Source of the DNA: Prevotella sp.
Lineage (GTDB): Bacteria; Bacteroidota; Bacteroidia; Bacteroidales; Bacteroidaceae
Reading direction: 5' to 3'
Length of the DNA stretch: 64,000 nucleotides
Assembly (NCBI GenBank): GCA_017417465.1
Contig: JAFPZD010000145.1
Location: 26,644-90,643 of the forward strand
Under the pieces are notes generated by a model. That model did not search any database, had not been told where the DNA came from, and saw only the letters and a program-made list of their open reading frames with translations. Position numbers and translations under genes: made by a program. This document shows, in pieces, positions 1 to 64,000 of the stretch (position 1 is the stretch's first letter; every line of letters begins with the position of its first letter).

Positions 1-139
1 CCTCCAGCTCTTGCTCGTAGCCGGGAGGCGGTCCGTAGACTGTCTCTACCTCCTTGTGGCACCTACAGTTGGTGAATCCCAGGAGCGTAATCATCGAACC
101 GATGAACAGGTTCGAGATGTTGAAAAAACGTTTTTTCAT
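1..139 (-). CDS. Radical SAM-associated small lipoprotein (partial, 3' end outside window)
   Basis: The gene starts at 139 and runs off the left edge; 46 codons are visible. It begins MKKRFFNISNLF, followed by a hydrophobic stretch and LLGFTNC, which can act as a lipoprotein signal with Cys25 as the lipidated residue. A proline-rich VYGPPPGY motif follows at about residues 37-44. Small lipoproteins with an LGF...C signal and a YGxP motif are the known partners of a Bacteroidota radical SAM family (TIGR04133/TIGR04134 pairing). The gene lies only 4 bp downstream of such an enzyme on the same strand, so the two are surely co-transcribed. I infer that it is the enzyme's modification substrate. 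The C-terminal part, where modified residues might lie, is not in the window. Confidence 0.75.
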   Translation of the reverse strand, partial: MKKRFFNISNLFIGSMITLLGFTNCRCHKEVETVYGPPPGYEQELE

Positions 140-143
140 AAGC

Positions 144-1280
144 TTATTCAGTGATAATACGTTTCAAGTGACAATGCATCAGACGACCCTGATCGTCGCG
201 CAGGTGGAGGCCGTTGCCCTCACAGTAGCGCCAGTAGCGGCAGTCGGCACAGTCGCCGGTGCGCATCCAGCTGTGGTCACGGTGCTGTTGGTAACGGTTT
301 TCCCAAACGTCCATGAAGTCGTCGTCGTAGATATTACCCTGCGAGTAGTCGGCACGCACACTGGTGCAAGCCCCAATGGAGCCATCGATGAGCACGCCAC
401 CGACGGTGACGCCGGCAGCACAGCGGAACATCCAGTCGCGCACGTCACCCTCATAGTCGGCCACGAAACCCTCACAGCTGTAGCAGGCACGGATACGCCC
501 CTCACGGCGTGTCTGGCGGATGAACGACAGCAGGCCACGGTACTGGGCATTACTGAGCTGCAGCAATGGCTCCTTGGCGGCCCGCCCAACAGGAAAGATG
601 GGGAACAGACGCCAGGCTGTGACGCCACGACTGATAAGGAAGTCGCGAATCTGCGGTAGTTGGTCGTAGTTACGCTGGTTGACACAGGTCACCACGTCGT
701 AGATGACACGTGGCTCACGCACCAACAGGTCGATAGCCGCACAGGCACGTTCAAAGCTCTGCGGATGGCAGCGCAGCCAGTTATGGTCGGCCTCCATGCC
801 GTCGAGGCTGAGGGCCACAGAGCCGAGACCAGCATCGACAAGGGCGTTGAAACGGTCTGTCGTCAGGTAAAGACCGTTGGTGACCATGCCCCAAGGGAAG
901 CCGCGGCGGTTGAACTCCTTGCCACAAAGCTCCAAGTCGTCACGCATCAGCGGTTCGCCACCACTCACAATGATGAACACCTTGTGAGGGTCGCAACGAC
1001 GGGCGACGCTGTCGAGCACTCGGAAGAAATCCTCACGCGGCATGTCGGGTGTCTGTGCCACCTGCTTACAGTCGCTGCCACAGTGGCGGCAATGCACGTT
1101 GCAGCGCAGCGTAGACTCCCAGAATAGTTGGCGCAAGGGGTGCTCGCGCTTCAGGTTACGGTTCAGCTGCCGCGCCAGCTCCAATGCTACACGCCGACGC
1201 AACGACAGCCGCCCATCGTGGGCCGCCTCGGGTGCAATGCCGCCGCCATAGCGCTGCGGTTCTGTTTTGTTCGTATCCAT
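144..1280 (-). CDS. Radical SAM/SPASM enzyme of the rSAM-lipoprotein system
   Basis: This 378-residue protein carries the radical SAM motif CNVHCRHC at residues 60-67, which binds the 4Fe-4S cluster used to cleave S-adenosylmethionine. SGGEP follows in the expected place. The C-terminal third has a SPASM-like set of cysteines (CYSCEG, RCAAG, GACTS, CADCRYWRYCEGNG) that would bind auxiliary Fe-S clusters, as in peptide-modifying enzymes. I place the start at the ATG at 1280; a longer frame reaches 1331 but runs through the promoter box. The stop is followed 4 bp later by the small lipoprotein gene, which fits the known enzyme/substrate pairing. The chemistry of the modification cannot be read from sequence. 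Confidence 0.88.
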   Translation of the reverse strand: MDTNKTEPQRYGGGIAPEAAHDGRLSLRRRVALELARQLNRNLKREHPLRQLFWESTLRCNVHCRHCGSDCKQVAQTPDMPREDFFRVLDSVARRCDPHKVFIIVSGGEPLMRDDLELCGKEFNRRGFPWGMVTNGLYLTTDRFNALVDAGLGSVALSLDGMEADHNWLRCHPQSFERACAAIDLLVREPRVIYDVVTCVNQRNYDQLPQIRDFLISRGVTAWRLFPIFPVGRAAKEPLLQLSNAQYRGLLSFIRQTRREGRIRACYSCEGFVADYEGDVRDWMFRCAAGVTVGGVLIDGSIGACTSVRADYSQGNIYDDDFMDVWENRYQQHRDHSWMRTGDCADCRYWRYCEGNGLHLRDDQGRLMHCHLKRIITE

Positions 1281-1288
1281 ATCGGGTA

Positions 1289-1296
1289 CAAAGATA
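1289..1296 (-). promoter_or_regulatory. Bacteroidota -7 promoter box for the radical SAM gene
   Basis: TATCTTTG on the minus strand matches the phylum consensus TAnnTTTG. It sits 8 bp before the ATG at 1280, so the transcript would have almost no leader. Confidence 0.55.
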
Positions 1297-1424
1297 CGCT
1301 TTTTTATGGAGGTAGAAAAAGAAAAAGGCAAAAAAGTAAAGACGAAGTAGTTAAAGGGAGTTAAAGGACGTTAGATTTGCTCATAAAAAGGCGCAATAGT
1401 AGCTTCTTACATTTTACTTTTTCG

Positions 1425-1432
1425 TATCTTTG
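1425..1432 (+). promoter_or_regulatory. Bacteroidota -7 promoter box for the phosphoesterase gene
   Basis: TATCTTTG matches TAnnTTTG. It leaves a leader of about 75 nt before the ATG at 1515. Confidence 0.55.
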
Positions 1433-1514
1433 CAGTCCAATTGAGGAGTGCGGACCTTACAGCCCGCAGGAAGTGCATGCTTCGTGGACATGTCCACCTC
1501 CCCTCATAGAAGCG

Positions 1515-2612
1515 ATGAAAACCATGTGGATGATCCTATTCCTGTTGCTACCTATTGCCGGACTGGTCTACGTCGGCTGGCACGTGTGGACACTCGTGCC
1601 GCTGCCGCCGCTGTGGCGCGGTGTGCTCATTGCGGCAGGGGTGCTGTCGTTCGCATTGCTGTTCATGAACTTCCGGCGCTTGCCCGACAGCCTGCCGATG
1701 CCCTTGGCACGGTGGTGCTACGACGTGGGCACCTCGTCGGTCTTCGTGCTGCTCTACCTGGTGATGACGTTCCTCATGCTCGACCTGGGACGGCTCCTGA
1801 GGGTGGTGCCCCGCGAATGGATGAGTCAGAACGTCTACACGTCGGCGGCCGTCGCCATTGGCCTCTTCATCGTATTCCTCTACGGCAATATACATTATAA
1901 TAATAAGGTACGCGAAGAACTGACGCTGGCCACCAGCAAACAGCTGACGCGCCCACTGAAGCTGGTACTGCTGAGCGACCTGCACTTAGGCTACCACAAC
2001 CCGCGGAAGGAGCTGGCACGATGGGTGGACATGATCAACGGCGAACAGCCTGACGTGGTGCTCATCGCCGGCGACATCATCGACATGAGCATGCGCCCGC
2101 TCGTCGAGGAGAACATGGCTGAGGAGATGCGGCGAATCGACGCCCCCGTCTATGCCTGCCTCGGCAACCACGAATACTATGCCGGCGAACCACTGGCACA
2201 GCAGTTCTACCGTGACGCCAACATCCACCTGCTACGCGACACCTGTGAGGCGGTGGGCGACCTCTGCATCATCGGACGTGACGACCGCACCAACCCACAC
2301 CGCAAGTCATTAGGCAAGCTGGTGCAGGAAGCCGCTCCGCTCCTTCAGAAGTTCACCATCGTTCTCGACCACCAGCCATACCACTTGGAACAGGCAGAGC
2401 GTGCCGGCATCGACTTCCAGCTGAGCGGACACACCCACCGCGGTCAGGTATGGCCCATCTCGTGGATCACTGACCGGCTCTATGAATGCTCGTGGGGCAG
2501 CCACCAGCGTGGCAAGACGCATTACTACGTCAGTTCAGGCATCGGCATCTGGGGCGGCAAGTTCCGCATCGGTACGCAGTCGGAGTACGCCGTATTGAGA
2601 ATTGAAAATTGA
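1515..2612 (+). CDS. Membrane-anchored metallophosphoesterase (YkuE/YaeI-like)
   Basis: The 365-residue protein starts with four hydrophobic segments (roughly residues 5-25, 33-52, 75-95 and 112-130), then a calcineurin-like phosphoesterase domain. Metal-ligand motifs appear in order: SDLHLGYHN near residue 153, AGDIID near 180, GNHEYYAG near 217 and SGHTHRGQVWP near 304. Related membrane phosphoesterases act on lipid-linked or nucleotide phosphates; the substrate here is unknown. The start is the ATG at 1515, because it begins a typical membrane N-terminus (MKTMWMILFLLLP); a longer frame would read through the leader. The last five residues (LRIEN) and the stop codon are encoded by the first unit of the AATTGAG repeat that follows. 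Confidence 0.85.
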   Translation: MKTMWMILFLLLPIAGLVYVGWHVWTLVPLPPLWRGVLIAAGVLSFALLFMNFRRLPDSLPMPLARWCYDVGTSSVFVLLYLVMTFLMLDLGRLLRVVPREWMSQNVYTSAAVAIGLFIVFLYGNIHYNNKVREELTLATSKQLTRPLKLVLLSDLHLGYHNPRKELARWVDMINGEQPDVVLIAGDIIDMSMRPLVEENMAEEMRRIDAPVYACLGNHEYYAGEPLAQQFYRDANIHLLRDTCEAVGDLCIIGRDDRTNPHRKSLGKLVQEAAPLLQKFTIVLDHQPYHLEQAERAGIDFQLSGHTHRGQVWPISWITDRLYECSWGSHQRGKTHYYVSSGIGIWGGKFRIGTQSEYAVLRIEN

Positions 2613-2652
2613 GAATTGAGAATTGAGAATTGAGAATTGGGAATTGAGAATT
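2594..2652 (+). repeat. AATTGAG short tandem repeat tract
   Basis: Seven to eight near-identical copies of GAGAATT/GAATTGA units run from inside the end of the phosphoesterase gene to just before the next gene's ribosome-binding site. The same family occurs at 7858-7893, 24425-24542, 26108-26200, 54079-54207 and 54275-54330. Confidence 0.9.
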
Positions 2653-2669
2653 ATTGTAACCATAAGGAC

Positions 2670-3062
2670 ATGAAAAAGACAATGATGATTCTGGGATGCA
2701 TGGCGATAGCCATCGCCCTGACGAGTGCCGGCCAGAAAGAGAAGGCCATGGTAAAAGAAAACGGTGCATACGTGGTGAACACCACGGAGATTGCCAAGGA
2801 CGTGATGGGCTACGAGGGTACCACGCCCCTGAAGGTCTACATCCGCAAGAACAAGATTGAGAAGATTGAGTTCCTGCCCAATCAGGAGACGCCCAAGTAC
2901 TGGAATGCCGCCAAGAAGCACCTGCAGAACAAGTGGGACGGCAAGACGGTGAAAGAGGCCAAGACCATGGAGGTCGACGGCCGCACCGGGGCCACCTTCT
3001 CAAGCGATGCCGTGAAAGCCAACGTCAAGCGCGCACTGGAATACTACGAGAAGAACAAGTAA
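2670..3062 (+). CDS. Secreted FMN-binding domain protein
   Basis: The 130-residue protein starts at the ATG at 2670 behind an AAGG ribosome-binding site. It has a signal peptide (MKKTMMILGCMAIAIALTSAG). The remainder resembles the small FMN-binding domain of RnfG/NqrC-type proteins, with the threonine-centred motif DGRTGATFSSDAV at about residues 101-113; in that family the threonine carries covalent FMN. A role in electron transfer across the envelope is inferred. No partner redox genes are next to it. Confidence 0.7.
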   Translation: MKKTMMILGCMAIAIALTSAGQKEKAMVKENGAYVVNTTEIAKDVMGYEGTTPLKVYIRKNKIEKIEFLPNQETPKYWNAAKKHLQNKWDGKTVKEAKTMEVDGRTGATFSSDAVKANVKRALEYYEKNK

Positions 3063-3065
3063 AAC

Positions 3066-3630
3066 AGGAGTTTTAGGAGTTGAGGAGTTGAGGAGTAAAG
3101 GAGGTAAAGGAGATAAAGGAGTAGAGGAGTAGAGGAGGTAAAGGAGATAAAGTAGGATACCTTTGCTACAAGGTCTACCCTCCATAACCTGCTTTACTCC
3201 TCTACTCCTTTATTCTTTCCAGATAGTTGAGTCAATTATTCGAATTCCTCAAGTTCTGCACAGCCGATGCCGTAGGCATCAGACAGTGGTAGCCAGCCAT
3301 TTAATGGCTGGTATAAGGGTAGGCGTAGGGGGGCGTGCCGTAGGTACGCGACAAGAATACCGTTGTCGCGTACCTACGGCACGCTTTCCCCTCAACTGCG
3401 GCTTTCCCCAGCCATTGAAATGGCTGGCTACCGCTGTCACGCCCCTACGGGGCTTGCTGCTCCTTTACATCCTCTACTCGTTTACTCTTTTACTCTTTTA
3501 CTCCTTTACTCCTCTACTCCTTTACCTCCTCTACTCCTTTACCTCCTCTACTCCTTTACCTCCTCTACTCCTTTACCTCCTCTACTCCTCTACTCCTTTC
3601 CTCCTTTACTCCTTTACTCCTTTCCTCCTG
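3066..3630 (+). repeat. Long mirrored purine/pyrimidine tract enclosing a palindromic element
   Basis: No gene is supported between 3063 and 3779. From 3066 to 3153 the strand is built of units such as GGAGTAGAGGAGGTAAAGG. From about 3465 to 3630 the reverse complement appears as many copies of CTCCTTTACCTCCTCTA. The two tracts face each other around the palindromic element at 3250-3460. Open frames across it are simply repeat reading frames. Confidence 0.85.
3250..3460 (+). repeat. Palindromic repeat element, copy 1 (GATGCCGTAGGCATC/GCGTGCCG type)
   Basis: It opens with CAAGTTCTGCACAGCCGATG, contains the small palindromes GATGCCGTAGGCATC and CCAGCCATTTAATGGCTGG, then a 22-bp perfect stem (3333-3354 paired with 3363-3384, 8-nt loop). 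It closes with a second CCAGCCATTGAAATGGCTGG. A near-identical copy lies inside carA at 42835-42973. A reversed copy with an altered stem lies at 13282-13441. Confidence 0.9.
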
Positions 3631-3743
3631 ACAGTAGAGTTAATTACTAATAACCTGCTGCCAATTACTAAGAATGAACGTTAAAGATTCGGCCTTTCAT
3701 GCTTTTTCCGGTCTACTAAGCCTTTAGTTTTCTAATTTCTTAG

Positions 3744-3751
3744 TAATTTTG
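3744..3751 (+). promoter_or_regulatory. Bacteroidota -7 promoter box for the blaI/blaR1-type operon
   Basis: TAATTTTG matches TAnnTTTG, 28 bp upstream of the ATG at 3780. Confidence 0.6.
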
Positions 3752-3779
3752 CCCTTGCAAACCAAAGAGAGAAAGACGT

Positions 3780-4163
3780 ATGCAACAAAAGACACTTACC
3801 AAAGGCGAGATACAGGTGATGAACATCCTGTGGGACATGCAGCGGGGAGCCTGCGTGGCCGACATTCAAAAGCGGTTTCCTGAGCCGCCGCCAGCCTACA
3901 CTACCATTGCCACGTTCCTGAAGATCATGGAGCAGAAGGGCTTCGTGGAGAAGCGCAAGAGCGGCAGCGGCAAGACCTTCGTCTACTCGCCGCTCCTGAC
4001 CCGCGAGCGTTACCGCCGCATGGTGATGGACGACGTGAAGGACACGTTCTTCGGCGGGTCGGCGAAGTCGCTCGTCTCCTTCTTTGCCGAGGAGGACGAA
4101 CTGTCGCAGGACGACATCAACGAAATACTGACAATGCTAAAGAACCGTAGCCATGCTGACTGA
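3780..4163 (+). CDS. BlaI/MecI/CopY-family transcriptional repressor
   Basis: The 127-residue protein has the size and layout of BlaI/MecI repressors: an N-terminal winged helix (LTKGEIQVMNILWD at residues 5-18, then PAYTTIATFLKIMEQKGFV as the recognition region) and a C-terminal dimerisation helix. In this family the membrane protease partner triggers cleavage of the repressor and so relieves repression. The stop codon overlaps the start of the downstream M56 peptidase gene by 11 bp, the usual sign of a coupled repressor/sensor pair. The regulated target is not evident; autoregulation of this operon is the simplest guess. Confidence 0.9.
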   Translation: MQQKTLTKGEIQVMNILWDMQRGACVADIQKRFPEPPPAYTTIATFLKIMEQKGFVEKRKSGSGKTFVYSPLLTRERYRRMVMDDVKDTFFGGSAKSLVSFFAEEDELSQDDINEILTMLKNRSHAD

Positions 4164-6150
4164 CCTGGTATACTACGACCTGAAGGTGGCGGCGCTGATA
4201 GCCGTGTTCTACCTCTTCTATAGGCTACTGTTGGCACGCGAGACCACGCACAGCCTGAACCGCGCCGTGCTGCTTTTGGGCATTGTCCTTTCTGCAGTAT
4301 TGCCAATGTGTATCATTACCATCCATAAAGCCGCACCGACAATCCCTCTCGCAGGTAGGGGGGACTGGTTACTGTTACCATCGGCGCCTCCAGCTGAAGG
4401 ACTTTCCACCCCACTCTCCTTGGGAGAGGGGCTGGAGACGAGGCTTTTGGGAGAGGGGCTGGGGGTGAGACTCCTTGCCGTCATTCTCTTGACGGGCATC
4501 ATCATCCGGCTGCTGTATTTTGCCAAGGGCATCTGGAGGCTGAACAGGATGATTCGTGGTGGCGAAAGACACACGCTGCCATCGGGCACCCATGTTTGCG
4601 TGGTCGATGCCCCAATAGCCCCGTTCTCATGGATGCGAACCATCGTACTATCGTCAGCCGACTGGTACTTGTCTCTGTCGGAGGGGTCGAGTGAGGCGCC
4701 TATCCTTGCCCACGAAGAGGCGCACGTGCGCCATCGTCATAGCTACGACGTTGTGGTCGTAGAATTACTCACGGCTCTGCAATGGTTCAATCCCGTGGTG
4801 TGGTTCCTGCGCCAGGAACTACGCATCCTCCACGAGTATGAGGCCGACGCATCCGTCCTCTCACACGGCTTCAACGAAAGCCAGTACATTCATCTTCTGA
4901 TGCAAAAGGCGACGGGCATTCAGGCCTGTGCCCTCGCCAATGGCATCCACACACAAAAAACAAAAAAACGAATTCTTATGATGCTCAAAACAAAATCGAA
5001 GCGCACGGCATGGCTCAAAGCCCTGTACATCGTGCCCATAGCCATCGTCTCGTTGGCTATGACCACCAGAACCGTTATCGACTATGAGGCCTCCACACCA
5101 GAAGACAGCCTCGCCGTGCGCGTGTTCAATGAGAAAACCAATAGCCGAGGTGACAGCTACCAAATACGCTATACACCCGGCGTGAAGTTCTACAACAATG
5201 GTAAAGAGGAGGACATTCCCGGCGACCGCCCCTTAGCACTCGCAGTGGAGAAAACGACCATGCAGCTCGACGGCGTGAAGTTCGACGAGCACTCACTCCC
5301 CAACCTGCCTGCTACTGCCCTGCGCGAAATCCACGTGAACCAGACTGGCACAGACCACTTCGTCTGCAATCTTGTGACGACAGAACGCGTGAAGTACAGC
5401 CCGACGATGAGCGACGCGGCATTTGTCAATTACGTGAATCAGTATCAGGCAGCAGGCATAGATGAGGATGCCCTTGGCCAGATCATGCTTAATGAGGGTG
5501 GCAGTATAAGCCGCGCCCACATGCTCCATATCATTCGTGCCTATGGCAGCAATAAGAACAAGTTCCTTGTCGTCGATGGAAAAGAGGTTTCACGCGAGAC
5601 GTTTAACCAGCTAAAGTCTGAAGACATTGCTTCGGTAACTGTGATGGACGTCGGTCCCGCTAAGGAAGTGTTCGGCGAGAAAGGCCAATATGGAGCCACG
5701 GTCGTTGAGACGAAACAGACGTCATCCGACGTTCAGCAAAAAGACGACGACAGAGTATTTGAAGTTGTGGAATTGATGCCCAGCTTCCCCGGCGGCGAAG
5801 CGAAGCTGATGGAGTTCATCGCCCGTAACATCAAGTACCCCAAACAGGCGCAAGACTACGGTGTGCAGGGCCGTGTGATGGTGCGGTTCATCGTCGAGAA
5901 GGATGGTCGTCTGACAAACGCCGAAGTATTGGAGATGCCTCGTGCGTCGGGCACCAGCATGGTGGTGGTCACGGCGACGATGAACGAGAAGCAACGCCAG
6001 GATGCCGAAGGGCACAATGCCGGCGTACAGGCCCTGCACGACGAGGCGCAACGCGTGATTGCGGCCATGCCCCAGTGGTCACCCGGCAAGCAGCGTGGCA
6101 AAGCTGTGCGGTGCAGGTACACCATCCCCGTCACCTTCAGGCTGAACTAA
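4153..6150 (+). CDS. BlaR1-like M56 membrane metallopeptidase with C-terminal TonB domain
   Basis: The 665-residue protein has N-terminal membrane helices, then the zinc motif HEEAHVRHRH near residues 187-196 (HExxH), a further helix near 290-305, and a C-terminal TonB-type domain (FPGGEAKLMEFIARNIKYP through the end, about 545-665). Bacteroidota often use this M56-TonB layout. In the family the peptidase senses an envelope signal and inactivates the paired repressor. Oddity: residues about 64-107, between membrane helices, are encoded by a GC-rich palindromic repeat (4345-4472) giving TPLSLGEGLETRLLGEGLG. That peptide is absent from typical family members and recurs in other genes here. Confidence 0.87.
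   Translation: MLTDLVYYDLKVAALIAVFYLFYRLLLARETTHSLNRAVLLLGIVLSAVLPMCIITIHKAAPTIPLAGRGDWLLLPSAPPAEGLSTPLSLGEGLETRLLGEGLGVRLLAVILLTGIIIRLLYFAKGIWRLNRMIRGGERHTLPSGTHVCVVDAPIAPFSWMRTIVLSSADWYLSLSEGSSEAPILAHEEAHVRHRHSYDVVVVELLTALQWFNPVVWFLRQELRILHEYEADASVLSHGFNESQYIHLLMQKATGIQACALANGIHTQKTKKRILMMLKTKSKRTAWLKALYIVPIAIVSLAMTTRTVIDYEASTPEDSLAVRVFNEKTNSRGDSYQIRYTPGVKFYNNGKEEDIPGDRPLALAVEKTTMQLDGVKFDEHSLPNLPATALREIHVNQTGTDHFVCNLVTTERVKYSPTMSDAAFVNYVNQYQAAGIDEDALGQIMLNEGGSISRAHMLHIIRAYGSNKNKFLVVDGKEVSRETFNQLKSEDIASVTVMDVGPAKEVFGEKGQYGATVVETKQTSSDVQQKDDDRVFEVVELMPSFPGGEAKLMEFIARNIKYPKQAQDYGVQGRVMVRFIVEKDGRLTNAEVLEMPRASGTSMVVVTATMNEKQRQDAEGHNAGVQALHDEAQRVIAAMPQWSPGKQRGKAVRCRYTIPVTFRLN
4345..4472 (+). repeat. 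In-frame GC-rich palindromic insert in the blaR1-like gene (family A)
   Basis: It contains facing copies of CCCTCTC/GAGAGGG and two copies of GGAGAGGGGCTGG, the same core as the insert in carA (42340-42468) and the gltB-gltD spacer (31289-31360). The reading frame stays open through it. Confidence 0.8.
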
Positions 6151-6404
6151 ACCAAGAAGAGGCTAATTGCAGACTCTGACTCCGCTCTTAGCAAACTGCC
6201 AGTCCGCTCGGAGAAGACTACCAGACTTCTAGGAGAAGACTGCCAGTCCTCTCGGAGTCATGCCATCAACGGACTCTGAGGACCGTACAAAGAATCAGTA
6301 AAGTTAGTAAGAATAATTCCCGGGACAATTCTGGAGGCCGCAGCGATGAGCCCTCCAGAATGATGCTCATTAATCCCAAATTGGTCATTAGAAACAATAA
6401 CCGT
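6151..6404. repeat. Intergenic region with CTCGGAGAAGAC degenerate repeats
   Basis: No gene is seen. From about 6170 to 6262 there are three or four degenerate copies of a unit like CTCGGAGAAGACTGCCAGTC in both orientations. Better copies of the same unit stand at 27285-27385 in another intergenic gap. Confidence 0.6.
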
Positions 6405-6508
6405 AAGAGACCTCCCCTAACCCCTCCTGTAGGAGGGGGATAAGTTACCTTATCCGCTGCAGGTCTATCTTATCCCCCTCCTACAGGAGGGGTTAGGGGA
6501 GGTCTCTT
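6405..6508. repeat. Perfect 40-bp inverted repeat (family B palindrome, intergenic copy)
   Basis: The arms 6405-6444 and 6469-6508 are exact reverse complements separated by 24 nt. Each arm holds an internal palindrome around CTCCTGTAGGAG. The outer sequence CCTCCCCTAACCCCTCC is a close relative of the CCTCCCCAAGCCCCTCC arms found in frame inside gltB, gltD and pyrG. Confidence 0.9.
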
Positions 6509-6534
6509 GTGCTAACGACCGATTCGGGTTAATA

Positions 6535-6583
6535 ATTGGTGTCCGGTAAGAACGGCCTGCGCTCGACTTTACCGGACACCAAT
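6535..6583 (-). terminator. Hairpin downstream of the arginine deiminase gene
   Basis: A 15-bp perfect stem (6535-6549 with 6569-6583) surrounds a 19-nt loop just after the stop of the minus-strand gene at 6592. It lacks a long T run, so termination is likely but not certain. Confidence 0.55.
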
Positions 6584-6591
6584 GTAAGCTG

Positions 6592-7857
6592 TTATTGGTC
6601 GCGCCAGATAGGCATGGTCATGCAGCGGGCACCACCGCCTGCTCGTGGCAGCTCACTGCCCGGGAAGGCGGCCACAAACTTGCGGCTGCTGTCCATGACG
6701 ACCTTGCCACTGACGATGTCCTCGGCATCGAGCACATCGAAGCCGGCACGGTCGAGGGCATCGATGGTGTGGGTGTTGCGCCGATAGCCCATCACCTGCC
6801 CATCGCCAAGTGCGAAGAAGTTGGCGCCGCTGTGCCACTGCTCACGCAGCTGCATCCACGAGTCGGCACCGCCGCAGATGACGGGTTCTATCTCCCACCC
6901 CAGCAGGCGCAGTCCATCGACGATGCTCGGCACCTCGCGGTAGCTGATCTTGCCGTTGTCGATGCTGATGAGCGTCGTTGCCTTGCCGGCGAAAACGCCC
7001 TGCTTGCGCAGCATTGGCTCGAAAGCCATACACTCGTGGCTGCCGAGGAAGGTGAACACCATGTCAAGGTGGATGAACGACTCGGGCTCCTTGGGCAGCT
7101 CCTGCACAAGAATATTAAAATGGTCGCGCTCGCGTGCGAAGGTCTGTGCCAGATAGTCGATGCCCTTGGCGTTGGTACGGATGCCCTCGCCGATGCACAA
7201 CAGGTCGGGCGATGCCACGTGGATGTCGCCGCCTTCGGTGCGTGCCAGCGGGTTCCATGACGAGGCGTTGAGCAACTCAACACCGAAGAAGTGGCGGAAG
7301 ATGGCCTCGTAGATGAGCGTCTCGCGCTCGCGCACCTCGAACGACATCGAATTAATGAGCACGCGGTCGTAGACCGTCGACGAGGCATCGCGGGTGAAGA
7401 ACAGGTTGAACAGCGGGCGCAGCAGGTAGCGGTCGTCGCTATAACCGTCCCATCCATCCTTCTCGTAGCCCTCGATGAGCACGCGGGCCAGTTGGCCACT
7501 GTCCATCGACATGAGCGTGTTGAAGAGTCCCTCGCCCGACTGTTGCTCCGAGGTGCGGCGGTCGTGGCGCAGGCTCTCGCTGACGAGGTGTTGGCGCACG
7601 GTCTCATCTTGCAGCACCACCTCGAGGATGTCCTTCACATAGTAGACGTCGGTCCACCGCTTGAGGATGCCACTGAACAGGCCATACTCATGGTCGACGG
7701 TGGGCTTGTCGAGGATATCGCTATAGAGTGCCTGCGCCGCGTTCATGGGCGTCATGCGCTCCACCTCAATGCCCGGCCGCTTGAGTAACACGCCACGCAG
7801 CCGCCCGTATTCAGAGGCAACGTTGACCTTGCAGGGTTTTATAGGGGTTGTTTCCAC
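6592..7857 (-). CDS. arcA: Arginine deiminase
   Basis: The protein (421 residues from the proposed start) hydrolyses arginine to citrulline and ammonia. Family motifs are visible: NVASEYGRLRGVLLKRPG at the N-terminus, EGGDIHV in the middle, FIHLDMVFT with the catalytic His, and GGGARCMTMP at the end with the nucleophile Cys412. There is no usable ATG near the conserved N-terminus. The best start is GTG at 7857 (METTPIKPC), and this GTG lies at the edge of an AATTGAG/AATTGTG repeat; TTG at 7866 is the alternative. It follows the P5C dehydrogenase gene by 26 bp and is probably co-transcribed with it. Together with the ornithine carbamoyltransferase and carbamate kinase genes at 11196-13229 it completes the arginine deiminase pathway. 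Confidence 0.85.
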   Translation of the reverse strand: METTPIKPCKVNVASEYGRLRGVLLKRPGIEVERMTPMNAAQALYSDILDKPTVDHEYGLFSGILKRWTDVYYVKDILEVVLQDETVRQHLVSESLRHDRRTSEQQSGEGLFNTLMSMDSGQLARVLIEGYEKDGWDGYSDDRYLLRPLFNLFFTRDASSTVYDRVLINSMSFEVRERETLIYEAIFRHFFGVELLNASSWNPLARTEGGDIHVASPDLLCIGEGIRTNAKGIDYLAQTFARERDHFNILVQELPKEPESFIHLDMVFTFLGSHECMAFEPMLRKQGVFAGKATTLISIDNGKISYREVPSIVDGLRLLGWEIEPVICGGADSWMQLREQWHSGANFFALGDGQVMGYRRNTHTIDALDRAGFDVLDAEDIVSGKVVMDSSRKFVAAFPGSELPRAGGGARCMTMPIWRDQ

Positions 7858-7893
7858 AATTCTCAATTGTCAATTCTCAATTCTCAATTCTTA
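7858..7893. repeat. AATTGAG repeat between P5C dehydrogenase and arginine deiminase
   Basis: Four units of AATTCTCA/AATTGTCA. It encodes the last residue and stop of the upstream gene and the start region of the downstream one. Confidence 0.8.
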
Positions 7894-9512
7894 AGGTACG
7901 TATAGCGGTAGTCAGTGGGCGAGACAAGTGTCTCCTTGATGACACGCGGAATGATCCAGCGGATGAGGTTGAACTCACCACCAGCCTTGTCGTTGGTGCC
8001 GCTGGCACGTGCGCCACCGAAGGGCTGCATGCCCACAACGGCTCCCGTTGGCTTGTCGTTGATATAGAAGTTGCCGGCAGCATAGCTCAGCCGCTCGGTC
8101 AGCTGCTCCACGGCCATACGGTCGCGGCCGAAGACGGCGCCCGTCAGTCCGTAGGGCGATGTCTCGTCGCAGAGCTTCACCGTCTCGTCGACCTTGTCGT
8201 CGTCATATGGATAAACGGTGATGATGGGGCCGAAGATCTCCTCTTCCATCGACTTGAAGTGCGGATTAGAAGTCTCAATCACGGTAGGCTCGACAAACCA
8301 GCCCTTCGACTTGTCGCACTTGCCGCCAATGACCACCTTGGCGTCGGCAGCCTCTGTAGCGTAGTCGATGTACGACTTACACTTGTCGAACGAAGCCTCG
8401 TCGATGACGGCATTGATGAAGTTCTTGGGGTCGCAGACATCGCCCATGGTCACCTCGGCGCAGAGGCGCTTCATGTCATCGAGCACACCCGGCCACATCG
8501 ACTTCGGGATATACATACGCGAGGCGGCTGAGCACTTCTGTCCCTGGAACTCGAAGGCGCCGCAGAAAGCTGCCGTGGCCACGGCCTTCGGGTCGGCCGA
8601 GGGGTGCACGAAGATGAAGTCCTTGCCACCCGTCTCGCCCACCAGTCGCGGATAGCTGACATAGCGGTCGAGATTCGAGCAGGCCTGCATCCACAGGCTC
8701 TTGAACGTAGCCGTCGAGCCGGTGAAGTGGATGCCGGCGAAATGGCGCGACTGCGTGGCCACCTCGCCGATGAGGGCGCCGCTGCCCGGCAGGAAGTTCA
8801 CCACGCCATCGGGCAAACCAGCCTCCTTGTAGAGCTGCATGAGGTAGTAGTTCGAAAGCAGGGCCGTGGTCGACGGTTTCCAGATAGCTACGTTGCCCAT
8901 GAGGACGGGTGTCATGCAGAGGTTCGAGGCGATGCTGGTGAAGTTAAAAGGCGTGACTGCAAGCACGAAGCCCTCCAGGGGACGGTACTCGGTATGGTTC
9001 AGCTGTCCTGCGCTATCCTTGGGCTGCATGGCGTAGATCTTCGAAGCATAGTGGACGTTGTAACGGAAGAAATCGATGGTCTCGCAGGCGGAGTCGATTT
9101 CTGCCTGATAGATATTCTTGCTCTGGCCCAGCATGCAGGCAGCATTCATGATGGGGCGGTACTTCGTGGCCAGCAGCTCGGCCATCTTCATCACAATGGC
9201 GGCACGTGTGGTCCATGGTGTGCGGCTCCACTCCTGCCAAGCCTTCATCGCTGTCTCAATGGCCAGCTCTACCTCGGCCTTACCCACCTTGTGGTAGGTG
9301 GCGAGCACATGATGATGGTCATGCGGACAGGTAACCTGTCCGACGTTTCCGGTGCGGATCTCTTTGCCGCCTATAATAATAGGAATGTCGACCACCAGCT
9401 TCGACTGGCGCTCCAACTCCTTTTCAAGTGCAACACGCTCTGGCGATCCGGCCAGATAGGCTTTCACCGGCTCATTGGCCGGTAATGGGAATGTAATTAC
9501 AGAATTGTTCAT
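7884..9512 (-). CDS. 1-pyrroline-5-carboxylate dehydrogenase
   Basis: This 542-residue aldehyde dehydrogenase oxidises pyrroline-5-carboxylate/glutamate semialdehyde to glutamate with NAD. It shows the TPFNFTSIASNL substrate/cofactor segment, FTGSTATFKSLW, ETGGKDFIFVHPSAD and the catalytic Cys327 in QGQKCSAASR, followed by EEEIFGPIITVYPYDD. Length and motifs fit the stand-alone P5C dehydrogenase class rather than a PutA fusion. The start ATG at 9512 has a Bacteroidota promoter 49 bp upstream. Its pairing with arginine deiminase suggests use of arginine carbon through ornithine and glutamate semialdehyde; the ornithine aminotransferase step is not encoded here. Confidence 0.9.
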   Translation of the reverse strand: MNNSVITFPLPANEPVKAYLAGSPERVALEKELERQSKLVVDIPIIIGGKEIRTGNVGQVTCPHDHHHVLATYHKVGKAEVELAIETAMKAWQEWSRTPWTTRAAIVMKMAELLATKYRPIMNAACMLGQSKNIYQAEIDSACETIDFFRYNVHYASKIYAMQPKDSAGQLNHTEYRPLEGFVLAVTPFNFTSIASNLCMTPVLMGNVAIWKPSTTALLSNYYLMQLYKEAGLPDGVVNFLPGSGALIGEVATQSRHFAGIHFTGSTATFKSLWMQACSNLDRYVSYPRLVGETGGKDFIFVHPSADPKAVATAAFCGAFEFQGQKCSAASRMYIPKSMWPGVLDDMKRLCAEVTMGDVCDPKNFINAVIDEASFDKCKSYIDYATEAADAKVVIGGKCDKSKGWFVEPTVIETSNPHFKSMEEEIFGPIITVYPYDDDKVDETVKLCDETSPYGLTGAVFGRDRMAVEQLTERLSYAAGNFYINDKPTGAVVGMQPFGGARASGTNDKAGGEFNLIRWIIPRVIKETLVSPTDYRYTYLKN

Positions 9513-9560
9513 ACTGTCTTAGATTAGAGATTACTTAGTCCGTATTCGTTTTTCACCGTG

Positions 9561-9568
9561 CAAAATTA
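9561..9568 (-). promoter_or_regulatory. -7 promoter box for P5C dehydrogenase/arginine deiminase
   Basis: TAATTTTG on the minus strand, with TTG 22 nt upstream as a plausible -33 element. Confidence 0.65.
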
Positions 9569-9662
9569 CGACTAAAAGTTGAAATACGAGCAACGAACGG
9601 GCTTTTTTTTTCGCTTTAACGTTTTTTTATCACATCCGTGCCGAAAGATGTGGGATTTTCAG

Positions 9663-9670
9663 TAACTTTG
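9663..9670 (+). promoter_or_regulatory. -7 promoter box for pyrB
   Basis: TAACTTTG followed by CAGG, 22 bp before the pyrB ATG. It lies about 95 bp from the divergent promoter at 9561-9568. Confidence 0.65.
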
Positions 9671-9692
9671 CAGGCAAAAATCGCACAATAGT

Positions 9693-10601
9693 ATGCAAAA
9701 ACGCAACCTTATCTCAATTACTGACCTGACAAAGGAAGAAATCCTGAAGCTTTTGAAGAGAGCAAAGGAGTTTGAACAGAACCCCAACCAGCGTATCCTG
9801 GAAGGGAAAGTCGTGGCATCGCTGTTCTTTGAGCCGTCGACGCGCACACGCCTGAGTTTCGAGACCGCCGTCAACCGCCTTGGTGGCCGCGTCATCGGAT
9901 TCAGCGACGCCGCAACGAGTAGCCAATCGAAGGGCGAGACACTGAAGGACACTATCATGATGGTGGCCAACTACGCCGACCTCATTGTCATGCGCCATCC
10001 CCTGGAGGGTGCCGCCCGCTACGCCAGCGAGGTCTCGCGCGTACCTATAATTAATGCAGGCGACGGCAGCAACCAGCACCCCACGCAGACCATGCTCGAC
10101 CTGTACACCATCTACCAGACACAGGGCACGCTCGAAGGCCTGACCATCACCATGGTGGGCGACTTGAAGTACGGTCGCACCGTCCACTCGCTGCTTGAGG
10201 CCATGCACTTCTTCAAGCCCCGCTTCAAGTTCGTGGCCTGCAACGAGCTGCGTATGCCTGAACAATACAAGAAGTACTGCCGCCAGCTGGGCATCGAGTA
10301 CGAAGAGACCACCGAGTTCAGCGAGCGCATCATCAATCAGACCGACATTCTCTATATGACGCGCGTACAGCGTGAGCGCTTCAGCGACCTCATGGAGTAC
10401 GAGCGCGTGAAGAACGTCTACACCCTCACCGCCGCCATGCTGAAAGGTTGCAAGCCCAACATGCGCGTGCTGCACCCACTGCCCCGTGTCACTGAGATTG
10501 CCCAGGACGTCGACGACACGCCACAGGCCTACTACTTCGAGCAGGCCCTCAACGGTCTCTATGCCCGCGAAGCCATCATCTGCCGTGCCCTCGAGCTGTA
10601 G
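9693..10601 (+). CDS. pyrB: Aspartate carbamoyltransferase, catalytic subunit
   Basis: The 302-residue protein joins carbamoyl phosphate to aspartate, the committed step of pyrimidine synthesis. The carbamoyl-phosphate motif STRTR is at residues 49-53 and HPTQT at 129-133; [12 protein letters not shown] and HPLPR are also present. Length is normal. It is followed by the regulatory subunit gene pyrI, and then by ornithine carbamoyltransferase and carbamate kinase on the same strand, so two enzymes that consume or release carbamoyl phosphate are grouped. Confidence 0.96.
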
Positions 10602-10695
10602 TGAAAGTGAAGAGTGAAAAGTGAAAAATTTGCTTCTGCCCGGTCGGCGCAGCAAATTGTGAAATAGTGAAATTGTCTAATTGTCAAATAACAAG

Positions 10696-11157
10696 ATGAG
10701 CAACATCAAGAAAGAAATGGCCGTCGCCGCCCTGTGCAACGGCATCGTCATCGACCATATCCCCTGCAACTCACTGTTTAAGGTGGTTAACCTGCTTGGA
10801 CTTGAGAATATGCAGAACAGCGTTACCATTGGTAACTTCCTCGAAAGCGGCAGTATGGGCCGTAAAGGCATCATCAAGATTGCCGACGTCGACCTGCCCG
10901 AGGAGACCCTCAACCGCATTGCCGTCATTGCCCCGCATGCCGTGATTAACATCATCCGCGACTACAAGGTGGTGGAGAAGCATCGCGTCACACTGGCCGA
11001 CGACCTTATCGACATCGTCCGTTGCACTAACCCCAAGTGCATTTGTAACAACGAGCCCATGCCCACCCATTTCCACGTCGTGAGCAGTGAGCCCACCACC
11101 CTGCGCTGCCACTACTGCGAGCGTGTGGTCACCCACGATGAAATTACTTTAAAGTAA
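10696..11157 (+). CDS. pyrI: Aspartate carbamoyltransferase, regulatory subunit
   Basis: The 153-residue protein has the N-terminal nucleotide-binding domain (AVAALCNGIVIDHIP) and a C-terminal zinc domain with cysteines in NPKCICNNE and CHYCERV. It binds the catalytic trimers and gives allosteric control by CTP and ATP in the family. I use the ATG at 10696; the frame also extends to a TTG at 10681 within AATTGTC-type repeat DNA. The 94-bp gap after pyrB holds short GTGAAA repeats and an imperfect hairpin (AATTTGCT ... AGCAAATT). Confidence 0.95.
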   Translation: MSNIKKEMAVAALCNGIVIDHIPCNSLFKVVNLLGLENMQNSVTIGNFLESGSMGRKGIIKIADVDLPEETLNRIAVIAPHAVINIIRDYKVVEKHRVTLADDLIDIVRCTNPKCICNNEPMPTHFHVVSSEPTTLRCHYCERVVTHDEITLK

Positions 11158-11195
11158 ATCAAAGAAACCTCAAACCTCAAATCTATTCAACTATT

Positions 11196-12188
11196 ATGCC
11201 AAAAAGCTTATCCGGAAGAAGTTTCCTGAAACTTCTCGACTTCACCACTGAAGAGATTCAGTACCTGCTGGAACTCGCCAAGGACTTCAAGCACCTGAAG
11301 CGTACCAACACACCCCACAAGTACCTTACCGGCAAGAACATCGTCTTGCTGTTCGAAAAGACTTCAACGCGCACACGCTGCTCATTTGAAGTCGCAGGTA
11401 ACGACCTGGGAATGGGCGTCACCTACCTCGATCCCGGCTCATCACAGATGGGCAAGAAGGAGTCGCTCGAAGACACTGCCCGCGTCTTGGGACGCATGTT
11501 CGACGGCATCGAGTACCGCGGCTTCGACCAGAAGATTGTCGAGGACCTGGCACGCTATGCAGGTGTACCCGTATGGAACGGCCTGACCACCGACTTCCAC
11601 CCCACGCAGATGCTGGCCGACGTGATGACTATCGAGGAGCACTTCGGACACTATAAAGGACTGAAGATGGTATTCATGGGCGACGCCCGCAACAACGTGG
11701 CTAATTCGCTGATGGTCGTCTCGGCCAAGCTCGGCATCAACTTCGTGGCATGCGGCCCGAAGGCCAACATGCCCGACGAGAAGCTCGTGGCCACCTGCCG
11801 CGAGATTGCCAAGGAGAACGACTGCACCATCACCCTCACCGACGACGTAAAGGAAGGCACACGCGACGCCGACGTCATCTACACCGACATCTGGGTCAGC
11901 ATGGGCGAGGCACCCGAGCTGTGGGAACAGCGCATCAAGCTGCTCAGCCCCTATCAGGTGAACGATGCCGTGATGGCCAATGCCAAGCCCACGGCCATCT
12001 TCCTCCACTGTCTGCCGTCGTTCCACGACCTCGAGACCACCATCGGCCGCGACATCTACGAGCGCTTCGGCCTGAAGGAGATGGAGGTCACTGACAAGGT
12101 GTTCCGCTCGAAGCAGTCAAAGGTGTTCGACGAGGCCGAGAACCGCATGCACACCATCAAGGCCGTGATGTTCGCCACCCTGAAATGA
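11196..12188 (+). CDS. arcB: Ornithine carbamoyltransferase (probably catabolic)
   Basis: The 330-residue enzyme interconverts ornithine plus carbamoyl phosphate with citrulline plus phosphate. STRTR is at residues 57-61, HPTQ follows GLTTDF, and HCLPSFHD and FDEAENRMHTIKAVM are near the C-terminus. Length and the final motif match the ArgF/ArcB class and not the acetylornithine carbamoyltransferases of some Bacteroidota. Because carbamate kinase follows and arginine deiminase is close, the citrulline-cleaving direction is likely; sequence alone does not settle direction. Confidence 0.9.
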   Translation: MPKSLSGRSFLKLLDFTTEEIQYLLELAKDFKHLKRTNTPHKYLTGKNIVLLFEKTSTRTRCSFEVAGNDLGMGVTYLDPGSSQMGKKESLEDTARVLGRMFDGIEYRGFDQKIVEDLARYAGVPVWNGLTTDFHPTQMLADVMTIEEHFGHYKGLKMVFMGDARNNVANSLMVVSAKLGINFVACGPKANMPDEKLVATCREIAKENDCTITLTDDVKEGTRDADVIYTDIWVSMGEAPELWEQRIKLLSPYQVNDAVMANAKPTAIFLHCLPSFHDLETTIGRDIYERFGLKEMEVTDKVFRSKQSKVFDEAENRMHTIKAVMFATLK

Positions 12189-12206
12189 CGATTCTTAGTG
12201 AATAGT

Positions 12207-12258
12207 TTATAGTGAATAGTGAATAGTTCGTAACGAACGACCCACTATTCACTATAAG
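12207..12258. repeat. Inverted repeat of TAGTGAATAGT units
   Basis: Direct copies of GTGAATAGT face the complement CACTATTCACTATAAG. It lies between arcB and arcC and could fold as a hairpin in the transcript. Confidence 0.7.
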
Positions 12259-12290
12259 CCGTTCATTCCACTTAGGCAGTTAATCTTACT

Positions 12291-13229
12291 ATGAACAAAC
12301 GTCTGGTCATTGCGCTTGGCGGCAATGCCCTCGGCAAATCGCCACAAGAGCAATTAGAACTTGTCAAAAACACAGCATCGACCATCGCCGACCTCGTTGA
12401 GGAGGGTTACGACGTGGTCATTGGCCACGGCAACGGCCCACAGGTGGGCATGGTCAACCTGGCCTTCGAATACTCTGCCAACAATGGCAGCGGCACCCCT
12501 CTTATGCCCTTCCCAGAATGTGGCGCCATGACGCAGGGCTATATCGGCTACCACCTGCAGCAAGCCATCGGACGTGAGCTGGCACGCCGCAACAGCCACC
12601 GCTCCGTCGTCAGTGTCGTCACGCAGGTCGTCGTCGACCAGAAGGACGAGGCCTTCCAAAAGCCCACCAAGCCCGTGGGTATGTTCTACTTCAAGGAGGA
12701 TGCTGAGCGCATGGCCCAGCAGACGGGCTACACCTTCATCGAGGACAGTGGGCGTGGCTACCGCCGCGTGGTCCCCTCCCCCATCCCACGGAAGATTGTA
12801 GAGCTGCCGGCCATCGAGCAGCTCGTCGGCCAGCACAACGTCGTCATCACCGTGGGTGGTGGTGGCATTCCCGTCGTCGAGCATGGCCCCGGTGACTACG
12901 AAGGGGTGCCTGCTGTCATCGACAAGGACCGTGCCAGTGCTCTCTTAGCCTTGGAGCTGAAGGCCGACATGCTGATCATTCTCACCGCCGTCGACCGTGT
13001 GTCCATCAACTATCACAAGCCCAACCAGTGGGACCTCAGCCAGATGACGCTCGCCCAAGCCAGCGAGTACATCCGTCAGGGGCATTTCGCGCCGGGCTCG
13101 ATGCTTCCTAAGGTAGAGTCGTGCATCACCTTCGTCAAGAACACCACCGGCGGCCGCGCCCTGATCACCTCTCTTGAAAAAGCCCGCGACGCCCTTCAGG
13201 GCCGCACCGGCACGCTGATCGTGAAATAA
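12291..13229 (+). CDS. arcC: Carbamate kinase
   Basis: The 312-residue enzyme transfers phosphate between carbamoyl phosphate and ADP. Family signatures are ALGGNALGKSPQEQ at the start, GHGNGPQVGMVNLA, VVTQVVVDQKDEAF and AVIDKDRASALLALELKADMLIILT (nucleotide site). In the arginine deiminase pathway it makes ATP; run in reverse it could supply carbamoyl phosphate. It is about 100 bp downstream of arcB and probably in the same operon. Confidence 0.95.
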   Translation: MNKRLVIALGGNALGKSPQEQLELVKNTASTIADLVEEGYDVVIGHGNGPQVGMVNLAFEYSANNGSGTPLMPFPECGAMTQGYIGYHLQQAIGRELARRNSHRSVVSVVTQVVVDQKDEAFQKPTKPVGMFYFKEDAERMAQQTGYTFIEDSGRGYRRVVPSPIPRKIVELPAIEQLVGQHNVVITVGGGGIPVVEHGPGDYEGVPAVIDKDRASALLALELKADMLIILTAVDRVSINYHKPNQWDLSQMTLAQASEYIRQGHFAPGSMLPKVESCITFVKNTTGGRALITSLEKARDALQGRTGTLIVK

Positions 13230-13281
13230 TTACATTCAGGAGTAAAGGAGTAGAGGAGCTGGGAAGAAGACGGGACGGGGG

Positions 13282-13441
13282 AAGCGTGCCTTTAGGTACG
13301 CGACAAGGGCGCAATGTTGTCGCGTACCTAAAGGCACGCTTGTCACTACAACCCTCAAATACCAGCCATATGAATGGCTGGCCGCTCGGCGCTTGCGACG
13401 CTTCGCTTCGCGAAGAACCATTGTCTGATGCCTACGGCATC
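13282..13441 (-). repeat. Palindromic repeat element, copy 3 (reverse orientation, changed stem)
   Basis: A 25-bp perfect stem (13282-13306 with 13317-13341) reads GCGTGCCTTTAGGTACGCG instead of the GCGTGCCGTAGGTACGCG of the other copies; both arms change together. Downstream are CCAGCCATATGAATGGCTGG and GATGCCTACGGCATC, in reversed order relative to 3250-3460. Purine-rich GGAGTAAAGGAGTAGAGGAG precedes it, as at 3066. Confidence 0.88.
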
Positions 13442-14147
13442 CACTTCATTTACAAATATGTGTAGAAGGCAATCCCATGTAGGGGGCGGAGTAATTAGTC
13501 CAGGTCAACTTGTATATCATTCCCATTTTTTAATGGTTACTAAAATGTTTTTTGGCGAGACGATTCAACCCTTCACTTTTAATACATATTACTGTATATC
13601 AGACTGTTACGGTGAATGATTTTTAGAGCACTCTATCTTAGGGTAAGAAGGTGACTTTGGGGGGAGTGAATCTCCGGGTTTTACGTTCTGATTCTCGGGT
13701 TTTACGCTCTGATTCTCGGGTTTTACGCTCTGATTCTCGGGTTTTACGTCGCAAAATGCCGTGTTTTCAAACGTAAGTCATAGGTTTACGACATGAAAAC
13801 CCTATGTTTACGACATGAAAACGGCATACTTACGACATGGAAACGGCATACTAATCGAGACAATGATAGAGACAACATCAATGATAGAGACAACATCAAT
13901 GATAGAGACAACATCAACGATATGGGCATTTCTTCTCTGCTTGACACTCCGTCTTCAGTGTGAGGAAAAGATGTGATGCAAAGTCGGTCAAAGGAACCCT
14001 TCACCAGAACAGGCTCGCAATGAGACGGTTACTGAAAAAGTGAAGGGATTGTAAGGATAGTCATAAAGGAAGATGTTCCCTTGCTGAAAGAACAGGTAAT
14101 AAAATACATTGACGGAGGTAACCACTAAAGATGCCCTCGAAAGATAA
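13442..14147. repeat. Gene-free region with three stacked tandem repeat families
   Basis: I find no credible gene between 13230 and 14230. From about 13672 to 13750 a 21-bp unit (CGGGTTTTACGCTCTGATTCT) occurs four times. From 13775 to 13855 a 22-23-bp unit (TTACGACATGAAAACGGCAT) occurs about three times. From 13858 to 13920 an 18-bp unit (AATGATAGAGACAACATC) occurs three times. Units are adjacent with no spacers, so this is not a CRISPR. The rest shows nothing recognisable. Confidence 0.8.
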
Positions 14148-14197
14148 TTTACCCACCCTACCAGTCTGACAACCTCAGAACAGGTAAGGTGGGTAAA
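14148..14197 (-). terminator. Hairpin downstream of the secreted-protein operon
   Basis: TTTACCCACCCTACC (14148-14162) pairs with 14183-14197 with one mismatch, just after the stop codon of the minus-strand gene at 14231. Confidence 0.55.
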
Positions 14198-14230
14198 GTG
14201 TTTATAGCTTGTAGCTGCAACAGCTGCTAC

Positions 14231-16567
14231 TTACTTGCGAATGACCTTTTTGCCATTAACAATATAGATGCCCTTTTTCATTTGACTATTTGCCAATTGA
14301 CTATTTGACAATTGACGGCCCTGCAGGTCGAAGCAACGATCGGCGGCAACCGACGGGCGGTTAACCTCCTCGATGCCAGTCGCCTCACCATCTAACAGGA
14401 TGTCAGTGATTTCGGCATTGACAATCTCCTTCGTGTCCTTGTTGATGAGCAGCACGATGGCACGGGCGTTGTTGGCATCCTCCTGTCCCTCAGCAATGGG
14501 AACCACCATTCCGAACTCGTAGGTGTAGTCCTCGCCAGCCACGATGTTCTTCGTGGGCAGGCTCTTCTGGATGCCAGTGACGTCGCTGGCGGCGACAGCC
14601 ACGTTGTTCAGGGTGTAGTTCTCGTTGGTGTAGGGATTGGTCAGCCACTCGGCCATATCCTCGTCAGCGTATACAGACTTGTAGTACATGATGTAGTTAG
14701 AGATGGTCTCCTTTACATTGTCCTTGATGACGACGAAAGCGAGGCGGAACGGAGCGCTCTTGAAGTCAGCCTTGAAGTTGACCGTAGCGTTCATAACGAC
14801 AGAGTCGGGATCCTCCTTCGACCATACGGCAGTGAGGCTGACGCTGGCAGGCGTTGCTGCACCAAGCGTAGCCTTGACAGGCTCAGCAGCACCGAAGTGG
14901 TTAGCAGCGTAGTTGCTGGCAGCGGTGAGACCCGTATAGGGATCCTCCGTGAAAGCACGGTTAACCTCCATCACGGGATAGGTGTTGTACTTGTTGGTGT
15001 AGCTCGTCTCGTTGGGAATCTTCTGGTAGTCGGCATACGGAGCAACAGCCTGTTTGCCATTGTAGTGGTCGACGAGGAAGGCGATGACGTTCTCCTCCTG
15101 GTTCAGCAGATTGGCACCCACGATAGCACGGGGAGCGTAGCCGTTGGTAGCATTGTAGAAGATTTCGGCCACGGCCTTGCGGGGTGCGCTCTCACTGATG
15201 ACGGTGACATTGACCGAACACTTGGCCTTGCGACCAGTGATGCCGTTGTCGTTGCCATTGACCTTGGTAATGACGAGCTCGATCTCCTGCAGTCCGGCCT
15301 GCGTGGGAGCCTCCAGCTCCACGGCGACGGTCTGCTTGGCACCGAGCATGGCGTCGATGGCGGGGTCGAGATCGAGGTGACCTTCCTTGGCCTCACCGTC
15401 GAGGTTGTAAGTGAAGTCGATGCTCTGCACACCAGCTGAACCCTGGTTGGTCAGGTTCAGGTTGAGCACGATGGGCTGCCCCACGAGGGCAATCATGTCA
15501 TCGATATCGTCAGCCACCTGAACGGCGTCGGTTGCCATGTTGCTGCCGCTCACCTCAATCTGTGCGGCCAGACAGCCAGTAGACGACTTGTCGGTGAAAG
15601 TGGTCTCTTCGGGCTGCATCAGATAGAAACCCTTCTCTACTACCTTCTTGGCATAGACGATGGGAGTATAGTCGTAGTCGCTGTACCAGTTGGAGAGGTT
15701 GAACGAGTAGCCCACGTAGCAGCCTGTCTCAGGAATAGTAACGGCCTTGTCGAACTTGGCCTCGGTCACCGAACTCGACGGTTTTTCAACCACGGCCTCT
15801 GCCAGGTTCTCACCGTCGAGGGTCTCACGAATCCAGAACTTGAAGTCCTTGGCATTGCTGTAGAGGCGGGTCTGTGCACGCATGGCCGTGATTTCGGCGC
15901 CACCGAGGGCACCGTCGCCAGCCACGAACATGGCTGCCTGATAGTTGCCAAGCTTGTAGTTACCAGTCACACCTGTCGACTCAGTGCCCGTATAGTTGCC
16001 CCACCACATGGTGGCAGCCGGAGCCTTGAAGCCAATCTGAGCGGCCAGACAGCCGGTGCTTGCCGACTTGTCGGTAAACTCGGTCTCGCCGGGCTGTTTC
16101 AGGTAGAAGCCCTTCTCCACCTGCTTCTTGGCATAGACCACGGGCGTTCCCTCGTATTCATTCCACCACTGAGTGACAGTGAACGAGTAGCCCACGTAAG
16201 CTCCCGTCTCGGGCAGGGTGTAAGCCTCAGGCAGGGTGACGGTGGTGTAGCCACTGCTTGCAACAGTCTCAGGCGTCACTTCAACCACGTTCTCGCCGTC
16301 GAGGGCGGTACGGATGAAGAACTTCACATCCTTTGAGCTGCTGGTCGACAGGCGTGTCTGAATGCGTATCTGCTCAATGCTGACACCTTTCAGTGTGCCG
16401 TCGCCGGCTACGAACATGGCGGCTTCATAGTCGCCGGGTACTTTGTTGTTACCTGTGATGGCAAAGCCTTCGTCGGCATAGTTGCCCCACCAGGTCAGTC
16501 CGTCCTGGGCCTGTGCAGTGAAGGCAGCGGCCATAAGGGCGATGAGGGATAATACTTTTTTCATCAT
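14231..16567 (-). CDS. Secreted two-repeat protein with degenerate Omp28/thioredoxin-like domain and sorting tail
   Basis: This 778-residue protein has a signal peptide (MKKVLSLIALMAAAFTAQAQ). Two tandem repeats of about 155 residues follow, each starting WWGNY and ending GFYLxQPxETxFTDKS...TGCLAAQI. A middle domain is homologous to the Trx-like part of the next gene upstream but reads EIFYNATNGYAPRA where that protein has EEYTGTWCSACPRG, so the redox cysteines are missing. The last 40 residues form the Prevotella-type sorting tail (DLQGRQLSN ... KGIYIVNGKKVIRK), probably for type IX secretion. The tail is widened by residues SQLANSQ, encoded by repeats of TTGACTATTTG. It is the last gene of a three-gene operon; its function is unknown. 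Confidence 0.8.
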   Translation of the reverse strand: MMKKVLSLIALMAAAFTAQAQDGLTWWGNYADEGFAITGNNKVPGDYEAAMFVAGDGTLKGVSIEQIRIQTRLSTSSSKDVKFFIRTALDGENVVEVTPETVASSGYTTVTLPEAYTLPETGAYVGYSFTVTQWWNEYEGTPVVYAKKQVEKGFYLKQPGETEFTDKSASTGCLAAQIGFKAPAATMWWGNYTGTESTGVTGNYKLGNYQAAMFVAGDGALGGAEITAMRAQTRLYSNAKDFKFWIRETLDGENLAEAVVEKPSSSVTEAKFDKAVTIPETGCYVGYSFNLSNWYSDYDYTPIVYAKKVVEKGFYLMQPEETTFTDKSSTGCLAAQIEVSGSNMATDAVQVADDIDDMIALVGQPIVLNLNLTNQGSAGVQSIDFTYNLDGEAKEGHLDLDPAIDAMLGAKQTVAVELEAPTQAGLQEIELVITKVNGNDNGITGRKAKCSVNVTVISESAPRKAVAEIFYNATNGYAPRAIVGANLLNQEENVIAFLVDHYNGKQAVAPYADYQKIPNETSYTNKYNTYPVMEVNRAFTEDPYTGLTAASNYAANHFGAAEPVKATLGAATPASVSLTAVWSKEDPDSVVMNATVNFKADFKSAPFRLAFVVIKDNVKETISNYIMYYKSVYADEDMAEWLTNPYTNENYTLNNVAVAASDVTGIQKSLPTKNIVAGEDYTYEFGMVVPIAEGQEDANNARAIVLLINKDTKEIVNAEITDILLDGEATGIEEVNRPSVAADRCFDLQGRQLSNSQLANSQMKKGIYIVNGKKVIRK

Positions 16568-16620
16568 GTGATTGTTGTTGTTAGTTAATAATAAGTGATT
16601 AGGTAGATTCGGAAATGTTG

Positions 16621-18438
16621 TTATTTCACGACGACCTTGCGACCGCCAATGATGTAGATACCCTTTTTTATTTGACTATTGGATAATTGACGGCCCTGCA
16701 GGTCGAAGCACTGCTGGGTTTGTTGCTGTGATACAGCAACAGACTGAACGGCGGTGAGGTCGGCTATGGGACAGATGGCGGCGTTGGCTATCAGCTTCGT
16801 TTGGCTATCGATGAGCAGACAGACGACATGGGCCTGACGGCGGTCCTGCGATACTGGGGTAAGACGCAATTCATAGTTGTGGGTCATGGGCTGACCTACG
16901 CGTTGCGGCCCGCTGAGACTACCCTCGATGCCGCGCACATCGCTCATAGCGATAACCACGTCGTTGAAGTAGACCCCTTCGAGCATCAGCCCCTCGGCGT
17001 TGACATATTGCTGCATGTCGTCCTCCACGTAGTAAGCCATCGACGGGTCCGAAAAGCTGTTCTTCTGGTGCCAGGCATGGTCGCCAGCAGGTCCCGTGAG
17101 AGAGTCCTCAACGAGGATGTAGGCCAGCTTGTAGTCGCACTGGTCGGCATCGTAGGCAAACGTGGTGGTACTGGTGATAGCACACACCGAGTCGCCCGTC
17201 CAGCGCGCCTCCACACTGAGGTCGGCCGGAGCCAGTATACGGTTGGCTTGGCGGAAATTCTCGTCCGCATGGAAGTGACCGTCGCAAAGGTCACCGTCGT
17301 AAGGGTCGGTCAGCTCACCACGGTCGAAACGGCACGAAGGGAACAGCGTGGCGTTCATCACGTAGTAATAGTCGTAGTAGACATCCATGGGGTCGCCGTT
17401 GAGCACATGCACCGAGACGGCGATGAAGTCGTCGGGATACATCTTCTTCAGGCGAGCAATGCCGGCAAAGCCACGCGGACATGCCGAGCACCACGTACCA
17501 GTGTACTCCTCCATCACCGTGCGGCGATGGGCCTTGTGGTGCAAGCTGAGCACGTCGGTCGCTGCCTGATTGTCGGTGCAGGCGTTCGGCTGACCATTAA
17601 CGCCCGTCAGGGTCAGTGTCAAGGGCATGCGCCCTGTGGCTTGGGGGCCCTTGATAGGCAGCACCAGATATCCCTGCAGGCCGTAGACGTTCTGCAGCGG
17701 AACAGGCAGGGTGTAGGTGGCATTGAGGGTCTCGCTGCCGAAGGTGTACGCGTAGTCAATAGACGTGACGGGCTCAGTGCCATAGTTCGACAGCATCAGC
17801 TCCACCTCGTCGTCGGTCAGGCACACCACGTTGGCCTGCCGGATAGCGTCGGCAGAGGCTGAGCATGGTGCCAGCTGTCCGCCGGTGAGCTGCAGCTGCA
17901 TGGCCAGCGAGCCATAGCGGCGGATATTGGCCCAGTCCTTATAGCCTTTGACTGAGGCGACACGCAGCCAGAGACCGCCATCGCCAAGGGCGTCGCACAT
18001 GACGAGCGGACGCTCAGAGTCGTCGCCATCGATGGCGGTCACGCGGAACGTATAGCCCACGAAGAGGCCTTCGGCAGGTATGCTGACAGGCTCAGGCAGC
18101 GTCACCTCGTTCCACCCTGTCACAGGGGCGTCGACGGAAAGGGTGACGATGCGCTGGTCGGACTCCAGATCAGCGGTAAGCCAGAGCGTCAGGCTGTCGA
18201 TATGTTCAACTGCCGTGAAGGGCAGACGCACCGACGTAATGGTAGCGGCAGCGGTGGGGGCTGCTGTGCCACTGACGCGGATGGCAGCCTCGTAAACCAC
18301 GGGCTTGCCCAGTCCGAGGTGGTTGTCGGGGACATCGACACCATTATAAAAGCCCCACCAGAGGCTGCCTCCGCCCTGAGCGGAGACAACCACGGTAAGG
18401 GCCACAGCCAGTGTGGCTAAAAGAATACGCTTGGTCAT
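16621..18438 (-). CDS. Omp28-related secreted protein with CxxC thioredoxin-like motif and sorting tail
   Basis: The 605-residue protein has a signal peptide (ending VVSAQ), one WWGFYNG repeat domain like those of its downstream neighbour, a stretch with immunoglobulin-like character, and then EEYTGTWCSACPRGF at about residues 308-322, the Trx-like active-site motif of the Omp28 family. VSVHVLNGDPMD and FPSCRFDRG follow as in that family. It ends in the sorting tail CFDLQGRQLSNSQIKKGIYI. A role in envelope or extracellular disulfide or binding functions is possible but unproven. The gene starts 10 bp after the upstream gene ends, so it is the second gene of the operon. Confidence 0.8.
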   Translation of the reverse strand: MTKRILLATLAVALTVVVSAQGGGSLWWGFYNGVDVPDNHLGLGKPVVYEAAIRVSGTAAPTAAATITSVRLPFTAVEHIDSLTLWLTADLESDQRIVTLSVDAPVTGWNEVTLPEPVSIPAEGLFVGYTFRVTAIDGDDSERPLVMCDALGDGGLWLRVASVKGYKDWANIRRYGSLAMQLQLTGGQLAPCSASADAIRQANVVCLTDDEVELMLSNYGTEPVTSIDYAYTFGSETLNATYTLPVPLQNVYGLQGYLVLPIKGPQATGRMPLTLTLTGVNGQPNACTDNQAATDVLSLHHKAHRRTVMEEYTGTWCSACPRGFAGIARLKKMYPDDFIAVSVHVLNGDPMDVYYDYYYVMNATLFPSCRFDRGELTDPYDGDLCDGHFHADENFRQANRILAPADLSVEARWTGDSVCAITSTTTFAYDADQCDYKLAYILVEDSLTGPAGDHAWHQKNSFSDPSMAYYVEDDMQQYVNAEGLMLEGVYFNDVVIAMSDVRGIEGSLSGPQRVGQPMTHNYELRLTPVSQDRRQAHVVCLLIDSQTKLIANAAICPIADLTAVQSVAVSQQQTQQCFDLQGRQLSNSQIKKGIYIIGGRKVVVK

Positions 18439-18448
18439 ACAGCCGGTA

Positions 18449-20098
18449 TTACTTCACCACCTTCTTGCCATTCACAATATACAGGCCGTGCTGAGGATTG
18501 GCCACACGGCGTCCCTGCAGGTCGAACCACTGGTGGGTTTGTTGCTGTGATACAGCAACAGACTGAACGGATGCGGGATCGGGGTCACCAGTCTCGTAGG
18601 TCTTCGTCTTGGTGGCAGTATCGTAAACGCAGATGTCACTGAGCGTGCGTGTGCCGTTCATGTAGTAGATGCTCTGCAGACCGATAGTCTTGGGACGCAG
18701 GCTCTTCTCAACACCCAGCACGTGGTAGGTCTGACGGCCGTTGTTATTGTCGGTACGGTTGTTCACCTTTCCACGGTCAGTGAAGCGGCTGGGCACCTCC
18801 CACTCGTCGGGGAAATGCTGATAGAAGCCGCCAGGCACGTTGTCGTAGTGCAGCTGCTCGCCGTCGAGGAAGAAGCGGTAGTAAAGCGAGTCGGGGTTGA
18901 TGAAGTTACCATTAACATCCTCCACGGGCACCACGTAGGCAATGCTCGAATTGACCTGATTGAACTGCGTATCGATGTCGAAGTAACGGATGTCGGGCGT
19001 TTTGGGCTTGGCGGCGACTCCCAGGAAGGGCTTCATGTCCTGCTGAGGAATGCTGTGGCTATAGCCACCTTTGAGCTCCTTACCCAGAACGAAGAGAATG
19101 CCGTCAGGGCCGAAGAGCGACTGGTCGTCGGCATTCCACTTCATGGCCACATGATCCTTGTTCTTGTAGATAGGCCAGCCGTCGGTGTCCATGCCGCTAT
19201 ACAGGGCTCCTTTATTGTAGATAAAGTAGAGACCGTCGTAGAGTCCCATGTACTGGCCATTGGGAATGATGACCGAGTCTTTTGTAGCGTTGAGCGAGCC
19301 CTTCAGCCATGCATTCTGGGTCTTCTCGTAGAAGCCGCTGAAGTAGAAGTCGTCACCATCGTGAATGACGTAGACCACGTAGGGCAGGAAGTAAGGGTCA
19401 GTGGTGTCCCACTTCAACGAGTAAGGCTGTGCGTCGGCGGGCGTATAACCTTCGGGCAGCTGCACCAACTCATCGGTAAAGGGCACAAACTCGTAACCGA
19501 TGTTCAGCGTGTTGGCATTGCCTTCACCCGCCGACAGCGTAATGGCAAGGTCAGGATTGCTGAGCACGCCAGTAGCCTCGTCGTAGTCGAAGACAAACTC
19601 GTCGGCCTCGGTGTCGGGATAGTAGTCACCACTGGATGCCTGATAGGCCAGCGAGACATAGTAGGTATAGTCGCCCTGCTCCAGATAAGGCTGGAAATTC
19701 TCGAAAACGACGTGCTTGCGGTCGGCACTGATCTCACCGCAAATCCAGTTGTTATAGAGGAACGTGTTGATGAAGTTCTGAATCCAGATTTCATCGTCCT
19801 CATCGTTGATGACAACCATCGTCTTCTGGCCGTAGCGGTGAACGGGTTCGCCCATGTCACGGGTGAAGTAGAGGGTGTTCATGGCGTAGGTCAGCAGGCG
19901 GCCTTCGGGCTGCTCGTCGACGGGGTGCTTGGCAGCACGCTTAGGAGCGGCCTGAGGCGCGACGAGCTCGGTGGGAGCCGATGCCATAAAAGGATTGAGG
20001 GAACTGTACTGTGTCTGCACATTCTCACTGACGCGGAACGACTGGGCACTCACTGCGCTTGCACATAGCAAGCCAAAAATAATAGTAAAGGTTCTCAT
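18449..20098 (-). CDS. Secreted protein of unknown function with sorting tail
   Basis: The 549-residue protein starts at the ATG at 20098 (MRTFTIIFGLLCASAVSAQ, a clear signal peptide); a longer frame to 20143 crosses the promoter. The body is rich in aromatic and acidic residues (for example YYVSLAYQASSGDYYPDTEADEF cut into short beta-type segments), and I do not recognise a catalytic motif. The C-terminus (QWFDLQGRRVANPQHGLYIVNGKKVVK, residues about 523-549) is the same sorting tail as in the two genes that follow it. The segment VQSVAVSQQQTHQ before the tail is nearly identical to that of the next gene, showing recent exchange or duplication of the tail region. It is the first gene of the operon. 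Confidence 0.75.
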   Translation of the reverse strand: MRTFTIIFGLLCASAVSAQSFRVSENVQTQYSSLNPFMASAPTELVAPQAAPKRAAKHPVDEQPEGRLLTYAMNTLYFTRDMGEPVHRYGQKTMVVINDEDDEIWIQNFINTFLYNNWICGEISADRKHVVFENFQPYLEQGDYTYYVSLAYQASSGDYYPDTEADEFVFDYDEATGVLSNPDLAITLSAGEGNANTLNIGYEFVPFTDELVQLPEGYTPADAQPYSLKWDTTDPYFLPYVVYVIHDGDDFYFSGFYEKTQNAWLKGSLNATKDSVIIPNGQYMGLYDGLYFIYNKGALYSGMDTDGWPIYKNKDHVAMKWNADDQSLFGPDGILFVLGKELKGGYSHSIPQQDMKPFLGVAAKPKTPDIRYFDIDTQFNQVNSSIAYVVPVEDVNGNFINPDSLYYRFFLDGEQLHYDNVPGGFYQHFPDEWEVPSRFTDRGKVNNRTDNNNGRQTYHVLGVEKSLRPKTIGLQSIYYMNGTRTLSDICVYDTATKTKTYETGDPDPASVQSVAVSQQQTHQWFDLQGRRVANPQHGLYIVNGKKVVK

Positions 20099-20130
20099 AA
20101 TGGTAAAATGGTTAAAATAGTATTTTGCCA

Positions 20131-20138
20131 CAAAAGTA
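20131..20138 (-). promoter_or_regulatory. -7 promoter box for the secreted-protein operon
   Basis: TACTTTTG on the minus strand, 32 bp before the ATG at 20098. Confidence 0.6.
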
Positions 20139-20212
20139 CACATTTATCTAGAATAATATGCAAAAAAAACAATGTTTAACTCTAAAAAAGGCAAAAAGAG
20201 GAAGAAAAGACG

Positions 20213-20220
20213 TACTTTTG
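20213..20220 (+). promoter_or_regulatory. -7 promoter box for the M6 protease gene
   Basis: TACTTTTG followed by CATCC, 23 bp before the ATG at 20244. It is divergent from the box at 20131-20138. Confidence 0.6.
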
Positions 20221-20243
20221 CATCCGAATTACTACCAAACACT

Positions 20244-22445
20244 ATGAAAAGAATTGTTTTGACTACCATCACGGCGCTGCTCATGGCAACTGGCGCAATG
20301 GCCGTACCAGCACGGCAGGGACTATGGAGAACCATCACAACGGCTCAGGGCACAGAGCTGAGTGTACAGCTCTGCGGCGACGAGCGCGGCTGTTTCTGGA
20401 TGAGCACCGATGGCAGGCGCTTTGTTGAGACCACCGCAGGCATGTTTACAGAAGCCACCGCCGGGCAGATTGCCGCTGCACGCAGCCGCCACGCTAAGGT
20501 GGACAGTCCGCACGCCAAAGCCCGGCGCACTCAGCAGCAAGGACACTTCGAAGGCAGCAAGAAAGGCCTTATTATTTTGGCCGAGTTTCAAAACAAACAG
20601 TTTCTGGAAGGGCACAACCGCGAATACTACAACCGCGTGGCCAACGAACGGGGCTTCAGTGAGGGCGACTACCAAGGCAGCGTGAAGGACTACTTCCTCA
20701 GCCAGAGCCGCGGCAAGTTCGAACTCGACTTCGATGTGGTGGGTCCTGTCACCGTGTCAAAGGACTACGAGTACTACGGCGCTCCAGGCTCCATCGACGT
20801 CGATGCCCACCCCTGGGAGATGGTCGTCGAGGCCTGCGAGTTGGTGAAGGAGCAGGTCAACTTCGCCGACTACGACTGGAACGGCGACGGCTTTGCCGAA
20901 CAGGTGTTTGTGCTCTACGCCGGACAGGGACAGAGCGACAGCTACGACGTGAACACCATCTGGCCCCACGAGTACGAGCTGCACCAGGTCAACGACGCCA
21001 ACGGCCGGCCCCTCTATGGCGAAGGTTACCGAATAGGCGACATCACCATCGACACCTATGCCTGCTCCAACGAGCTGACCCACACTGACATGCCCAGCGG
21101 CATCGGCACCTTCTGTCATGAGTTCTCCCACTGCATGGGTCTGCCCGACCTCTACGACGTTGATTACAACGGCTATTTCGGCATGGGCCACTGGGACATC
21201 ATGGGCAACGGTGTCTACAACGGCGATGCCTTCATACCCGCAGGCTACACCAGCTATGAGCGCATGGTCTGTGGATGGCTCAACCCCATGGAGCTGAGCG
21301 ACGACGATGCCACCATAGAAGCCATGAAACCGCTGACCGACGACGATGCTAATGCGTACATTATTTATAACAAAGCCAATCCCGACGAATACTATCTGCT
21401 GGAGAACCGCCAGCAGCAGGGCTGGGATGCTGCACTGCCTGGCAGTGGTCTGCTGGTGCTCCACGTTGACTACGACGAGCGGGTGTGGCGCGAGAACATC
21501 GTCAACACGGTGTGTGACTACCGCAAGGCGGGAAAGCCCGACATGTGGAACTCGCATCAGCGGCTGACACTCATCCACGCCGACAACGAGAACGACAAGC
21601 GCTACTGGAACTCAGCCAAACAGTACTACCTGCAGACAACCGAGGAGACCGACGCCTACCCCTGCGAGGGCAACGACTCGCTGACCAACAATTCGCTGCC
21701 ACCCGCCACCCTCTATAACGGCAACACCGACGGCGGCCTCTACATGAATCGCGGCGTACAGGCCATCACGCAGCATGCCGACGGCACCGTCAGTTTCCGC
21801 TATGAGGCAGTATCGATGAAATATGTGGTTGTCGACACCACCATGACCGATAAGCCCGACCTTACTGGCGCCATCTTCTACGAGTCGTTCGACCGCTGCA
21901 TAGGTACTGGCGGCAACGACGGGGTATTCAAGGGAGGCTCAGACGTGGCTTCCGCCGACTTCGTCCCCGACAATGGCGGATGGGACTCGATGTCGATGAA
22001 GGGGGGCGCCCGCTGCGCCAAGTTCGGCAATGCCACCAACGACGGCATTGTCACCTCGCCCGCCATCATGCTCACTGGCGACTCGCTGGAGTTGCAGTTC
22101 AAGGCAGCCCCCTGGAGCCGTGACGACGTGTCGCTGGTGCTCACGGTATCGAACGGCACGCTGGAACAGACCGACTTTGAGATGGCCGAGGGACAGTGGA
22201 CCACCTTCACCACGGTGCTCACCGGCGAAGGCCCGACGCAGCTAACGTTCACGCCCGGCCGCCGCTTCTTCCTCGACGAGGTGGTGGTGCGCCGCAAGGG
22301 TGTCAGTGGAATCAAGCCCGTCTATCCGTCATCCTCCACGCTAGCCCCCTCTGTCTACGACCTCCAAGGCCGCAAGGTTGGCACGACGACCGACAGCCGG
22401 AAGCGGAAGGGCATCCGTATCGTCAACGGCAAAAAGCTGCTGTAA
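20244..22445 (+). CDS. Secreted M6-family (immune inhibitor A-like) metalloprotease with sorting tail
   Basis: The 733-residue protein begins MKRIVLTTITALLMATGAMA (signal peptide). A propeptide-like region, then GSVKDYFLSQSRGKFELDFDV and the zinc motif HEFSHCMGLPDLYD near residues 292-305 identify the M6 peptidase domain (HExxHxxGxxD). A C-terminal jelly-roll-like segment follows, with GAIFYESFDRC and WDSMSMKGG. The end, VYDLQGRKVGTTTDSRKRKG, is the sorting tail. I use the ATG at 20244 because it opens the signal peptide and follows the promoter closely. M6 peptidases degrade extracellular proteins; the substrate here is unknown. Confidence 0.9.
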   Translation: MKRIVLTTITALLMATGAMAVPARQGLWRTITTAQGTELSVQLCGDERGCFWMSTDGRRFVETTAGMFTEATAGQIAAARSRHAKVDSPHAKARRTQQQGHFEGSKKGLIILAEFQNKQFLEGHNREYYNRVANERGFSEGDYQGSVKDYFLSQSRGKFELDFDVVGPVTVSKDYEYYGAPGSIDVDAHPWEMVVEACELVKEQVNFADYDWNGDGFAEQVFVLYAGQGQSDSYDVNTIWPHEYELHQVNDANGRPLYGEGYRIGDITIDTYACSNELTHTDMPSGIGTFCHEFSHCMGLPDLYDVDYNGYFGMGHWDIMGNGVYNGDAFIPAGYTSYERMVCGWLNPMELSDDDATIEAMKPLTDDDANAYIIYNKANPDEYYLLENRQQQGWDAALPGSGLLVLHVDYDERVWRENIVNTVCDYRKAGKPDMWNSHQRLTLIHADNENDKRYWNSAKQYYLQTTEETDAYPCEGNDSLTNNSLPPATLYNGNTDGGLYMNRGVQAITQHADGTVSFRYEAVSMKYVVVDTTMTDKPDLTGAIFYESFDRCIGTGGNDGVFKGGSDVASADFVPDNGGWDSMSMKGGARCAKFGNATNDGIVTSPAIMLTGDSLELQFKAAPWSRDDVSLVLTVSNGTLEQTDFEMAEGQWTTFTTVLTGEGPTQLTFTPGRRFFLDEVVVRRKGVSGIKPVYPSSSTLAPSVYDLQGRKVGTTTDSRKRKGIRIVNGKKLL

Positions 22446-22465
22446 ACACACTCATCCATCATAAA

Positions 22466-22504
22466 GCCAACCCCGTGATTCGGTGGTCGAATCACGGGGT
22501 TGGC
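22466..22504. terminator. Bidirectional terminator hairpin
   Basis: A 15-bp perfect stem (22466-22480 with 22490-22504) and 9-nt loop stand between two convergent genes (stops at 22445 and 22535). Confidence 0.8.
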
Positions 22505-22534
22505 TTGTATAAAGCGTTGTTCGTGGCCGCCTGA

Positions 22535-23608
<1,074 letters not shown>

Positions 23609-24424
23609 TTATCGTTCGTTCGACAGTTCCACCTCCAGCTCTTCCACGCGCCGCTGTATGTCGCGGTAGGCGTTGGTGAGGTCGGTGGGCGTGATATCAA
23701 ATTCGCGGTTGACGCTACGCGTGGGGTCAGCCAGCGAGTGTGCCAGCAGCCATTCATAGGTCTTGCTGCTATAGAAATAGCGGGCCAGCGCACCGTGCGA
23801 CGCACCCTTCGGCCAGTCGTAGCGCAGGCGGGTGTCACGGCCGTAGGCCTTCATAAGGTTGACCACCTGCTGCGACTCACGCACGGAGATGGCTTTGTCG
23901 GCCGTACCATGGATAATCCAGAGTGGGGCCTCGCCAAGCTTCGACTGGTCGCGCAGCGTACAGCCGCCGCAGAGTGCCATAGCCGCTGCCACACGTTCGG
24001 GATAGGTACCCACGAAGTCGAGCGTGCCATAGCCCCCGAGGCTCATGCCTATCACGTAGACGCGCTGGCGGTCGTAGGGATAGTTCTCGGCAACCCAGTC
24101 GAGGACGTCGCACAGCTTCTTGGGGCTCCAGGCGCCACCGGGGTTCTGTGGTGCCACGACGAGGGCAGGAATGTCGCGTCCACGCTTGATGGCATCGAGG
24201 GGGCCGTAGCGCAGCACTTGGTTCAGGTTGCGCCCACAGAGGCTGGCGCCATGGAGGAAGAGCACCAGGGGTGTTGACTCCTGCGAGTAATAGTAATCCT
24301 CTGGCGTATAAATCCAAAAGTTGTAGCCGCCCTTGACGACGCCCTTCTTAGCCGACAGCAGGTCGTACTGTGCCCAAGCTATCAGGGGCAACAGCGCTAT
24401 GATTAAAAGTATCAGCCTTTTCAC
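23609..24424 (-). CDS. Secreted alpha/beta-hydrolase (esterase/dienelactone-hydrolase-like)
   Basis: The 271-residue protein has a short signal peptide (MKRLILLIIALLPLIAWAQ) and an alpha/beta hydrolase core: LVLFLHGASLCG, the nucleophile elbow GMSLGGYG near residue 127, PLWIIHGTADK before the acid residue, and SHGALARYF for the catalytic His. This pattern fits the secreted prolyl-oligopeptidase/feruloyl-esterase-like group. The start is GTG at 24424; an in-frame stop lies two codons upstream, so no other start is possible. That GTG is the last unit of the AATTGTG repeat. It lies between the PQQ-propeller lipoprotein gene and trpS in one operon. Confidence 0.8.
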   Translation of the reverse strand: MKRLILLIIALLPLIAWAQYDLLSAKKGVVKGGYNFWIYTPEDYYYSQESTPLVLFLHGASLCGRNLNQVLRYGPLDAIKRGRDIPALVVAPQNPGGAWSPKKLCDVLDWVAENYPYDRQRVYVIGMSLGGYGTLDFVGTYPERVAAAMALCGGCTLRDQSKLGEAPLWIIHGTADKAISVRESQQVVNLMKAYGRDTRLRYDWPKGASHGALARYFYSSKTYEWLLAHSLADPTRSVNREFDITPTDLTNAYRDIQRRVEELEVELSNER

Positions 24425-24542
24425 AATTCACAATTCATAATTCATAATTCTCAATTCACAATTCACAATTCACAATTCATAATTCATAATTCTCAATTCA
24501 CAATTCTCAATTCACAATTCATAATTCATAATTCACAATTCA
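24425..24542. repeat. AATTGTG/AATTATG repeat tract
   Basis: About seventeen 7-bp units (ACAATTC, ATAATTC, CTCAATT) run from the start codon of the esterase to inside the end of the PQQ-propeller gene, whose last residues VNCEL and stop are repeat-encoded. Confidence 0.92.
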
Positions 24543-26148
24543 CTACAAACTTATAAATGTTTTGCCCACGGGCACCAACGACGACAGCATTGCCGACGAC
24601 GACGGGCGACGACTCCACATTATAGCCTATCTCACGCTGGCAGAGCACCTCGCCCGTGCGGCCGCGGATCACATAGACGAAGCCCGTGGCAGCAGCCGAG
24701 AAGATGAACATCTCGCCGCGCTCGTTCAGCAGCGCGACGGGCGACGACCAGCAGAACTTCCCATAGGGCACGGTGTAGACGATGCTGCCATCGACGGTGC
24801 TGAAGGCCGTCAGCTCCCCTCTTGCGGGCGATGCCCCATTGCGACAGATGTTTGCAAATACCATCTGCTCACAGTCGCCACGCCCGAGGAGTGGCGTCGA
24901 GTACATACCGCCGTCGAGTATCTTGTTGCCAAGGTCCACACGCTGACAATCAATCGTCTGCTCCCAGACAAGGCTTCCGTCGAGGGCCCGCAGCTTGACG
25001 AAATGGCAGCGGCCGTCGTGTCCCTGCTTGTCGACCTCGCAGGCAGCATAGAGATAGGGCACGCCCTGCTCCTCGCGGCAGACGATGGTGCCGTCGCTGT
25101 CGTCATGGTTATAGTAGTACCACACGGGGCGCATCGTGTTCAGGTTCACGCAGAGGATGTTGCCATGGTTATCCGAGCAGAAGCCGTAGTTACGATATAC
25201 GCAGAGGCTCGACTCGATGCCTGGAGCAGCACCGTGCACGCGGTAGCGAAGCACCGCCACCCGACGCAGTTGTCCACCCTTCGCACGTTCATATTTATAG
25301 AGTCCACCGTTCTCGCCGGGCCAGAACAGGTAGCCGCCAGCGACGATGGGCGACGAGTCGAACGCCTGCCAACTGCGCCACGACTGTGGGTCGTTGAAGA
25401 AGAAGCCCCGCTCGCCAGTGGTCAGGTCGAAAGCCTCACAGCCCAACGGCTCGCCCTTCGACACGCCTTGGCCGACGTAGAGGTTCATCAGCTCAGGATC
25501 CATCGACATGGTGCCCTTCACCACATTGCCTAAGTCGAGCGGCTGGCGTGAGGGCTGACCCGTCAGGAAGTTCAGGAAGAAAGCTTTGCCGCAGAGCGAC
25601 CCCACCATAATCTCCTCACGATCGAAGGCGGCCGTCAGCGGTGCGCCCGACTGGCGGAAGAGCGCCATCTCAGCGTCAGTCCATCTGACGTAGAGCGGCT
25701 GACCAGTCCAGCCCGTTCCCCCACCCCACTGTCCGAAGCGTGTGTGGGTGCTGTCGCGCGGCGTGGTGTAGACCCAGGCAGTGTCGATACGTGTCGGCGT
25801 GCCTTTGATGGTTCCTCCGAAGTCAGCATTGCGCAGCAGGTTCTTGCGGAACGTCAGCACGCGGTCGGAGCGGTCGTAGAGGTCATCGTAGTACTTCAGG
25901 GGCGACGACGACGAGTCGGCCTCCTCGACCACGAACTTCACGTAGTCGGCAGCCGAGGCATACAGCGTGTCGGGCAACGTCAGCTCCTCAAGTGTGGGCA
26001 CACTGTCGGCCACCGACAGCGTGTCATCCGTCGCGTCTGCCGCCTGCCGGCGCCCGCCACCTTGACAGGCCACCAGCAGCAACAATGCCAGCCCCAGGAC
26101 TTGACTATTTCTCAATTCACAATTCACAATTCTCAATTCACAATTCAC
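24526..26148 (-). CDS. PQQ-like beta-propeller lipoprotein
   Basis: The protein (up to 540 residues) contains a lipobox LLLLVACQGG and then repeated blade-like segments (GSLCGKAFFLNFLTGQP, YLFWPGENGGLYKYE, SSLCVYRNYGFCSDNHG, SSPVVVGNAVVVGARGQN) typical of PQQ-enzyme/YncE-like beta-propellers. It is probably an outer-membrane or periplasmic lipoprotein with a binding or scaffolding role. No ATG precedes the lipobox: candidate starts are GTGs at 26148 and 26127, both inside the AATTGTG repeat, so residues 1-13 (MNCELRIVNCELR) are repeat-coded. The C-terminal VNCEL and TGA are coded by the next repeat. Its gene lies between the patatin and esterase genes. Confidence 0.75.
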   Translation of the reverse strand: MNCELRIVNCELRNSQVLGLALLLLVACQGGGRRQAADATDDTLSVADSVPTLEELTLPDTLYASAADYVKFVVEEADSSSSPLKYYDDLYDRSDRVLTFRKNLLRNADFGGTIKGTPTRIDTAWVYTTPRDSTHTRFGQWGGGTGWTGQPLYVRWTDAEMALFRQSGAPLTAAFDREEIMVGSLCGKAFFLNFLTGQPSRQPLDLGNVVKGTMSMDPELMNLYVGQGVSKGEPLGCEAFDLTTGERGFFFNDPQSWRSWQAFDSSPIVAGGYLFWPGENGGLYKYERAKGGQLRRVAVLRYRVHGAAPGIESSLCVYRNYGFCSDNHGNILCVNLNTMRPVWYYYNHDDSDGTIVCREEQGVPYLYAACEVDKQGHDGRCHFVKLRALDGSLVWEQTIDCQRVDLGNKILDGGMYSTPLLGRGDCEQMVFANICRNGASPARGELTAFSTVDGSIVYTVPYGKFCWSSPVALLNERGEMFIFSAAATGFVYVIRGRTGEVLCQREIGYNVESSPVVVGNAVVVGARGQNIYKFVVNCEL

Positions 26149-26200
26149 AATTCACAATTCACAATTCACAATTCACAATTCACAATTCACAATTCTCAAA
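26108..26200. repeat. AATTGTG repeat tract between patatin and PQQ-propeller genes
   Basis: About twelve 7-bp units of ACAATTC with a few CTCAATT variants. It includes the TGA of the upstream gene at 26196-26198 and the GTG starts of the downstream gene. Confidence 0.92.
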
Positions 26201-27044
26201 GCTGGTACTCCCTGCAGAAGCGCTCGCCCTCCTGAAGGCCCTCTTCGTAAAGTCGCTCCAGCTTCGATGCGTCGCGACAGATGCGGTCGACCTCCAGCGG
26301 GCGCTGCGGACGGATGACGATCACCTCGCCCCAGTCCTCCATGCGCTCCACGAGCTCCAACTGACGGTTGTACTCGGCGACACGGCGGCTCAGCGCCACC
26401 CGCAGTCGCGGGTAGTCAGTGTAGATCATTCGCGGCACCTTGCGGTCGTGCTCCGTCGAGCGGTAGCCACGGTTGCGCGTCATCACCACCACATTCAGCG
26501 GGTGGCCCGTAGCGATGGCCCGCTCCACGGGGATGCTGTCGACGATGCCACCGTCGAGCATCGGCACGCCGTCGACCTCGGTGATCTGTGCCACGTAGGG
26601 CAGCGAGCTGCTGGCCTTGACGATGTCCATCATGCGGCGGCGGTCGTGCTTCTCAGTGAGATATTCGGCGCGCCCCGTGAGGCAGTTCGTCGTCACCATC
26701 TCGAAGGTTGCCGGGTTCTGTCCATAGGTGTCGTAGTCGAATGGCGCAATCTCATTGGGCAGGCGCTCATAGAGAATGTTAGGGTCGAAGATGCTGCCTT
26801 GCATGAGCAGGCTCTTCAGCGAGATATAGCCATACTTGCGCAGGGCATCGATGTTCGAGTAGCGCGCACGCCGCGGCTGACGGCTGATATAGCTCATGCC
26901 GTTGCAGGCACCCGCCGACACAGCGACGACGTAGCGGAAATACTGCTCGTGCTTCATCAGCGCATCGAGCACGCCACTGGTGAAGACGCCGCGCATGCCG
27001 CCGCCTTCAAGCACCAGTCCAGTGTCACGATTCAGACTTTGCAT
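26196..27044 (-). CDS. Patatin-like phospholipase
   Basis: The 282-residue protein has all patatin signatures: the oxyanion loop LEGGGMRG at about residues 12-19, the nucleophile elbow VSAGACNG near 41-48 (GxSxG is degenerate in order but the Ser is in VSAG), and DGGIVDS with the catalytic Asp near 168. It lacks a signal peptide, so it is probably cytosolic or membrane-associated, hydrolysing acyl chains from lipids. The start is the ATG at 27044 (MQSLNRDTG), because a promoter box lies 24 bp upstream and the longer frame to 27110 crosses it. It is the first gene of a four-gene operon. Confidence 0.88.
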   Translation of the reverse strand: MQSLNRDTGLVLEGGGMRGVFTSGVLDALMKHEQYFRYVVAVSAGACNGMSYISRQPRRARYSNIDALRKYGYISLKSLLMQGSIFDPNILYERLPNEIAPFDYDTYGQNPATFEMVTTNCLTGRAEYLTEKHDRRRMMDIVKASSSLPYVAQITEVDGVPMLDGGIVDSIPVERAIATGHPLNVVVMTRNRGYRSTEHDRKVPRMIYTDYPRLRVALSRRVAEYNRQLELVERMEDWGEVIVIRPQRPLEVDRICRDASKLERLYEEGLQEGERFCREYQL

Positions 27045-27068
27045 CTCAGAAATGACAGTTTCAGCCTG

Positions 27069-27076
27069 CAAAATTA
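27069..27076 (-). promoter_or_regulatory. -7 promoter box for the patatin operon
   Basis: TAATTTTG on the minus strand, 24 bp before the ATG at 27044. Confidence 0.6.
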
Positions 27077-27463
27077 CGACAATTTTTCCTTTGCACGGTG
27101 AAACTGCCATTTCAGTTATCTTTTTTTAACTACCTCAAATGTCGAAGTAACAAAAGAGCCCGCCTTGCGGTAGGCCTTCGTCGCCCATTACCGAAGGGAC
27201 ACAAAAAGGGCGTCAACACAACAGGCGGAGGGTGTCTTTCGGCGATGGAAAAGCACTTGCCTGGTGTCCTAACGCCCTGCTCCGAGAAGTCTGGCAGTCA
27301 TCTCCGAGAAGTTCGGCAGTCCTCTCGGAGAAGTCTGGCGGTCTGCTCGGAGAAGTCTGCCAGACTTCTCGGAGCGGCCCACCACCCTCTCAGAGCGTCA
27401 ATTTCATTCAGGGCGACAGAGAAGTCATTGCTGGTCTGTCGCCCCTTCGGTTATCTTCTTCAA
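27077..27463. repeat. Intergenic region with CTCGGAGAAGTCTGGCAGTC repeats
   Basis: No gene is seen. From about 27285 to 27385 a 20-bp unit close to CTCGGAGAAGTCTGGCAGTC occurs four to five times, the last facing an inverted copy (GTCTGCCAGACTTCTCGGAG). The flanks share a sequence like GGTTATCTTCTTCAACTACC (27108-27135 and 27449-27470), as an imperfect direct repeat. The same unit occurs in degenerate form at 6170-6262. Confidence 0.7.
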
Positions 27464-29689
27464 CTACCTAATGAACAGCAGCTCACGATACTTCGGCAGC
27501 GGCCACTGAGCATCGTCGATGATCAGTTCCAGCTTGTCTATCTCGTAGCGTATGTCAGCGAATTTCGGGGCGACGGTGTCGTGATAGGCAATAGCTTTCT
27601 GGTGCTCGTCAACGATTCGGTTGGCTTGCTTACGCGCCTCCACCAGTTCTTCGACCATGCGCTCGATGTCCGATGTACGCTGAGCAATCTCCGCGATAAG
27701 CTTCATGTTGCGAGCCGACAGGGAAGCAGCTTGATTAGGCGGAAAGACGGCTGCCACGCTGCTGACGTTCTGCAGCAGCTGTGACTGATAGCGTGTAGCA
27801 ACAGGTATGATGTGGTTCATAGACAGGTCGCCCAATACGCGTGCCTCAATCTGCAGCTTCTTGGTGTAGGTTTCCCACTTCACCTCATTGCGCGCTTCCA
27901 GCTCCTTGCGAGTCATCACCCCCATGCTCTCGAACATCTGGATGCTGTCAGGAGCCAAGTAGCGCTCGAAAATCTTCGGGCACGACTTCTCGACATCGAG
28001 CCCGCGTCGTTCGGCCTCGGCCACCCACTCGTCCGAATAGCCGTTACCGTCGAAACGGATGGGGCGGCAGGTGCGTATGTCCTCACGCAGGATGTCGACG
28101 ATGGCGTGGAACTTGGCAGTGTGGCCCGTGCCCTCGGCATATTCGGGCCGTCCGGCGTAAGCAGCGAGACGTTCGTCGACGCGCTTTTTGAAGTTACTGA
28201 GGGCTTCGGCCACAGCGGTGTTCAGCGCAATCATAGCCGAGGCGCAGTTGGCCTCAGAGCCCACGGCACGGAACTCGAAGCGGTTGCCGGTGAAGGCGAA
28301 GGGCGACGTGCGGTTGCGGTCGGTATTGTCGATGAACAGCTCTGGAATCTCCGGAATGTCCATCTTGAAGCCCTGCTTACCTTGCATGGAGAGCATGTTA
28401 TCCTTGTCGGCACTTTCGATGTGGTCGAGCAGTTCGCTGAGCTGCTTACCAAGGAACGATGAGATGATGGCGGGCGGTGCCTCGTTGGCTCCGAGGCGGT
28501 GGGCGTTGGAGGCCGACATAATAGAGGCCTTGATGAGGCCGTTGTGACGATAGACACCCATGAGCGTCTCGACAATGAACACGGCGAAGCGCAGGTTCTG
28601 CTCGGCCGACTTGCCTGGTGCATGTAGCAGCACACCAGTGTCGGTGGAGAGGCTCCAGTTGTTATGCTTGCCTGAGCCGTTGATACCGGCAAAGGGTTTT
28701 TCGTGGAGCAGGGCGCGGAAGCCGTGCTTGCGGGCAACGCGCTTCATGAGCGACATGAGCAGCATGTTGTGGTCGACGGCCAGGTTACACTCTTCGAAGA
28801 TGGGAGCCACCTCGAACTGGTTAGGAGCCACCTCGTTGTGGCGCGTCTTGCAGGGGATGCCCAACTCCAGGGCCTGAATCTCCAAATCCTTCATGAAGGC
28901 GGCGACACGCTCAGGGATAGCGCCGAAGTAGTGGTCGTCCATCTGCTGGTTCTTGGCCGAGTCGTGGCCCATCAGCGTGCGGCCGGTAAGAAGCAGGTCA
29001 GGGCGTGCCGAGTAGAGCCCCTCGTCGACGAGGAAGTACTCCTGTTCCCAGCCCAAGTTGGCCACCACCTTCTTCACGTCAGGATCGAAGTAGTGGCACA
29101 CGTCGGTAGCCGCCTGGTTGACAGCCTTCAGGGCGCGCAGCAGCGGTGCCTTATAGTCGAGGGCTTCACCACTGTAGGAGATGAACACGGTGGGGATGCA
29201 AAGCGTGTCATCAATGATGAACACGGGCGACGTGGGGTCCCAGGCCGAATAGCCGCGGGCCTCAAACGTGGAGCGAATGCCGCCTGAGGGGAAGCTGCTG
29301 GCATCGGGCTCCTGCTGGGCGAGCAACTTTCCGCTGAACTCCTCGACCATGCCACCCTTGCCGTCGTGCTCGATGAACGAGTCGTGCTTCTCGGCAGTGC
29401 CCTCGGTCAACGGCTGGAACCAGTGGGTGTAGTGCGTGGCACCCATCTCCTGTGCCCACTGCTTCATGCCGGCGGCTACGGCATCGGCAATGTCGCGGTC
29501 GAGGCGTGCGCCATTCTCGATGACGTCGACCATCTTGGCATATACATTCTTCGGCAGATACTTGTACATTTTCTCGCGGTTGAAGACCTTCTTGCCGAAA
29601 TACTCACAAGGTCTCTCCACTGGTGCTGTAACGTCGAAAGGCTTCTTTCTGAACGCCTCGCCGACGACTTGGAATCTTAAGTTTGACAT
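27464..29689 (-). CDS. glnN: Glutamine synthetase type III
   Basis: The 741-residue protein is of the large GSIII class typical of Bacteroidota and makes glutamine from glutamate, ammonia and ATP. Visible signatures are SFPSGGIRSTFEARGYSAWD, KTRHNEVAPNQFEVAP, GINGSGKHNNWSLSTDTG and NDRNRTSPFAFTGNRFEFR-type segments (here DNTDRNRTSPFAF). It lies 20 bp after gltD on the same strand, giving a gltB-gltD-glnN operon that covers the whole GS/GOGAT cycle. No separate promoter box is evident in the 20-bp gap. Confidence 0.96.
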   Translation of the reverse strand: MSNLRFQVVGEAFRKKPFDVTAPVERPCEYFGKKVFNREKMYKYLPKNVYAKMVDVIENGARLDRDIADAVAAGMKQWAQEMGATHYTHWFQPLTEGTAEKHDSFIEHDGKGGMVEEFSGKLLAQQEPDASSFPSGGIRSTFEARGYSAWDPTSPVFIIDDTLCIPTVFISYSGEALDYKAPLLRALKAVNQAATDVCHYFDPDVKKVVANLGWEQEYFLVDEGLYSARPDLLLTGRTLMGHDSAKNQQMDDHYFGAIPERVAAFMKDLEIQALELGIPCKTRHNEVAPNQFEVAPIFEECNLAVDHNMLLMSLMKRVARKHGFRALLHEKPFAGINGSGKHNNWSLSTDTGVLLHAPGKSAEQNLRFAVFIVETLMGVYRHNGLIKASIMSASNAHRLGANEAPPAIISSFLGKQLSELLDHIESADKDNMLSMQGKQGFKMDIPEIPELFIDNTDRNRTSPFAFTGNRFEFRAVGSEANCASAMIALNTAVAEALSNFKKRVDERLAAYAGRPEYAEGTGHTAKFHAIVDILREDIRTCRPIRFDGNGYSDEWVAEAERRGLDVEKSCPKIFERYLAPDSIQMFESMGVMTRKELEARNEVKWETYTKKLQIEARVLGDLSMNHIIPVATRYQSQLLQNVSSVAAVFPPNQAASLSARNMKLIAEIAQRTSDIERMVEELVEARKQANRIVDEHQKAIAYHDTVAPKFADIRYEIDKLELIIDDAQWPLPKYRELLFIR

Positions 29690-29709
29690 ACTTTTTACGT
29701 TGTTTATGG

Positions 29710-31248
29710 TTAATACACTTTATTCAGATAGGCATGAACGCGAGCGGCAGCCTCAATGCCGCTCGCCAGGGCGCGCACCACTAAGCTGGCACCACTGGCA
29801 GCATCGCCACAGACGAACACATTGTCTGGATAGGCCGGATGCTGGGGTTTCAGGAATCCCATGGCAAGCAGAACCAGTTCGGCCTTGATGATGAAGGGCT
29901 CGGCCTTCTCCACCATCAGCAGCCGTCCGTCGTCGGGATTGGGTTTCCAGTCTATCTCCTGCACCTTGACACCAGTGAGGTGGCCGTCCTTGCCGAGGAA
30001 TTCGAGGGTATTGATGTTCCAGCGTCGGGTGCAGCCTTCTTCGTGGCTTGAGGTAGTCTTGAGCGTTCGAGGCCAGTTGGGCCAGGGGTTCTGCGGGTCG
30101 TCAGGCCCCTCGACAGGACGAGGCATAATCTCTATTTGGGTGACGCTTCGGCAGCCTTGGCGGTGAGCCGTGCCTATACAGTCACTGCCGGTGTCGCCGC
30201 CGCCGATGACGAGCACGTCCTTGCCACGGGCGGTAATGCGCTCTTCCTTGCTGAACTCGATTCCGGAGAGGACGCGGTTCTGCTGCGACAGCAGTTCGAG
30301 AGCGAAGTGGACGCCTTTCAGTTCGCGACCGGGGATGTTGAGGTCGCGGGCGGTAGGGGTGCCGGTGGCGAGAACTACGGCGGAGAAGGCCTCCCCAAGC
30401 CCCATTCCCGCTGACGCGCCTACCCGTAGCCTTTCCGAAGGAGGGGATGTTTGGTCACCAAGAGCCTTGTTGAATTCCTCGATAGAAAGGTAACCAAGCC
30501 CTCCCTCCTTCGGGGGGAGTTGGAGGGGGGTTCCGTATCGGAAGTCGATGCCTTCCTGCTCCATCAGCCTGATGCGACGGTCGATGATCGCTTTGTTGAG
30601 CTTGAAGTTCGGGATTCCATAACGTAGCAGACCACCGGCGGCCTCGTTCTTCTCGAACACGGTGACGGCGTAGCCCATCTGGTTGAGGGCGTTGGCAGCG
30701 GCGAGTCCGGCAGGACCGGCACCGATGACAGCCACGCTCATGCCGTTTCTGACAGGCACTCTCGGTTGGATATAGCCCTCACGGAAGGCACCCTCGATGA
30801 TGGCGCACTCGTTCTCGCGGTTGGTGGTCGGCTCGTGGTTAAAGCGGTTCAGCACGCAGGCCTTCTCGCAGAGTGCAGGACAGATGCGGCCAGTGAACTC
30901 TGGGAAGGGGTTGGTGCTCGACAGCAGACGAAAGGCCAGTTCCCAGTCGCCGCGATATAGCGCATCGTTCCATTCAGGTGCCTTGTTGCCTAACGGACAG
31001 GCCCAGTGGCAGAAGGGCACGCCGCAGTCCATGCAGCGCGAGGCCTGTTCACGACGCTGGTGTGTGTTGAGCGTCTGCTCCACCTCGCCAAAGTCATAGA
31101 TTCTATCGTGAATCGGACGATAGCCCGCCTCTTGACGGTGTATAGCGAGAAAAGGAGCCTCACCCCCAACCCCTCGCCGAGTAGAGAGGGGAGTAGTTAC
31201 CTGCAAGGCGAGATGGCTACTTTCATTTCTTCTTGTTATATCTTTCAT
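29710..31248 (-). CDS. gltD: Glutamate synthase small subunit, with two in-frame repeat inserts
   Basis: The 512-residue protein supplies NAD(P)H electrons to GltB. It has the cysteine-rich N-terminal domain (CMDCGVPFCHWACPLGN and CPALCEKACVLNRF), an FAD site (VIGAGPAGLAAANAL) and an NAD(P)H site (VIGGGDTGSDC). It is longer than usual because of two inserts. The first, at residues about 16-29 (TTPLSTRRGVGGEAP), lies before FLAIHRQEAGYRP. The second, at about 239-287, reads LPPKEGGLGYLSIEEF ... ERLRVGASAGMGLGEAF just before AVVLATGTPTARDL. Both derive from GC-rich palindromes and leave the conserved motifs intact, so the enzyme is probably functional. Confidence 0.94.
   Translation of the reverse strand: MKDITRRNESSHLALQVTTPLSTRRGVGGEAPFLAIHRQEAGYRPIHDRIYDFGEVEQTLNTHQRREQASRCMDCGVPFCHWACPLGNKAPEWNDALYRGDWELAFRLLSSTNPFPEFTGRICPALCEKACVLNRFNHEPTTNRENECAIIEGAFREGYIQPRVPVRNGMSVAVIGAGPAGLAAANALNQMGYAVTVFEKNEAAGGLLRYGIPNFKLNKAIIDRRIRLMEQEGIDFRYGTPLQLPPKEGGLGYLSIEEFNKALGDQTSPPSERLRVGASAGMGLGEAFSAVVLATGTPTARDLNIPGRELKGVHFALELLSQQNRVLSGIEFSKEERITARGKDVLVIGGGDTGSDCIGTAHRQGCRSVTQIEIMPRPVEGPDDPQNPWPNWPRTLKTTSSHEEGCTRRWNINTLEFLGKDGHLTGVKVQEIDWKPNPDDGRLLMVEKAEPFIIKAELVLLAMGFLKPQHPAYPDNVFVCGDAASGASLVVRALASGIEAAARVHAYLNKVY
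30387..30532. repeat. In-frame palindromic insert in gltD (family B)
   Basis: The arms CCTCCCCAAGCCCC ... GAAGGAGGGGATGTTTGGT and ACCAAGCCCTCCCTCCTTC ... GGAGGG face each other. The left arm is itself interrupted by a 33-bp block (30403-30435, beginning ATTCCCGCTGACGCGCCTAC) that recurs in pyrG and asnB. Confidence 0.85.
31160..31200. repeat. In-frame palindromic insert near the gltD start (family A)
   Basis: CCTCACCCCCAACCCCTCG ... GAGAGGGGAGTAG, related to the copy in carA at 42340-42468. It encodes TTPLSTRRGVGGEAP. Confidence 0.8.
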
Positions 31249-31288
31249 TGGTTTTATTGATTTGTTGTTCTGTTGGCAAGTCTATATA

Positions 31289-31360
31289 CTCCCCTCTCCC
31301 CTTGGAGAGGGGCTGGGGGTGAGGCTTCTTCAGCGGGAGAGGGGCTGGGGGTGAGGCTTC
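31289..31360. repeat. Family A palindrome in the gltB-gltD spacer
   Basis: CTCCCCTCTCCCCTTGGAGAGGGGCTGGGGGTGAGGCTTC, followed by a second GGGAGAGGGGCTGGGGGTG copy. The repeat ends one base before the gltB stop codon. Confidence 0.85.
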
Positions 31361-31361
31361 T

Positions 31362-34300
31362 TTAGTAGTCTCGCTGGATGTCAGCAATCTTCTCACGCAG
31401 TCGAGCCATCTTCTCCTCTTCGAGCACCCGTTTGTACTCGATGGGTACTACTTGGATGAAGTCTTCAATATAGTGTTGCCAGTCGTCAAGCATCCGTCCT
31501 GCCAATGCCGAGCCTGTATGCAGATAGTGCTGACGAACAAGTTCCAGGAGCTCTTTGCGCGAGACGCTGTCCTCGACGAGGTTGATTTCCACCATGTCCA
31601 TATTACAGAAGTAGTCGAACGTGTGCTTGGGGTCGTAGACGTAGGCCACACCGCCCGACATACCAGCCGCAAAGTTACGCCCCGTCTCGCCAAGCACCAC
31701 GACACGACCGCCGGTCATGTATTCGCAGCAGTGGTCGCCAGCACCCTCGATGACGGCGATGGCTCCCGAGTTGCGCACGCCGAAGCGCTCGCCCACCTTA
31801 CCGTTGATGTAGAGTTCGCCAGAGGTGGCGCCGTACAAGCCCGTGTTGCCGGCAATGATATTATCCTCAGCATGAAAATCCTCATTGCATCGGCTGGGAG
31901 GTAGGATGCTGATGCGCCCACCGCTTAGTCCCTTTCCAAAGTAGTCGTTACACTCGCCCTCGAGTCTGAGATTGAGTCCGCGAACGGCAAATGCTCCGAA
32001 CGACTGGCCTGCCGAACCCTTGAACTTGATGTTTATCGTACCATCGGGCAGTCCAGCCTCGCCATATTTCTTGGCGATAACGCCACTAAGCATTGTCGTG
32101 ACGGCACGATCGGTATTCTTGATGGCATAGTCGAGCGTCACTTCCTCCTGTTCGTCAATGGCCTTTTGAACAGCTTTGATGATTTCCTCGTCCTTCACGC
32201 CCGTCACCTTCGTGTAGGCACCACGATCCCAATAGAGTGGTTTCTCCGTCTCTGGCTTATGCAGCAGACGGTCGAAGTCGATGGTGCGCCATTTGGCCTC
32301 CCCAAGCCCCTCAAAAAGAGAGGATGTTTGGTTACCTGATGAGTTCGGAGTATCAGCGGAATCATCTATCTTGACATCCCCTCCTTTGGAGGGGCTTGGA
32401 GAGGCTTTCACCTCGATCAGTTCGGTATGGCCGATGATTTCCTTGAGACTGTGAACGCCAATCTCTGAAAGGTATTCGCGTACTTGCTGGGCAAGGAACG
32501 TGAAATAATTCACCACATACTCGGCACGACCTTCGAAGTGCTTACGCAACTCAGGGTTCTGCGTCGCCACACCCATCGGGCAGGTGTTGGTGTTGCATTT
32601 GCGCATCATCACGCAGCCCAGCACAATCAGTGGCAGCGTGCCAAACGAGAACTCGTCGGCACCCAGCATCGCCATGATGATGACGTCCTTGGCGGTCTTT
32701 AGCTGCCCGTCGGTCTGTAGGCGCACCTGATTGCGCAGACCATTCCTTACCAGTGTCTGTTGCGTCTCAGCGAGACCAATCTCTGGCGAAATGCCCGCAA
32801 AGCGCATACTGCTGGCAGGACTGGCTCCCGTACCACCTTCAGCACCGCTAATCACAATCAAATCTGCCTTGGCTTTGGCCACACCGGCAGCAATGGTGCC
32901 TACACCACTCTCGGCTACGAGTTTCACGCTGACGGCAGCCGTAGGGTTGATGTTCTTGAGGTCGAAGATGAGCTGTGCCAGATCCTCGATGGAGTAGATG
33001 TCGTGGTGGGGCGGCGGCGAGATGAGCGAGATGCCTGGGATGGCATTGCGCGTCTTGGCAATAATCTCGTTTACCTTGAAGCCGGGCAGCTGTCCGCCTT
33101 CGCCGGGCTTGGCTCCCTGCGCCACCTTGATTTGTAACTCCTCGGCATTCACCAGATACTCTGCTGTCACGCCGAAACGCCCGCTGGCAATCTGCTTGGT
33201 CTTGCTACTAAGACTAACGCCATCCACCTCCGTATGATAGCGGGCATTGTCCTCACCGCCCTCGCCCGTATTGCTACGAGTACCGAGTTTGTTCATCGCT
33301 AATGCCAGTGCTTCGTGAGCCTCGATGCTCAGTGCCCCGAAACTCATGGCTCCCGTTACGAAATGCTTCACAATAGACTCCACAGGCTCCACCTCATCAA
33401 TAGGCGTAGGCTTTTCCGCCTTCTTCCATCCGAAGAAGTCCCGGATAAAAATGGGAAAGTCTTTCTCATCGACTAACGATTCCCACGCTTTGAACTTCTC
33501 ATAGCTGCCCTGACGCGTGGCCAGTTGCAGCTTGGCGATGGTCTCTGGGTTCCAGGCGTGCTTGATGCCGTCCACGCGCCATGAGAACTGCCCCTGATTT
33601 GTCAAGTATGTCGCTGTATCACAGCGACCCGCCTTCTCCTGCCATCGTATCTGGTCCCTCGCAATATCCTTCAGCCCGATGCCACCGATGGTGCTCACCT
33701 CCGTGCCAAAATATCTGCGTAACAAGTCCTCGCTCAAACCGATGCTCTCGAAAATCTTCGCCCCTCGGTACGAGCGGATGGTCGAAATGCCCATCTTCGA
33801 CATCATCTTCTTCAGTCCCTTGTCTACGGCTTTGATATAGTTTTTCTCTGCCGTAGCGTATTCCTCCTGGATCTTCCCGCGCTTCACCAGGTCGTCGAGA
33901 ATGGCGAAGGTCATGTACGGGCACAGCGCACTGGCCCCATAGCCCAACAACAATGCGGCGTGCATCGTCTCACGAATCTCGCCACTCTCCACTATCAGCG
34001 CTGTCTGCACGCGCTTACCCACGGAAATCAGATAATGATGCACAGCGCTGACAGCTAACAACGAGGGGATTGCCACATGTTCCTTGTCAATATCGCGGTC
34101 TGTCAGGATGATATAATTTACACCCTCATCCACGCTAAGCTCTGCCTCATGACAGAGGTTGTCGAGCGCCACACGCAGCCGCTCACCCTCGTCTATCAGG
34201 CCTTTCTCGTAAGCTGCGACATCGTCGCAGCCCTCAAACGTCATCGCCAGCTTCTTTGTCCTGAATCCTTTATACCTTATATTACATAGTATATCGAGTT

Positions 34301-36107
34301 GTGTGTTGGTCAACACCGGCTGTGGCAGGCGCACCATCTTGCAGTTCGAGGCGTCGGGTGTCAGAATGTTGGTCCCCACTGCACCGATGTACTCTGTCAG
34401 CGACATCACCAGCTCCTCGCGGATAGGGTCGATAGCCGGATTTGTCACTTGTGCAAACTGCTGACGGAAGTAGTCGAACAGCACTTGCGGACGGTCGCTG
34501 AGGACGGCCAGCGGCGTGTCGTTGCCCATCGCTGCCACAGGCTCCTGTCCCGTCGTTGCCATCGGGATGATGGTACGTTCGATGTCCTCCTGCCCGTAGC
34601 CGAAAGCGATAAGCTTCCGCTCGAAATCGCTCACGGAGTTCTCCACCTTACGACCGCTCTTCAGCTTCTCCAGCTGAACGCGGTTCTCGATGAGCCATTC
34701 GCGGTAAGGATGCGCCTTGGCCAGCTGTTCCTTGATCTCGCCGTCGTAGTAGATCTTGCCCTCCTGCGTGTCGATGAGCAGAATCTTTCCTGGCTGCAGA
34801 CGCCCCTTGCTGACGACGTCGCCAGGCTCGAAGTCCATGACGCCCACCTCAGAGGCCACCACCATCAGGCCGTGCTTCGTTAACGTATACCGCGATGGGC
34901 GCAGGCCGTTGCGGTCGAGCATGCCACCTGCATAGCGCCCGTCAGAGAACAGCAGTGCCGCTGGGCCGTCCCACGGCTCCATTAGGATCGAGTGGTATTC
35001 GTAGAACGCTTTTAAGTCTTCCGATATCGGGTTCTTGTCGTTGAACGACTCCGGAACGAGGATGGCCATCGCCTGTGGCAGCGACATGCCGCTCATCATC
35101 AGGAACTCAAACACGTTGTCCAGGCTGGCGGAGTCACTCATGCCCTCCTGCACAATAGGAGCAATCTCCTTGATGTCGCCCAACGCTTTACTGCTGAGCA
35201 CACTCTCGCGTGCCTTCATCCATCCACGGTTACCGCGAATGGTGTTAATCTCGCCGTTATGGGCTAACAAGCGGAAGGGCTGGGCCAGCGACCACGTTGG
35301 GAATGTGTTTGTGCTAAAGCGTGAATGCACTAGCGCCAGTCCGCTTGTCAGGTAGGGACTCGACAAGTCCGGGAAATACCGACGCAGCTGACGGCTGGTC
35401 AGCATTCCCTTATATACAATGTTTGTGTTGGATAGCGAACAGATATAAAAAGCTGAAATGGTATCTACTCCCCTCTCCCCTCGGAGAGGGGTCGGGGGTG
35501 AGGCTTTTAAGGCTACCCTTTTCTCAATCCTTTTCCTTACAATATATAGCTTGCGATTAAATGCCGTTTCGTCATCTTGAGAGTAACTAAACTCCCCTCT
35601 CTTGGGGAGGGGTTGGGGGTGGGTCTGCTGGGTCACGAACACCTGCTTGATGTCAGGCTCCACTTCACGGGCAGCCTCACCCAGCACTTCCTGACAGGTA
35701 GGCACCGTGCGCAGGTGCATCAGCTGCAAGCCCTCGCGCTCTATCTCCTCAATCATTACTGACAGAATCTCCTGCTGCTGCTTTTCCGCTTTAGGGAGAA
35801 ACACCAACCCCGTGCCGTATTTCCCCTTTTCTGGTACTGGAATCCCCTGCAATAGAATGAACTCATGGGGTATCTGTAGCATGATACCTGCACCGTCGCC
35901 CGTCTTATCGCGCGTCTCGGCCCCTCGATGCTCCATGTTCTCCAGTACCTTTAGTGCATTGTCGATTAGTTCGTGGCTCTTGCTTCCGTGTATGTTAACC
36001 ACCATACCCACACCACACGCATCGTGCTCGTAACTCTCCTGATAGAGTCCTGACCTGGGATGGCAAGACTCGTCGGTCGCTCTTTTTACCTTTGTGTTAT
36101 TCACCAT
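31362..36107 (-). CDS. gltB: Glutamate synthase large subunit, with three in-frame repeat inserts
   Basis: The 1581-residue enzyme transfers the glutamine amide to 2-oxoglutarate. It has the N-terminal amidotransferase domain with nucleophile Cys31 in YEHDACGVGMV (preceded by a propeptide), the synthase domain (GSFGALSIEAHEALA, GAEGGTGASP), the 3Fe-4S cysteines (CVMMRKCNTNTCPMG) and the C-terminal beta-helix (GNTGLYGATSGELYINGKVGERF). It is longer than the usual ~1500 residues owing to inserts at about 160-172 (KASPPTPLRGERG region), 200-213 (THPQPLPKRGEF region; numbering approximate) and 1232-1271 (KASPSPSKGGDVK ... NQTSSLFEGLGEA). All three are encoded by GC-rich palindromes. It starts a gltB-gltD-glnN operon from the promoter at 36170-36177. 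Confidence 0.95.
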   Translation of the reverse strand: MVNNTKVKRATDESCHPRSGLYQESYEHDACGVGMVVNIHGSKSHELIDNALKVLENMEHRGAETRDKTGDGAGIMLQIPHEFILLQGIPVPEKGKYGTGLVFLPKAEKQQQEILSVMIEEIEREGLQLMHLRTVPTCQEVLGEAAREVEPDIKQVFVTQQTHPQPLPKRGEFSYSQDDETAFNRKLYIVRKRIEKRVALKASPPTPLRGERGVDTISAFYICSLSNTNIVYKGMLTSRQLRRYFPDLSSPYLTSGLALVHSRFSTNTFPTWSLAQPFRLLAHNGEINTIRGNRGWMKARESVLSSKALGDIKEIAPIVQEGMSDSASLDNVFEFLMMSGMSLPQAMAILVPESFNDKNPISEDLKAFYEYHSILMEPWDGPAALLFSDGRYAGGMLDRNGLRPSRYTLTKHGLMVVASEVGVMDFEPGDVVSKGRLQPGKILLIDTQEGKIYYDGEIKEQLAKAHPYREWLIENRVQLEKLKSGRKVENSVSDFERKLIAFGYGQEDIERTIIPMATTGQEPVAAMGNDTPLAVLSDRPQVLFDYFRQQFAQVTNPAIDPIREELVMSLTEYIGAVGTNILTPDASNCKMVRLPQPVLTNTQLDILCNIRYKGFRTKKLAMTFEGCDDVAAYEKGLIDEGERLRVALDNLCHEAELSVDEGVNYIILTDRDIDKEHVAIPSLLAVSAVHHYLISVGKRVQTALIVESGEIRETMHAALLLGYGASALCPYMTFAILDDLVKRGKIQEEYATAEKNYIKAVDKGLKKMMSKMGISTIRSYRGAKIFESIGLSEDLLRRYFGTEVSTIGGIGLKDIARDQIRWQEKAGRCDTATYLTNQGQFSWRVDGIKHAWNPETIAKLQLATRQGSYEKFKAWESLVDEKDFPIFIRDFFGWKKAEKPTPIDEVEPVESIVKHFVTGAMSFGALSIEAHEALALAMNKLGTRSNTGEGGEDNARYHTEVDGVSLSSKTKQIASGRFGVTAEYLVNAEELQIKVAQGAKPGEGGQLPGFKVNEIIAKTRNAIPGISLISPPPHHDIYSIEDLAQLIFDLKNINPTAAVSVKLVAESGVGTIAAGVAKAKADLIVISGAEGGTGASPASSMRFAGISPEIGLAETQQTLVRNGLRNQVRLQTDGQLKTAKDVIIMAMLGADEFSFGTLPLIVLGCVMMRKCNTNTCPMGVATQNPELRKHFEGRAEYVVNYFTFLAQQVREYLSEIGVHSLKEIIGHTELIEVKASPSPSKGGDVKIDDSADTPNSSGNQTSSLFEGLGEAKWRTIDFDRLLHKPETEKPLYWDRGAYTKVTGVKDEEIIKAVQKAIDEQEEVTLDYAIKNTDRAVTTMLSGVIAKKYGEAGLPDGTINIKFKGSAGQSFGAFAVRGLNLRLEGECNDYFGKGLSGGRISILPPSRCNEDFHAEDNIIAGNTGLYGATSGELYINGKVGERFGVRNSGAIAVIEGAGDHCCEYMTGGRVVVLGETGRNFAAGMSGGVAYVYDPKHTFDYFCNMDMVEINLVEDSVSRKELLELVRQHYLHTGSALAGRMLDDWQHYIEDFIQVVPIEYKRVLEEEKMARLREKIADIQRDY
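32295..32409. repeat. In-frame palindromic insert in gltB (family B)
   Basis: Left arm GCCTCCCCAAGCCCCTC ... AGGATGTTTGG, right arm GACATCCCCTCCTTTGGAGG ... GGAGAGGCTTTC. It matches the pyrG insert at 39339-39490 over arms and interior, and both are read in a frame giving ASPSPSKGGDVK. Confidence 0.9.
35467..35506. repeat. In-frame family A palindrome in the gltB N-terminal region (first)
   Basis: ACTCCCCTCTCCCCTCGGAG followed by AGGGGTCGGGGGTGAGGCTT. On the coding strand it encodes KASPPTPLRGERG. Confidence 0.85.
35590..35626. repeat. In-frame family A palindrome in the gltB N-terminal region (second)
   Basis: AACTCCCCTCTCTTGGGGAG followed by GGGTTGGGGGTGGGTCTG. On the coding strand it encodes THPQPLPKRGEF. 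Confidence 0.85.
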
Positions 36108-36169
36108 ACGTCTTTACTATTTACATTTATTCCTGAACAACCCCTAACTCGTATTATCCTTTTCGGATG

Positions 36170-36177
36170 CAAAGTTA
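36170..36177 (-). promoter_or_regulatory. -7 promoter box for gltB
   Basis: TAACTTTG followed by CATCC on the minus strand, 62 bp before the ATG at 36107. Confidence 0.65.
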
Positions 36178-36377
36178 GTGCATTTTTTCGTTCCACGACT
36201 CAGACAGTGATTGATTTTAATGAGGAATACGCCAAATACTTTTAATCTAAAAAGATTCTTGGCTGTGCCTCTTACAAATCACAACAAAACAACACTAAAA
36301 TATTCCGATTCGTTATCCCAATTCCTTTCACAAGATTTAAAACCCAACAACGAACCGCCTATTCCGACGAATTGTCG

Positions 36378-36385
36378 TAACTTTG
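36378..36385 (+). promoter_or_regulatory. -7 promoter box for amt
   Basis: TAACTTTG followed by CAGCC, 67 bp before the ATG at 36453. Confidence 0.65.
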
Positions 36386-36452
36386 CAGCCGAATTCTTAC
36401 AAGGATGACACAAGTAATTATTATAATTAATAAGGTAAAAAGACAGAACAAG

Positions 36453-37835
36453 ATGAAGATCAAGAAGCGTTGGATAATTCTGATGACGGCAATGACGTTG
36501 ATAGCCGTCGCTGGCGTGTTCGTAGGCGAGCCTACGTTCGAATGTGACTGGTCGGTGGTTTCGGCTGCTGACGTGGCGTGGCTGATTACGGCCACGATTT
36601 TTGTATTGATGATGACACCAGGGCTGTCGTTTTTCTATGGCGGCATGGTGGGGGCGAAGAATGTGATTTCCACCATGCTCCAGTCGTTCATTGCCATGGG
36701 CCTGATTTCGGTGCTATGGGTGGCGGTGGGCTTCTCGCTGTGCTTTGGCGACGACATTGGTGGCGTGATAGGGAATCCGTTGACGTTCCTCATGTTCCAA
36801 AACGTTGGTGCTGAAGTGTACACGACGCCTGCGGGCAACGTGCTGGGTGGCGCCACCATTCCGCTGGCCCTGTTTGCCCTGTTCCAGATGAAGTTCGCCA
36901 TCATCACGCCGTCGCTCATCACAGGGTCGTTTGCCGAGCGCGTGCGTTTCTCGGCTTACCTGTTTTTCATGATGTTCTTCTTTTTCGCCATCTACTGTCC
37001 ACTGGCACACATGACATGGCATCCCGAAGGACTGTTTATGAAGTGGGGCGTCGTCGACTTTGCCGGTGGCATCGTCGTACACGCCTCTTCGGGCATAGCC
37101 GCCCTCGCAGGCGCCATCTATCTGGGCCGCCGGAACACGGAGAAGAGCGAGCCCGCCAACATTCCATTTGTGTTGTTGGGTGCTGCCCTCCTTTGGCTAG
37201 GCTGGTTTGGCTTCAACGCTGGTTCGTCGCTGCACGCCGACGGTCAGGCCGTCAAGGCATTCCTCAACACGAATACAGCTTCGGCCACTGCCATGATGAC
37301 ATGGATAATCTTCGACTGTCTGCGCGGCCGAAAGCCGTCGGCCATGGGTGCCGCCGTGGGCTGCGTAGTAGGTCTGGTAGCCATCACACCATCAGCTGGC
37401 TATGTCACCGTCGGCCAAAGCATCTTTATCGCCTTCGTCATCACGCTCATCTGCAACGTGGCCGTCTATTGGCGCTCACACTCCCAGATTGACGATGCCC
37501 TCGACGTGTTTCCCACCCACGGCACGGGCGGCATCTTCGGCACCGTGCTGACCGGCATCTTCATCCAGGAGGGCCTCATCGCAGGAACATGGGAGGGCTT
37601 CGTCATATTTCTCTACCATCTGCTGGCCATCGTCATTGTCTTTGTCTATACTTTCGCCATGAGTTGGCTGGGCTACAAACTCATCGACAGTCTCATACCC
37701 ATGCGCGTCTCAACCTACAGCGAGAAGGTGGGGCTCGACTTCTCGCAGCACGATGAGCACTACGGGCTGGCCCATATCGGCGAGCGCGAGCTGGCTGAGT
37801 ACGAGGAGCACATCAGGGAAAAAGAAAACAAATAG
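36453..37835 (+). CDS. amt: Ammonium transporter
   Basis: The 460-residue Amt/MEP/Rh channel has about eleven hydrophobic helices, with the signature MMTPGLSFFYGGMVGAKN near the N-terminus, FAGGIVVHASSGIAALAGA (the D/H pore region) and LNTNTASATAMMTW. The start at 36453 (MKIKKRWIILMT) gives a short charged lead before the first helix; a longer frame begins at 36405. No PII (glnK) gene follows, unlike the usual amt-glnK pairing. A small outer-membrane protein gene comes 2 bp later instead. The location opposite gltBD-glnN points to nitrogen-limitation control. Confidence 0.95.
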   Translation: MKIKKRWIILMTAMTLIAVAGVFVGEPTFECDWSVVSAADVAWLITATIFVLMMTPGLSFFYGGMVGAKNVISTMLQSFIAMGLISVLWVAVGFSLCFGDDIGGVIGNPLTFLMFQNVGAEVYTTPAGNVLGGATIPLALFALFQMKFAIITPSLITGSFAERVRFSAYLFFMMFFFFAIYCPLAHMTWHPEGLFMKWGVVDFAGGIVVHASSGIAALAGAIYLGRRNTEKSEPANIPFVLLGAALLWLGWFGFNAGSSLHADGQAVKAFLNTNTASATAMMTWIIFDCLRGRKPSAMGAAVGCVVGLVAITPSAGYVTVGQSIFIAFVITLICNVAVYWRSHSQIDDALDVFPTHGTGGIFGTVLTGIFIQEGLIAGTWEGFVIFLYHLLAIVIVFVYTFAMSWLGYKLIDSLIPMRVSTYSEKVGLDFSQHDEHYGLAHIGERELAEYEEHIREKENK

Positions 37836-37837
37836 AT

Positions 37838-38542
37838 ATGGGAAAAATGGTTTTGCTCGGATTGGGCGTGATGCTGTGCAATATAACTCATGCGCAGGAT
37901 GAAGTTGAGACGACCGTCAGTGGTGACTTTGTAAGTAGTTACATCTGGCGCGGCCAAGACTTGGGCAGTGCGTCGCTACAGCCAACTTTCGGTGTGGGAT
38001 ACAAGGGGTTGTCACTGTCGGCTTGGGGAAATGTAGGACTGACCGACCCTGCCGACACGAAGGAGTTCGACCTGACGCTCAGCTACACTATCGGTGGACT
38101 GAATATCGGTGTGACCGACTACTGGTTCGACGCCGGTCTCGACCCAAACTGTCGCTATTTCAAGTACGACACCCACGGCACAAATCACTTATTTGAGGCC
38201 AACATTGGCTATGATTTCGGAATTGCCTCGCTACAGTGGTTCACCAATCTTGCAGGCAACGACGGTATAAAACAGGACGGCAACCGCGCCTATAGCAGTT
38301 ATATGGAATTAGTTGTCCCATTCAATCTTTCTGATATAACATGGAGCGCAACGGCCGGTGCCGTCCCCTTCGCCACAGACTTCTATGGCACGAATGGTTT
38401 CGCGGTCACCAACCTGTCACTCCGGGCAACGAAGGACATCAAAGTAACTGACTCGTTCTCTATTCCCATCTTCGGACAGGTGACGGCCAATCCTTGTTCA
38501 CAAAGAGCCTACCTTGTTCTCGGTTTTACTTTACATCCATAA
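37838..38542 (+). CDS. Small outer-membrane beta-barrel protein of unknown function
   Basis: The 234-residue protein has a signal peptide (MGKMVLLGLGVMLCNITHAQ) and alternating hydrophobic strands with aromatic girdles (SGDFVSSYIWRGQDLGSASL, LSLSAWGNVGLTD, LTLSYTIGGLNIGVTDYWF), ending in a phenylalanine-containing final strand (AYLVLGFTLHP). The SSYIWRGQ motif resembles the TorF/Gcw_chp group of uncharacterised barrels. It sits between amt (2 bp) and pyrG (1 bp), so it may help ammonium or a nitrogen compound cross the outer membrane; that is inference from context only. Confidence 0.65.
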   Translation: MGKMVLLGLGVMLCNITHAQDEVETTVSGDFVSSYIWRGQDLGSASLQPTFGVGYKGLSLSAWGNVGLTDPADTKEFDLTLSYTIGGLNIGVTDYWFDAGLDPNCRYFKYDTHGTNHLFEANIGYDFGIASLQWFTNLAGNDGIKQDGNRAYSSYMELVVPFNLSDITWSATAGAVPFATDFYGTNGFAVTNLSLRATKDIKVTDSFSIPIFGQVTANPCSQRAYLVLGFTLHP

Positions 38543-38543
38543 T

Positions 38544-40292
38544 ATGAAAACGAAATACATCTTTGTCACGGGCGGCGTCGTTTCCTCGTTGGGCAAGGGC
38601 ATCATTGCAGCCAGTATCGGCAAGATGTTGCAGACGCGCGGCTTCAAGATTACCATCCAGAAGTTCGACCCCTACATCAATATCGATCCTGGAACGCTTA
38701 ACCCCTACGAGCACGGTGAGTGCTATGTGACGGAGGACGGCTTCGAAACCGACCTCGACCTAGGACACTACGAGCGATTTACGGGCATTCGCACCACACG
38801 TAACAACAGCATCACCACGGGCCGCATCTACAAAACGGTGATTGACCGCGAACGTCACGGCGATTATCTGGGTAAAACTATCCAGGTGGTGCCGCATATC
38901 ACAGACGAGATAAAGAGGCGGATGCTACGTGAGGAGCTTGGGGAGGCCTTCGATTTCGTCATTACCGAGGTTGGCGGTACCATCGGTGACATTGAGAGTG
39001 CACCGTTTATGGAGGCCATCCGGCAGCTGCGCTGGGAGTTGGGACGCGATGCGGTGTGTGTCCACCTAACCTACGTACCCTATCTGAAAGCCGCCGACGA
39101 GTTGAAGACGAAGCCTACGCAACACTCAGTGAAGGAGCTGCAGAGCATGGGTATTCAGCCGGACATTCTTGTCCTTCGTACCGAACGCCACCTTGATGAC
39201 GCGATGCGCATGAAGGTGGCATCGTTCTGTAATGTCGACTTGAAGTGTGTAGTACAGAGCGAGGACATGCCCAGCATCTATGAAGTGCCGGTAAATATGC
39301 AGCAACAAGGACTCGATGCCGCCATATTAAGAAAGGTCCAAGCCTCCCCAAGCCCCTCCAAAGGAGGGGATGTTAAGATACCTAATTCCGCGGTCATTCC
39401 TGCTGCTTCAAGTAATCAAACATCCCCTCCTTTGGAAAGGCTACGGGTAGGCGCGTTAGCGGGAATGGGGCTTGGGGAGGCTTTTGGGGAGGCCTGGACT
39501 GCCTGGCTCTCTTTCCTCGACAAGCAGCGCAAGGCTACACACGAGGTACACATAGGAATAGTAGGTAAGTATGATCTACAAGATGCCTATAAGAGCATTC
39601 GCGAGAGCCTGAATCTGGCTGGTGTCTACAATGACGTGAAGGCGAAGATTCATTTCGTGAACAGCGAGGAGGTGACGAGGGAGAACGTCGCCGATAAGCT
39701 CGGTGTTATGGCAGGCATCATCATCTGTCCCGGTTTCGGCCAACGTGGCATCGAAGGAAAAATCATTGCCGCCGAATACGGGCGTACATACAACATTCCT
39801 ACTTTCGGCATCTGTCTCGGTATGCAGATGATGGTCATCGAATTTGCACGGAATGTGCTGGGGTATAAGGATGCGATAAGTAGTGAAATGAAAGCCTCCC
39901 CCCATTGCGTCATCGACCTGATGGAGGAGCAGAAAACCGTGACGAATCTTGGTGGCACAATGCGGCTGGGGGCCTACGATTGTGAACTGGTGAAAGGCAG
40001 TCATGTCTTTGAAGCTTACGGTGAAGTGAGTCTCATTCGTGAGCGTCACCGCCACCGCTACGAGTTCAACAATAAATATAAGGAGGAATACGAGCAAGCA
40101 GGCATGAAATGCGTCGGCATCAACCCTGCCGCTAACCTTGTGGAAATTGTCGAGATACCCGACAAGCAATGGTATATCGGCACGCAATTCCATCCTGAGT
40201 ACAGTTCTACGGTGTTGCACCCGCATCCGCTGTTTATGAGCTTTATGAAGGCTTGCATAAATTGTCAAATTGCACAATCGACAAATAAATAG
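38544..40292 (+). CDS. pyrG: CTP synthase with in-frame repeat insert in the interdomain linker
   Basis: The 582-residue enzyme makes CTP from UTP with glutamine as ammonia donor. The N-terminal amidoligase domain opens MKTKYIFVTGGVVSSLGKGI and the C-terminal amidotransferase domain has the nucleophile Cys424 in FGICLGMQMM and HPEYSS. The family norm is about 535-545 residues. The extra length is an insert at residues about 265-315 (ASPSPSKGGDVK ... NQTSPPLERLRVGALAGMGLGEAF). It falls exactly between the two domains, before HIGIVGKYDLQDAYKS. The C-terminal tail QIAQSTNK is coded by AATTGTC-type repeat DNA. The start ATG lies 1 bp after the upstream stop. Confidence 0.95.
   Translation: MKTKYIFVTGGVVSSLGKGIIAASIGKMLQTRGFKITIQKFDPYINIDPGTLNPYEHGECYVTEDGFETDLDLGHYERFTGIRTTRNNSITTGRIYKTVIDRERHGDYLGKTIQVVPHITDEIKRRMLREELGEAFDFVITEVGGTIGDIESAPFMEAIRQLRWELGRDAVCVHLTYVPYLKAADELKTKPTQHSVKELQSMGIQPDILVLRTERHLDDAMRMKVASFCNVDLKCVVQSEDMPSIYEVPVNMQQQGLDAAILRKVQASPSPSKGGDVKIPNSAVIPAASSNQTSPPLERLRVGALAGMGLGEAFGEAWTAWLSFLDKQRKATHEVHIGIVGKYDLQDAYKSIRESLNLAGVYNDVKAKIHFVNSEEVTRENVADKLGVMAGIIICPGFGQRGIEGKIIAAEYGRTYNIPTFGICLGMQMMVIEFARNVLGYKDAISSEMKASPHCVIDLMEEQKTVTNLGGTMRLGAYDCELVKGSHVFEAYGEVSLIRERHRHRYEFNNKYKEEYEQAGMKCVGINPAANLVEIVEIPDKQWYIGTQFHPEYSSTVLHPHPLFMSFMKACINCQIAQSTNK
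39339..39490. repeat. In-frame palindromic insert in pyrG (family B)
   Basis: Left arm CAAGCCTCCCCAAGCCCCTC ... AGGGGATGTT; right arm AACATCCCCTCCTTTGGA ... GGGGCTTGGGGAGGCTT. The right arm carries the 33-bp block AAGGCTACGGGTAGGCGCG ... GCGGGAAT in reverse relative to gltD and asnB. It is open in the pyrG frame. Confidence 0.92.
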
Positions 40293-40323
40293 TAAATCGT
40301 AAATTGTCAAATTGTAAATAAAA

Positions 40324-42138
40324 ATGGTGGAGCAACTAAAGCATGAGTGTGGCGTGGCGATGATTCGCCTGCTGAAGCCACTGGACTACTACGCCCAGAA
40401 GTATGGCACGTGGGCATACGGCTTCAACAAGCTCTACTTGATGATGGAGAAGCAGCACAACCGTGGTCAGGAGGGGGCCGGTTTCGCCTCAGTGAGTCTG
40501 AACCGTGAGCTAGGCACGGAATATATGTTCCGAGAGAAGGCCGAAGGAAAGGATGCCATCACCGAAATCTTTAGTCGTGTGAAAGAAAAGATGGCAGGCG
40601 AACTCTATATGGGTCATCTGCGCTACTCGACGACGGGAAAGAGCGGGTTGCAGTATGTCCATCCCTTCTTGCGTCGGAACAACTGGCGAGCCAAGAACCT
40701 CTGCTTGTGTGGCAACTTCAACATGACCAACATCGACGAGGTATTCCGTTTCCTGACATCGCTGGGACAGTCGCCACGTTTTTATGGCGACTCGTACATC
40801 ACCCTCGAACTGATGGGTCACCGGCTCGACCGAGAGGTGGAGCGGCTTTATGCCATTGCCAAGAATCAGGGCTTGCAAGGCACGGCCATCACAGGCTATA
40901 TTGACGACCACGTTGATGTGGCCAACGTGCTGCGAACGACAATGGAGCACTACGACGGCGGCTACGTGATGTGCGGCCTTACGGGCAGCGGTGAGATGTT
41001 CGTCGTACGCGACCCCTGGGGCATCCGCTCCGCCTTCTACTACTGTGACAACGAGATTGCAGCCGTTGCCAGTGAGCGCCCAGTATTGCAGACAACCTTT
41101 GACCTGCAGGCTGAGGACATCTGTGAGCTACAGCCCGGCGAGTCGCTCATCGTCCGCCGTAGCGGCGAGAGTCATCTGGAGCAGATTATGCCTGCCAAGA
41201 AACTGAGCGCCTGCTCGTTCGAGCGCATCTACTTTAGCCGGGGCTCCGACCGTGACATCTATCAGGAACGCAAACGCCTGGGCGAACAGCTGACGCCCGC
41301 CATCCTGAAAGCCATTAACAATGATGTAACCAATACAGTCTTTTCATATATCCCCAACACTGCCGAGGTGGCCTTCTATGGCATGACCGACGGCTTCCGT
41401 AAGGCTGCGATTAAGCGAGAGGAATCAGAGCTTGCTCAGATTCCAGAGCGTGAGCAGGTTCGAACGAAGTTCAAACTTCACGGAGAAGTGCGCACGGAAA
41501 AGGTGGTGTGGAAGGACATCAAACTGCGCACTTTTATTGCCGACAACAGCGAGCGCAACGACCTGGCCGCTCACGTCTATGACATCAGCTACGGCTCGCT
41601 GCGTCCACATGAGGACAACCTTGTCATCATCGACGACTCAATAGTGCGTGGCACAACCCTGAAGGAGAGCATCTTCAAGATGCTCGACCGTCTGCACCCC
41701 AAGAAGATTGTGATGGTGAGCAGTTCGCCACAAATTCGCTATCCCGACTATTATGGCATCGACATGGCACGACTAGAAGAGTTTTGCGCTTTTCGAGCCA
41801 CGATGGATCTTATTGAAGAACGTGGTCTGTGGCAACTGGTTAACGACACCTATCTGGCCTGCAAACACGACCCGCAAACAGAAAATCATGTCCGGGCGCT
41901 CTACGAGCCGTTCACCATCGACGAAATCAACCAGAAGATCGTGGAGATGTTGCGTCCGAAGGGCATGCAAACACCCGTCGAACTGGTGTTCCAGAGCATA
42001 GAGGGCCTTCACAAGGCTTGCCCCAACCACCCAGGCGACTGGTATTTCACCGGCCATTACCCTACCCCTGGCGGTACACGTCTCTGCAACGCTGCCTTTG
42101 TAAACTATATCGACACCAAACAAAAGAAGCAACAATAA
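40324..42138 (+). CDS. purF: Amidophosphoribosyltransferase (PurF-type)
   Basis: The 604-residue protein has an N-terminal class II amidotransferase domain (HECGVAMI with probable nucleophile Cys9, HLRYSTTG, CLCGNFNMTN) and a C-terminal phosphoribosyltransferase domain with the PRPP loop VIIDDSIVRGTTLK. It catalyses the first step of purine synthesis from PRPP and glutamine. It is longer than E. coli PurF (about 505), and the N-terminus is extended before the Cys, so the Cys would have to be exposed by processing. No palindromic insert is seen. It lies between pyrG and carAB in the glutamine-amide operon. Confidence 0.9.
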   Translation: MVEQLKHECGVAMIRLLKPLDYYAQKYGTWAYGFNKLYLMMEKQHNRGQEGAGFASVSLNRELGTEYMFREKAEGKDAITEIFSRVKEKMAGELYMGHLRYSTTGKSGLQYVHPFLRRNNWRAKNLCLCGNFNMTNIDEVFRFLTSLGQSPRFYGDSYITLELMGHRLDREVERLYAIAKNQGLQGTAITGYIDDHVDVANVLRTTMEHYDGGYVMCGLTGSGEMFVVRDPWGIRSAFYYCDNEIAAVASERPVLQTTFDLQAEDICELQPGESLIVRRSGESHLEQIMPAKKLSACSFERIYFSRGSDRDIYQERKRLGEQLTPAILKAINNDVTNTVFSYIPNTAEVAFYGMTDGFRKAAIKREESELAQIPEREQVRTKFKLHGEVRTEKVVWKDIKLRTFIADNSERNDLAAHVYDISYGSLRPHEDNLVIIDDSIVRGTTLKESIFKMLDRLHPKKIVMVSSSPQIRYPDYYGIDMARLEEFCAFRATMDLIEERGLWQLVNDTYLACKHDPQTENHVRALYEPFTIDEINQKIVEMLRPKGMQTPVELVFQSIEGLHKACPNHPGDWYFTGHYPTPGGTRLCNAAFVNYIDTKQKKQQ

Positions 42139-42141
42139 CAG

Positions 42142-45100
42142 ATGATGAGAGAAGCAAAACTAATACTCGAAGATGGCACAGCGTTCTGCGGCTGGTCGTT
42201 TGGCTATCATCTGGGAGCGGTTGGCGAGGTGGTCTTCAACACAGCCATGACCGGCTATCCTGAGTGTCTGACAGATCCCAGCTATGCAGGACAGATACTC
42301 GTGATGACGTTCCCGCTGATTGGCAATTATGGTGTGCCCAGCCTCACCCCCGACCCCTCTCCAAAGGGAATGGGGAGTATATACCTTCAAGGGCAGAAAG
42401 CAACTGATGGACAAGCGCATGAACTAACCACTCCCCTCTCCCTTTGGAGAGGGGCTGGGGGAGAGGCCCTCCCTGTTCTGGAAAGCGACCATATTCATCC
42501 CAAGGCACTGGTTGTAGCAGACTATAGTGAGGCATATTCACACTGGAATGCGAAGGAGTCGTTGGCAGCCTGGCTCAAGCGTGAGAAGATTCCTGCCATT
42601 ACAGGCGTCGACACGCGAAGACTCACGAAAGTGCTACGCGAGCATGGTGTGATGATGGGGAGGATTGTAATACATGAAGAATCAAGAATTAAGAATGAAG
42701 CGCTCGAGCTCTGCTCGCTTGCTACCGAAGGGACGCAAGAATTTTCTACCGCACAGATTCCTTTTGATAGCTACGAAGCCGTGAACTGGGTGGAAAAGGT
42801 GAGCTGCAATGATATAATCATCTATTCAAGTTCGCAAGTTCTGCACAGCCGATGCCGTAGGCATCAGACAGTGGTAGCCAGCCATGAAATGGCTGGTAAC
42901 AGGGGGTTGCGTAACGAGCGTGCCGTAGGTACGCGACAAGGGTCGGATGCTGTCGCGTACCTACGGCACACGCTTCATTCTTCACTTCCTCGTGTGGTAC
43001 TTGTGGACTGTGGTGTGAAGACCAATATCATCCGTTGCCTGATACGGCGTGGCCTTGAGGTGGTTCGGGTGCCTTGGGACTACGACTTCAACCAGTTGGA
43101 GTTCGACGGCTTGTTTCTGGCTAATGGCCCTGGTGACCCTGAGCAATGCAGCAAGACGGTGGAGCATATCCGCGCGTTCTTGGAAGGCAAGACAGTTCGC
43201 CCTTGCATGGGCATCTGCCTTGGCAATCAGCTGTTGGCCCGTGCGGCTGGGGCTAAGACCTACAAACTGAAATACGGCCATCGCTCGCACAACCAGCCTG
43301 TGCAGCGGGTGGGCACGACACAGTGCTTCATCACTTCACAAAATCATGGGTATGCTGTGGACAATAAAACATTGCCTGCTGACTGGGAACCGCTCTTCGT
43401 GAACATGAACGACGGCTCAAACGAAGGCATACGCCATAAGACGCGCCCTTGGTTCTCGGCTCAGTTCCATCCAGAAGCATGCTCAGGCCCAACGGATACC
43501 GAATGGTTGTTTGACGAATTCGCTAATAGTTTAAAATGCAAAGTTGAGAGTGTAGAGTTTGCTACCGCCACCGATGGAAACACAAGCTCTACAGCGGTAG
43601 CAAACTCTACACTCTACACTCTCAACTCTACACTAAGAAAAGTTCTCATCCTTGGCAGCGGTGCCCTGAAAATCGGCCAGGCCGGCGAGTTCGACTACAG
43701 TGGCGCACAGGCCCTGAAGGCATTGAAGGAGGAGTGCATCCACTCCGTGCTCATCAATCCAAACATCGCCACGGTGCAAACGAGCAAAGGCATTGCCGAC
43801 ACGGTCTATTTCCAGCCCGTGACGCCAGAGTTTGTGGAGCGCGTTATAGAGAAGGAACGCCCCGACGGCATCCTGCTCTCGTTCGGAGGACAGACGGCCT
43901 TGAACTGTGGTGTGGAGCTATATCAGAAAGGTGTGCTGGAGAAATATGGAGTCCGCGTGCTGGGCACGCCCGTTCAGGCCATCATCGACACGGAAGACCG
44001 CGACCTCTTTGTCAAGCGCCTCGACGAGATTGGCGTGAAAACCATCAAGAGTCATGCCTGCAAAAGCATCGAGGAGGTGCAGCGGGCAGCCCACGAACTG
44101 GGATTCCCCGTCATTCTGCGGGCCGCATACGCCCTTGGCGGTCTGGGCAGCGGCTTCTGCGACAACAACGACGAACTGCTCGCACAAGCCGAGGAGGCTT
44201 TCTCATTCTCGCCCCAGGTGTTGGTGGAAAAGTCTCTGAAAGGTTGGAAAGAGATAGAGTACGAAGTGGTGCGCGACCGCTACGACAACTGCATCACCGT
44301 CTGTAACATGGAGAACTTCGATCCGCTGGGTATACACACCGGCGAGTCCATTGTTGTGGCGCCATCACAGACGCTCAGCAATAGCGAGTACCATAAGCTT
44401 CGTACGCTGGCCATCAAGATTATCCGCCATATCGGCATTGTCGGCGAATGTAACGTGCAGTACGCCCTTGACCCTAACAGCGAGGACTACCGCGTCATCG
44501 AGGTCAATGCCCGACTGAGCCGCTCGTCAGCTCTGGCCTCGAAGGCCACGGGCTATCCCCTTGCCTTTGTCGCTGCCAAGCTGGGCTTAGGCTATGGGCT
44601 CTTCCAGCTGAAGAACTCAGTCACCAAGACCACCTCGGCCTTTTTCGAGCCTGCCCTCGACTACGTGGTAGTCAAAATTCCACGCTGGGACTTGACGAAG
44701 TTCCACGGCGTCAAACGTGAGCTCGGCTCGTCGATGAAGAGCGTAGGCGAGGTGATGGCCATAGGCCGCACGTTTGAGGAAGCTCTGCAAAAGGGCCTGC
44801 GAATGATTGGGCAGGGCATGCATGGTTTCGTTGAGAACCACGAAATCAAGATCAAGGATATAGCTAAGTCGCTACACGAGCCTACGGATATGCGCATTTT
44901 TGTCGTGTCGAAAGCATTGAAGATTGGCTACAGCGTCGAGCAGATTCACCAACTGACAAAGATTGACCGCTGGTTCCTGCAGAAGCTGAAGCACATCGTC
45001 GGCATCGACCTGCAGCTGAAAGAGCAGACTATCCTTGCTGAGGTCTCGGAGTTCATGGAGCCAAGCGAATTCTTAGAATATTTGAGGTCGCCAGAGATCT

Positions 45101-45315
45101 ATAAGCTCTTACATGCCGCCAAGGTTTACGGTTTCTCAGACTTTCAGATTGCACGTGCCATCGGCTTGGAACAGCGGATGAAGCCTGAACAGGCTGGACT
45201 TACCGTCCGCTCGTGGCGCAAACAGCTGGGCCTCGTGCCTACCGTCAACCAGATTGACACCCTCGCAGCCGAGTATCCTGCCCAAACCAATTATCTGTAT
45301 TTGTCGTACCTATAA
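42142..45315 (+). CDS. carAB: Fused carbamoyl-phosphate synthase: CarA joined to the N-terminal half of CarB
   Basis: This 1057-residue chain starts with CarA (about 1-460; amidotransferase Cys359 in CMGICLGNQLL) and continues, through a repeat-coded linker (about 464-498), into CarB (KVLILGSGALKIGQAGEFDY). The CarB part contains the first ATP-grasp unit (RAAYALGGLGSGFCDN, ENFDPLGIHTGES, EVNARLSRSSALASKATGYP) and the oligomerisation domain. It stops at TNYLYLSYL, exactly where the second ATP-grasp half should begin, 16 bp before asnB. Full CarB is about 1070 residues, so roughly half is missing. CarA has two more repeat inserts (about 66-109 and 231-281). The frame is intact from 42142 to the stop, so decay is not obvious, but activity is uncertain. 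Confidence 0.88.
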   Translation: MMREAKLILEDGTAFCGWSFGYHLGAVGEVVFNTAMTGYPECLTDPSYAGQILVMTFPLIGNYGVPSLTPDPSPKGMGSIYLQGQKATDGQAHELTTPLSLWRGAGGEALPVLESDHIHPKALVVADYSEAYSHWNAKESLAAWLKREKIPAITGVDTRRLTKVLREHGVMMGRIVIHEESRIKNEALELCSLATEGTQEFSTAQIPFDSYEAVNWVEKVSCNDIIIYSSSQVLHSRCRRHQTVVASHEMAGNRGLRNERAVGTRQGSDAVAYLRHTLHSSLPRVVLVDCGVKTNIIRCLIRRGLEVVRVPWDYDFNQLEFDGLFLANGPGDPEQCSKTVEHIRAFLEGKTVRPCMGICLGNQLLARAAGAKTYKLKYGHRSHNQPVQRVGTTQCFITSQNHGYAVDNKTLPADWEPLFVNMNDGSNEGIRHKTRPWFSAQFHPEACSGPTDTEWLFDEFANSLKCKVESVEFATATDGNTSSTAVANSTLYTLNSTLRKVLILGSGALKIGQAGEFDYSGAQALKALKEECIHSVLINPNIATVQTSKGIADTVYFQPVTPEFVERVIEKERPDGILLSFGGQTALNCGVELYQKGVLEKYGVRVLGTPVQAIIDTEDRDLFVKRLDEIGVKTIKSHACKSIEEVQRAAHELGFPVILRAAYALGGLGSGFCDNNDELLAQAEEAFSFSPQVLVEKSLKGWKEIEYEVVRDRYDNCITVCNMENFDPLGIHTGESIVVAPSQTLSNSEYHKLRTLAIKIIRHIGIVGECNVQYALDPNSEDYRVIEVNARLSRSSALASKATGYPLAFVAAKLGLGYGLFQLKNSVTKTTSAFFEPALDYVVVKIPRWDLTKFHGVKRELGSSMKSVGEVMAIGRTFEEALQKGLRMIGQGMHGFVENHEIKIKDIAKSLHEPTDMRIFVVSKALKIGYSVEQIHQLTKIDRWFLQKLKHIVGIDLQLKEQTILAEVSEFMEPSEFLEYLRSPEIYKLLHAAKVYGFSDFQIARAIGLEQRMKPEQAGLTVRSWRKQLGLVPTVNQIDTLAAEYPAQTNYLYLSYL
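42340..42468. repeat. In-frame palindromic insert in carA (family A)
   Basis: Left arm GCCTCACCCCCGACCCCTCT ... GGGGAGTATAT; right arm ACTCCCCTCTCCCTTTGGAG ... GGGGGAGAGGC. It encodes LTPDPSPKGMGS ... TTPLSLWRGAGGEA. The last peptide parallels TTPLSTRRGVGGEA in GltD. Confidence 0.9.
42835..42973. repeat. In-frame palindromic element, copy 2, inside carA
   Basis: It repeats the intergenic element at 3250-3385 almost base for base (CAAGTTCTGCACAGCCGATG, CCAGCCATGAAATGGCTGG, then the stem 42919-42938 with 42951-42972, which has two extra bases in the right arm). It encodes VLHSRCRRHQTVVASHEMAG and the following residues. Confidence 0.93.
43540..43632. repeat. Inverted repeat forming the CarA-CarB linker
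   Basis: AGAGTGTAGAGTTTGCTACC at 43548-43567 faces GGTAGCAAACTCTACACTCT at 43596-43615, followed by extra ACTCTACACT units. It encodes VESVEFATATDGNTSSTAVA and the following residues between the two enzyme parts. Confidence 0.85.
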
Positions 45316-45331
45316 AAAAATAAAGAAGATT

Positions 45332-47059
45332 ATGTGTGGAATAGTAGCAATACTGAACGTTCAGAAGCAGACTTCCGAACTGAGACAAAAGGCATTGAAA
45401 ATGAGTCAGAAAATCCGTCATCGCGGGCCTGACTGGAGTGGTATATATTGTGGTGGCACGGCCATCCTTGCTCACGAGCGACTGAGCATTGTCGACCCTG
45501 AAAGCGGAGGACAGCCCCTTTACAGCTCTGGCCACAAGCAGGCGCTGGCCGTGAATGGCGAGATATACAACCATCAGGAGATTCGTCGCCGCTACGTCGG
45601 GCAATACGAGTTCCAGACAGGCAGCGACTGCGAGGTCATCCTCGCTCTCTACCGTGAAAAAGGCATCAACTTCCTCGAAGACCTCAACGGCATATTTGCC
45701 TTTGCTCTCTACGACGAGGAGCGCGATGAGTTTCTGATAGCCCGCGACCCTATTGGTGTCATACCTCTTTATATAGGTTATGACAGCGACGGCACCGTCT
45801 ATGTGGCCTCCGAGCTGAAGGCCCTCGAAGGCCAGTGCGAGCGCTATGAGCCATTCCTGCCCGGCCACTACTATTGGAGTGTAGACCCAGGCCAGAAGTG
45901 GTACTATCGCCGCGACTGGATGCAGTATGACGCCGTGAAGGGCAATCCCGCCTCAGTCGAGGCTATCCGCGACGGTCTCACCGCAGCTGTTAAGCGTCAG
46001 TTGATGTCCGACGTGCCTTACGGCGTGCTCCTCTCCGGCGGTCTCGATAGTAGCGTTATCTCTGCTCTCGCCGAGAAGTTCTCAGAGCACCGCATCGAAG
46101 ACGATTCAAGGACTAAAGCCTACTGGCCACGCCTGCACTCTTTTGCCGTCGGACTGAAGGGAGCCCCCGATCTGGCAAAGGCCCGCCTTGTTGCCGACCA
46201 TATCGGCACCGTCCACCACGAAATCAACTACACCATCCAGGAGGGACTCGATGCCATCCGCGATGTCATCTACTTCATTGAGACCTACGATGTCACCACC
46301 GTCCGCGCCTCCACGCCAATGTACCTGCTGGCTCGCGTCATCAAGTCAATGGGCATCAAGATGGTACTCTCAGGTGAGGGCGCCGACGAAATTTTTGGTG
46401 GCTACCTCTACTTCCACAAGGCTCCATCGGCTCGTGACTTCCATGAGGAAACGGTGCGCAAGTTAGGCAAGCTCCATCTCTACGACTGTCTACGCGCCAA
46501 CAAGAGTCTGTCGGCCTGGGGTGTCGAGGGCCGTGTGCCTTTCCTCGACAAAGAATTCCTCGATATTGCCATGCGTACTAACCCAGAGGCCAAGATGTGC
46601 GGCCTCACCACCGACCCTATTCCCGCTGAAGCGCCTACCCGTAGTCTTTCTCCAAAGGGCGAAGGGAGATTTACCATCGAAAAGAAGATTGTGCGCGAAG
46701 CCTTTGCCGACTTACTACCCGAGGCAGTGGTCTGGCGACAAAAGGAACAGTTTTCCGACGGCGTCGGCTACTCTTGGATCGACACCCTCAAAGACATCAC
46801 TTCCAAAGCCGTGTCAGACGAGCAGATGGCCCACGCCGCCGAGTGTTTCCCCATCAACCCGCCAAAGAACAAGGAGGAGTATTACTATCGCAGCATCTTC
46901 GCTGAACATTTCCCTTCCGACTCTGCCGCCCGCAGCGTACCCTCGGAGGCCAGCGTTGCCTGCTCAACAGCTATCGCCCTCGAGTGGGATGCCACCTTCC
47001 GCAACATGAACGACCCCAGTGGCCGCGCCGTCAGGGGCGTTCACGAACAAGCGTACTGA
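45332..47059 (+). CDS. asnB: Asparagine synthetase B (glutamine-hydrolysing), with short repeat insert
   Basis: The 575-residue enzyme starts MCGIVAIL, giving nucleophile Cys2 after Met removal, followed by RHRGPDWSG and the synthetase domain with the pyrophosphate loop LLSGGLDSSVI and LSGEGADEIFGGYLYF. It makes asparagine from aspartate with glutamine. At residues about 424-446 the usual short MCGN-type loop before the KKIVREAF helix is replaced by LTTDPIPAEAPTRSLSPKGEG, coded by a repeat block shared with gltD and pyrG. It is the last gene of the amt-pyrG-purF-carAB-asnB operon and begins 16 bp after the carAB stop. Confidence 0.96.
   Translation: MCGIVAILNVQKQTSELRQKALKMSQKIRHRGPDWSGIYCGGTAILAHERLSIVDPESGGQPLYSSGHKQALAVNGEIYNHQEIRRRYVGQYEFQTGSDCEVILALYREKGINFLEDLNGIFAFALYDEERDEFLIARDPIGVIPLYIGYDSDGTVYVASELKALEGQCERYEPFLPGHYYWSVDPGQKWYYRRDWMQYDAVKGNPASVEAIRDGLTAAVKRQLMSDVPYGVLLSGGLDSSVISALAEKFSEHRIEDDSRTKAYWPRLHSFAVGLKGAPDLAKARLVADHIGTVHHEINYTIQEGLDAIRDVIYFIETYDVTTVRASTPMYLLARVIKSMGIKMVLSGEGADEIFGGYLYFHKAPSARDFHEETVRKLGKLHLYDCLRANKSLSAWGVEGRVPFLDKEFLDIAMRTNPEAKMCGLTTDPIPAEAPTRSLSPKGEGRFTIEKKIVREAFADLLPEAVVWRQKEQFSDGVGYSWIDTLKDITSKAVSDEQMAHAAECFPINPPKNKEEYYYRSIFAEHFPSDSAARSVPSEASVACSTAIALEWDATFRNMNDPSGRAVRGVHEQAY
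46605..46670. repeat. In-frame repeat block in asnB
   Basis: It contains ATTCCCGCTGAAGCGCCTAC and CCGTAGTCTTTC, a slightly diverged copy of the 33-bp block at 30403-30435, plus the half palindrome CTCCAAAGGGCGAAGGGAG. Confidence 0.8.
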
Positions 47060-47072
47060 TTCATACCCCGTT

Positions 47073-48314
47073 CTAAATCCACCGTTCTATCCTGCTCAAC
47101 GCCTCGTCGGTCTGCTCATGGCTGCCGAAAGCGGTAAGGCGGACATAGCCTTCGCCGCTAGGGCCGAAGCCCACACCGGGCGTACAGACAACGTGAGCAC
47201 CGTAGAGCATTTCCTCGAAGAACTGCCACGAGCGCGTCGCCCCCGGAGTCTTCATCCAGAGATAGGGTGCATGCTGGCCACCATAGATCGTGAATCCGAG
47301 GCGGCGCAGACGCTCCAGCATCGTATGAGCGTTCTGCATGTAGTAGTCGATGGTCTGGCGCGTCTGAAGCTTGCCCTCAGGGGTGTAGACGGCCTCTGCG
47401 GCGCGCTGTGAGATGTAGCTGGTGCCGTTGAACTTGGTCGACTGGCGCCGCAGCCACAGGTTGTTGAGAGGAATGCGCTCACCCGTCAGGGTGGCTGCCG
47501 TGAGGTCCTTGGGAACGACGGTGTAGCCACAGCGCACGCCTGTGAACCCGGCCTTCTTCGAAAACGAGTGGAACTCAATGGCACACTTGCGGGCGCCGCG
47601 AATCTCGTAGATGCTGTGGGGGATGTCGGAGGAGCGCTGCCCACCATCCTGAATATATGCCTCGTAGGCTGCATCGAAGAAGATGAGGGTGTCGTTGCGG
47701 AGTGCATAGTTCACCCACTTGCGCAACTCGTCCTTAGTGAGCGTCATGCCCGTCGGGTTACTGGGGTAGCAAAGGTAGATGACGTCTACACGACGGTCAG
47801 GCAGCTGCGGCACAAAGTTGTTCTCGGCGGTACAGGGCAGGTATACGACGTTCGACCATCGCCCCTGCTCGACAACGCCCGCACGGCCTATCATGACATT
47901 TGAGTCGATATAGACGGGATAGATGGGGTCGGTCACGCCGATGCTATTGTCCCAACGGATGAGCTCCTGAATGTTGCCGGTATCGCTCTTGGCGCCGTCG
48001 TTGATGAATATCTCACTGATGTCAAGGTGGACGCCACGGGGCAGGAAATCGTTCTTCAGGATGGCCTCACGCAGAAAGTCGTAACCCTGCTCAGGACCAT
48101 AGCCGCGAAAGGTCTCGGCATGAGCCATCTCGTCAGTAGCACGGTGCATGGCCTCGATGACAGCCGGACAGAGCGGGCGCGTCACGTCGCCAATGCCTAA
48201 CGAGATGACATCAACACCTGGATGAATGGCACGGAATGCGTTGACACGCTTGGCTACATCGGCAAACAGATAGTTGTCGGCCAGTTTCAGAAAGTGATCG
48301 TTGACTAAAGCCAT
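47073..48314 (-). CDS. dapL: LL-diaminopimelate aminotransferase
   Basis: The 413-residue PLP enzyme converts tetrahydrodipicolinate directly to LL-diaminopimelate. It opens with the family-typical NDHFLKLADNYLFADVAKRV, has GIGDVTRPLCPAV, and carries the PLP lysine in FHSFSKKAGFTGVRCGY. Length is normal. It follows dapF by 21 bp in one operon, giving two consecutive steps of lysine and cell-wall precursor synthesis. It is convergent with asnB. Confidence 0.96.
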   Translation of the reverse strand: MALVNDHFLKLADNYLFADVAKRVNAFRAIHPGVDVISLGIGDVTRPLCPAVIEAMHRATDEMAHAETFRGYGPEQGYDFLREAILKNDFLPRGVHLDISEIFINDGAKSDTGNIQELIRWDNSIGVTDPIYPVYIDSNVMIGRAGVVEQGRWSNVVYLPCTAENNFVPQLPDRRVDVIYLCYPSNPTGMTLTKDELRKWVNYALRNDTLIFFDAAYEAYIQDGGQRSSDIPHSIYEIRGARKCAIEFHSFSKKAGFTGVRCGYTVVPKDLTAATLTGERIPLNNLWLRRQSTKFNGTSYISQRAAEAVYTPEGKLQTRQTIDYYMQNAHTMLERLRRLGFTIYGGQHAPYLWMKTPGATRSWQFFEEMLYGAHVVCTPGVGFGPSGEGYVRLTAFGSHEQTDEALSRIERWI

Positions 48315-48335
48315 GGGGATTTACGATTTGAGGAT

Positions 48336-49166
48336 TTACAATTTACTACTTATTTCTCCATCAAAGACGAATTCGGCGGGACCGGAGAGCAGGATGTGAC
48401 CGTCGTCTTCACGCCATTCGACATGGAGTGTTCCGCCATCCATTACAATGGTACTTCGTCGGCCGGCGTGCCCTGCTAACATCGCAGCAACAGCCGTAGC
48501 ACAGGCGCCAGAGCCACAAGCCATCGTCTGACCGCTGCCACGTTCCCATACCCGTACACGGATGCGGTCACCGCCATCGATGCGGGCGAACTCGATGTTA
48601 CAGCGTTCAGGAAACGCCGGGTGGCACTCTAACCGCGGACCATCGGTGAGCACACGGTCCAGATGGTCGGTAAAGATGACGTAGTGCGGATTGCCCATCG
48701 ACACGAATGTTCCAGCAGGCAGGTCGGCACACTCAGAAGCCTCAGCCGACAGGAACTGCCGCCCATTGCTTAAAGCAGGGGCCAGCATGTCGACCGTGAC
48801 TTGCTCAACGGTGCCGTCCTGGGCAACCTTGAGCAGCAGGGTTTTGATGCCAGACAGGGTCTGCAGTCTTATCACCGTCTTGTCAGTAAGGCCCCGCTCG
48901 TAAAGATATTTGCCCACGCAGCGGGAAGCGTTACCACACATCAGGGCCTCTGAGCCGTCGGCATTGAAGATGCGCATGGAGAAATCGGCATCAGGCGCCA
49001 CCGGCGGGCCGATAAGCACCAGGCCGTCGCTGCCGATGCCGGTGTGGGGGGCACTCCATCGACGGGCCAACTCGTCTGGTTGGTCAATGGGAAAGCGCAT
49101 CGTGTCAACATAGATATAGTCGTTGCCGGCTCCGTGCATCTTGGTAAACTTCACTTTTGCTGTCAT
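48336..49166 (-). CDS. dapF: Diaminopimelate epimerase
   Basis: The 276-residue enzyme converts LL- to meso-diaminopimelate. Both catalytic cysteines are in their motifs: [12 protein letters not shown] and [24 protein letters not shown] marks the N-terminus. I choose the ATG at 49166 ([12 protein letters not shown]); the longer frame to 49229 crosses the promoter box. It is the first gene of the dapF-dapL operon. Confidence 0.95.
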
Positions 49167-49196
49167 CCTTTTGCTAGTTAGTTTGGAAAATCGCTG

Positions 49197-49204
49197 CAAA
49201 GTTA
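49197..49204 (-). promoter_or_regulatory. -7 promoter box for dapF-dapL
   Basis: TAACTTTG followed by CAGCG on the minus strand, 30 bp before the ATG at 49166. The 340-bp gap between dapF and the gene at 49507 otherwise shows only AT-rich DNA and the box at 49482-49489. Confidence 0.65.
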
Positions 49205-49481
49205 CGGTTTTTATGTGAGAACGCCTCAAAAAAGAAGCGAAAGTTTTTCAAGAAGAGCAGTACTTGGTTACAAATCAAAAGAAAATCCAGTCTCTGGGTT
49301 TCAACCCCAAAGAAACGCAAGGTAAAAACAATAAAACGAAAACTCCTTGCGAATCACTATATCGCTTTTTGCCCGCTTCATCGCTGCTTCATGGACTTCG
49401 TGAAAGACTGCATCGATAGGGGAAAGTGTCACATTTTATTTTTTTTCACATCCATTCCTGCGCTATTTAATAAATAATGTG

Positions 49482-49489
49482 TATCTTTG
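49482..49489 (+). promoter_or_regulatory. -7 promoter box for the Xaa-Pro aminopeptidase gene
   Basis: TATCTTTG, 17 bp before the ATG at 49507. Confidence 0.65.
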
Positions 49490-49506
49490 CCGAAAATTTT
49501 CTCACC

Positions 49507-50904
49507 ATGTTTAGCAAAGACACATACGTAAAACGCAGAAATGAATTGAAGAAACTGGTGGGCCATGGGCTCATCGTTTTCTTTGGTAATAACGACGCGC
49601 CGACCAACTATCCAGCCAACTGCTATGCACCGATGCGACAGGACTCATCGTTCCTGTATTATTTCGGACAGCATCGCGACGGCTTGGTGGGCGTCATCGA
49701 CATTGACAACGACCGCGAGATGCTCTTTGGTGACGACATCGACATCGAGGACATCGTCTGGATGGGCTTCGTCCCCAGCGTCAGCGACCTGGCCGCCGAG
49801 GTGGGCGTCACGCTGACGGCCCCGATGGCGCAGCTGAAGGACATCGTAAACGGCAAATCGTCAGGTAGTAGACCTATCCATTTCCTGCCGCCTTACCGCT
49901 TCGACACGAAGATTCAGATCATGGACCTGCTGGGTATCCACCCGTCACAGCAGAAAGAGGCCGCCTCGCTCGACCTGATCAAGGCCGTGGTGAAGATGCG
50001 CTCGACAAAAGAACCGCAGGAGATAGAGGCCATCGAGCGGGCCTGCGACATAGGCTACGAGATGCACACTACGGCGCAGAAGCTGATCCGCTCAGGCATC
50101 ACCGAGCGCTATGTTGGTGGCCAGGTCGACGGCATCGCACGTTCGAAGGCTCAGGGTGTGTCGTTCGCCACCATCTTCTCGCAGCATGGCGAGATCATGC
50201 ACGGCAACCCCAGTGGTGCCCTGCTCGAAAACGGCCGACTGGCCCTGTGCGACGCTGGCTGCGAGCTCGACGACTACTGTTCGGACCACACCCGCACGAT
50301 GCCCGTCAGCGGCAACTTTACACAGCGCCAGCTGGAAATCTACCGCATCGTGGAGGAGTGTCACGACTACGTGCTCGAGGTGGCCAAGCCCGGCGTGAAG
50401 TATATGGACGTACACTTTGCCGTCTGCCGACTGATGACCGAGCGCCTGAAAGAGCTCGGCCTGATGAAGGGCGACACCGACGAAGCCGTCAGCCAGGGTG
50501 CCCACGCCATGTTCCTACCCCACGGGCTGGGACACATGATGGGCATGGACGTACATGACATGGAGGGACTGGGACAAATCTACGTCGGCTTCGACGACGA
50601 GACGCGCCCTAACCTGGAACAGTTCGGCACCAACTGCCTGCGCATGGGACGGCGCCTGCAGGAGGGCTTTGTCGTCACCGACGAGCCTGGCATCTACTTC
50701 ATCCCACACCTCATCGACCTCTGGCGCAAGGAGGGACACTGCAAGGACTTCCTCAACTTCGACCTGCTGGAGCAGTACAAGGACTTCGGAGGCATCCGCC
50801 TGGAGGACGACCTGCTCATCACCGCCGACGGCTGCCGCTTCCTCGGCACTAAGCGCATACCCTACCACCCAAAGGAGCTCGAAGAGTTTATGCTGCCATT
50901 CTAA
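49507..50904 (+). CDS. Xaa-Pro aminopeptidase (M24B family)
   Basis: The 465-residue protein has an N-terminal creatinase-type domain and a C-terminal pita-bread fold. Metal ligands appear in CDAGCELDDYCSDHTRTMP (two Asp), LPHGLGHMMGMDVHD (His), TDEPGIYF (Glu) and GGIRLEDDLLIT (Glu). It removes N-terminal residues before proline. The start is the ATG at 49507, just after the promoter box. A secreted C1 peptidase gene follows after 86 bp, so a peptide-degrading pair is possible. Confidence 0.92.
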   Translation: MFSKDTYVKRRNELKKLVGHGLIVFFGNNDAPTNYPANCYAPMRQDSSFLYYFGQHRDGLVGVIDIDNDREMLFGDDIDIEDIVWMGFVPSVSDLAAEVGVTLTAPMAQLKDIVNGKSSGSRPIHFLPPYRFDTKIQIMDLLGIHPSQQKEAASLDLIKAVVKMRSTKEPQEIEAIERACDIGYEMHTTAQKLIRSGITERYVGGQVDGIARSKAQGVSFATIFSQHGEIMHGNPSGALLENGRLALCDAGCELDDYCSDHTRTMPVSGNFTQRQLEIYRIVEECHDYVLEVAKPGVKYMDVHFAVCRLMTERLKELGLMKGDTDEAVSQGAHAMFLPHGLGHMMGMDVHDMEGLGQIYVGFDDETRPNLEQFGTNCLRMGRRLQEGFVVTDEPGIYFIPHLIDLWRKEGHCKDFLNFDLLEQYKDFGGIRLEDDLLITADGCRFLGTKRIPYHPKELEEFMLPF

Positions 50905-50949
50905 AAAACTAATTAACAATACAGTCTGGCAAAACTCCCCACAATCTGC

Positions 50950-50984
50950 CAGGCCCTCCCCTCCACGGAGGGGTCGGGGGAGGA
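50950..50984. repeat. Short family B-like palindrome upstream of the C1 peptidase
   Basis: CAGGCCCTCCCCTCCACGGAG followed by GGGTCGGGGGAGG. It ends 6 bp before the ATG at 50991 and overlaps the region where a ribosome-binding site should lie. Confidence 0.7.
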
Positions 50985-50990
50985 TAAACA

Positions 50991-52193
50991 ATGAAGAAAA
51001 CCTTAACACTCGCCCTGCTGGCCATGATGGCCCTCGGCACCCAGGCAGAAGAGAAAAAAGACTCTGCCGACCAGAACAGACCCGTGTTCACCACCATCAA
51101 GGAGAACCCCATCACGTCGATGAAGGACCAGAACCGATCGGGCACCTGCTGGTGCTACTCCACACTGTCGTTCTTCGAGGCTGAGATCCTGAAGGCCACG
51201 GGCAAGACCTACGACCTCTGCGAGTCGTTCGTCGAGAACAAGACTTACATGGACCGCGCCATCCAGGTGGTGCGCTATCATGGCGACTGCCAGTTTGCAC
51301 AGGGCGGCAGCGCCGAGGACGTGCTCGCCACACTGAAGCAGTACGGCATCTGCCCGGAGGACGCCATGCCCTTCCCTGGCTCACTCTATGGCGACTCCCT
51401 GAACAACTTCAACGAGTTCTTCTCGCTGCTGGAGCCTTACGTGGCTGCCGTCTCGAAGAGCAATGCAAAGAAGATTTCAAACCAGTGGAAGGTGGGCCTG
51501 CAGGGCATCCTCGACGCCTACCTCGGCGAGTGCCCCGAGAAGTTCACCTACGAGGGTAAGGAGTACACCCCGAAGTCGTTCGTGCAGAGCCTCGGCATCA
51601 ACCTCGACGACTATGTCAGCATCACCAGCTACACCCACCACCCCTTCTATACCGGATTCGCCGTTGAGGTGCAGGACAATTGGCGCTTCCCGCTGAGCTA
51701 TAACCTGCCGTTGGACGAGATGATGCAGGTCATCGACAACGCCGTGGAGAAAGGCTATACCGTGGCATGGGGCGGCGACGTCTCAGAGGAGGGTTTCACC
51801 CGTCAGGGACTGGCCTACGCCATCGATGGCGAGGCAGCAAAGAGCCTTGCCGGCAGCGACATGGCCCGCTGGCTGAAACTGACTGCCACCAAGCGTAAGG
51901 ACGTCATCGACTCGCTGGGTGTCAACGTGCCGGAGATTACCGTCACACAGGAGCTGCGTCAGGAGCGCTTCGACAACTGGGAGCTCACCGACGACCACGG
52001 CATGCTGATCTACGGTGTGGCCAAGGACCAGAACGGCAAGGAGTACTACATGGTGAAGAACTCGTGGGGCGAGACGGGCGAATACAAAGGCACCTGGTAC
52101 ATGACTAAGACCTTCATCGCAGCCAACACCATGGACTTCCTCGTCAACAAGAACGCCATTCCTAAGGACATCCGCAAGAAGCTCGGCATCTAA
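50991..52193 (+). CDS. Secreted C1-family cysteine peptidase (PepC/bleomycin hydrolase-like)
   Basis: The 400-residue protein has a signal peptide (MKKTLTLALLAMMALGTQA). The papain-type catalytic residues are Cys53 in SGTCWCYST, His336 in TDDHGMLIYG and Asn357 in VKNSWGETG, with the spacing of the bleomycin hydrolase group. Bacteroidota export such aminopeptidases to the periplasm. It probably shares peptide breakdown with the Xaa-Pro aminopeptidase upstream. Confidence 0.92.
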   Translation: MKKTLTLALLAMMALGTQAEEKKDSADQNRPVFTTIKENPITSMKDQNRSGTCWCYSTLSFFEAEILKATGKTYDLCESFVENKTYMDRAIQVVRYHGDCQFAQGGSAEDVLATLKQYGICPEDAMPFPGSLYGDSLNNFNEFFSLLEPYVAAVSKSNAKKISNQWKVGLQGILDAYLGECPEKFTYEGKEYTPKSFVQSLGINLDDYVSITSYTHHPFYTGFAVEVQDNWRFPLSYNLPLDEMMQVIDNAVEKGYTVAWGGDVSEEGFTRQGLAYAIDGEAAKSLAGSDMARWLKLTATKRKDVIDSLGVNVPEITVTQELRQERFDNWELTDDHGMLIYGVAKDQNGKEYYMVKNSWGETGEYKGTWYMTKTFIAANTMDFLVNKNAIPKDIRKKLGI

Positions 52194-52232
52194 GCATCAC
52201 GCAAGCGCCGACTCCGTTAACGGCAATAAAAA

Positions 52233-52280
52233 AACGGCACATTCTGTTAATTTTTTAGCAGGATGTGCCGTTGTTTCATT
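52233..52280 (+). terminator. Terminator after the C1 peptidase
   Basis: AACGGCACATTCTG (52233-52246) pairs with the segment ending ATGTGCCGTT at 52272, followed by TGTTTCATTTTTTATTT. Confidence 0.8.
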
Positions 52281-52289
52281 TTTTATTTC

Positions 52290-52297
52290 TATCTTTG
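52290..52297 (+). promoter_or_regulatory. -7 promoter box for recJ
   Basis: TATCTTTG, 65 bp before the recJ ATG and directly after the terminator. Confidence 0.6.
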
Positions 52298-52362
52298 TAG
52301 GCTAATTTGCCTTAATAGGCACTATTGGCAACTGTGAGCAGAAGACAAAAATAAACGATATA

Positions 52363-54093
52363 ATGAACTCTAAATGGAATTACCAACCACCATCAACCGA
52401 GCGACAGCAGGCGGCTAAAGAGCTGGCAGACAAGATTGGGATGAGCCCAATCCTGGCGCAGCTACTGCTGCAACGAGGCATCCGCACGGAGTCGGCGGCC
52501 AAAAGGTTCTTCCGTCCGATGCTCAACGAACTCATCGACCCGTTCCTTATGAACGATATGGACGTGGCCGTCGACCGATTGAACGATGCCATGGGACGGA
52601 AGGAGCGTATCATGGTCTACGGCGATTACGATGTGGACGGGTGCACTGCCGTCGCACTGGTCTACAAGTTTCTACAACAGTTCTACTCGAACATCGAGTA
52701 CTACATCCCTGACCGCTACGAAGAGGGCTACGGCATCAGCCGAAAGGGCCTCGACTACGCCAAAGAGAGAGACGTCAAGCTCATCATTGTGCTCGACTGC
52801 GGCATCAAGGCCATCGACGAGATAGCCTATGCCCAAGAGTTGGGCATCGACTTCATTATCTGCGACCACCACGTGCCCGATGATGAGCTGCCCTGCGCCG
52901 TCGCCATCCTGAACCCCAAGCGCCAGGACTCCACCTACCCCTTCAAGGACCTCTGCGGCTGTGGCGTCGGTTTCAAGTTCATGCAGGCTTTTGCCAAGAA
53001 CAATGGCATCCCCTTCTCACAACTGGTGCCACTGCTCGACTTCTGCGCCGTGAGCATTGCCGCCGACATCGTACCAGTGATGGGCGAGAACCGCATACTG
53101 GCGTTCCACGGTCTGAAACAGCTGAACCAGAATCCCAGCACCGGCATGAAGGCCATCATCGAGATTAGCGGACTGACGGGCCGCGAAATCACCATGAGCG
53201 ACATCATCTTCAAGATAGGCCCACGCATCAATGCCTCCGGACGTGTGCAAAACGGCACGGAGACCGTCGACCTGCTCGTCGAGAAGGACATCAAGAAGGC
53301 TGTCGCCATGGCCACGCACATCAACAAGTACAACGAGCAGCGCAAGGACATCGATAAGCAGATGACCGAGGAGGCCAACCAGATTGTGGAGCGCCTTGAA
53401 AGCCAGGAGCACCAGCCGGCCATCGTCCTCTACGACGAGGGGTGGAAGAAGGGCGTCGTGGGCATCGTCGCTTCACGCATGACCGAGATGTACTACCGCC
53501 CGACGGTGGTCCTCTCGTGTACCAACGGTATTGCTTCCGGATCAGCACGCAGCGTCGCCGACTACAACATCTACGACGCCATCAAGTCATGCCGTGACTT
53601 GCTGGAAAACTTTGGCGGCCATCCCTACGCCGTGGGACTGACGCTGAAGGTGGAAAACATTCCAGAGTTCCGCAGACGCTTCCAACAGTATGTCAGCGAG
53701 CATATCCTACCCGAGCAGACGCATGCGAAGCAGGAGATAGAGGCCGTCATCGACTTCAAAGACATCACGAAAAAGATGCACAACGACCTGAAGAAGTTCG
53801 CACCTCACGGACCTGACAATCCCAAACCTATCTTCTGCACACGTAACGTCTACGACTACGGCACGTCGAAGGTCGTAGGCAAGGCACAGGAGCACATCAA
53901 GCTCGAGCTCGTCGACTCGAAGTCATCGAACGTCATGAACGGCATTGCCTTCGGACAGAGTGCCGCCGCACGCTATATCAAGTCTAAACGCTCGTTCGAC
54001 ATTATCTATACCATCGAAGAAAACATCTACAAGCGCACCGAAGTGCAACTGCAGATTGAGGACATACAACCATCGGAGATTGAGAGTTCCTAA
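52363..54093 (+). CDS. recJ: Single-stranded-DNA-specific exonuclease
   Basis: The 576-residue protein degrades single-stranded DNA 5' to 3' in repair. DHH-family motifs are visible: VYGDYDVDGCTA, LDCGIKA, CDHHVP near residues 166-171, and in the DHHA1 domain ASGSARS and NFGGHPYAVGL. Length is normal. The final residues IESS and the stop codon are coded by the first unit of the repeat that leads into recQ. Its neighbour recQ is a natural partner, since RecQ and RecJ cooperate in processing DNA ends. Confidence 0.95.
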   Translation: MNSKWNYQPPSTERQQAAKELADKIGMSPILAQLLLQRGIRTESAAKRFFRPMLNELIDPFLMNDMDVAVDRLNDAMGRKERIMVYGDYDVDGCTAVALVYKFLQQFYSNIEYYIPDRYEEGYGISRKGLDYAKERDVKLIIVLDCGIKAIDEIAYAQELGIDFIICDHHVPDDELPCAVAILNPKRQDSTYPFKDLCGCGVGFKFMQAFAKNNGIPFSQLVPLLDFCAVSIAADIVPVMGENRILAFHGLKQLNQNPSTGMKAIIEISGLTGREITMSDIIFKIGPRINASGRVQNGTETVDLLVEKDIKKAVAMATHINKYNEQRKDIDKQMTEEANQIVERLESQEHQPAIVLYDEGWKKGVVGIVASRMTEMYYRPTVVLSCTNGIASGSARSVADYNIYDAIKSCRDLLENFGGHPYAVGLTLKVENIPEFRRRFQQYVSEHILPEQTHAKQEIEAVIDFKDITKKMHNDLKKFAPHGPDNPKPIFCTRNVYDYGTSKVVGKAQEHIKLELVDSKSSNVMNGIAFGQSAAARYIKSKRSFDIIYTIEENIYKRTEVQLQIEDIQPSEIESS

Positions 54094-54207
54094 TAGAGAA
54101 TTGAGAGTTGAGAGTTGAGAATTGAGAGTTCCTAATTGAGAATTGAGAATTGAGAATTGAGAGTTCCTAATTGAGAATTGAGAATTGAGAATTCGGGATT
54201 GAGAATT
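54079..54207. repeat. AATTGAG/GAGAGTTCCTAA repeat tract before recQ
   Basis: Sixteen or more units of AATTGAG and AGAGTTG; the longer unit TTGAGAGTTCCTAA occurs three times. It begins inside recJ and ends at the recQ ATG. Confidence 0.9.
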
Positions 54208-56223
54208 ATGATTAGTTTTGGCCATTCAAAAAAGAAGGACGGTGGTTCGTCGACCCCTGCTGACGACAAATCTAATCATAATTCTCAATTTCCAATTCTC
54301 AATTCTCAACTCTCAATTCTCAATCTGCTGAAAAAGCACTGGGGCTACGACTCTTTTCGCGGCATTCAGGAAGACATTATCCGCTCCATTCTGGAAGGGC
54401 ACGACACTTTGGGCCTGATGCCCACTGGTGGCGGAAAGTCCATTACGTTCCAGGTGCCGGCACTCGCCATGGAAGGCGTTTGCATTGTCATCACACCACT
54501 CATTGCACTGATGAAAGACCAGGTGCTGCACCTCAAGGCACGCGGCATCAAGGCTGCCGCCATCTACACTGGTCTTACCCACGACGAGGTGCTGACGATC
54601 CTTGAGAATGCCGTCTTCGGAGCCATCAAGCTACTCTACGTCTCGCCCGAACGTCTCTCGTCTGAGCTGTTCCAGAAAAAGCTCAGCCACATGCACGTGA
54701 GCTTTATCTGCGTCGACGAGGCCCACTGCATCAGCCAGTGGGGCTACGATTTCCGGCCCAGCTATCTCGAGATTGGTACCATCCGCCATCTTCTGCCCCA
54801 TGCACCAGTGCTCGCACTCACCGCCACGGCTACACCCGAAGTTATCAAGGACATTCAGGACAAGCTGGAAGGGACATTTCGTGTCTTCACCATGAGCTTC
54901 GAGCGCCCCAACCTGTCCTACATCGTACGTTACACCATGGACAAGCCGCAGATGCTCATCAACATCCTGCATCACACGCCAGGCTCGGCCATTGTCTACG
55001 CCCGTAGCCGACGACGCACCAAGGAGGTGGCCGATTTCCTTATCAAGGAAGGCATCAGCGCTACGTTCTTCCACGCTGGTCTTGACAATGCCGTAAAAGA
55101 CCTTCGACAGCGACAGTGGCAGACGGACGAAGTACGCGTCATCGTTGCCACCAACGCCTTCGGAATGGGTATCGACAAGGCCGATGTTCGACTGGTCGCC
55201 CATATCGACTGCCCCGATAGCATCGAAGCCTACTTTCAGGAGGCAGGACGTGCGGGGCGCGACGGGAAGCCCTCACAGGCTGTGCTGCTCTTCAATGGCA
55301 ACGACGAGTATAAGCTGAAACGGCGCATCAGCGACACCTTCCCCGACAAAGATTACATCCGAACGGTCTACAACCATCTGGCATACTTCTACCAGGTGGC
55401 CGTGGGATCAGGCTATAACTACACCTTCGAGTTTCCCATCGACCGCTTCTGCTATACCTTCCAGCACTTCCCCATTCGCGTTGAAGCAGCCCTGAAAATC
55501 CTCAATCGGGCTGGCTACATCGAGTATCAAGAGGAGGAGGAAAACCGTGCCAGGGTGATGTTCACGCTCGAGCGCGACGACCTCTACCGGCTACATAGCG
55601 GACAAGCGAACGAGGAGGCTGTCATCGTCGCACTAATGCGCAACTATAGCGGGCTGTTCAACGATTTTCGCTACATCGATGAGAGCCTCATCGCACAGCA
55701 GGCAGGGCTGACGCTGCCAGAGGTCTACGACACGCTGATGGGCCTCAGCCGAAAGCGTGTGCTCAACTTCATACCGCAAAAGAAGACACCTTACATCCGC
55801 TACATGCAACGCCGTGAGGATGCTGAGCACCTGATGTTCCCACCAGAGGTCTACGATGACCTCAAGAAACGCTACACCACGCGCATTGAGCAGATGATAA
55901 AGTATGCCACGACCGAAAACCAGTGCCGTAGCCGCATGCTGTTGCGCTACTTCGGAGAAACCGACACACACGACTGCGGACAATGTGACGTCTGCATGGA
56001 ACGTAGCGGAGAAGGCCCCGACCAAGAACAAGTGAAGACCGCAAAACAGCAAATCGTCAGCATGGCTGCCACCAAGCCTCTGCCCTTCACTGAGCTGACC
56101 AGCATCAACGTGACGGCCGACGCTATCTCAGAGGCCATCACCAATCTGGTTGAAGAAGAAGTCGTGGGAATCGACGGCGGAATGATCTACTTGCTCGACG
56201 AACGCTTGTCGACAAACTTGTAG
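54208..56223 (+). CDS. recQ: ATP-dependent DNA helicase RecQ with repeat-coded N-terminal extension
   Basis: The 671-residue helicase shows Walker A MPTGGGKS, the DEAH box in CVDEAHCISQWGYDFRPSY, TATATPEV, and the conserved AGRAGRDGKPS. A zinc-binding region follows, with cysteines in NQCRSRMLL and HDCGQCDVC, and a winged helix after it. The start is the ATG at 54208, created where the AATTGAG repeat meets AATTATG. Residues about 22-41 (SNHNSQFPILNSQLSILN) are coded by a second repeat tract in opposite orientation, so the native protein probably began near LLKKHWGYDSFRGIQ. The last 37 bp overlap the convergent gene. Confidence 0.93.
   Translation: MISFGHSKKKDGGSSTPADDKSNHNSQFPILNSQLSILNLLKKHWGYDSFRGIQEDIIRSILEGHDTLGLMPTGGGKSITFQVPALAMEGVCIVITPLIALMKDQVLHLKARGIKAAAIYTGLTHDEVLTILENAVFGAIKLLYVSPERLSSELFQKKLSHMHVSFICVDEAHCISQWGYDFRPSYLEIGTIRHLLPHAPVLALTATATPEVIKDIQDKLEGTFRVFTMSFERPNLSYIVRYTMDKPQMLINILHHTPGSAIVYARSRRRTKEVADFLIKEGISATFFHAGLDNAVKDLRQRQWQTDEVRVIVATNAFGMGIDKADVRLVAHIDCPDSIEAYFQEAGRAGRDGKPSQAVLLFNGNDEYKLKRRISDTFPDKDYIRTVYNHLAYFYQVAVGSGYNYTFEFPIDRFCYTFQHFPIRVEAALKILNRAGYIEYQEEEENRARVMFTLERDDLYRLHSGQANEEAVIVALMRNYSGLFNDFRYIDESLIAQQAGLTLPEVYDTLMGLSRKRVLNFIPQKKTPYIRYMQRREDAEHLMFPPEVYDDLKKRYTTRIEQMIKYATTENQCRSRMLLRYFGETDTHDCGQCDVCMERSGEGPDQEQVKTAKQQIVSMAATKPLPFTELTSINVTADAISEAITNLVEEEVVGIDGGMIYLLDERLSTNL
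54275..54330. repeat. AATTCTC repeat tract inside the recQ N-terminus
   Basis: Units of TTCTCAA and CTCTCAA, the reverse complement of the tract at 54079-54207. It is read in frame as SQFPILNSQLSILN. Confidence 0.9.
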
Positions 56224-56819
56224 CCGTTGGCATACTTGCTGCGGGGGAACACAAACAGCTGGTCGGAGAGGCCGCCTGACTTGAAATTGGAAATTTTGAT
56301 GGTCGTCCAGAAGAACGACACCTTCAGACGCACGTGCTTAGGCACATAGCTCACGGCATCTACCAGCGCATGCACTTCCTTGATAGTGCCCTTGGCACCC
56401 TTGCGCTGCTTCAGCTTCAGCAGCAGGCCGTCTTTCTGCTGCTCCATGTCGTAGTCGAAGTCGTCGAGCGAGAATTTAAACTTGCCCGAATACTTGTCCT
56501 TCTTGTCAGAGTTGGCATCGTGAATTTCCACCGTCTTTTTCTTTCGGTAGACCATGTAGGCTGTACGCCCGTCGTTCCAAGTGTCGACACGCTCATCGCT
56601 GAAGCGTTGTTTCTTCCCCTTGTACCAAATGGTACCCGACGTCTTGTAGATACCTATTATATTAACATCGTAACGGAGCGAAGCACCTTGGTCACCAAAC
56701 ACCTTGTCATAGACCCTGTCGAAGGTGGCACGTGCCACCCCCGCCCGACTCTGCCTCGTCTCGCCAGCGGCCGACAGCACCAGCAGGAGTCCCATCATGA
56801 ACACAATGATACGGCGCAT
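56187..56819 (-). CDS. Periplasmic LolA-like protein (tentative)
   Basis: The 210-residue protein has a signal peptide (MRRIIVFMMGLLLVLSAAG) and a fold pattern that recalls LolA-type lipoprotein carriers of Bacteroidota: an N-terminal helix, then SGTIWYKGKKQRFSDERVDTW with NDGRTAYMVYRKKKTVEIHD-like strands (quoted in part). Family membership is by resemblance only. The gene overlaps the end of recQ tail to tail by 37 bp. Confidence 0.5.
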   Translation of the reverse strand: MRRIIVFMMGLLLVLSAAGETRQSRAGVARATFDRVYDKVFGDQGASLRYDVNIIGIYKTSGTIWYKGKKQRFSDERVDTWNDGRTAYMVYRKKKTVEIHDANSDKKDKYSGKFKFSLDDFDYDMEQQKDGLLLKLKQRKGAKGTIKEVHALVDAVSYVPKHVRLKVSFFWTTIKISNFKSGGLSDQLFVFPRSKYANGYKFVDKRSSSK

Positions 56820-56879
56820 CTTGTCCTATATAAACGAAAGAAAGAGGCCGTTACTGACCTCTTCCATCTCTTTTCCAAG

Positions 56880-56953
56880 TGACTCCCGCGGGATTCAAAC
56901 CCACAACCTTCTGATCCGTAGTCAGATGCTCTATTCAGTTGAGCTAGGGAGCC
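56880..56953 (-). tRNA. tRNA-Arg (anticodon ACG)
   Basis: The 74-nt minus-strand sequence starts GGCTCCC and ends GGGAGTC plus the discriminator A. It folds into a cloverleaf: the anticodon stem TCTGA/TCAGA encloses loop CTACGGA (anticodon ACG), and the T arm reads GTGGG TTTGAAT CCCGC. The acceptor has one G-U pair (2-71). CCA is not encoded. Confidence 0.93.
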
Positions 56954-56974
56954 ATCCTTTTGCTTTTGCGGGTG

Positions 56975-56982
56975 CAAAGGTA
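56975..56982 (-). promoter_or_regulatory. -7 promoter box for tRNA-Arg
   Basis: TACCTTTG on the minus strand, 21 bp before the mature tRNA 5' end. Confidence 0.6.
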
Positions 56983-57078
56983 CAGCCTTTTTTTGAAACC
57001 ACCAAACTTTTTCCAAAGTTTTTTCTCAAAAAGCGCATTTTTTCTTGTTTTCACCCACTTTTGCCCGTCTTTTCCGTC

Positions 57079-57142
57079 ATTTTGGGGCTCTTAATCCCCC
57101 AAAATGGCACAGCCTTCCTCCCCCTGGCCAGGGGGAGGAAGG
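57079..57142 (-). terminator. Two hairpins downstream of the C69 dipeptidase
   Basis: A 15-bp perfect palindrome without a loop (57113-57142, CCTTCCTCCCCCTGG and its complement) lies 10 bp after the stop codon. A second stem (ATTTTGGGG/CCCCAAAAT, 57079-57105) follows. The first is GC-rich like the family B repeats. Confidence 0.6.
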
Positions 57143-57152
57143 AAGGGGGTCC

Positions 57153-58805
57153 CTACTCTGCTGGTGCAGTGTAGCGCTGCCCCATGCGCTTGACGAGCTG
57201 GCGTGCATAGCGCTCCGAGTAACCGGGACGCTTCACGGTGCTGCCAAGACCGTAGGGGGTGCGGGTGAACTGACCGTTCTCTTCGGGTTTCGATATCATG
57301 TCGTTGTACTTCACGATCAGATAGGTGGCCAGCTGCTTCCAGCGGCAGAGCATCTGGTCGGCCTTATCAGCGGTGTAGGCTGTGAGGTAGTTGACACGAG
57401 ACTGTCCCTGCAACAGCAGTGCATGGTCCTCGACTTCCTTCTGGGCCTTGGCGTAAGCGGCGTCGAGCGAGTCGCGCACCTCTTTCAGCGAGGGGAAGAG
57501 CATGGAGTAGCGCGGATAGACCATGTTCGACACCCAGTTCTGCACCCAGTAGGCATTATCCATCGAGAAGTGCAGGTCGTCGGCACCCGGCGTGTCATAA
57601 GGCCGTGGGGCCTCAGTGGCACAGCAGTAGACTGGAGTGAAGGGCACCATGTTACCGTCGTCGTTGGCAAACCAGAAACAGCCACCCACCTCACGGGGCA
57701 TGAACGAGCGCATCTGCGACACATAGACGAAGCCGGCCTGCTGAGTGGAGACGGGACGCTCGTTGAAATATTTCTTGCCGTCGACCTCGAAGTAGAGGGG
57801 CGTAGGACGATAGGGCATCTCCCAGATGCCGCCACCGATGTCATCAGGATCATCGAGCGAGAAGGGCGTGCCTTCGAAGTGGTCGCGCATGGCCTCACGG
57901 ACATCGGCAACCGAGAGCAGACGGTTGGGCTTCACCCACAGCGGCAACGGCTCAGCATCTTTCTGCAAGCCCTCGGCCCAGGGGATATAGCGGTCCATGC
58001 CGTCGGCATAGCGGTTGAAGAACTGCCACACACGGGCATCGCAAATGCGGCGTCCAGAGAAGTCGGGCGCAGCGTATGCGGCATTGAACGAGAACTCCTC
58101 GTCCTTGCCTGTGAACCACCCCATCTTGCGGGCATAGCTGACGACATTCTTCGAGTAGCGCACGTTGCCCGTCTTGTCCTTCATGTCGAATGTGGTGATG
58201 CGGCTCTGGTTGGCATGGCCACAAATCATATCATCAGGCACACGAAGGGCTACCCACACCACTCGACCTTTCTCTATGCTACGGTCACTGGCACAACCCA
58301 TCATCTCCATAATCCAAGCCTCGTTGGGATCACAAATCGTAAACGTCTCACCCTCAGAGCAGTAGCCATACTGTTCCGTAAGACTTGTCATCACGTCGAT
58401 GGCCTCGCGCGCCGTCTTGGCACGCTGCAGGGCGATGTAGATCAGCGAACCGTAGTCGATGATGCCAGTGGTATCGACCATCTCTTCGCGGCCGCCATAG
58501 GTCGTCTCTCCAATGGTCACCTGCCACTCATTAATGTTGCCAATGGTGTTCCAGGTCTCTTCGGCCTCAGGAATCTCGCCAAGATACTTGTTCGTGTCCC
58601 AGTCGTAGATCTTGCGCATCTCGCCCTTGGCATGCTTGGCAGCAGGCTGATGGCGCAAACCAGTGAACATGCCGTAGCTGTCGGCGGAGTAAGAGCAGAT
58701 GACGGAGCCGTCCTTCGACGCTTTTTTGCCCACGATGAAGTTGGTACATGCCATCGCACCGACAGTTGCCAGCAGCATGATGGCAGAAATGGTTAGTCTT
58801 TTCAT
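57153..58805 (-). CDS. C69-family dipeptidase
   Basis: The 550-residue secreted peptidase has a leader MKRLTISAIMLLATVGAMA directly before Cys20 (CTNFIVGKKAS), which becomes the N-terminal nucleophile after cleavage, as in PepD-type C69 enzymes. SYSADSYGM and YGYCSEGETFTICDPNEAWIME are further family segments. It probably degrades dipeptides in the periplasm. It lies 9 bp after a small lipoprotein gene and shares its promoter. Confidence 0.9.
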   Translation of the reverse strand: MKRLTISAIMLLATVGAMACTNFIVGKKASKDGSVICSYSADSYGMFTGLRHQPAAKHAKGEMRKIYDWDTNKYLGEIPEAEETWNTIGNINEWQVTIGETTYGGREEMVDTTGIIDYGSLIYIALQRAKTAREAIDVMTSLTEQYGYCSEGETFTICDPNEAWIMEMMGCASDRSIEKGRVVWVALRVPDDMICGHANQSRITTFDMKDKTGNVRYSKNVVSYARKMGWFTGKDEEFSFNAAYAAPDFSGRRICDARVWQFFNRYADGMDRYIPWAEGLQKDAEPLPLWVKPNRLLSVADVREAMRDHFEGTPFSLDDPDDIGGGIWEMPYRPTPLYFEVDGKKYFNERPVSTQQAGFVYVSQMRSFMPREVGGCFWFANDDGNMVPFTPVYCCATEAPRPYDTPGADDLHFSMDNAYWVQNWVSNMVYPRYSMLFPSLKEVRDSLDAAYAKAQKEVEDHALLLQGQSRVNYLTAYTADKADQMLCRWKQLATYLIVKYNDMISKPEENGQFTRTPYGLGSTVKRPGYSERYARQLVKRMGQRYTAPAE

Positions 58806-58814
58806 AACTATTCT

Positions 58815-59051
58815 TTAGTTTTCTTTGATTGTGATATCTTCATTGCCACTTGCCTCCACAGTGGTGACGGTACCGTCATCGCTGGAGGTTTCGAGGGGTA
58901 CGGTATCCACCACCTCCTCGTCTTCCATATAGCGCAGCTCGGTGGGAGGCGGTGCATAGCAGGCCATAAACATGAGTGATGAGCCAAAGCCCAGAACGGT
59001 GAGGACAACGGTTAGTAGGCGGTTGTACCAATGTCTGATTCTCTTTTCCAT
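58815..59051 (-). CDS. Small lipoprotein resembling the radical SAM-associated lipoprotein
   Basis: The 78-residue protein reads MEKRIRHWYNRLLTVVLTVL, then GFGSSLMFMACYAPPPTE and an acidic tail. A basic start, an N at the head of the hydrophobic stretch, LGF, and a cysteine followed by YAPPP parallel the lipoprotein at 1-139 (LGF, C, VYGPPP). I infer a distant paralogue of the radical SAM substrate family; the YGxP motif is altered to YAPPP. It is co-transcribed with the C69 dipeptidase, with no enzyme of the modifying type next to it. Confidence 0.55.
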   Translation of the reverse strand: MEKRIRHWYNRLLTVVLTVLGFGSSLMFMACYAPPPTELRYMEDEEVVDTVPLETSSDDGTVTTVEASGNEDITIKEN

Positions 59052-59086
59052 ATTTCGTTATTGTTACTAAAAGCGTTAGTGCGCTG

Positions 59087-59094
59087 CAAAGTTA
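59087..59094 (-). promoter_or_regulatory. -7 promoter box for the small lipoprotein and C69 dipeptidase
   Basis: TAACTTTG followed by CAGCG on the minus strand, 35 bp before the ATG at 59051. Confidence 0.65.
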
Positions 59095-59326
59095 CACAAA
59101 AAAAAGCGAACCGCCAAGCGTTTAGCTTTTTTTTCTGCTTATAATGCGAAGGTTCTACCAATAGTACAGTCACCGAGCACAACAGTAATTTTGCACCGCA
59201 GATGGACGAGGATTTCGTAACGTTCGCATCACTAGCGCCCGAGTAGGCACCGCCCCCTGTTTTTCCTCACCACCTGCATGCTCATTCAGTTCCTCTTGGA
59301 TTTCTTTTAGTCTCGGCATCCCTTCC

Positions 59327-59431
59327 TTTATCCCAAACCCATATAAAGCATTTCCTTTACACCAGTAGAATAAAAAGCTGCTATTTATTCTACTGGTGTA
59401 AAGGAAATGCTTTATATGGGTTTGGGTTTAT
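59327..59431. mobile_element. 95-bp perfect palindrome flanked by TTTAT direct repeats (MITE-like)
   Basis: The arms 59332-59374 and 59384-59426 are 43-bp exact reverse complements around a 9-nt loop. TTTAT stands immediately outside both ends (59327-59331 and 59427-59431), as a target duplication would. Sequence and AT content differ from the GC-rich palindromes elsewhere. The rest of the 500-bp gap (59095-59547) shows no gene. Confidence 0.75.
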
Positions 59432-59547
59432 AGCAGCAGAACGCCACATACAGCCCTAGACCACCTGAATCAATATAGTCGTAGTCATATCATACAGAAT
59501 TTGGTTAGATAGATACTTTATTCCTTAATTGCTAATACGAATAAAGT

Positions 59548-60120
59548 TCACAAGGCTTGTGAAGTCGGCAATTTGCATTTCCATATAACATTGACACGAA
59601 CCACATCTATTTTCTTTGCTTCTCCCCTATTGCCCGAAATGGCATAGTATCTAACCACATTCTGGGGAAGTACTTTCGAAAATTTCTTCCTAATCCTCGT
59701 ACATTTTTCATTAATGGAATTTAATATAGGATTAGTCACATCCATGATACTCTTTTTCACTCTATTTGTCAGACCGTATGGTCTCAACAAGAGATAAAGA
59801 GTTGTCAATTCTGCTCTATAATCTGGCAGGCACTTCAACACGATTCCCTCTGGATGAGAGAGAAACAGCAGATAAACTGCCTTAACTAAAGGTTCCATCT
59901 CCACCTCTACCGATTTCTCACCTGACAATACAATCCTGTAATCCTCTGTTACAATCAGTTGGGGGAACAGGTATTCATCATTCATTGCCGACAATATCTC
60001 AGCATCATCAACGCCGTATGCTTTCAGCTTACGCACTTTCTCTTTCACATCATCTAAAAGAATGGAGCAATGGAACTGCTCCAATTCTTTTGAAATAAAT
60101 TCTATTAACTGTCTGTCCAT
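59548..60120 (-). CDS. Hypothetical protein, last gene of the caspase-linked operon
   Basis: The 190-residue protein (MDRQLIEFISKELEQFHCSI) has no signal peptide or membrane segment. It has a helical N-terminus, an acidic middle (VSVEVEMEP-like region; here EKSVEVEMEPLVKAVYLLFL) and a basic C-terminal third (KKSIMDVTNP, CTRIRKKFSKVLP). I do not recognise the family. It is 18 bp after the acidic small protein gene. Base composition is visibly more AT-rich than the genes left of 58800, suggesting transfer of the whole cluster. Confidence 0.7.
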   Translation of the reverse strand: MDRQLIEFISKELEQFHCSILLDDVKEKVRKLKAYGVDDAEILSAMNDEYLFPQLIVTEDYRIVLSGEKSVEVEMEPLVKAVYLLFLSHPEGIVLKCLPDYRAELTTLYLLLRPYGLTNRVKKSIMDVTNPILNSINEKCTRIRKKFSKVLPQNVVRYYAISGNRGEAKKIDVVRVNVIWKCKLPTSQAL

Positions 60121-60138
60121 AACAAAACTAATAAAAAG

Positions 60139-60324
60139 TCAGAACCCCAACGCATCCATCATCGCATCGTATTCCAAAGGATTACTTGGCATGTCGCCAC
60201 ACATCCCATCAGTTAACGCATCCCATGAGTCTTCCTCAGTCCACTGGTAGTCCTCTTCATAAGAACTTTCACACTCGTAATCTTCATACTCTTCGTAAGA
60301 GCCATCGTAAAAATCTGTTACCAT
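60139..60324 (-). CDS. Small acidic protein
   Basis: The 61-residue protein (MVTDFYDGSYEEYEDYECES) is about one third Asp and Glu with many Tyr and Trp. It has no signal peptide. It lies between the DUF4407-like gene (28 bp) and the hypothetical gene (18 bp) on the same strand, which supports it as real. Its function is unknown; an inhibitor or DNA-mimic-like role would be guesswork. Confidence 0.55.
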   Translation of the reverse strand: MVTDFYDGSYEEYEDYECESSYEEDYQWTEEDSWDALTDGMCGDMPSNPLEYDAMMDALGF

Positions 60325-60352
60325 AATCGTATAGCTATAATTGTTATTATTA

Positions 60353-61339
60353 TTATTTCTTCAATAAAACACTCTGTGCTGTCTGTTCCATTAGACTTTT
60401 CTTCAAGTACAGTTGGTTTTCTACAATCAATTCATAGTCACATTTGTTTTCGCCCATTTTGATAGTCAATACAAATAACTCAAGGAATGTCAGGAAGCAA
60501 AATAGAATGATATAGAATGCCAACGACACTTTGCTTTGCGATACAACCCTTAGAGTTGCTTCAAGTTCTTCGATGAATCCAGGAGCACGTTGATTCATCT
60601 CTTCTCTGACCTTCTCTGCCACTTCTTTTTTGTCCTGTCGAAGTTGTTCTAATTGCCCTGAATAGATTTGAATCTGTTCGTTATTGGCTTTCAGTTGCTC
60701 GGCCAGTGGGTTTGCCAACGTCACAGTATTAATTGTTTGCGTTCTTACCTTCTTGGGATTGCCATTTTCATCAACACCCACTACCTGTTCTTGAGTTGAA
60801 ACATTAGTCCCTTTAATGACTGGACGTAGTTGCAATTCCTCGTTGAGCGCAATAGTAGCTTTACTCAACGAATCCATCTCTTGTGTGATACGCAGAATAT
60901 CGCTGTCATATATAGCCAACCGTTTTGTAATAGTTACGCCAATCACATCTTCTCGATGTTCCTGAATAGCTTGCTGAATATCATTACGGAAAATGATTTG
61001 GTCAAAAATGCACGATCCCAAGATGGCCATACACAATGCAAGTAGCACTCTCATGAAGCTCATCAGCCGGGCTTTTCCTACCGTCAGAATAATCACTCGC
61101 TCAACGCAAAGAATTATAAACATAAAGGCAAGAGCAACACACATTTTTAAAACTAAAGATTCAATGTTAATGTATCTGTCTGCAAAACAATATCCAATGG
61201 TTCCCCAAAGCACCATCATAATACAGATGGCAGACAACAACTTTCTATACTGGCGGTAACTTGCTTCGCCACACTCCTGCAAGATATTTTGATTCCATCC
61301 TATCAGGAAGCATCCAATTTTGTTCAAAGATTTCATCAT
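60353..61339 (-). CDS. DUF4407-like membrane protein
   Basis: The 328-residue protein has three helices at about 34-53, 62-87 and 96-117, a long soluble region of about 150 residues with coiled-coil character (MDSLSKATIALNEELQL, LKANNEQIQIYSGQLEQLRQ), and a last helix at about 271-293. The opening KIGCFLIGWNQNIL and the CVERVIIL ... FDQIIF pattern match DUF4407 proteins. Function of that family is unknown. It is the third gene of a five-gene operon divergent from the caspase gene. The start could be either of two adjacent ATGs (61339 or 61336). Confidence 0.75.
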   Translation of the reverse strand: MMKSLNKIGCFLIGWNQNILQECGEASYRQYRKLLSAICIMMVLWGTIGYCFADRYINIESLVLKMCVALAFMFIILCVERVIILTVGKARLMSFMRVLLALCMAILGSCIFDQIIFRNDIQQAIQEHREDVIGVTITKRLAIYDSDILRITQEMDSLSKATIALNEELQLRPVIKGTNVSTQEQVVGVDENGNPKKVRTQTINTVTLANPLAEQLKANNEQIQIYSGQLEQLRQDKKEVAEKVREEMNQRAPGFIEELEATLRVVSQSKVSLAFYIILFCFLTFLELFVLTIKMGENKCDYELIVENQLYLKKSLMEQTAQSVLLKK

Positions 61340-61347
61340 CTCTCAAT

Positions 61348-61914
61348 TCATTTATTATCAATAAAGTTTATTGCCACAGCAGCCATACCTTTCTGGAATC
61401 CTCTCCGATACGACTCAATCATCGTCAGCATTTTCGGATCGTTCTTTTCAAGCAGTGACTGCATCTCATTTATTTCCAAAAGATGTTCTTCAAAAGTTTC
61501 TTTGCGGGCCTGAAGTCTGCCAGCAGCAGCAAGAGCATAGGCTTGATTTGCATTCTTTATATTCACATCAATTTCCCTGATATCATTCTTGTAGCGAAGG
61601 ATGATGCGTTTAAACAACATCTCCAAATCGTTACGGATGATTCTCTCTTTGGCATCACGATAAGTAATGTCACAATTCACCAGTGCATCTTGGAATCCCT
61701 CTTCTTCAAAATTCTTGTGGATGTAATTAAAGATGATGTCAATAGGCAGCCCCGTTCCCCAGGTGATAGTTATCAGATGGTTTTCATGAGCGTCTTTTCC
61801 ATTTTCTGTAGATACTTCATCAGGGTTACTGATTTCTTCAGAACTGACCTCCTCTTTCGGTGTCACTTCTGTATTACCATTAGGCTTAACGCCAAACCAA
61901 TTAAATATTGCCAT
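61348..61914 (-). CDS. Hypothetical cytosolic protein, caspase-linked operon
   Basis: The 188-residue protein begins MAIFNWFGVKPNGNTEVTPK, has an acidic low-complexity stretch to about residue 42, then a mixed region with TWGTGLPIDIIFNYIHKNFE and a helical C-terminus that may form a coiled coil (ARKETFEEHLLEINEMQSLL). No family is recognised. It ends 8 bp before the DUF4407-like gene starts. Confidence 0.7.
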   Translation of the reverse strand: MAIFNWFGVKPNGNTEVTPKEEVSSEEISNPDEVSTENGKDAHENHLITITWGTGLPIDIIFNYIHKNFEEEGFQDALVNCDITYRDAKERIIRNDLEMLFKRIILRYKNDIREIDVNIKNANQAYALAAAGRLQARKETFEEHLLEINEMQSLLEKNDPKMLTMIESYRRGFQKGMAAVAINFIDNK

Positions 61915-61943
61915 AGTTGCTTTCCTTTATATATTGTTGATAC

Positions 61944-62483
61944 TTAACTCATCAAATCCTCCTTTGACAGCACCACATCCTCAATAGTTTCTGTCTGAAG
62001 ATTATAGTAGCGGAATATCACGTTACGGTTTGTAGCGAGGACACATTCCACTTTGTAGCTTTTCTTGTCAAGCTGGGCTAATAAACTCTCCTTCACGAGA
62101 CTAAAATCAACTTCCCTATATCTATGCCACTTGTCATTGATTTCGTAGTGGCAAATGTAGGAATCCCTCGTAACTTCGGAACTTTTCCATGTTGTAATCT
62201 TATCTACTTTCACGGGACATTCAAAGCACTGGTATTTAGCCAGCAGCTGCAGGAATTCTTCATGGTCGAGATTCTCACCACTTTGAATTTTCTCCAGTTC
62301 ATCTTCAGTAAAGTAGTCATCAGGATTCTTCGGTTCGATAGGGTCATCAAAGAATAGCATAGAAATAGCCGTCGCAACAGCCAGCACAATAATCCATAGA
62401 AAGGGTGAAGCTCCAAATGTGAGCAACAGGATAAACCAGAACTTTCTTAACAGTCGCTTGATGTGAGAAAATACTCTTTTCAT
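61944..62483 (-). CDS. Hypothetical membrane protein, first gene of the caspase-linked operon
   Basis: The 179-residue protein has a basic start (MKRVFSHIKRLLRKF), one or two membrane helices at about 16-45, then a soluble domain with a CFEC pair (residues 84-87 region) and a lysine-rich tail. No family is recognised. It is divergent from the caspase gene across a 122-bp promoter region. Confidence 0.7.
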   Translation of the reverse strand: MKRVFSHIKRLLRKFWFILLLTFGASPFLWIIVLAVATAISMLFFDDPIEPKNPDDYFTEDELEKIQSGENLDHEEFLQLLAKYQCFECPVKVDKITTWKSSEVTRDSYICHYEINDKWHRYREVDFSLVKESLLAQLDKKSYKVECVLATNRNVIFRYYNLQTETIEDVVLSKEDLMS

Positions 62484-62579
62484 TTTACTTTTTGCTTTTA
62501 AATGTTTAACAATCTTGTTTTCTTTGTCCTTTTATACACGAAAAAAGCAAAAGGTAACTGCAAAATCAAAAAAAAGTTG

Positions 62580-62587
62580 TACTTTTG
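62580..62587 (+). promoter_or_regulatory. -7 promoter box for the caspase gene
   Basis: TACTTTTG followed by CAG, 18 bp before the ATG at 62606. Confidence 0.65.
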
Positions 62588-62605
62588 CAGAAAATTTATT
62601 TGTGT

Positions 62606-63475
62606 ATGAGATTCAGAATTTGCCTAATGCTCGTAGCCATGCTGCTTTCCTCTGCTGCAAATGCTCAGCGGAAAAGGGCACTCTTGGTCGGAATCTCACA
62701 CTACGACACAGCACTCACAGGTTATCAATGGAACAACATCAACGGTGTTGAAGACATCAACCTCCTAGGTCCTTTGTTGCAACAGCAAGGATTCTCAACA
62801 ACAACAGTATTGGACGAGCAGGCCACCTTTGACAACATCGTCAGTCAAATAACCCAGTTCACAAACAGAACTAAGAAAGGTGACATCGTCTATCTCCATT
62901 TCTCTACCCATGGCCAACCTGTCGAAGACTTGAATGGTGACGAAGAAGAAGGCTGGGATGAGTCCATTGTGCCGATTGATGCCTACAAGATATACAAGAA
63001 AGGTGTCTATGAAGGGCAAAGGCACCTGACAGATGACCTGCTCAATAGATACGTAAAAAAACTCCGAGAAAAGATAGGCCCCATGGGCTTCCTGTATGTT
63101 ATTATCGATGCCTGTCATGCCGGTACTTCTTCAAGGGGCAACGATGAAACTATCAGGGGAACTAATGTTGGCTTTACATATAATAATAAGGTGTTCAAAC
63201 CATCAACAACCAAAAAGTCGCATTATCGGATTGAGGCATCTGCAAAACAGTCTAACGTTCTATTCATAGAAGCCTGTCGTCCTGACCAGATGAATACTGA
63301 AATCAAGGTTGACGGTAAACGCTATGGTCCTCTCTCGTATAACATCGCGCAAGCCTTATCTGGCTTCACCCTTACCACCAATGCCCATGAATTTGTTGAG
63401 AGCCTCAAACATTCACTGATGACAACAGGACGTTGGCCTAATAATCAGAATCTTGTCACGGAAACGAGTTATTGA
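62606..63475 (+). CDS. Secreted caspase-family (C14) cysteine protease
   Basis: The 289-residue protein has a signal peptide (MRFRICLMLVAMLLSSAANAQ) and a caspase p20-like domain: KRALLVGISHYD at the first strand, the catalytic His102 in HFSTHGQ and Cys170 in IIDACHAGTSSRG. Metacaspase-like proteins of this type cleave after basic residues; the exported location points to an envelope target. I use the ATG at 62606, after the promoter box. The gene is followed 1 bp later by a sigma factor gene, and divergent from a five-gene operon, so control of transcription by an envelope protease pathway is conceivable. Confidence 0.87.
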   Translation: MRFRICLMLVAMLLSSAANAQRKRALLVGISHYDTALTGYQWNNINGVEDINLLGPLLQQQGFSTTTVLDEQATFDNIVSQITQFTNRTKKGDIVYLHFSTHGQPVEDLNGDEEEGWDESIVPIDAYKIYKKGVYEGQRHLTDDLLNRYVKKLREKIGPMGFLYVIIDACHAGTSSRGNDETIRGTNVGFTYNNKVFKPSTTKKSHYRIEASAKQSNVLFIEACRPDQMNTEIKVDGKRYGPLSYNIAQALSGFTLTTNAHEFVESLKHSLMTTGRWPNNQNLVTETSY

Positions 63476-63476
63476 T

Positions 63477-63944
63477 ATGGCAAAGGAGATTACGTTACAA
63501 AACACGGAGTTGAACCGCTTTATTGCTGATGAAAGGAATAAGGTGCTGGCTTATCTGAGAAAGACATTCTCCGTCTCAGACGATGATTTGAGCGACATTT
63601 ACCAAGAAGCATCTTTAGCCTTGTTCATGAATATCCGTGATGGCAAACTGACAAATCTCACAAGCACGCTCTTCACTTACTTCCTTCGTATTTGTATCAA
63701 TCAGACCTTGAAGTTCATGGGTAAGCAGAAGAAGGTCGTACCTCTGTTTGATGACAGCAGAATTACCAATAAGGACACTTTCCATCCTGATAAGATTGAC
63801 GAGTTGTATCAACTCTGTACAGAGGATGAAGAGGCAGAAAAAGTGTCCCGCTCCGAGAATGCGTATTCCGGCGATAGCCGTTCACCAATTCCGATGATAT
63901 CCGTTCACTCGGTTGATGATTTACTCTATCGGCGGCAAAGTTAA
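63477..63944 (+). pseudogene. Sigma-70 family (ECF-like) sigma factor, 3' end replaced by an IS end
   Basis: From the ATG at 63477 the first 127 codons encode sigma region 2: RNKVLAYLRKTFSVSDDDLS, DIYQEASLALFMNIRDGKL and LFTYFLRICINQTLKFMGKQ. Region 4, needed for -35 recognition, is missing. The frame runs instead into the IS21-like end at 63860, giving the foreign tail NAYSGDSRSPIPMISVHSVD and stopping at 63944. The likeliest reading is a sigma factor gene broken by insertion; the remainder would lie beyond the element, outside the window. The start follows the caspase stop by 1 bp, so the two were translationally coupled. Confidence 0.75.
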
Positions 63945-64000
63945 TACTTTTTTCTCAAACTATCGCCTTTCAGCTCAAATCTTTTTGATTTATGCACTAA
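63860..64000 (+). mobile_element. Left end of an IS21-like insertion sequence (partial)
   Basis: From TG at 63860 the DNA carries two direct 22-bp repeats, ATTCCGGCGATAGCCGTTCA (63865-63886) and ATTCCGATGATATCCGTTCA (63888-63909). Multiple terminal repeats beginning with TG are typical of IS21-family ends. A possible -7 box-like CAAAGTTAATA follows near 63937. The transposase genes would lie beyond the window. Confidence 0.65.

Follow-up and report, generated by a model that had tools for sequence, protein, structure and literature searches.

Short GC-rich palindromes lie in frame within several conserved enzymes of a Prevotella genome, and very probably they are copies of a REPIN-like, non-autonomous family of mobile palindromes. 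The in-frame habit is known in a few other bacteria and is apparently undescribed for the Prevotella group. The DNA analysed, hereafter the window, is a 64,000-nt stretch of Prevotella sp. (assembly GCA_017417465.1, contig JAFPZD010000145.1, positions 26,644-90,643 of the forward strand). It forms part of contig C10 of a genome bin that comprises 4.42 Mb in 278 contigs and is 90.8% complete with 5.53% contamination.

In-frame palindromes in enzymes of the window

The initial annotation had described GC-rich palindromes placed in frame within gltB, gltD, pyrG, carA and asnB, and all five genes were found to carry them. Host ORFs, inserts and neighbouring repeats are as follows.

4345-4472, no strand assigned: REP-like units in a blaR1-like ORF (4153-6150, plus strand), located in the window
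29710-31248, minus strand: gltD host ORF
30386-30530, minus strand: in-frame internal doublet of gltD, with a nested 32-bp element in the second arm
31155-31199, plus strand: antisense REP unit within the N-terminal part of gltD
31283-31359, minus strand: two intergenic REP units in the gltB-gltD gap
31362-36107, minus strand: gltB host ORF
32296-32413, minus strand: gltB site 3, in-frame inverted doublet
35462-35506, minus strand: gltB site 2, REP unit
35584-35626, minus strand: gltB site 1, REP unit
38544-40292, plus strand: pyrG host ORF
39339-39492, plus strand: in-frame doublet with a nested element, in the PyrG interdomain linker
42142-45315, plus strand: fused carA-carB host ORF
42340-42468, plus strand: in-frame doublet of carA
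43527-43635, no strand assigned: inverted repeat in the linker that joins carA to carB, AT-rich and from a separate family
45332-47059, plus strand: asnB host ORF
46610-46672, plus strand: in-frame unit of asnB with a nested 32-bp element

The linker repeat at 43527-43635 had been taken for another copy of the same palindrome, which its AT-rich sequence contradicts. In the gltB/gltD area, where every copy had been placed within a gene, the in-gene sites stand but the two units at 31283-31359 are intergenic. The reported recurrence of the same peptides in unrelated proteins (GltB/PyrG, GltD/PyrG and GltD/CarA) is real in the translations. Reading frames of the window hosts run open through the inserts, whose peptides are rich in proline and glycine, and open frames in conserved, constrained genes suggest that the inserts are translated. 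The gltD start codon is flanked by the unit at 31155-31199 and the units at 31283-31359; because the gltD frame downstream of the N-terminal unit contains no ATG, GTG or TTG ahead of the conserved part, this unit too is probably translated. Such inserts account for unusual stretches rich in proline and glycine in the proteins of these bacteria, a point that matters for annotation and structure prediction.

The nearest named relatives are uncultured Prevotellaceae, the top one among the best 80 of a larger set of candidates being L036 (PyrG identity 89%), and the gene order gltD-gltB-pyrG-purF-carAB-asnB is conserved in several of them. Eight relatives were aligned for gltB, gltD and carAB, 27 for pyrG and 10 for asnB; with the window included, alignments had 9 rows for gltD, gltB and carAB, 28 for pyrG, 13 for purF and 11 for asnB. 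Weak rows comprise three frame-shifted ones of carAB, one row each of pyrG, purF and asnB with a single stop, and the partial L036 row of gltD. The palindromes had been proposed to be additions to their hosts, and the alignments agree: GltB (three sites, one of them a doublet), GltD (the internal doublet and the N-terminal unit), PyrG, CarA and AsnB carry extra in-frame segments that most aligned relatives lack. Some window segments picked up by the alignment scan do not belong to this repeat (gltB 626-637, carAB 185-201 and 232-275, purF 360-383).

In the codon alignment, the L036 sites that correspond to gltB site 3, the gltD internal doublet and the carA and asnB inserts are empty. Repeats do occur in L036 at sites 1 and 2 of gltB and within pyrG, so the inserts at these places are not private to the window. 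The L036 repeats at gltB sites 1 and 2 bracket ~27 conserved codons and could be old shared insertions, while the first arm in pyrG is the same insertion in both sequences and the second arm of the window holds an extra nested piece. Two features might speak against insertion of a mobile palindrome: the gltB site 3 doublet seems to replace ~9 host residues, and the empty sites, checked by eye, showed no obvious target-site duplication of the kind expected for a MITE and yielded no excision product, with element ends that are not sharp. The host enzyme cores remain constrained, with dN/dS between the window and L036 of 0.066 for pyrG, 0.091 for gltB, 0.163 for gltD and 0.054 for asnB.

That the inserts keep the frame and fall at domain borders or loops, as had been claimed, is borne out by the L036 codon alignment and by an AlphaFold model of PyrG (38 sequences, mean pLDDT 81.6). 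The insert (268-311) is predicted with pLDDT <50 between confidently modelled domains, and the sole other stretch below this value is 48-58. These data support a placement of the window inserts in linkers, loops or termini.

The palindrome family within and outside genes

The unit is a GC-rich, REP-like palindrome of ~40-46 bp in which a tail (CCYCACCCCC) is followed by a hairpin (CCCCTCYCC/GGRGAGGGG) and then by a short 3′ tail. It reads about AARCCYCACCCCC-RR-CCCCTCYCC-loop-GGRGAGGGG, with a tail that often ends in TA or TAG. Units often form inverted doublets of ~120 bp, and many occur singly. An iterated profile built from the window copies, with non-overlapping copies accepted at E <0.01, found 213 copies in regions around pattern hits vs 2 in reversed sequence; because these regions were picked around pattern hits, they are not random samples. 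Among neighbouring copies <300 bp apart (n=83), 52 pairs were convergent (+-), 15 were ++, 16 were -- and none was divergent (-+). Neither GTAG (62 vs 58 expected from mononucleotide shuffles) nor CGTC (13 vs 87) was enriched within 10 nt of 331 copies. We gave up the view that host sequence always lies between the arms of a doublet, as many spacers look, by eye, like part of the element. Copying of doublet arms from each other was weakly supported by the genome of the window, where the two arms of a doublet resembled each other slightly more than arms taken from separate doublets did (131/5000), and was unsupported by G092 (1368/5000) and G056 (2218/5000).

Pattern searches of the whole genome gave 57+58 = 115 places vs 2+2 = 4 for a reversed-pattern control, extending to the genome what had been described for the window. 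With one mismatch allowed, matches turn up unevenly in the bacterial family, in 27 of 121 genomes; in the genus, three of the seven genomes have them, the own genome included.

Gene calls relied on our own codon score, which is flank-based and was computed per genome. Copies internal to coding frames numbered 43/127 in the own genome, 10/31 in G010, 12/38 in G110, 3/52 in G092, 5/45 in G056, 1/21 in G100 and 0/17 in G115 (for the last two, 15 short loci each, out of 75 and 55 exact places). Since random points in the same stretches were internal in 58-78%, copies are depleted inside genes in all seven genomes, but much more weakly in the own genome, G010 and G110, which represent two genera. 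Counting terminal as well as internal positions, 82/127, 24/31 and 22/38 copies of these three genomes, respectively, lie in coding frames. The description of REPs as "predominantly extragenic" thus fits G092, G056, G100 and G115 and fails for the own genome, G010 and G110. An in-gene lifestyle of tiny palindromes is thereby shown within one bacterial family, and because related genomes keep the same element mostly outside genes, the transition is open to comparative study.

The codon phase of the in-gene copies is strongly biased. The 65 internal copies of the own genome (G000), G010 and G110 included 60 that were scorable, copies without a recognisable anchor being omitted, and 44 of the 60 share one register, vs 24.4 expected if open registers were used equally. 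This register is favoured in both orientations. Internal copies lie in 41 ORFs; Pfam scans covered 20 of these, and NCBIfam scans covered 7 of the 20 plus 3 window enzymes. Hosts in the own genome include LigA, DnaG, FtsY, RecG, Mfd (two sites), a hybrid two-component system, an outer-membrane efflux protein and glycoside hydrolases, with a UvrA-type protein (below the curated cut-off) and an EtfB-like protein also below cut-off. The insert splits the adenylation domain match of LigA into two stretches and the DNAG_N match of DnaG around itself; in FtsY it falls between the two domains. The Pfam domains found in the G110 and G010 hosts point to proteins that resemble Era, AsnB, RibD and PrmC. 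Tolerant hosts thus extend to replication, repair and protein-export genes. The repair and replication hosts echo a remark published for other bacteria (PMC3733652, available text).

Copies close to each other in the genome tend to be alike. The nested 32-bp element occurs at three places in the 4.4-Mb genome with at most 3 mismatches, namely gltD, pyrG and asnB, all within 16.2 kb. With 118 of the 127 copies used, likeness among clusters of the commonest type was 0.904 on the same contig vs 0.868 (0/3000 permutations), and the same-contig effect over all cluster types was matched in 22/5000 permutations. Type A clusters gave no local-similarity signal (939/3000), which counts against local spread, and same-contig likeness could come partly from duplicated regions. 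In L046, the carA and asnB inserts are 95.6% alike over 45 nt. The orientation rule, the likeness of neighbouring copies and the signal-peptide copies described below are not visible from the window alone.

A probable mobile palindrome family and other explanations

In-frame REPs and REP dimers, some in repair genes, were described for several bacteria in 2013. As far as the available text goes, REPs tagged with GTAG or CGTC are intragenic in Opitutus terrae, Rickettsia conorii, Xanthomonas and others, and CGTC repeats are listed for Bacteroidetes (PMC3733652). They resemble the present family in being short palindromes with in-frame copies in known proteins, in their predominantly head-to-head dimers, and in recurrent replication and repair hosts including uvrA and DNA ligase; unlike them, the copies here show no tag enrichment and no divergent pairs, and recur in signal peptides. 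The initial annotation knew of no equivalent in Prevotella-type bacteria. For this group that stands, since the open-access literature, which most subscription papers lie outside, yielded no description of in-frame REPs in Prevotellaceae, but the phenomenon itself had been published for other bacteria. The proposed parallel with Rickettsia palindromic elements holds for in-frame insertion into unrelated conserved genes, but the unit looks like a REP/REPIN; compared by their descriptions in the accessible parts of the sources, the Rickettsia elements measure ~105-150 bp (PMC10969869, PMC2229807), whereas units here have 40-46 bp and doublets ~120 bp. Pseudomonas REPINs likewise consist of two inverted REPs around a spacer with many copies per genome, but are described, in the text available, as extragenic and near RAYTs (PMC3116915), whereas many copies here are intragenic (three of seven genomes). 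Enterobacterial RU-1 and RU-2 elements share the in-frame fusion; the available account gives single cases (PMC2759123), whereas here fusions recur, mostly in the same frame, in ~21 genes of one genome.

If the inserts are copies of a REPIN-like family, in-gene copies would survive only where the frame is kept and where they land in disordered linkers, loops, termini or signal peptides. Because only such copies would persist, we infer a near-neutral selfish element that is filtered by purifying selection. After reaching a region, copies may spread into adjacent genes; recombination or templated copying is the probable route, judging by how similar they are. Both the neutrality and the way of movement are deduced from these patterns.

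RAYTs are REP-associated tyrosine transposases of the IS200/IS605 kind, with the domain Y1_Tnp. That the inserts are classic REPINs moved by a RAYT present in each host would agree with the unit and doublet architecture of published REPINs (PMC3116915, available text) and with two Y1_Tnp matches in the own genome. Pattern checks of those two loci (3.3 and 3.2 kb) found none of these units, however, and the near-closed congeners G056 and G092 have copies but no Y1_Tnp match at E 0.001. Over the 121 genomes there was no association, Y1_Tnp being found in 6 of the 15 genomes with at least 4 copies (9 without) vs 38 of the 106 others (68 without). We regard a RAYT in each host as unlikely, and the mover of a REPIN-like family need not be one. 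Selection of the inserts for modifying the proteins that carry them, such as glutamine amidotransferases or repair enzymes, is improbable in our judgement, although RecG, LigA, Mfd, DnaG and UvrA-type hosts recur as elsewhere in bacteria (PMC3733652, in the part available), and although pS between the window and L036 is 0.06 in the 21 shared insert codons of pyrG vs 0.53 in the core. Because aligned insert codons of gltB have a pS of 0.64 (core 0.53) and a non-repeat stretch of 24 codons in purF has 0.00, low pS is neither general nor specific to repeats, and nothing firm can be drawn from the contrast. Hosts are, moreover, many and unrelated, those of the window are neighbours, and the sole modelled insert, that of PyrG, is predicted to be disordered. 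Other repeat families seem to occupy some of the same host sites in relatives; their repeat nature was confirmed in part, as 14 of 23 such inserts had another match at E <0.05 (26 loci searched).

An origin in faulty assembly or binning, which the initial annotation had named as a danger and to which 278 contigs with 5.53% contamination might point, is hardly credible: the pyrG insert is present in the independent assembly L036, and the family occurs in G056 and G092, two genomes of the genus with two contigs each. It is also very improbable that the inserts are spliced out or bypassed to leave normal proteins, as frames run open straight through them.

Copies in lipoprotein signal peptides

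Many N-terminal copies sit antisense and mostly in one frame just ahead of an apparent lipobox, with LAPLTWGGVGGGLLTSC-like ends. In ~21 lipoprotein signal peptides, from genes in fetched sequence of the own genome, a copy forms the end of the hydrophobic stretch (signal peptides were defined by our own pattern; of 23 rows, one spurious and one duplicate were dropped). An additional near-copy of such a signal peptide lies on contig C162. By position matching, 12 of the 32 SusD-like_3 places in the own genome have a repeat-bearing signal peptide, which suggests that a selfish hairpin can turn into a regular component of the export signal of SusD-like lipoproteins.

Some operons contain genes that have leader and signal peptide in common, as far as the lipobox cysteine, and mature parts that are unrelated. 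A paralogue on C67 has a mature protein near-identical to those on C162 and C163 (200 residues compared) and lacks both units; the differing segment starts at the upstream stop codon and reaches the lipobox. On C163, two adjacent genes are 83% alike over 142 bp of leader and signal peptide, until the cysteine codon, and their mature parts gave no BLASTP hit, the second being represented by just 51 residues. Four genes on C232 behave likewise, with leaders up to 84% alike over 184 bp and no hits among their mature parts at 1e-5. In other pairs the mature proteins are related, and common descent would suffice. With repeats removed, leaders were alike beyond the 99.9% level of shuffles in 21/210 pairs vs 4/91 repeat-free SusD-like pairs, these controls including some rows with doubtful lipoboxes and one, L212, that is surely wrong. 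The excess is modest, is not general among signal-peptide genes and is concentrated in a few operons; one repeat-free pair, L197-L211, is also strongly alike in its leader. Copying of leader and signal-peptide modules in some operons is supported by these data.

Some copies of the REPIN-like family have probably become part of such modules. We tentatively suggest, as a possibility and less than an expectation, that pairs of palindromes delimit portable modules of leader, start codon and signal peptide that are copied between genes. The selfish hairpin would then provide the end of the hydrophobic stretch in the export signal, and its inverted partner would mark the upstream edge, near the stop codon of the preceding gene. 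If true, this would be a bacterial counterpart of exon shuffling; the available open-access literature, PMC12306157 included, describes neither signal-peptide modules bounded by REPs nor such palindromes in SusD signal peptides. Apparent signal-peptide copies are also present in other genera, in G021 (L230) and G115 (L227).

Palindromes in lipoprotein signal peptides

In lipoprotein signal peptides, the hydrophobic stretch was found to end in palindrome sequence, and in some operons adjacent genes have a leader and signal peptide in common while their mature proteins are unrelated. Signal-peptide palindromes or common leader modules lie at the following loci:

L150 (contig C163), 650-950 and 2820-3120
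L158, 4147-14983
L136
L134
L132

The SusD genes of L150, L219 and L314 (both C67) and L313 (C162) are closely alike and lie on short contigs; either genuine paralogy or strain variation within the bin may explain this.

Inserts in metabolic enzymes

The linker fusing carA and carB carries an inverted repeat of a different family:

Window 43527-43635, AT-rich inverted repeat, distinct from the GC-rich palindromes

The carB part of this fusion ends after ~560 residues; E. coli CarB is longer.

In-frame inserts are also present in relatives' enzymes (loci L042, L045, L046 and L047), in pyrG at residue 133, purF at residue 89, asnB and carA. Some of these inserts belong to other repeat families, encoding NSQFSI-, PLTS- and LTPNPSPVGEG-like peptides, and several inserts occupy the same site in different species.

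Y1_Tnp loci and strand counts

Near the genome's own two Y1_Tnp (RAYT domain) loci, L034 and L035, lie other repeats, among them GCCGCCCCTTCAGGG and repeats with VGAGLVPAR-like peptides; the GC-rich palindrome family is not among them. Palindrome matches in family genome G078, mostly a one-mismatch variant of the pattern, are lopsided by strand (19 forward vs. 4 reverse); in most genomes rich in copies the two strands are balanced.
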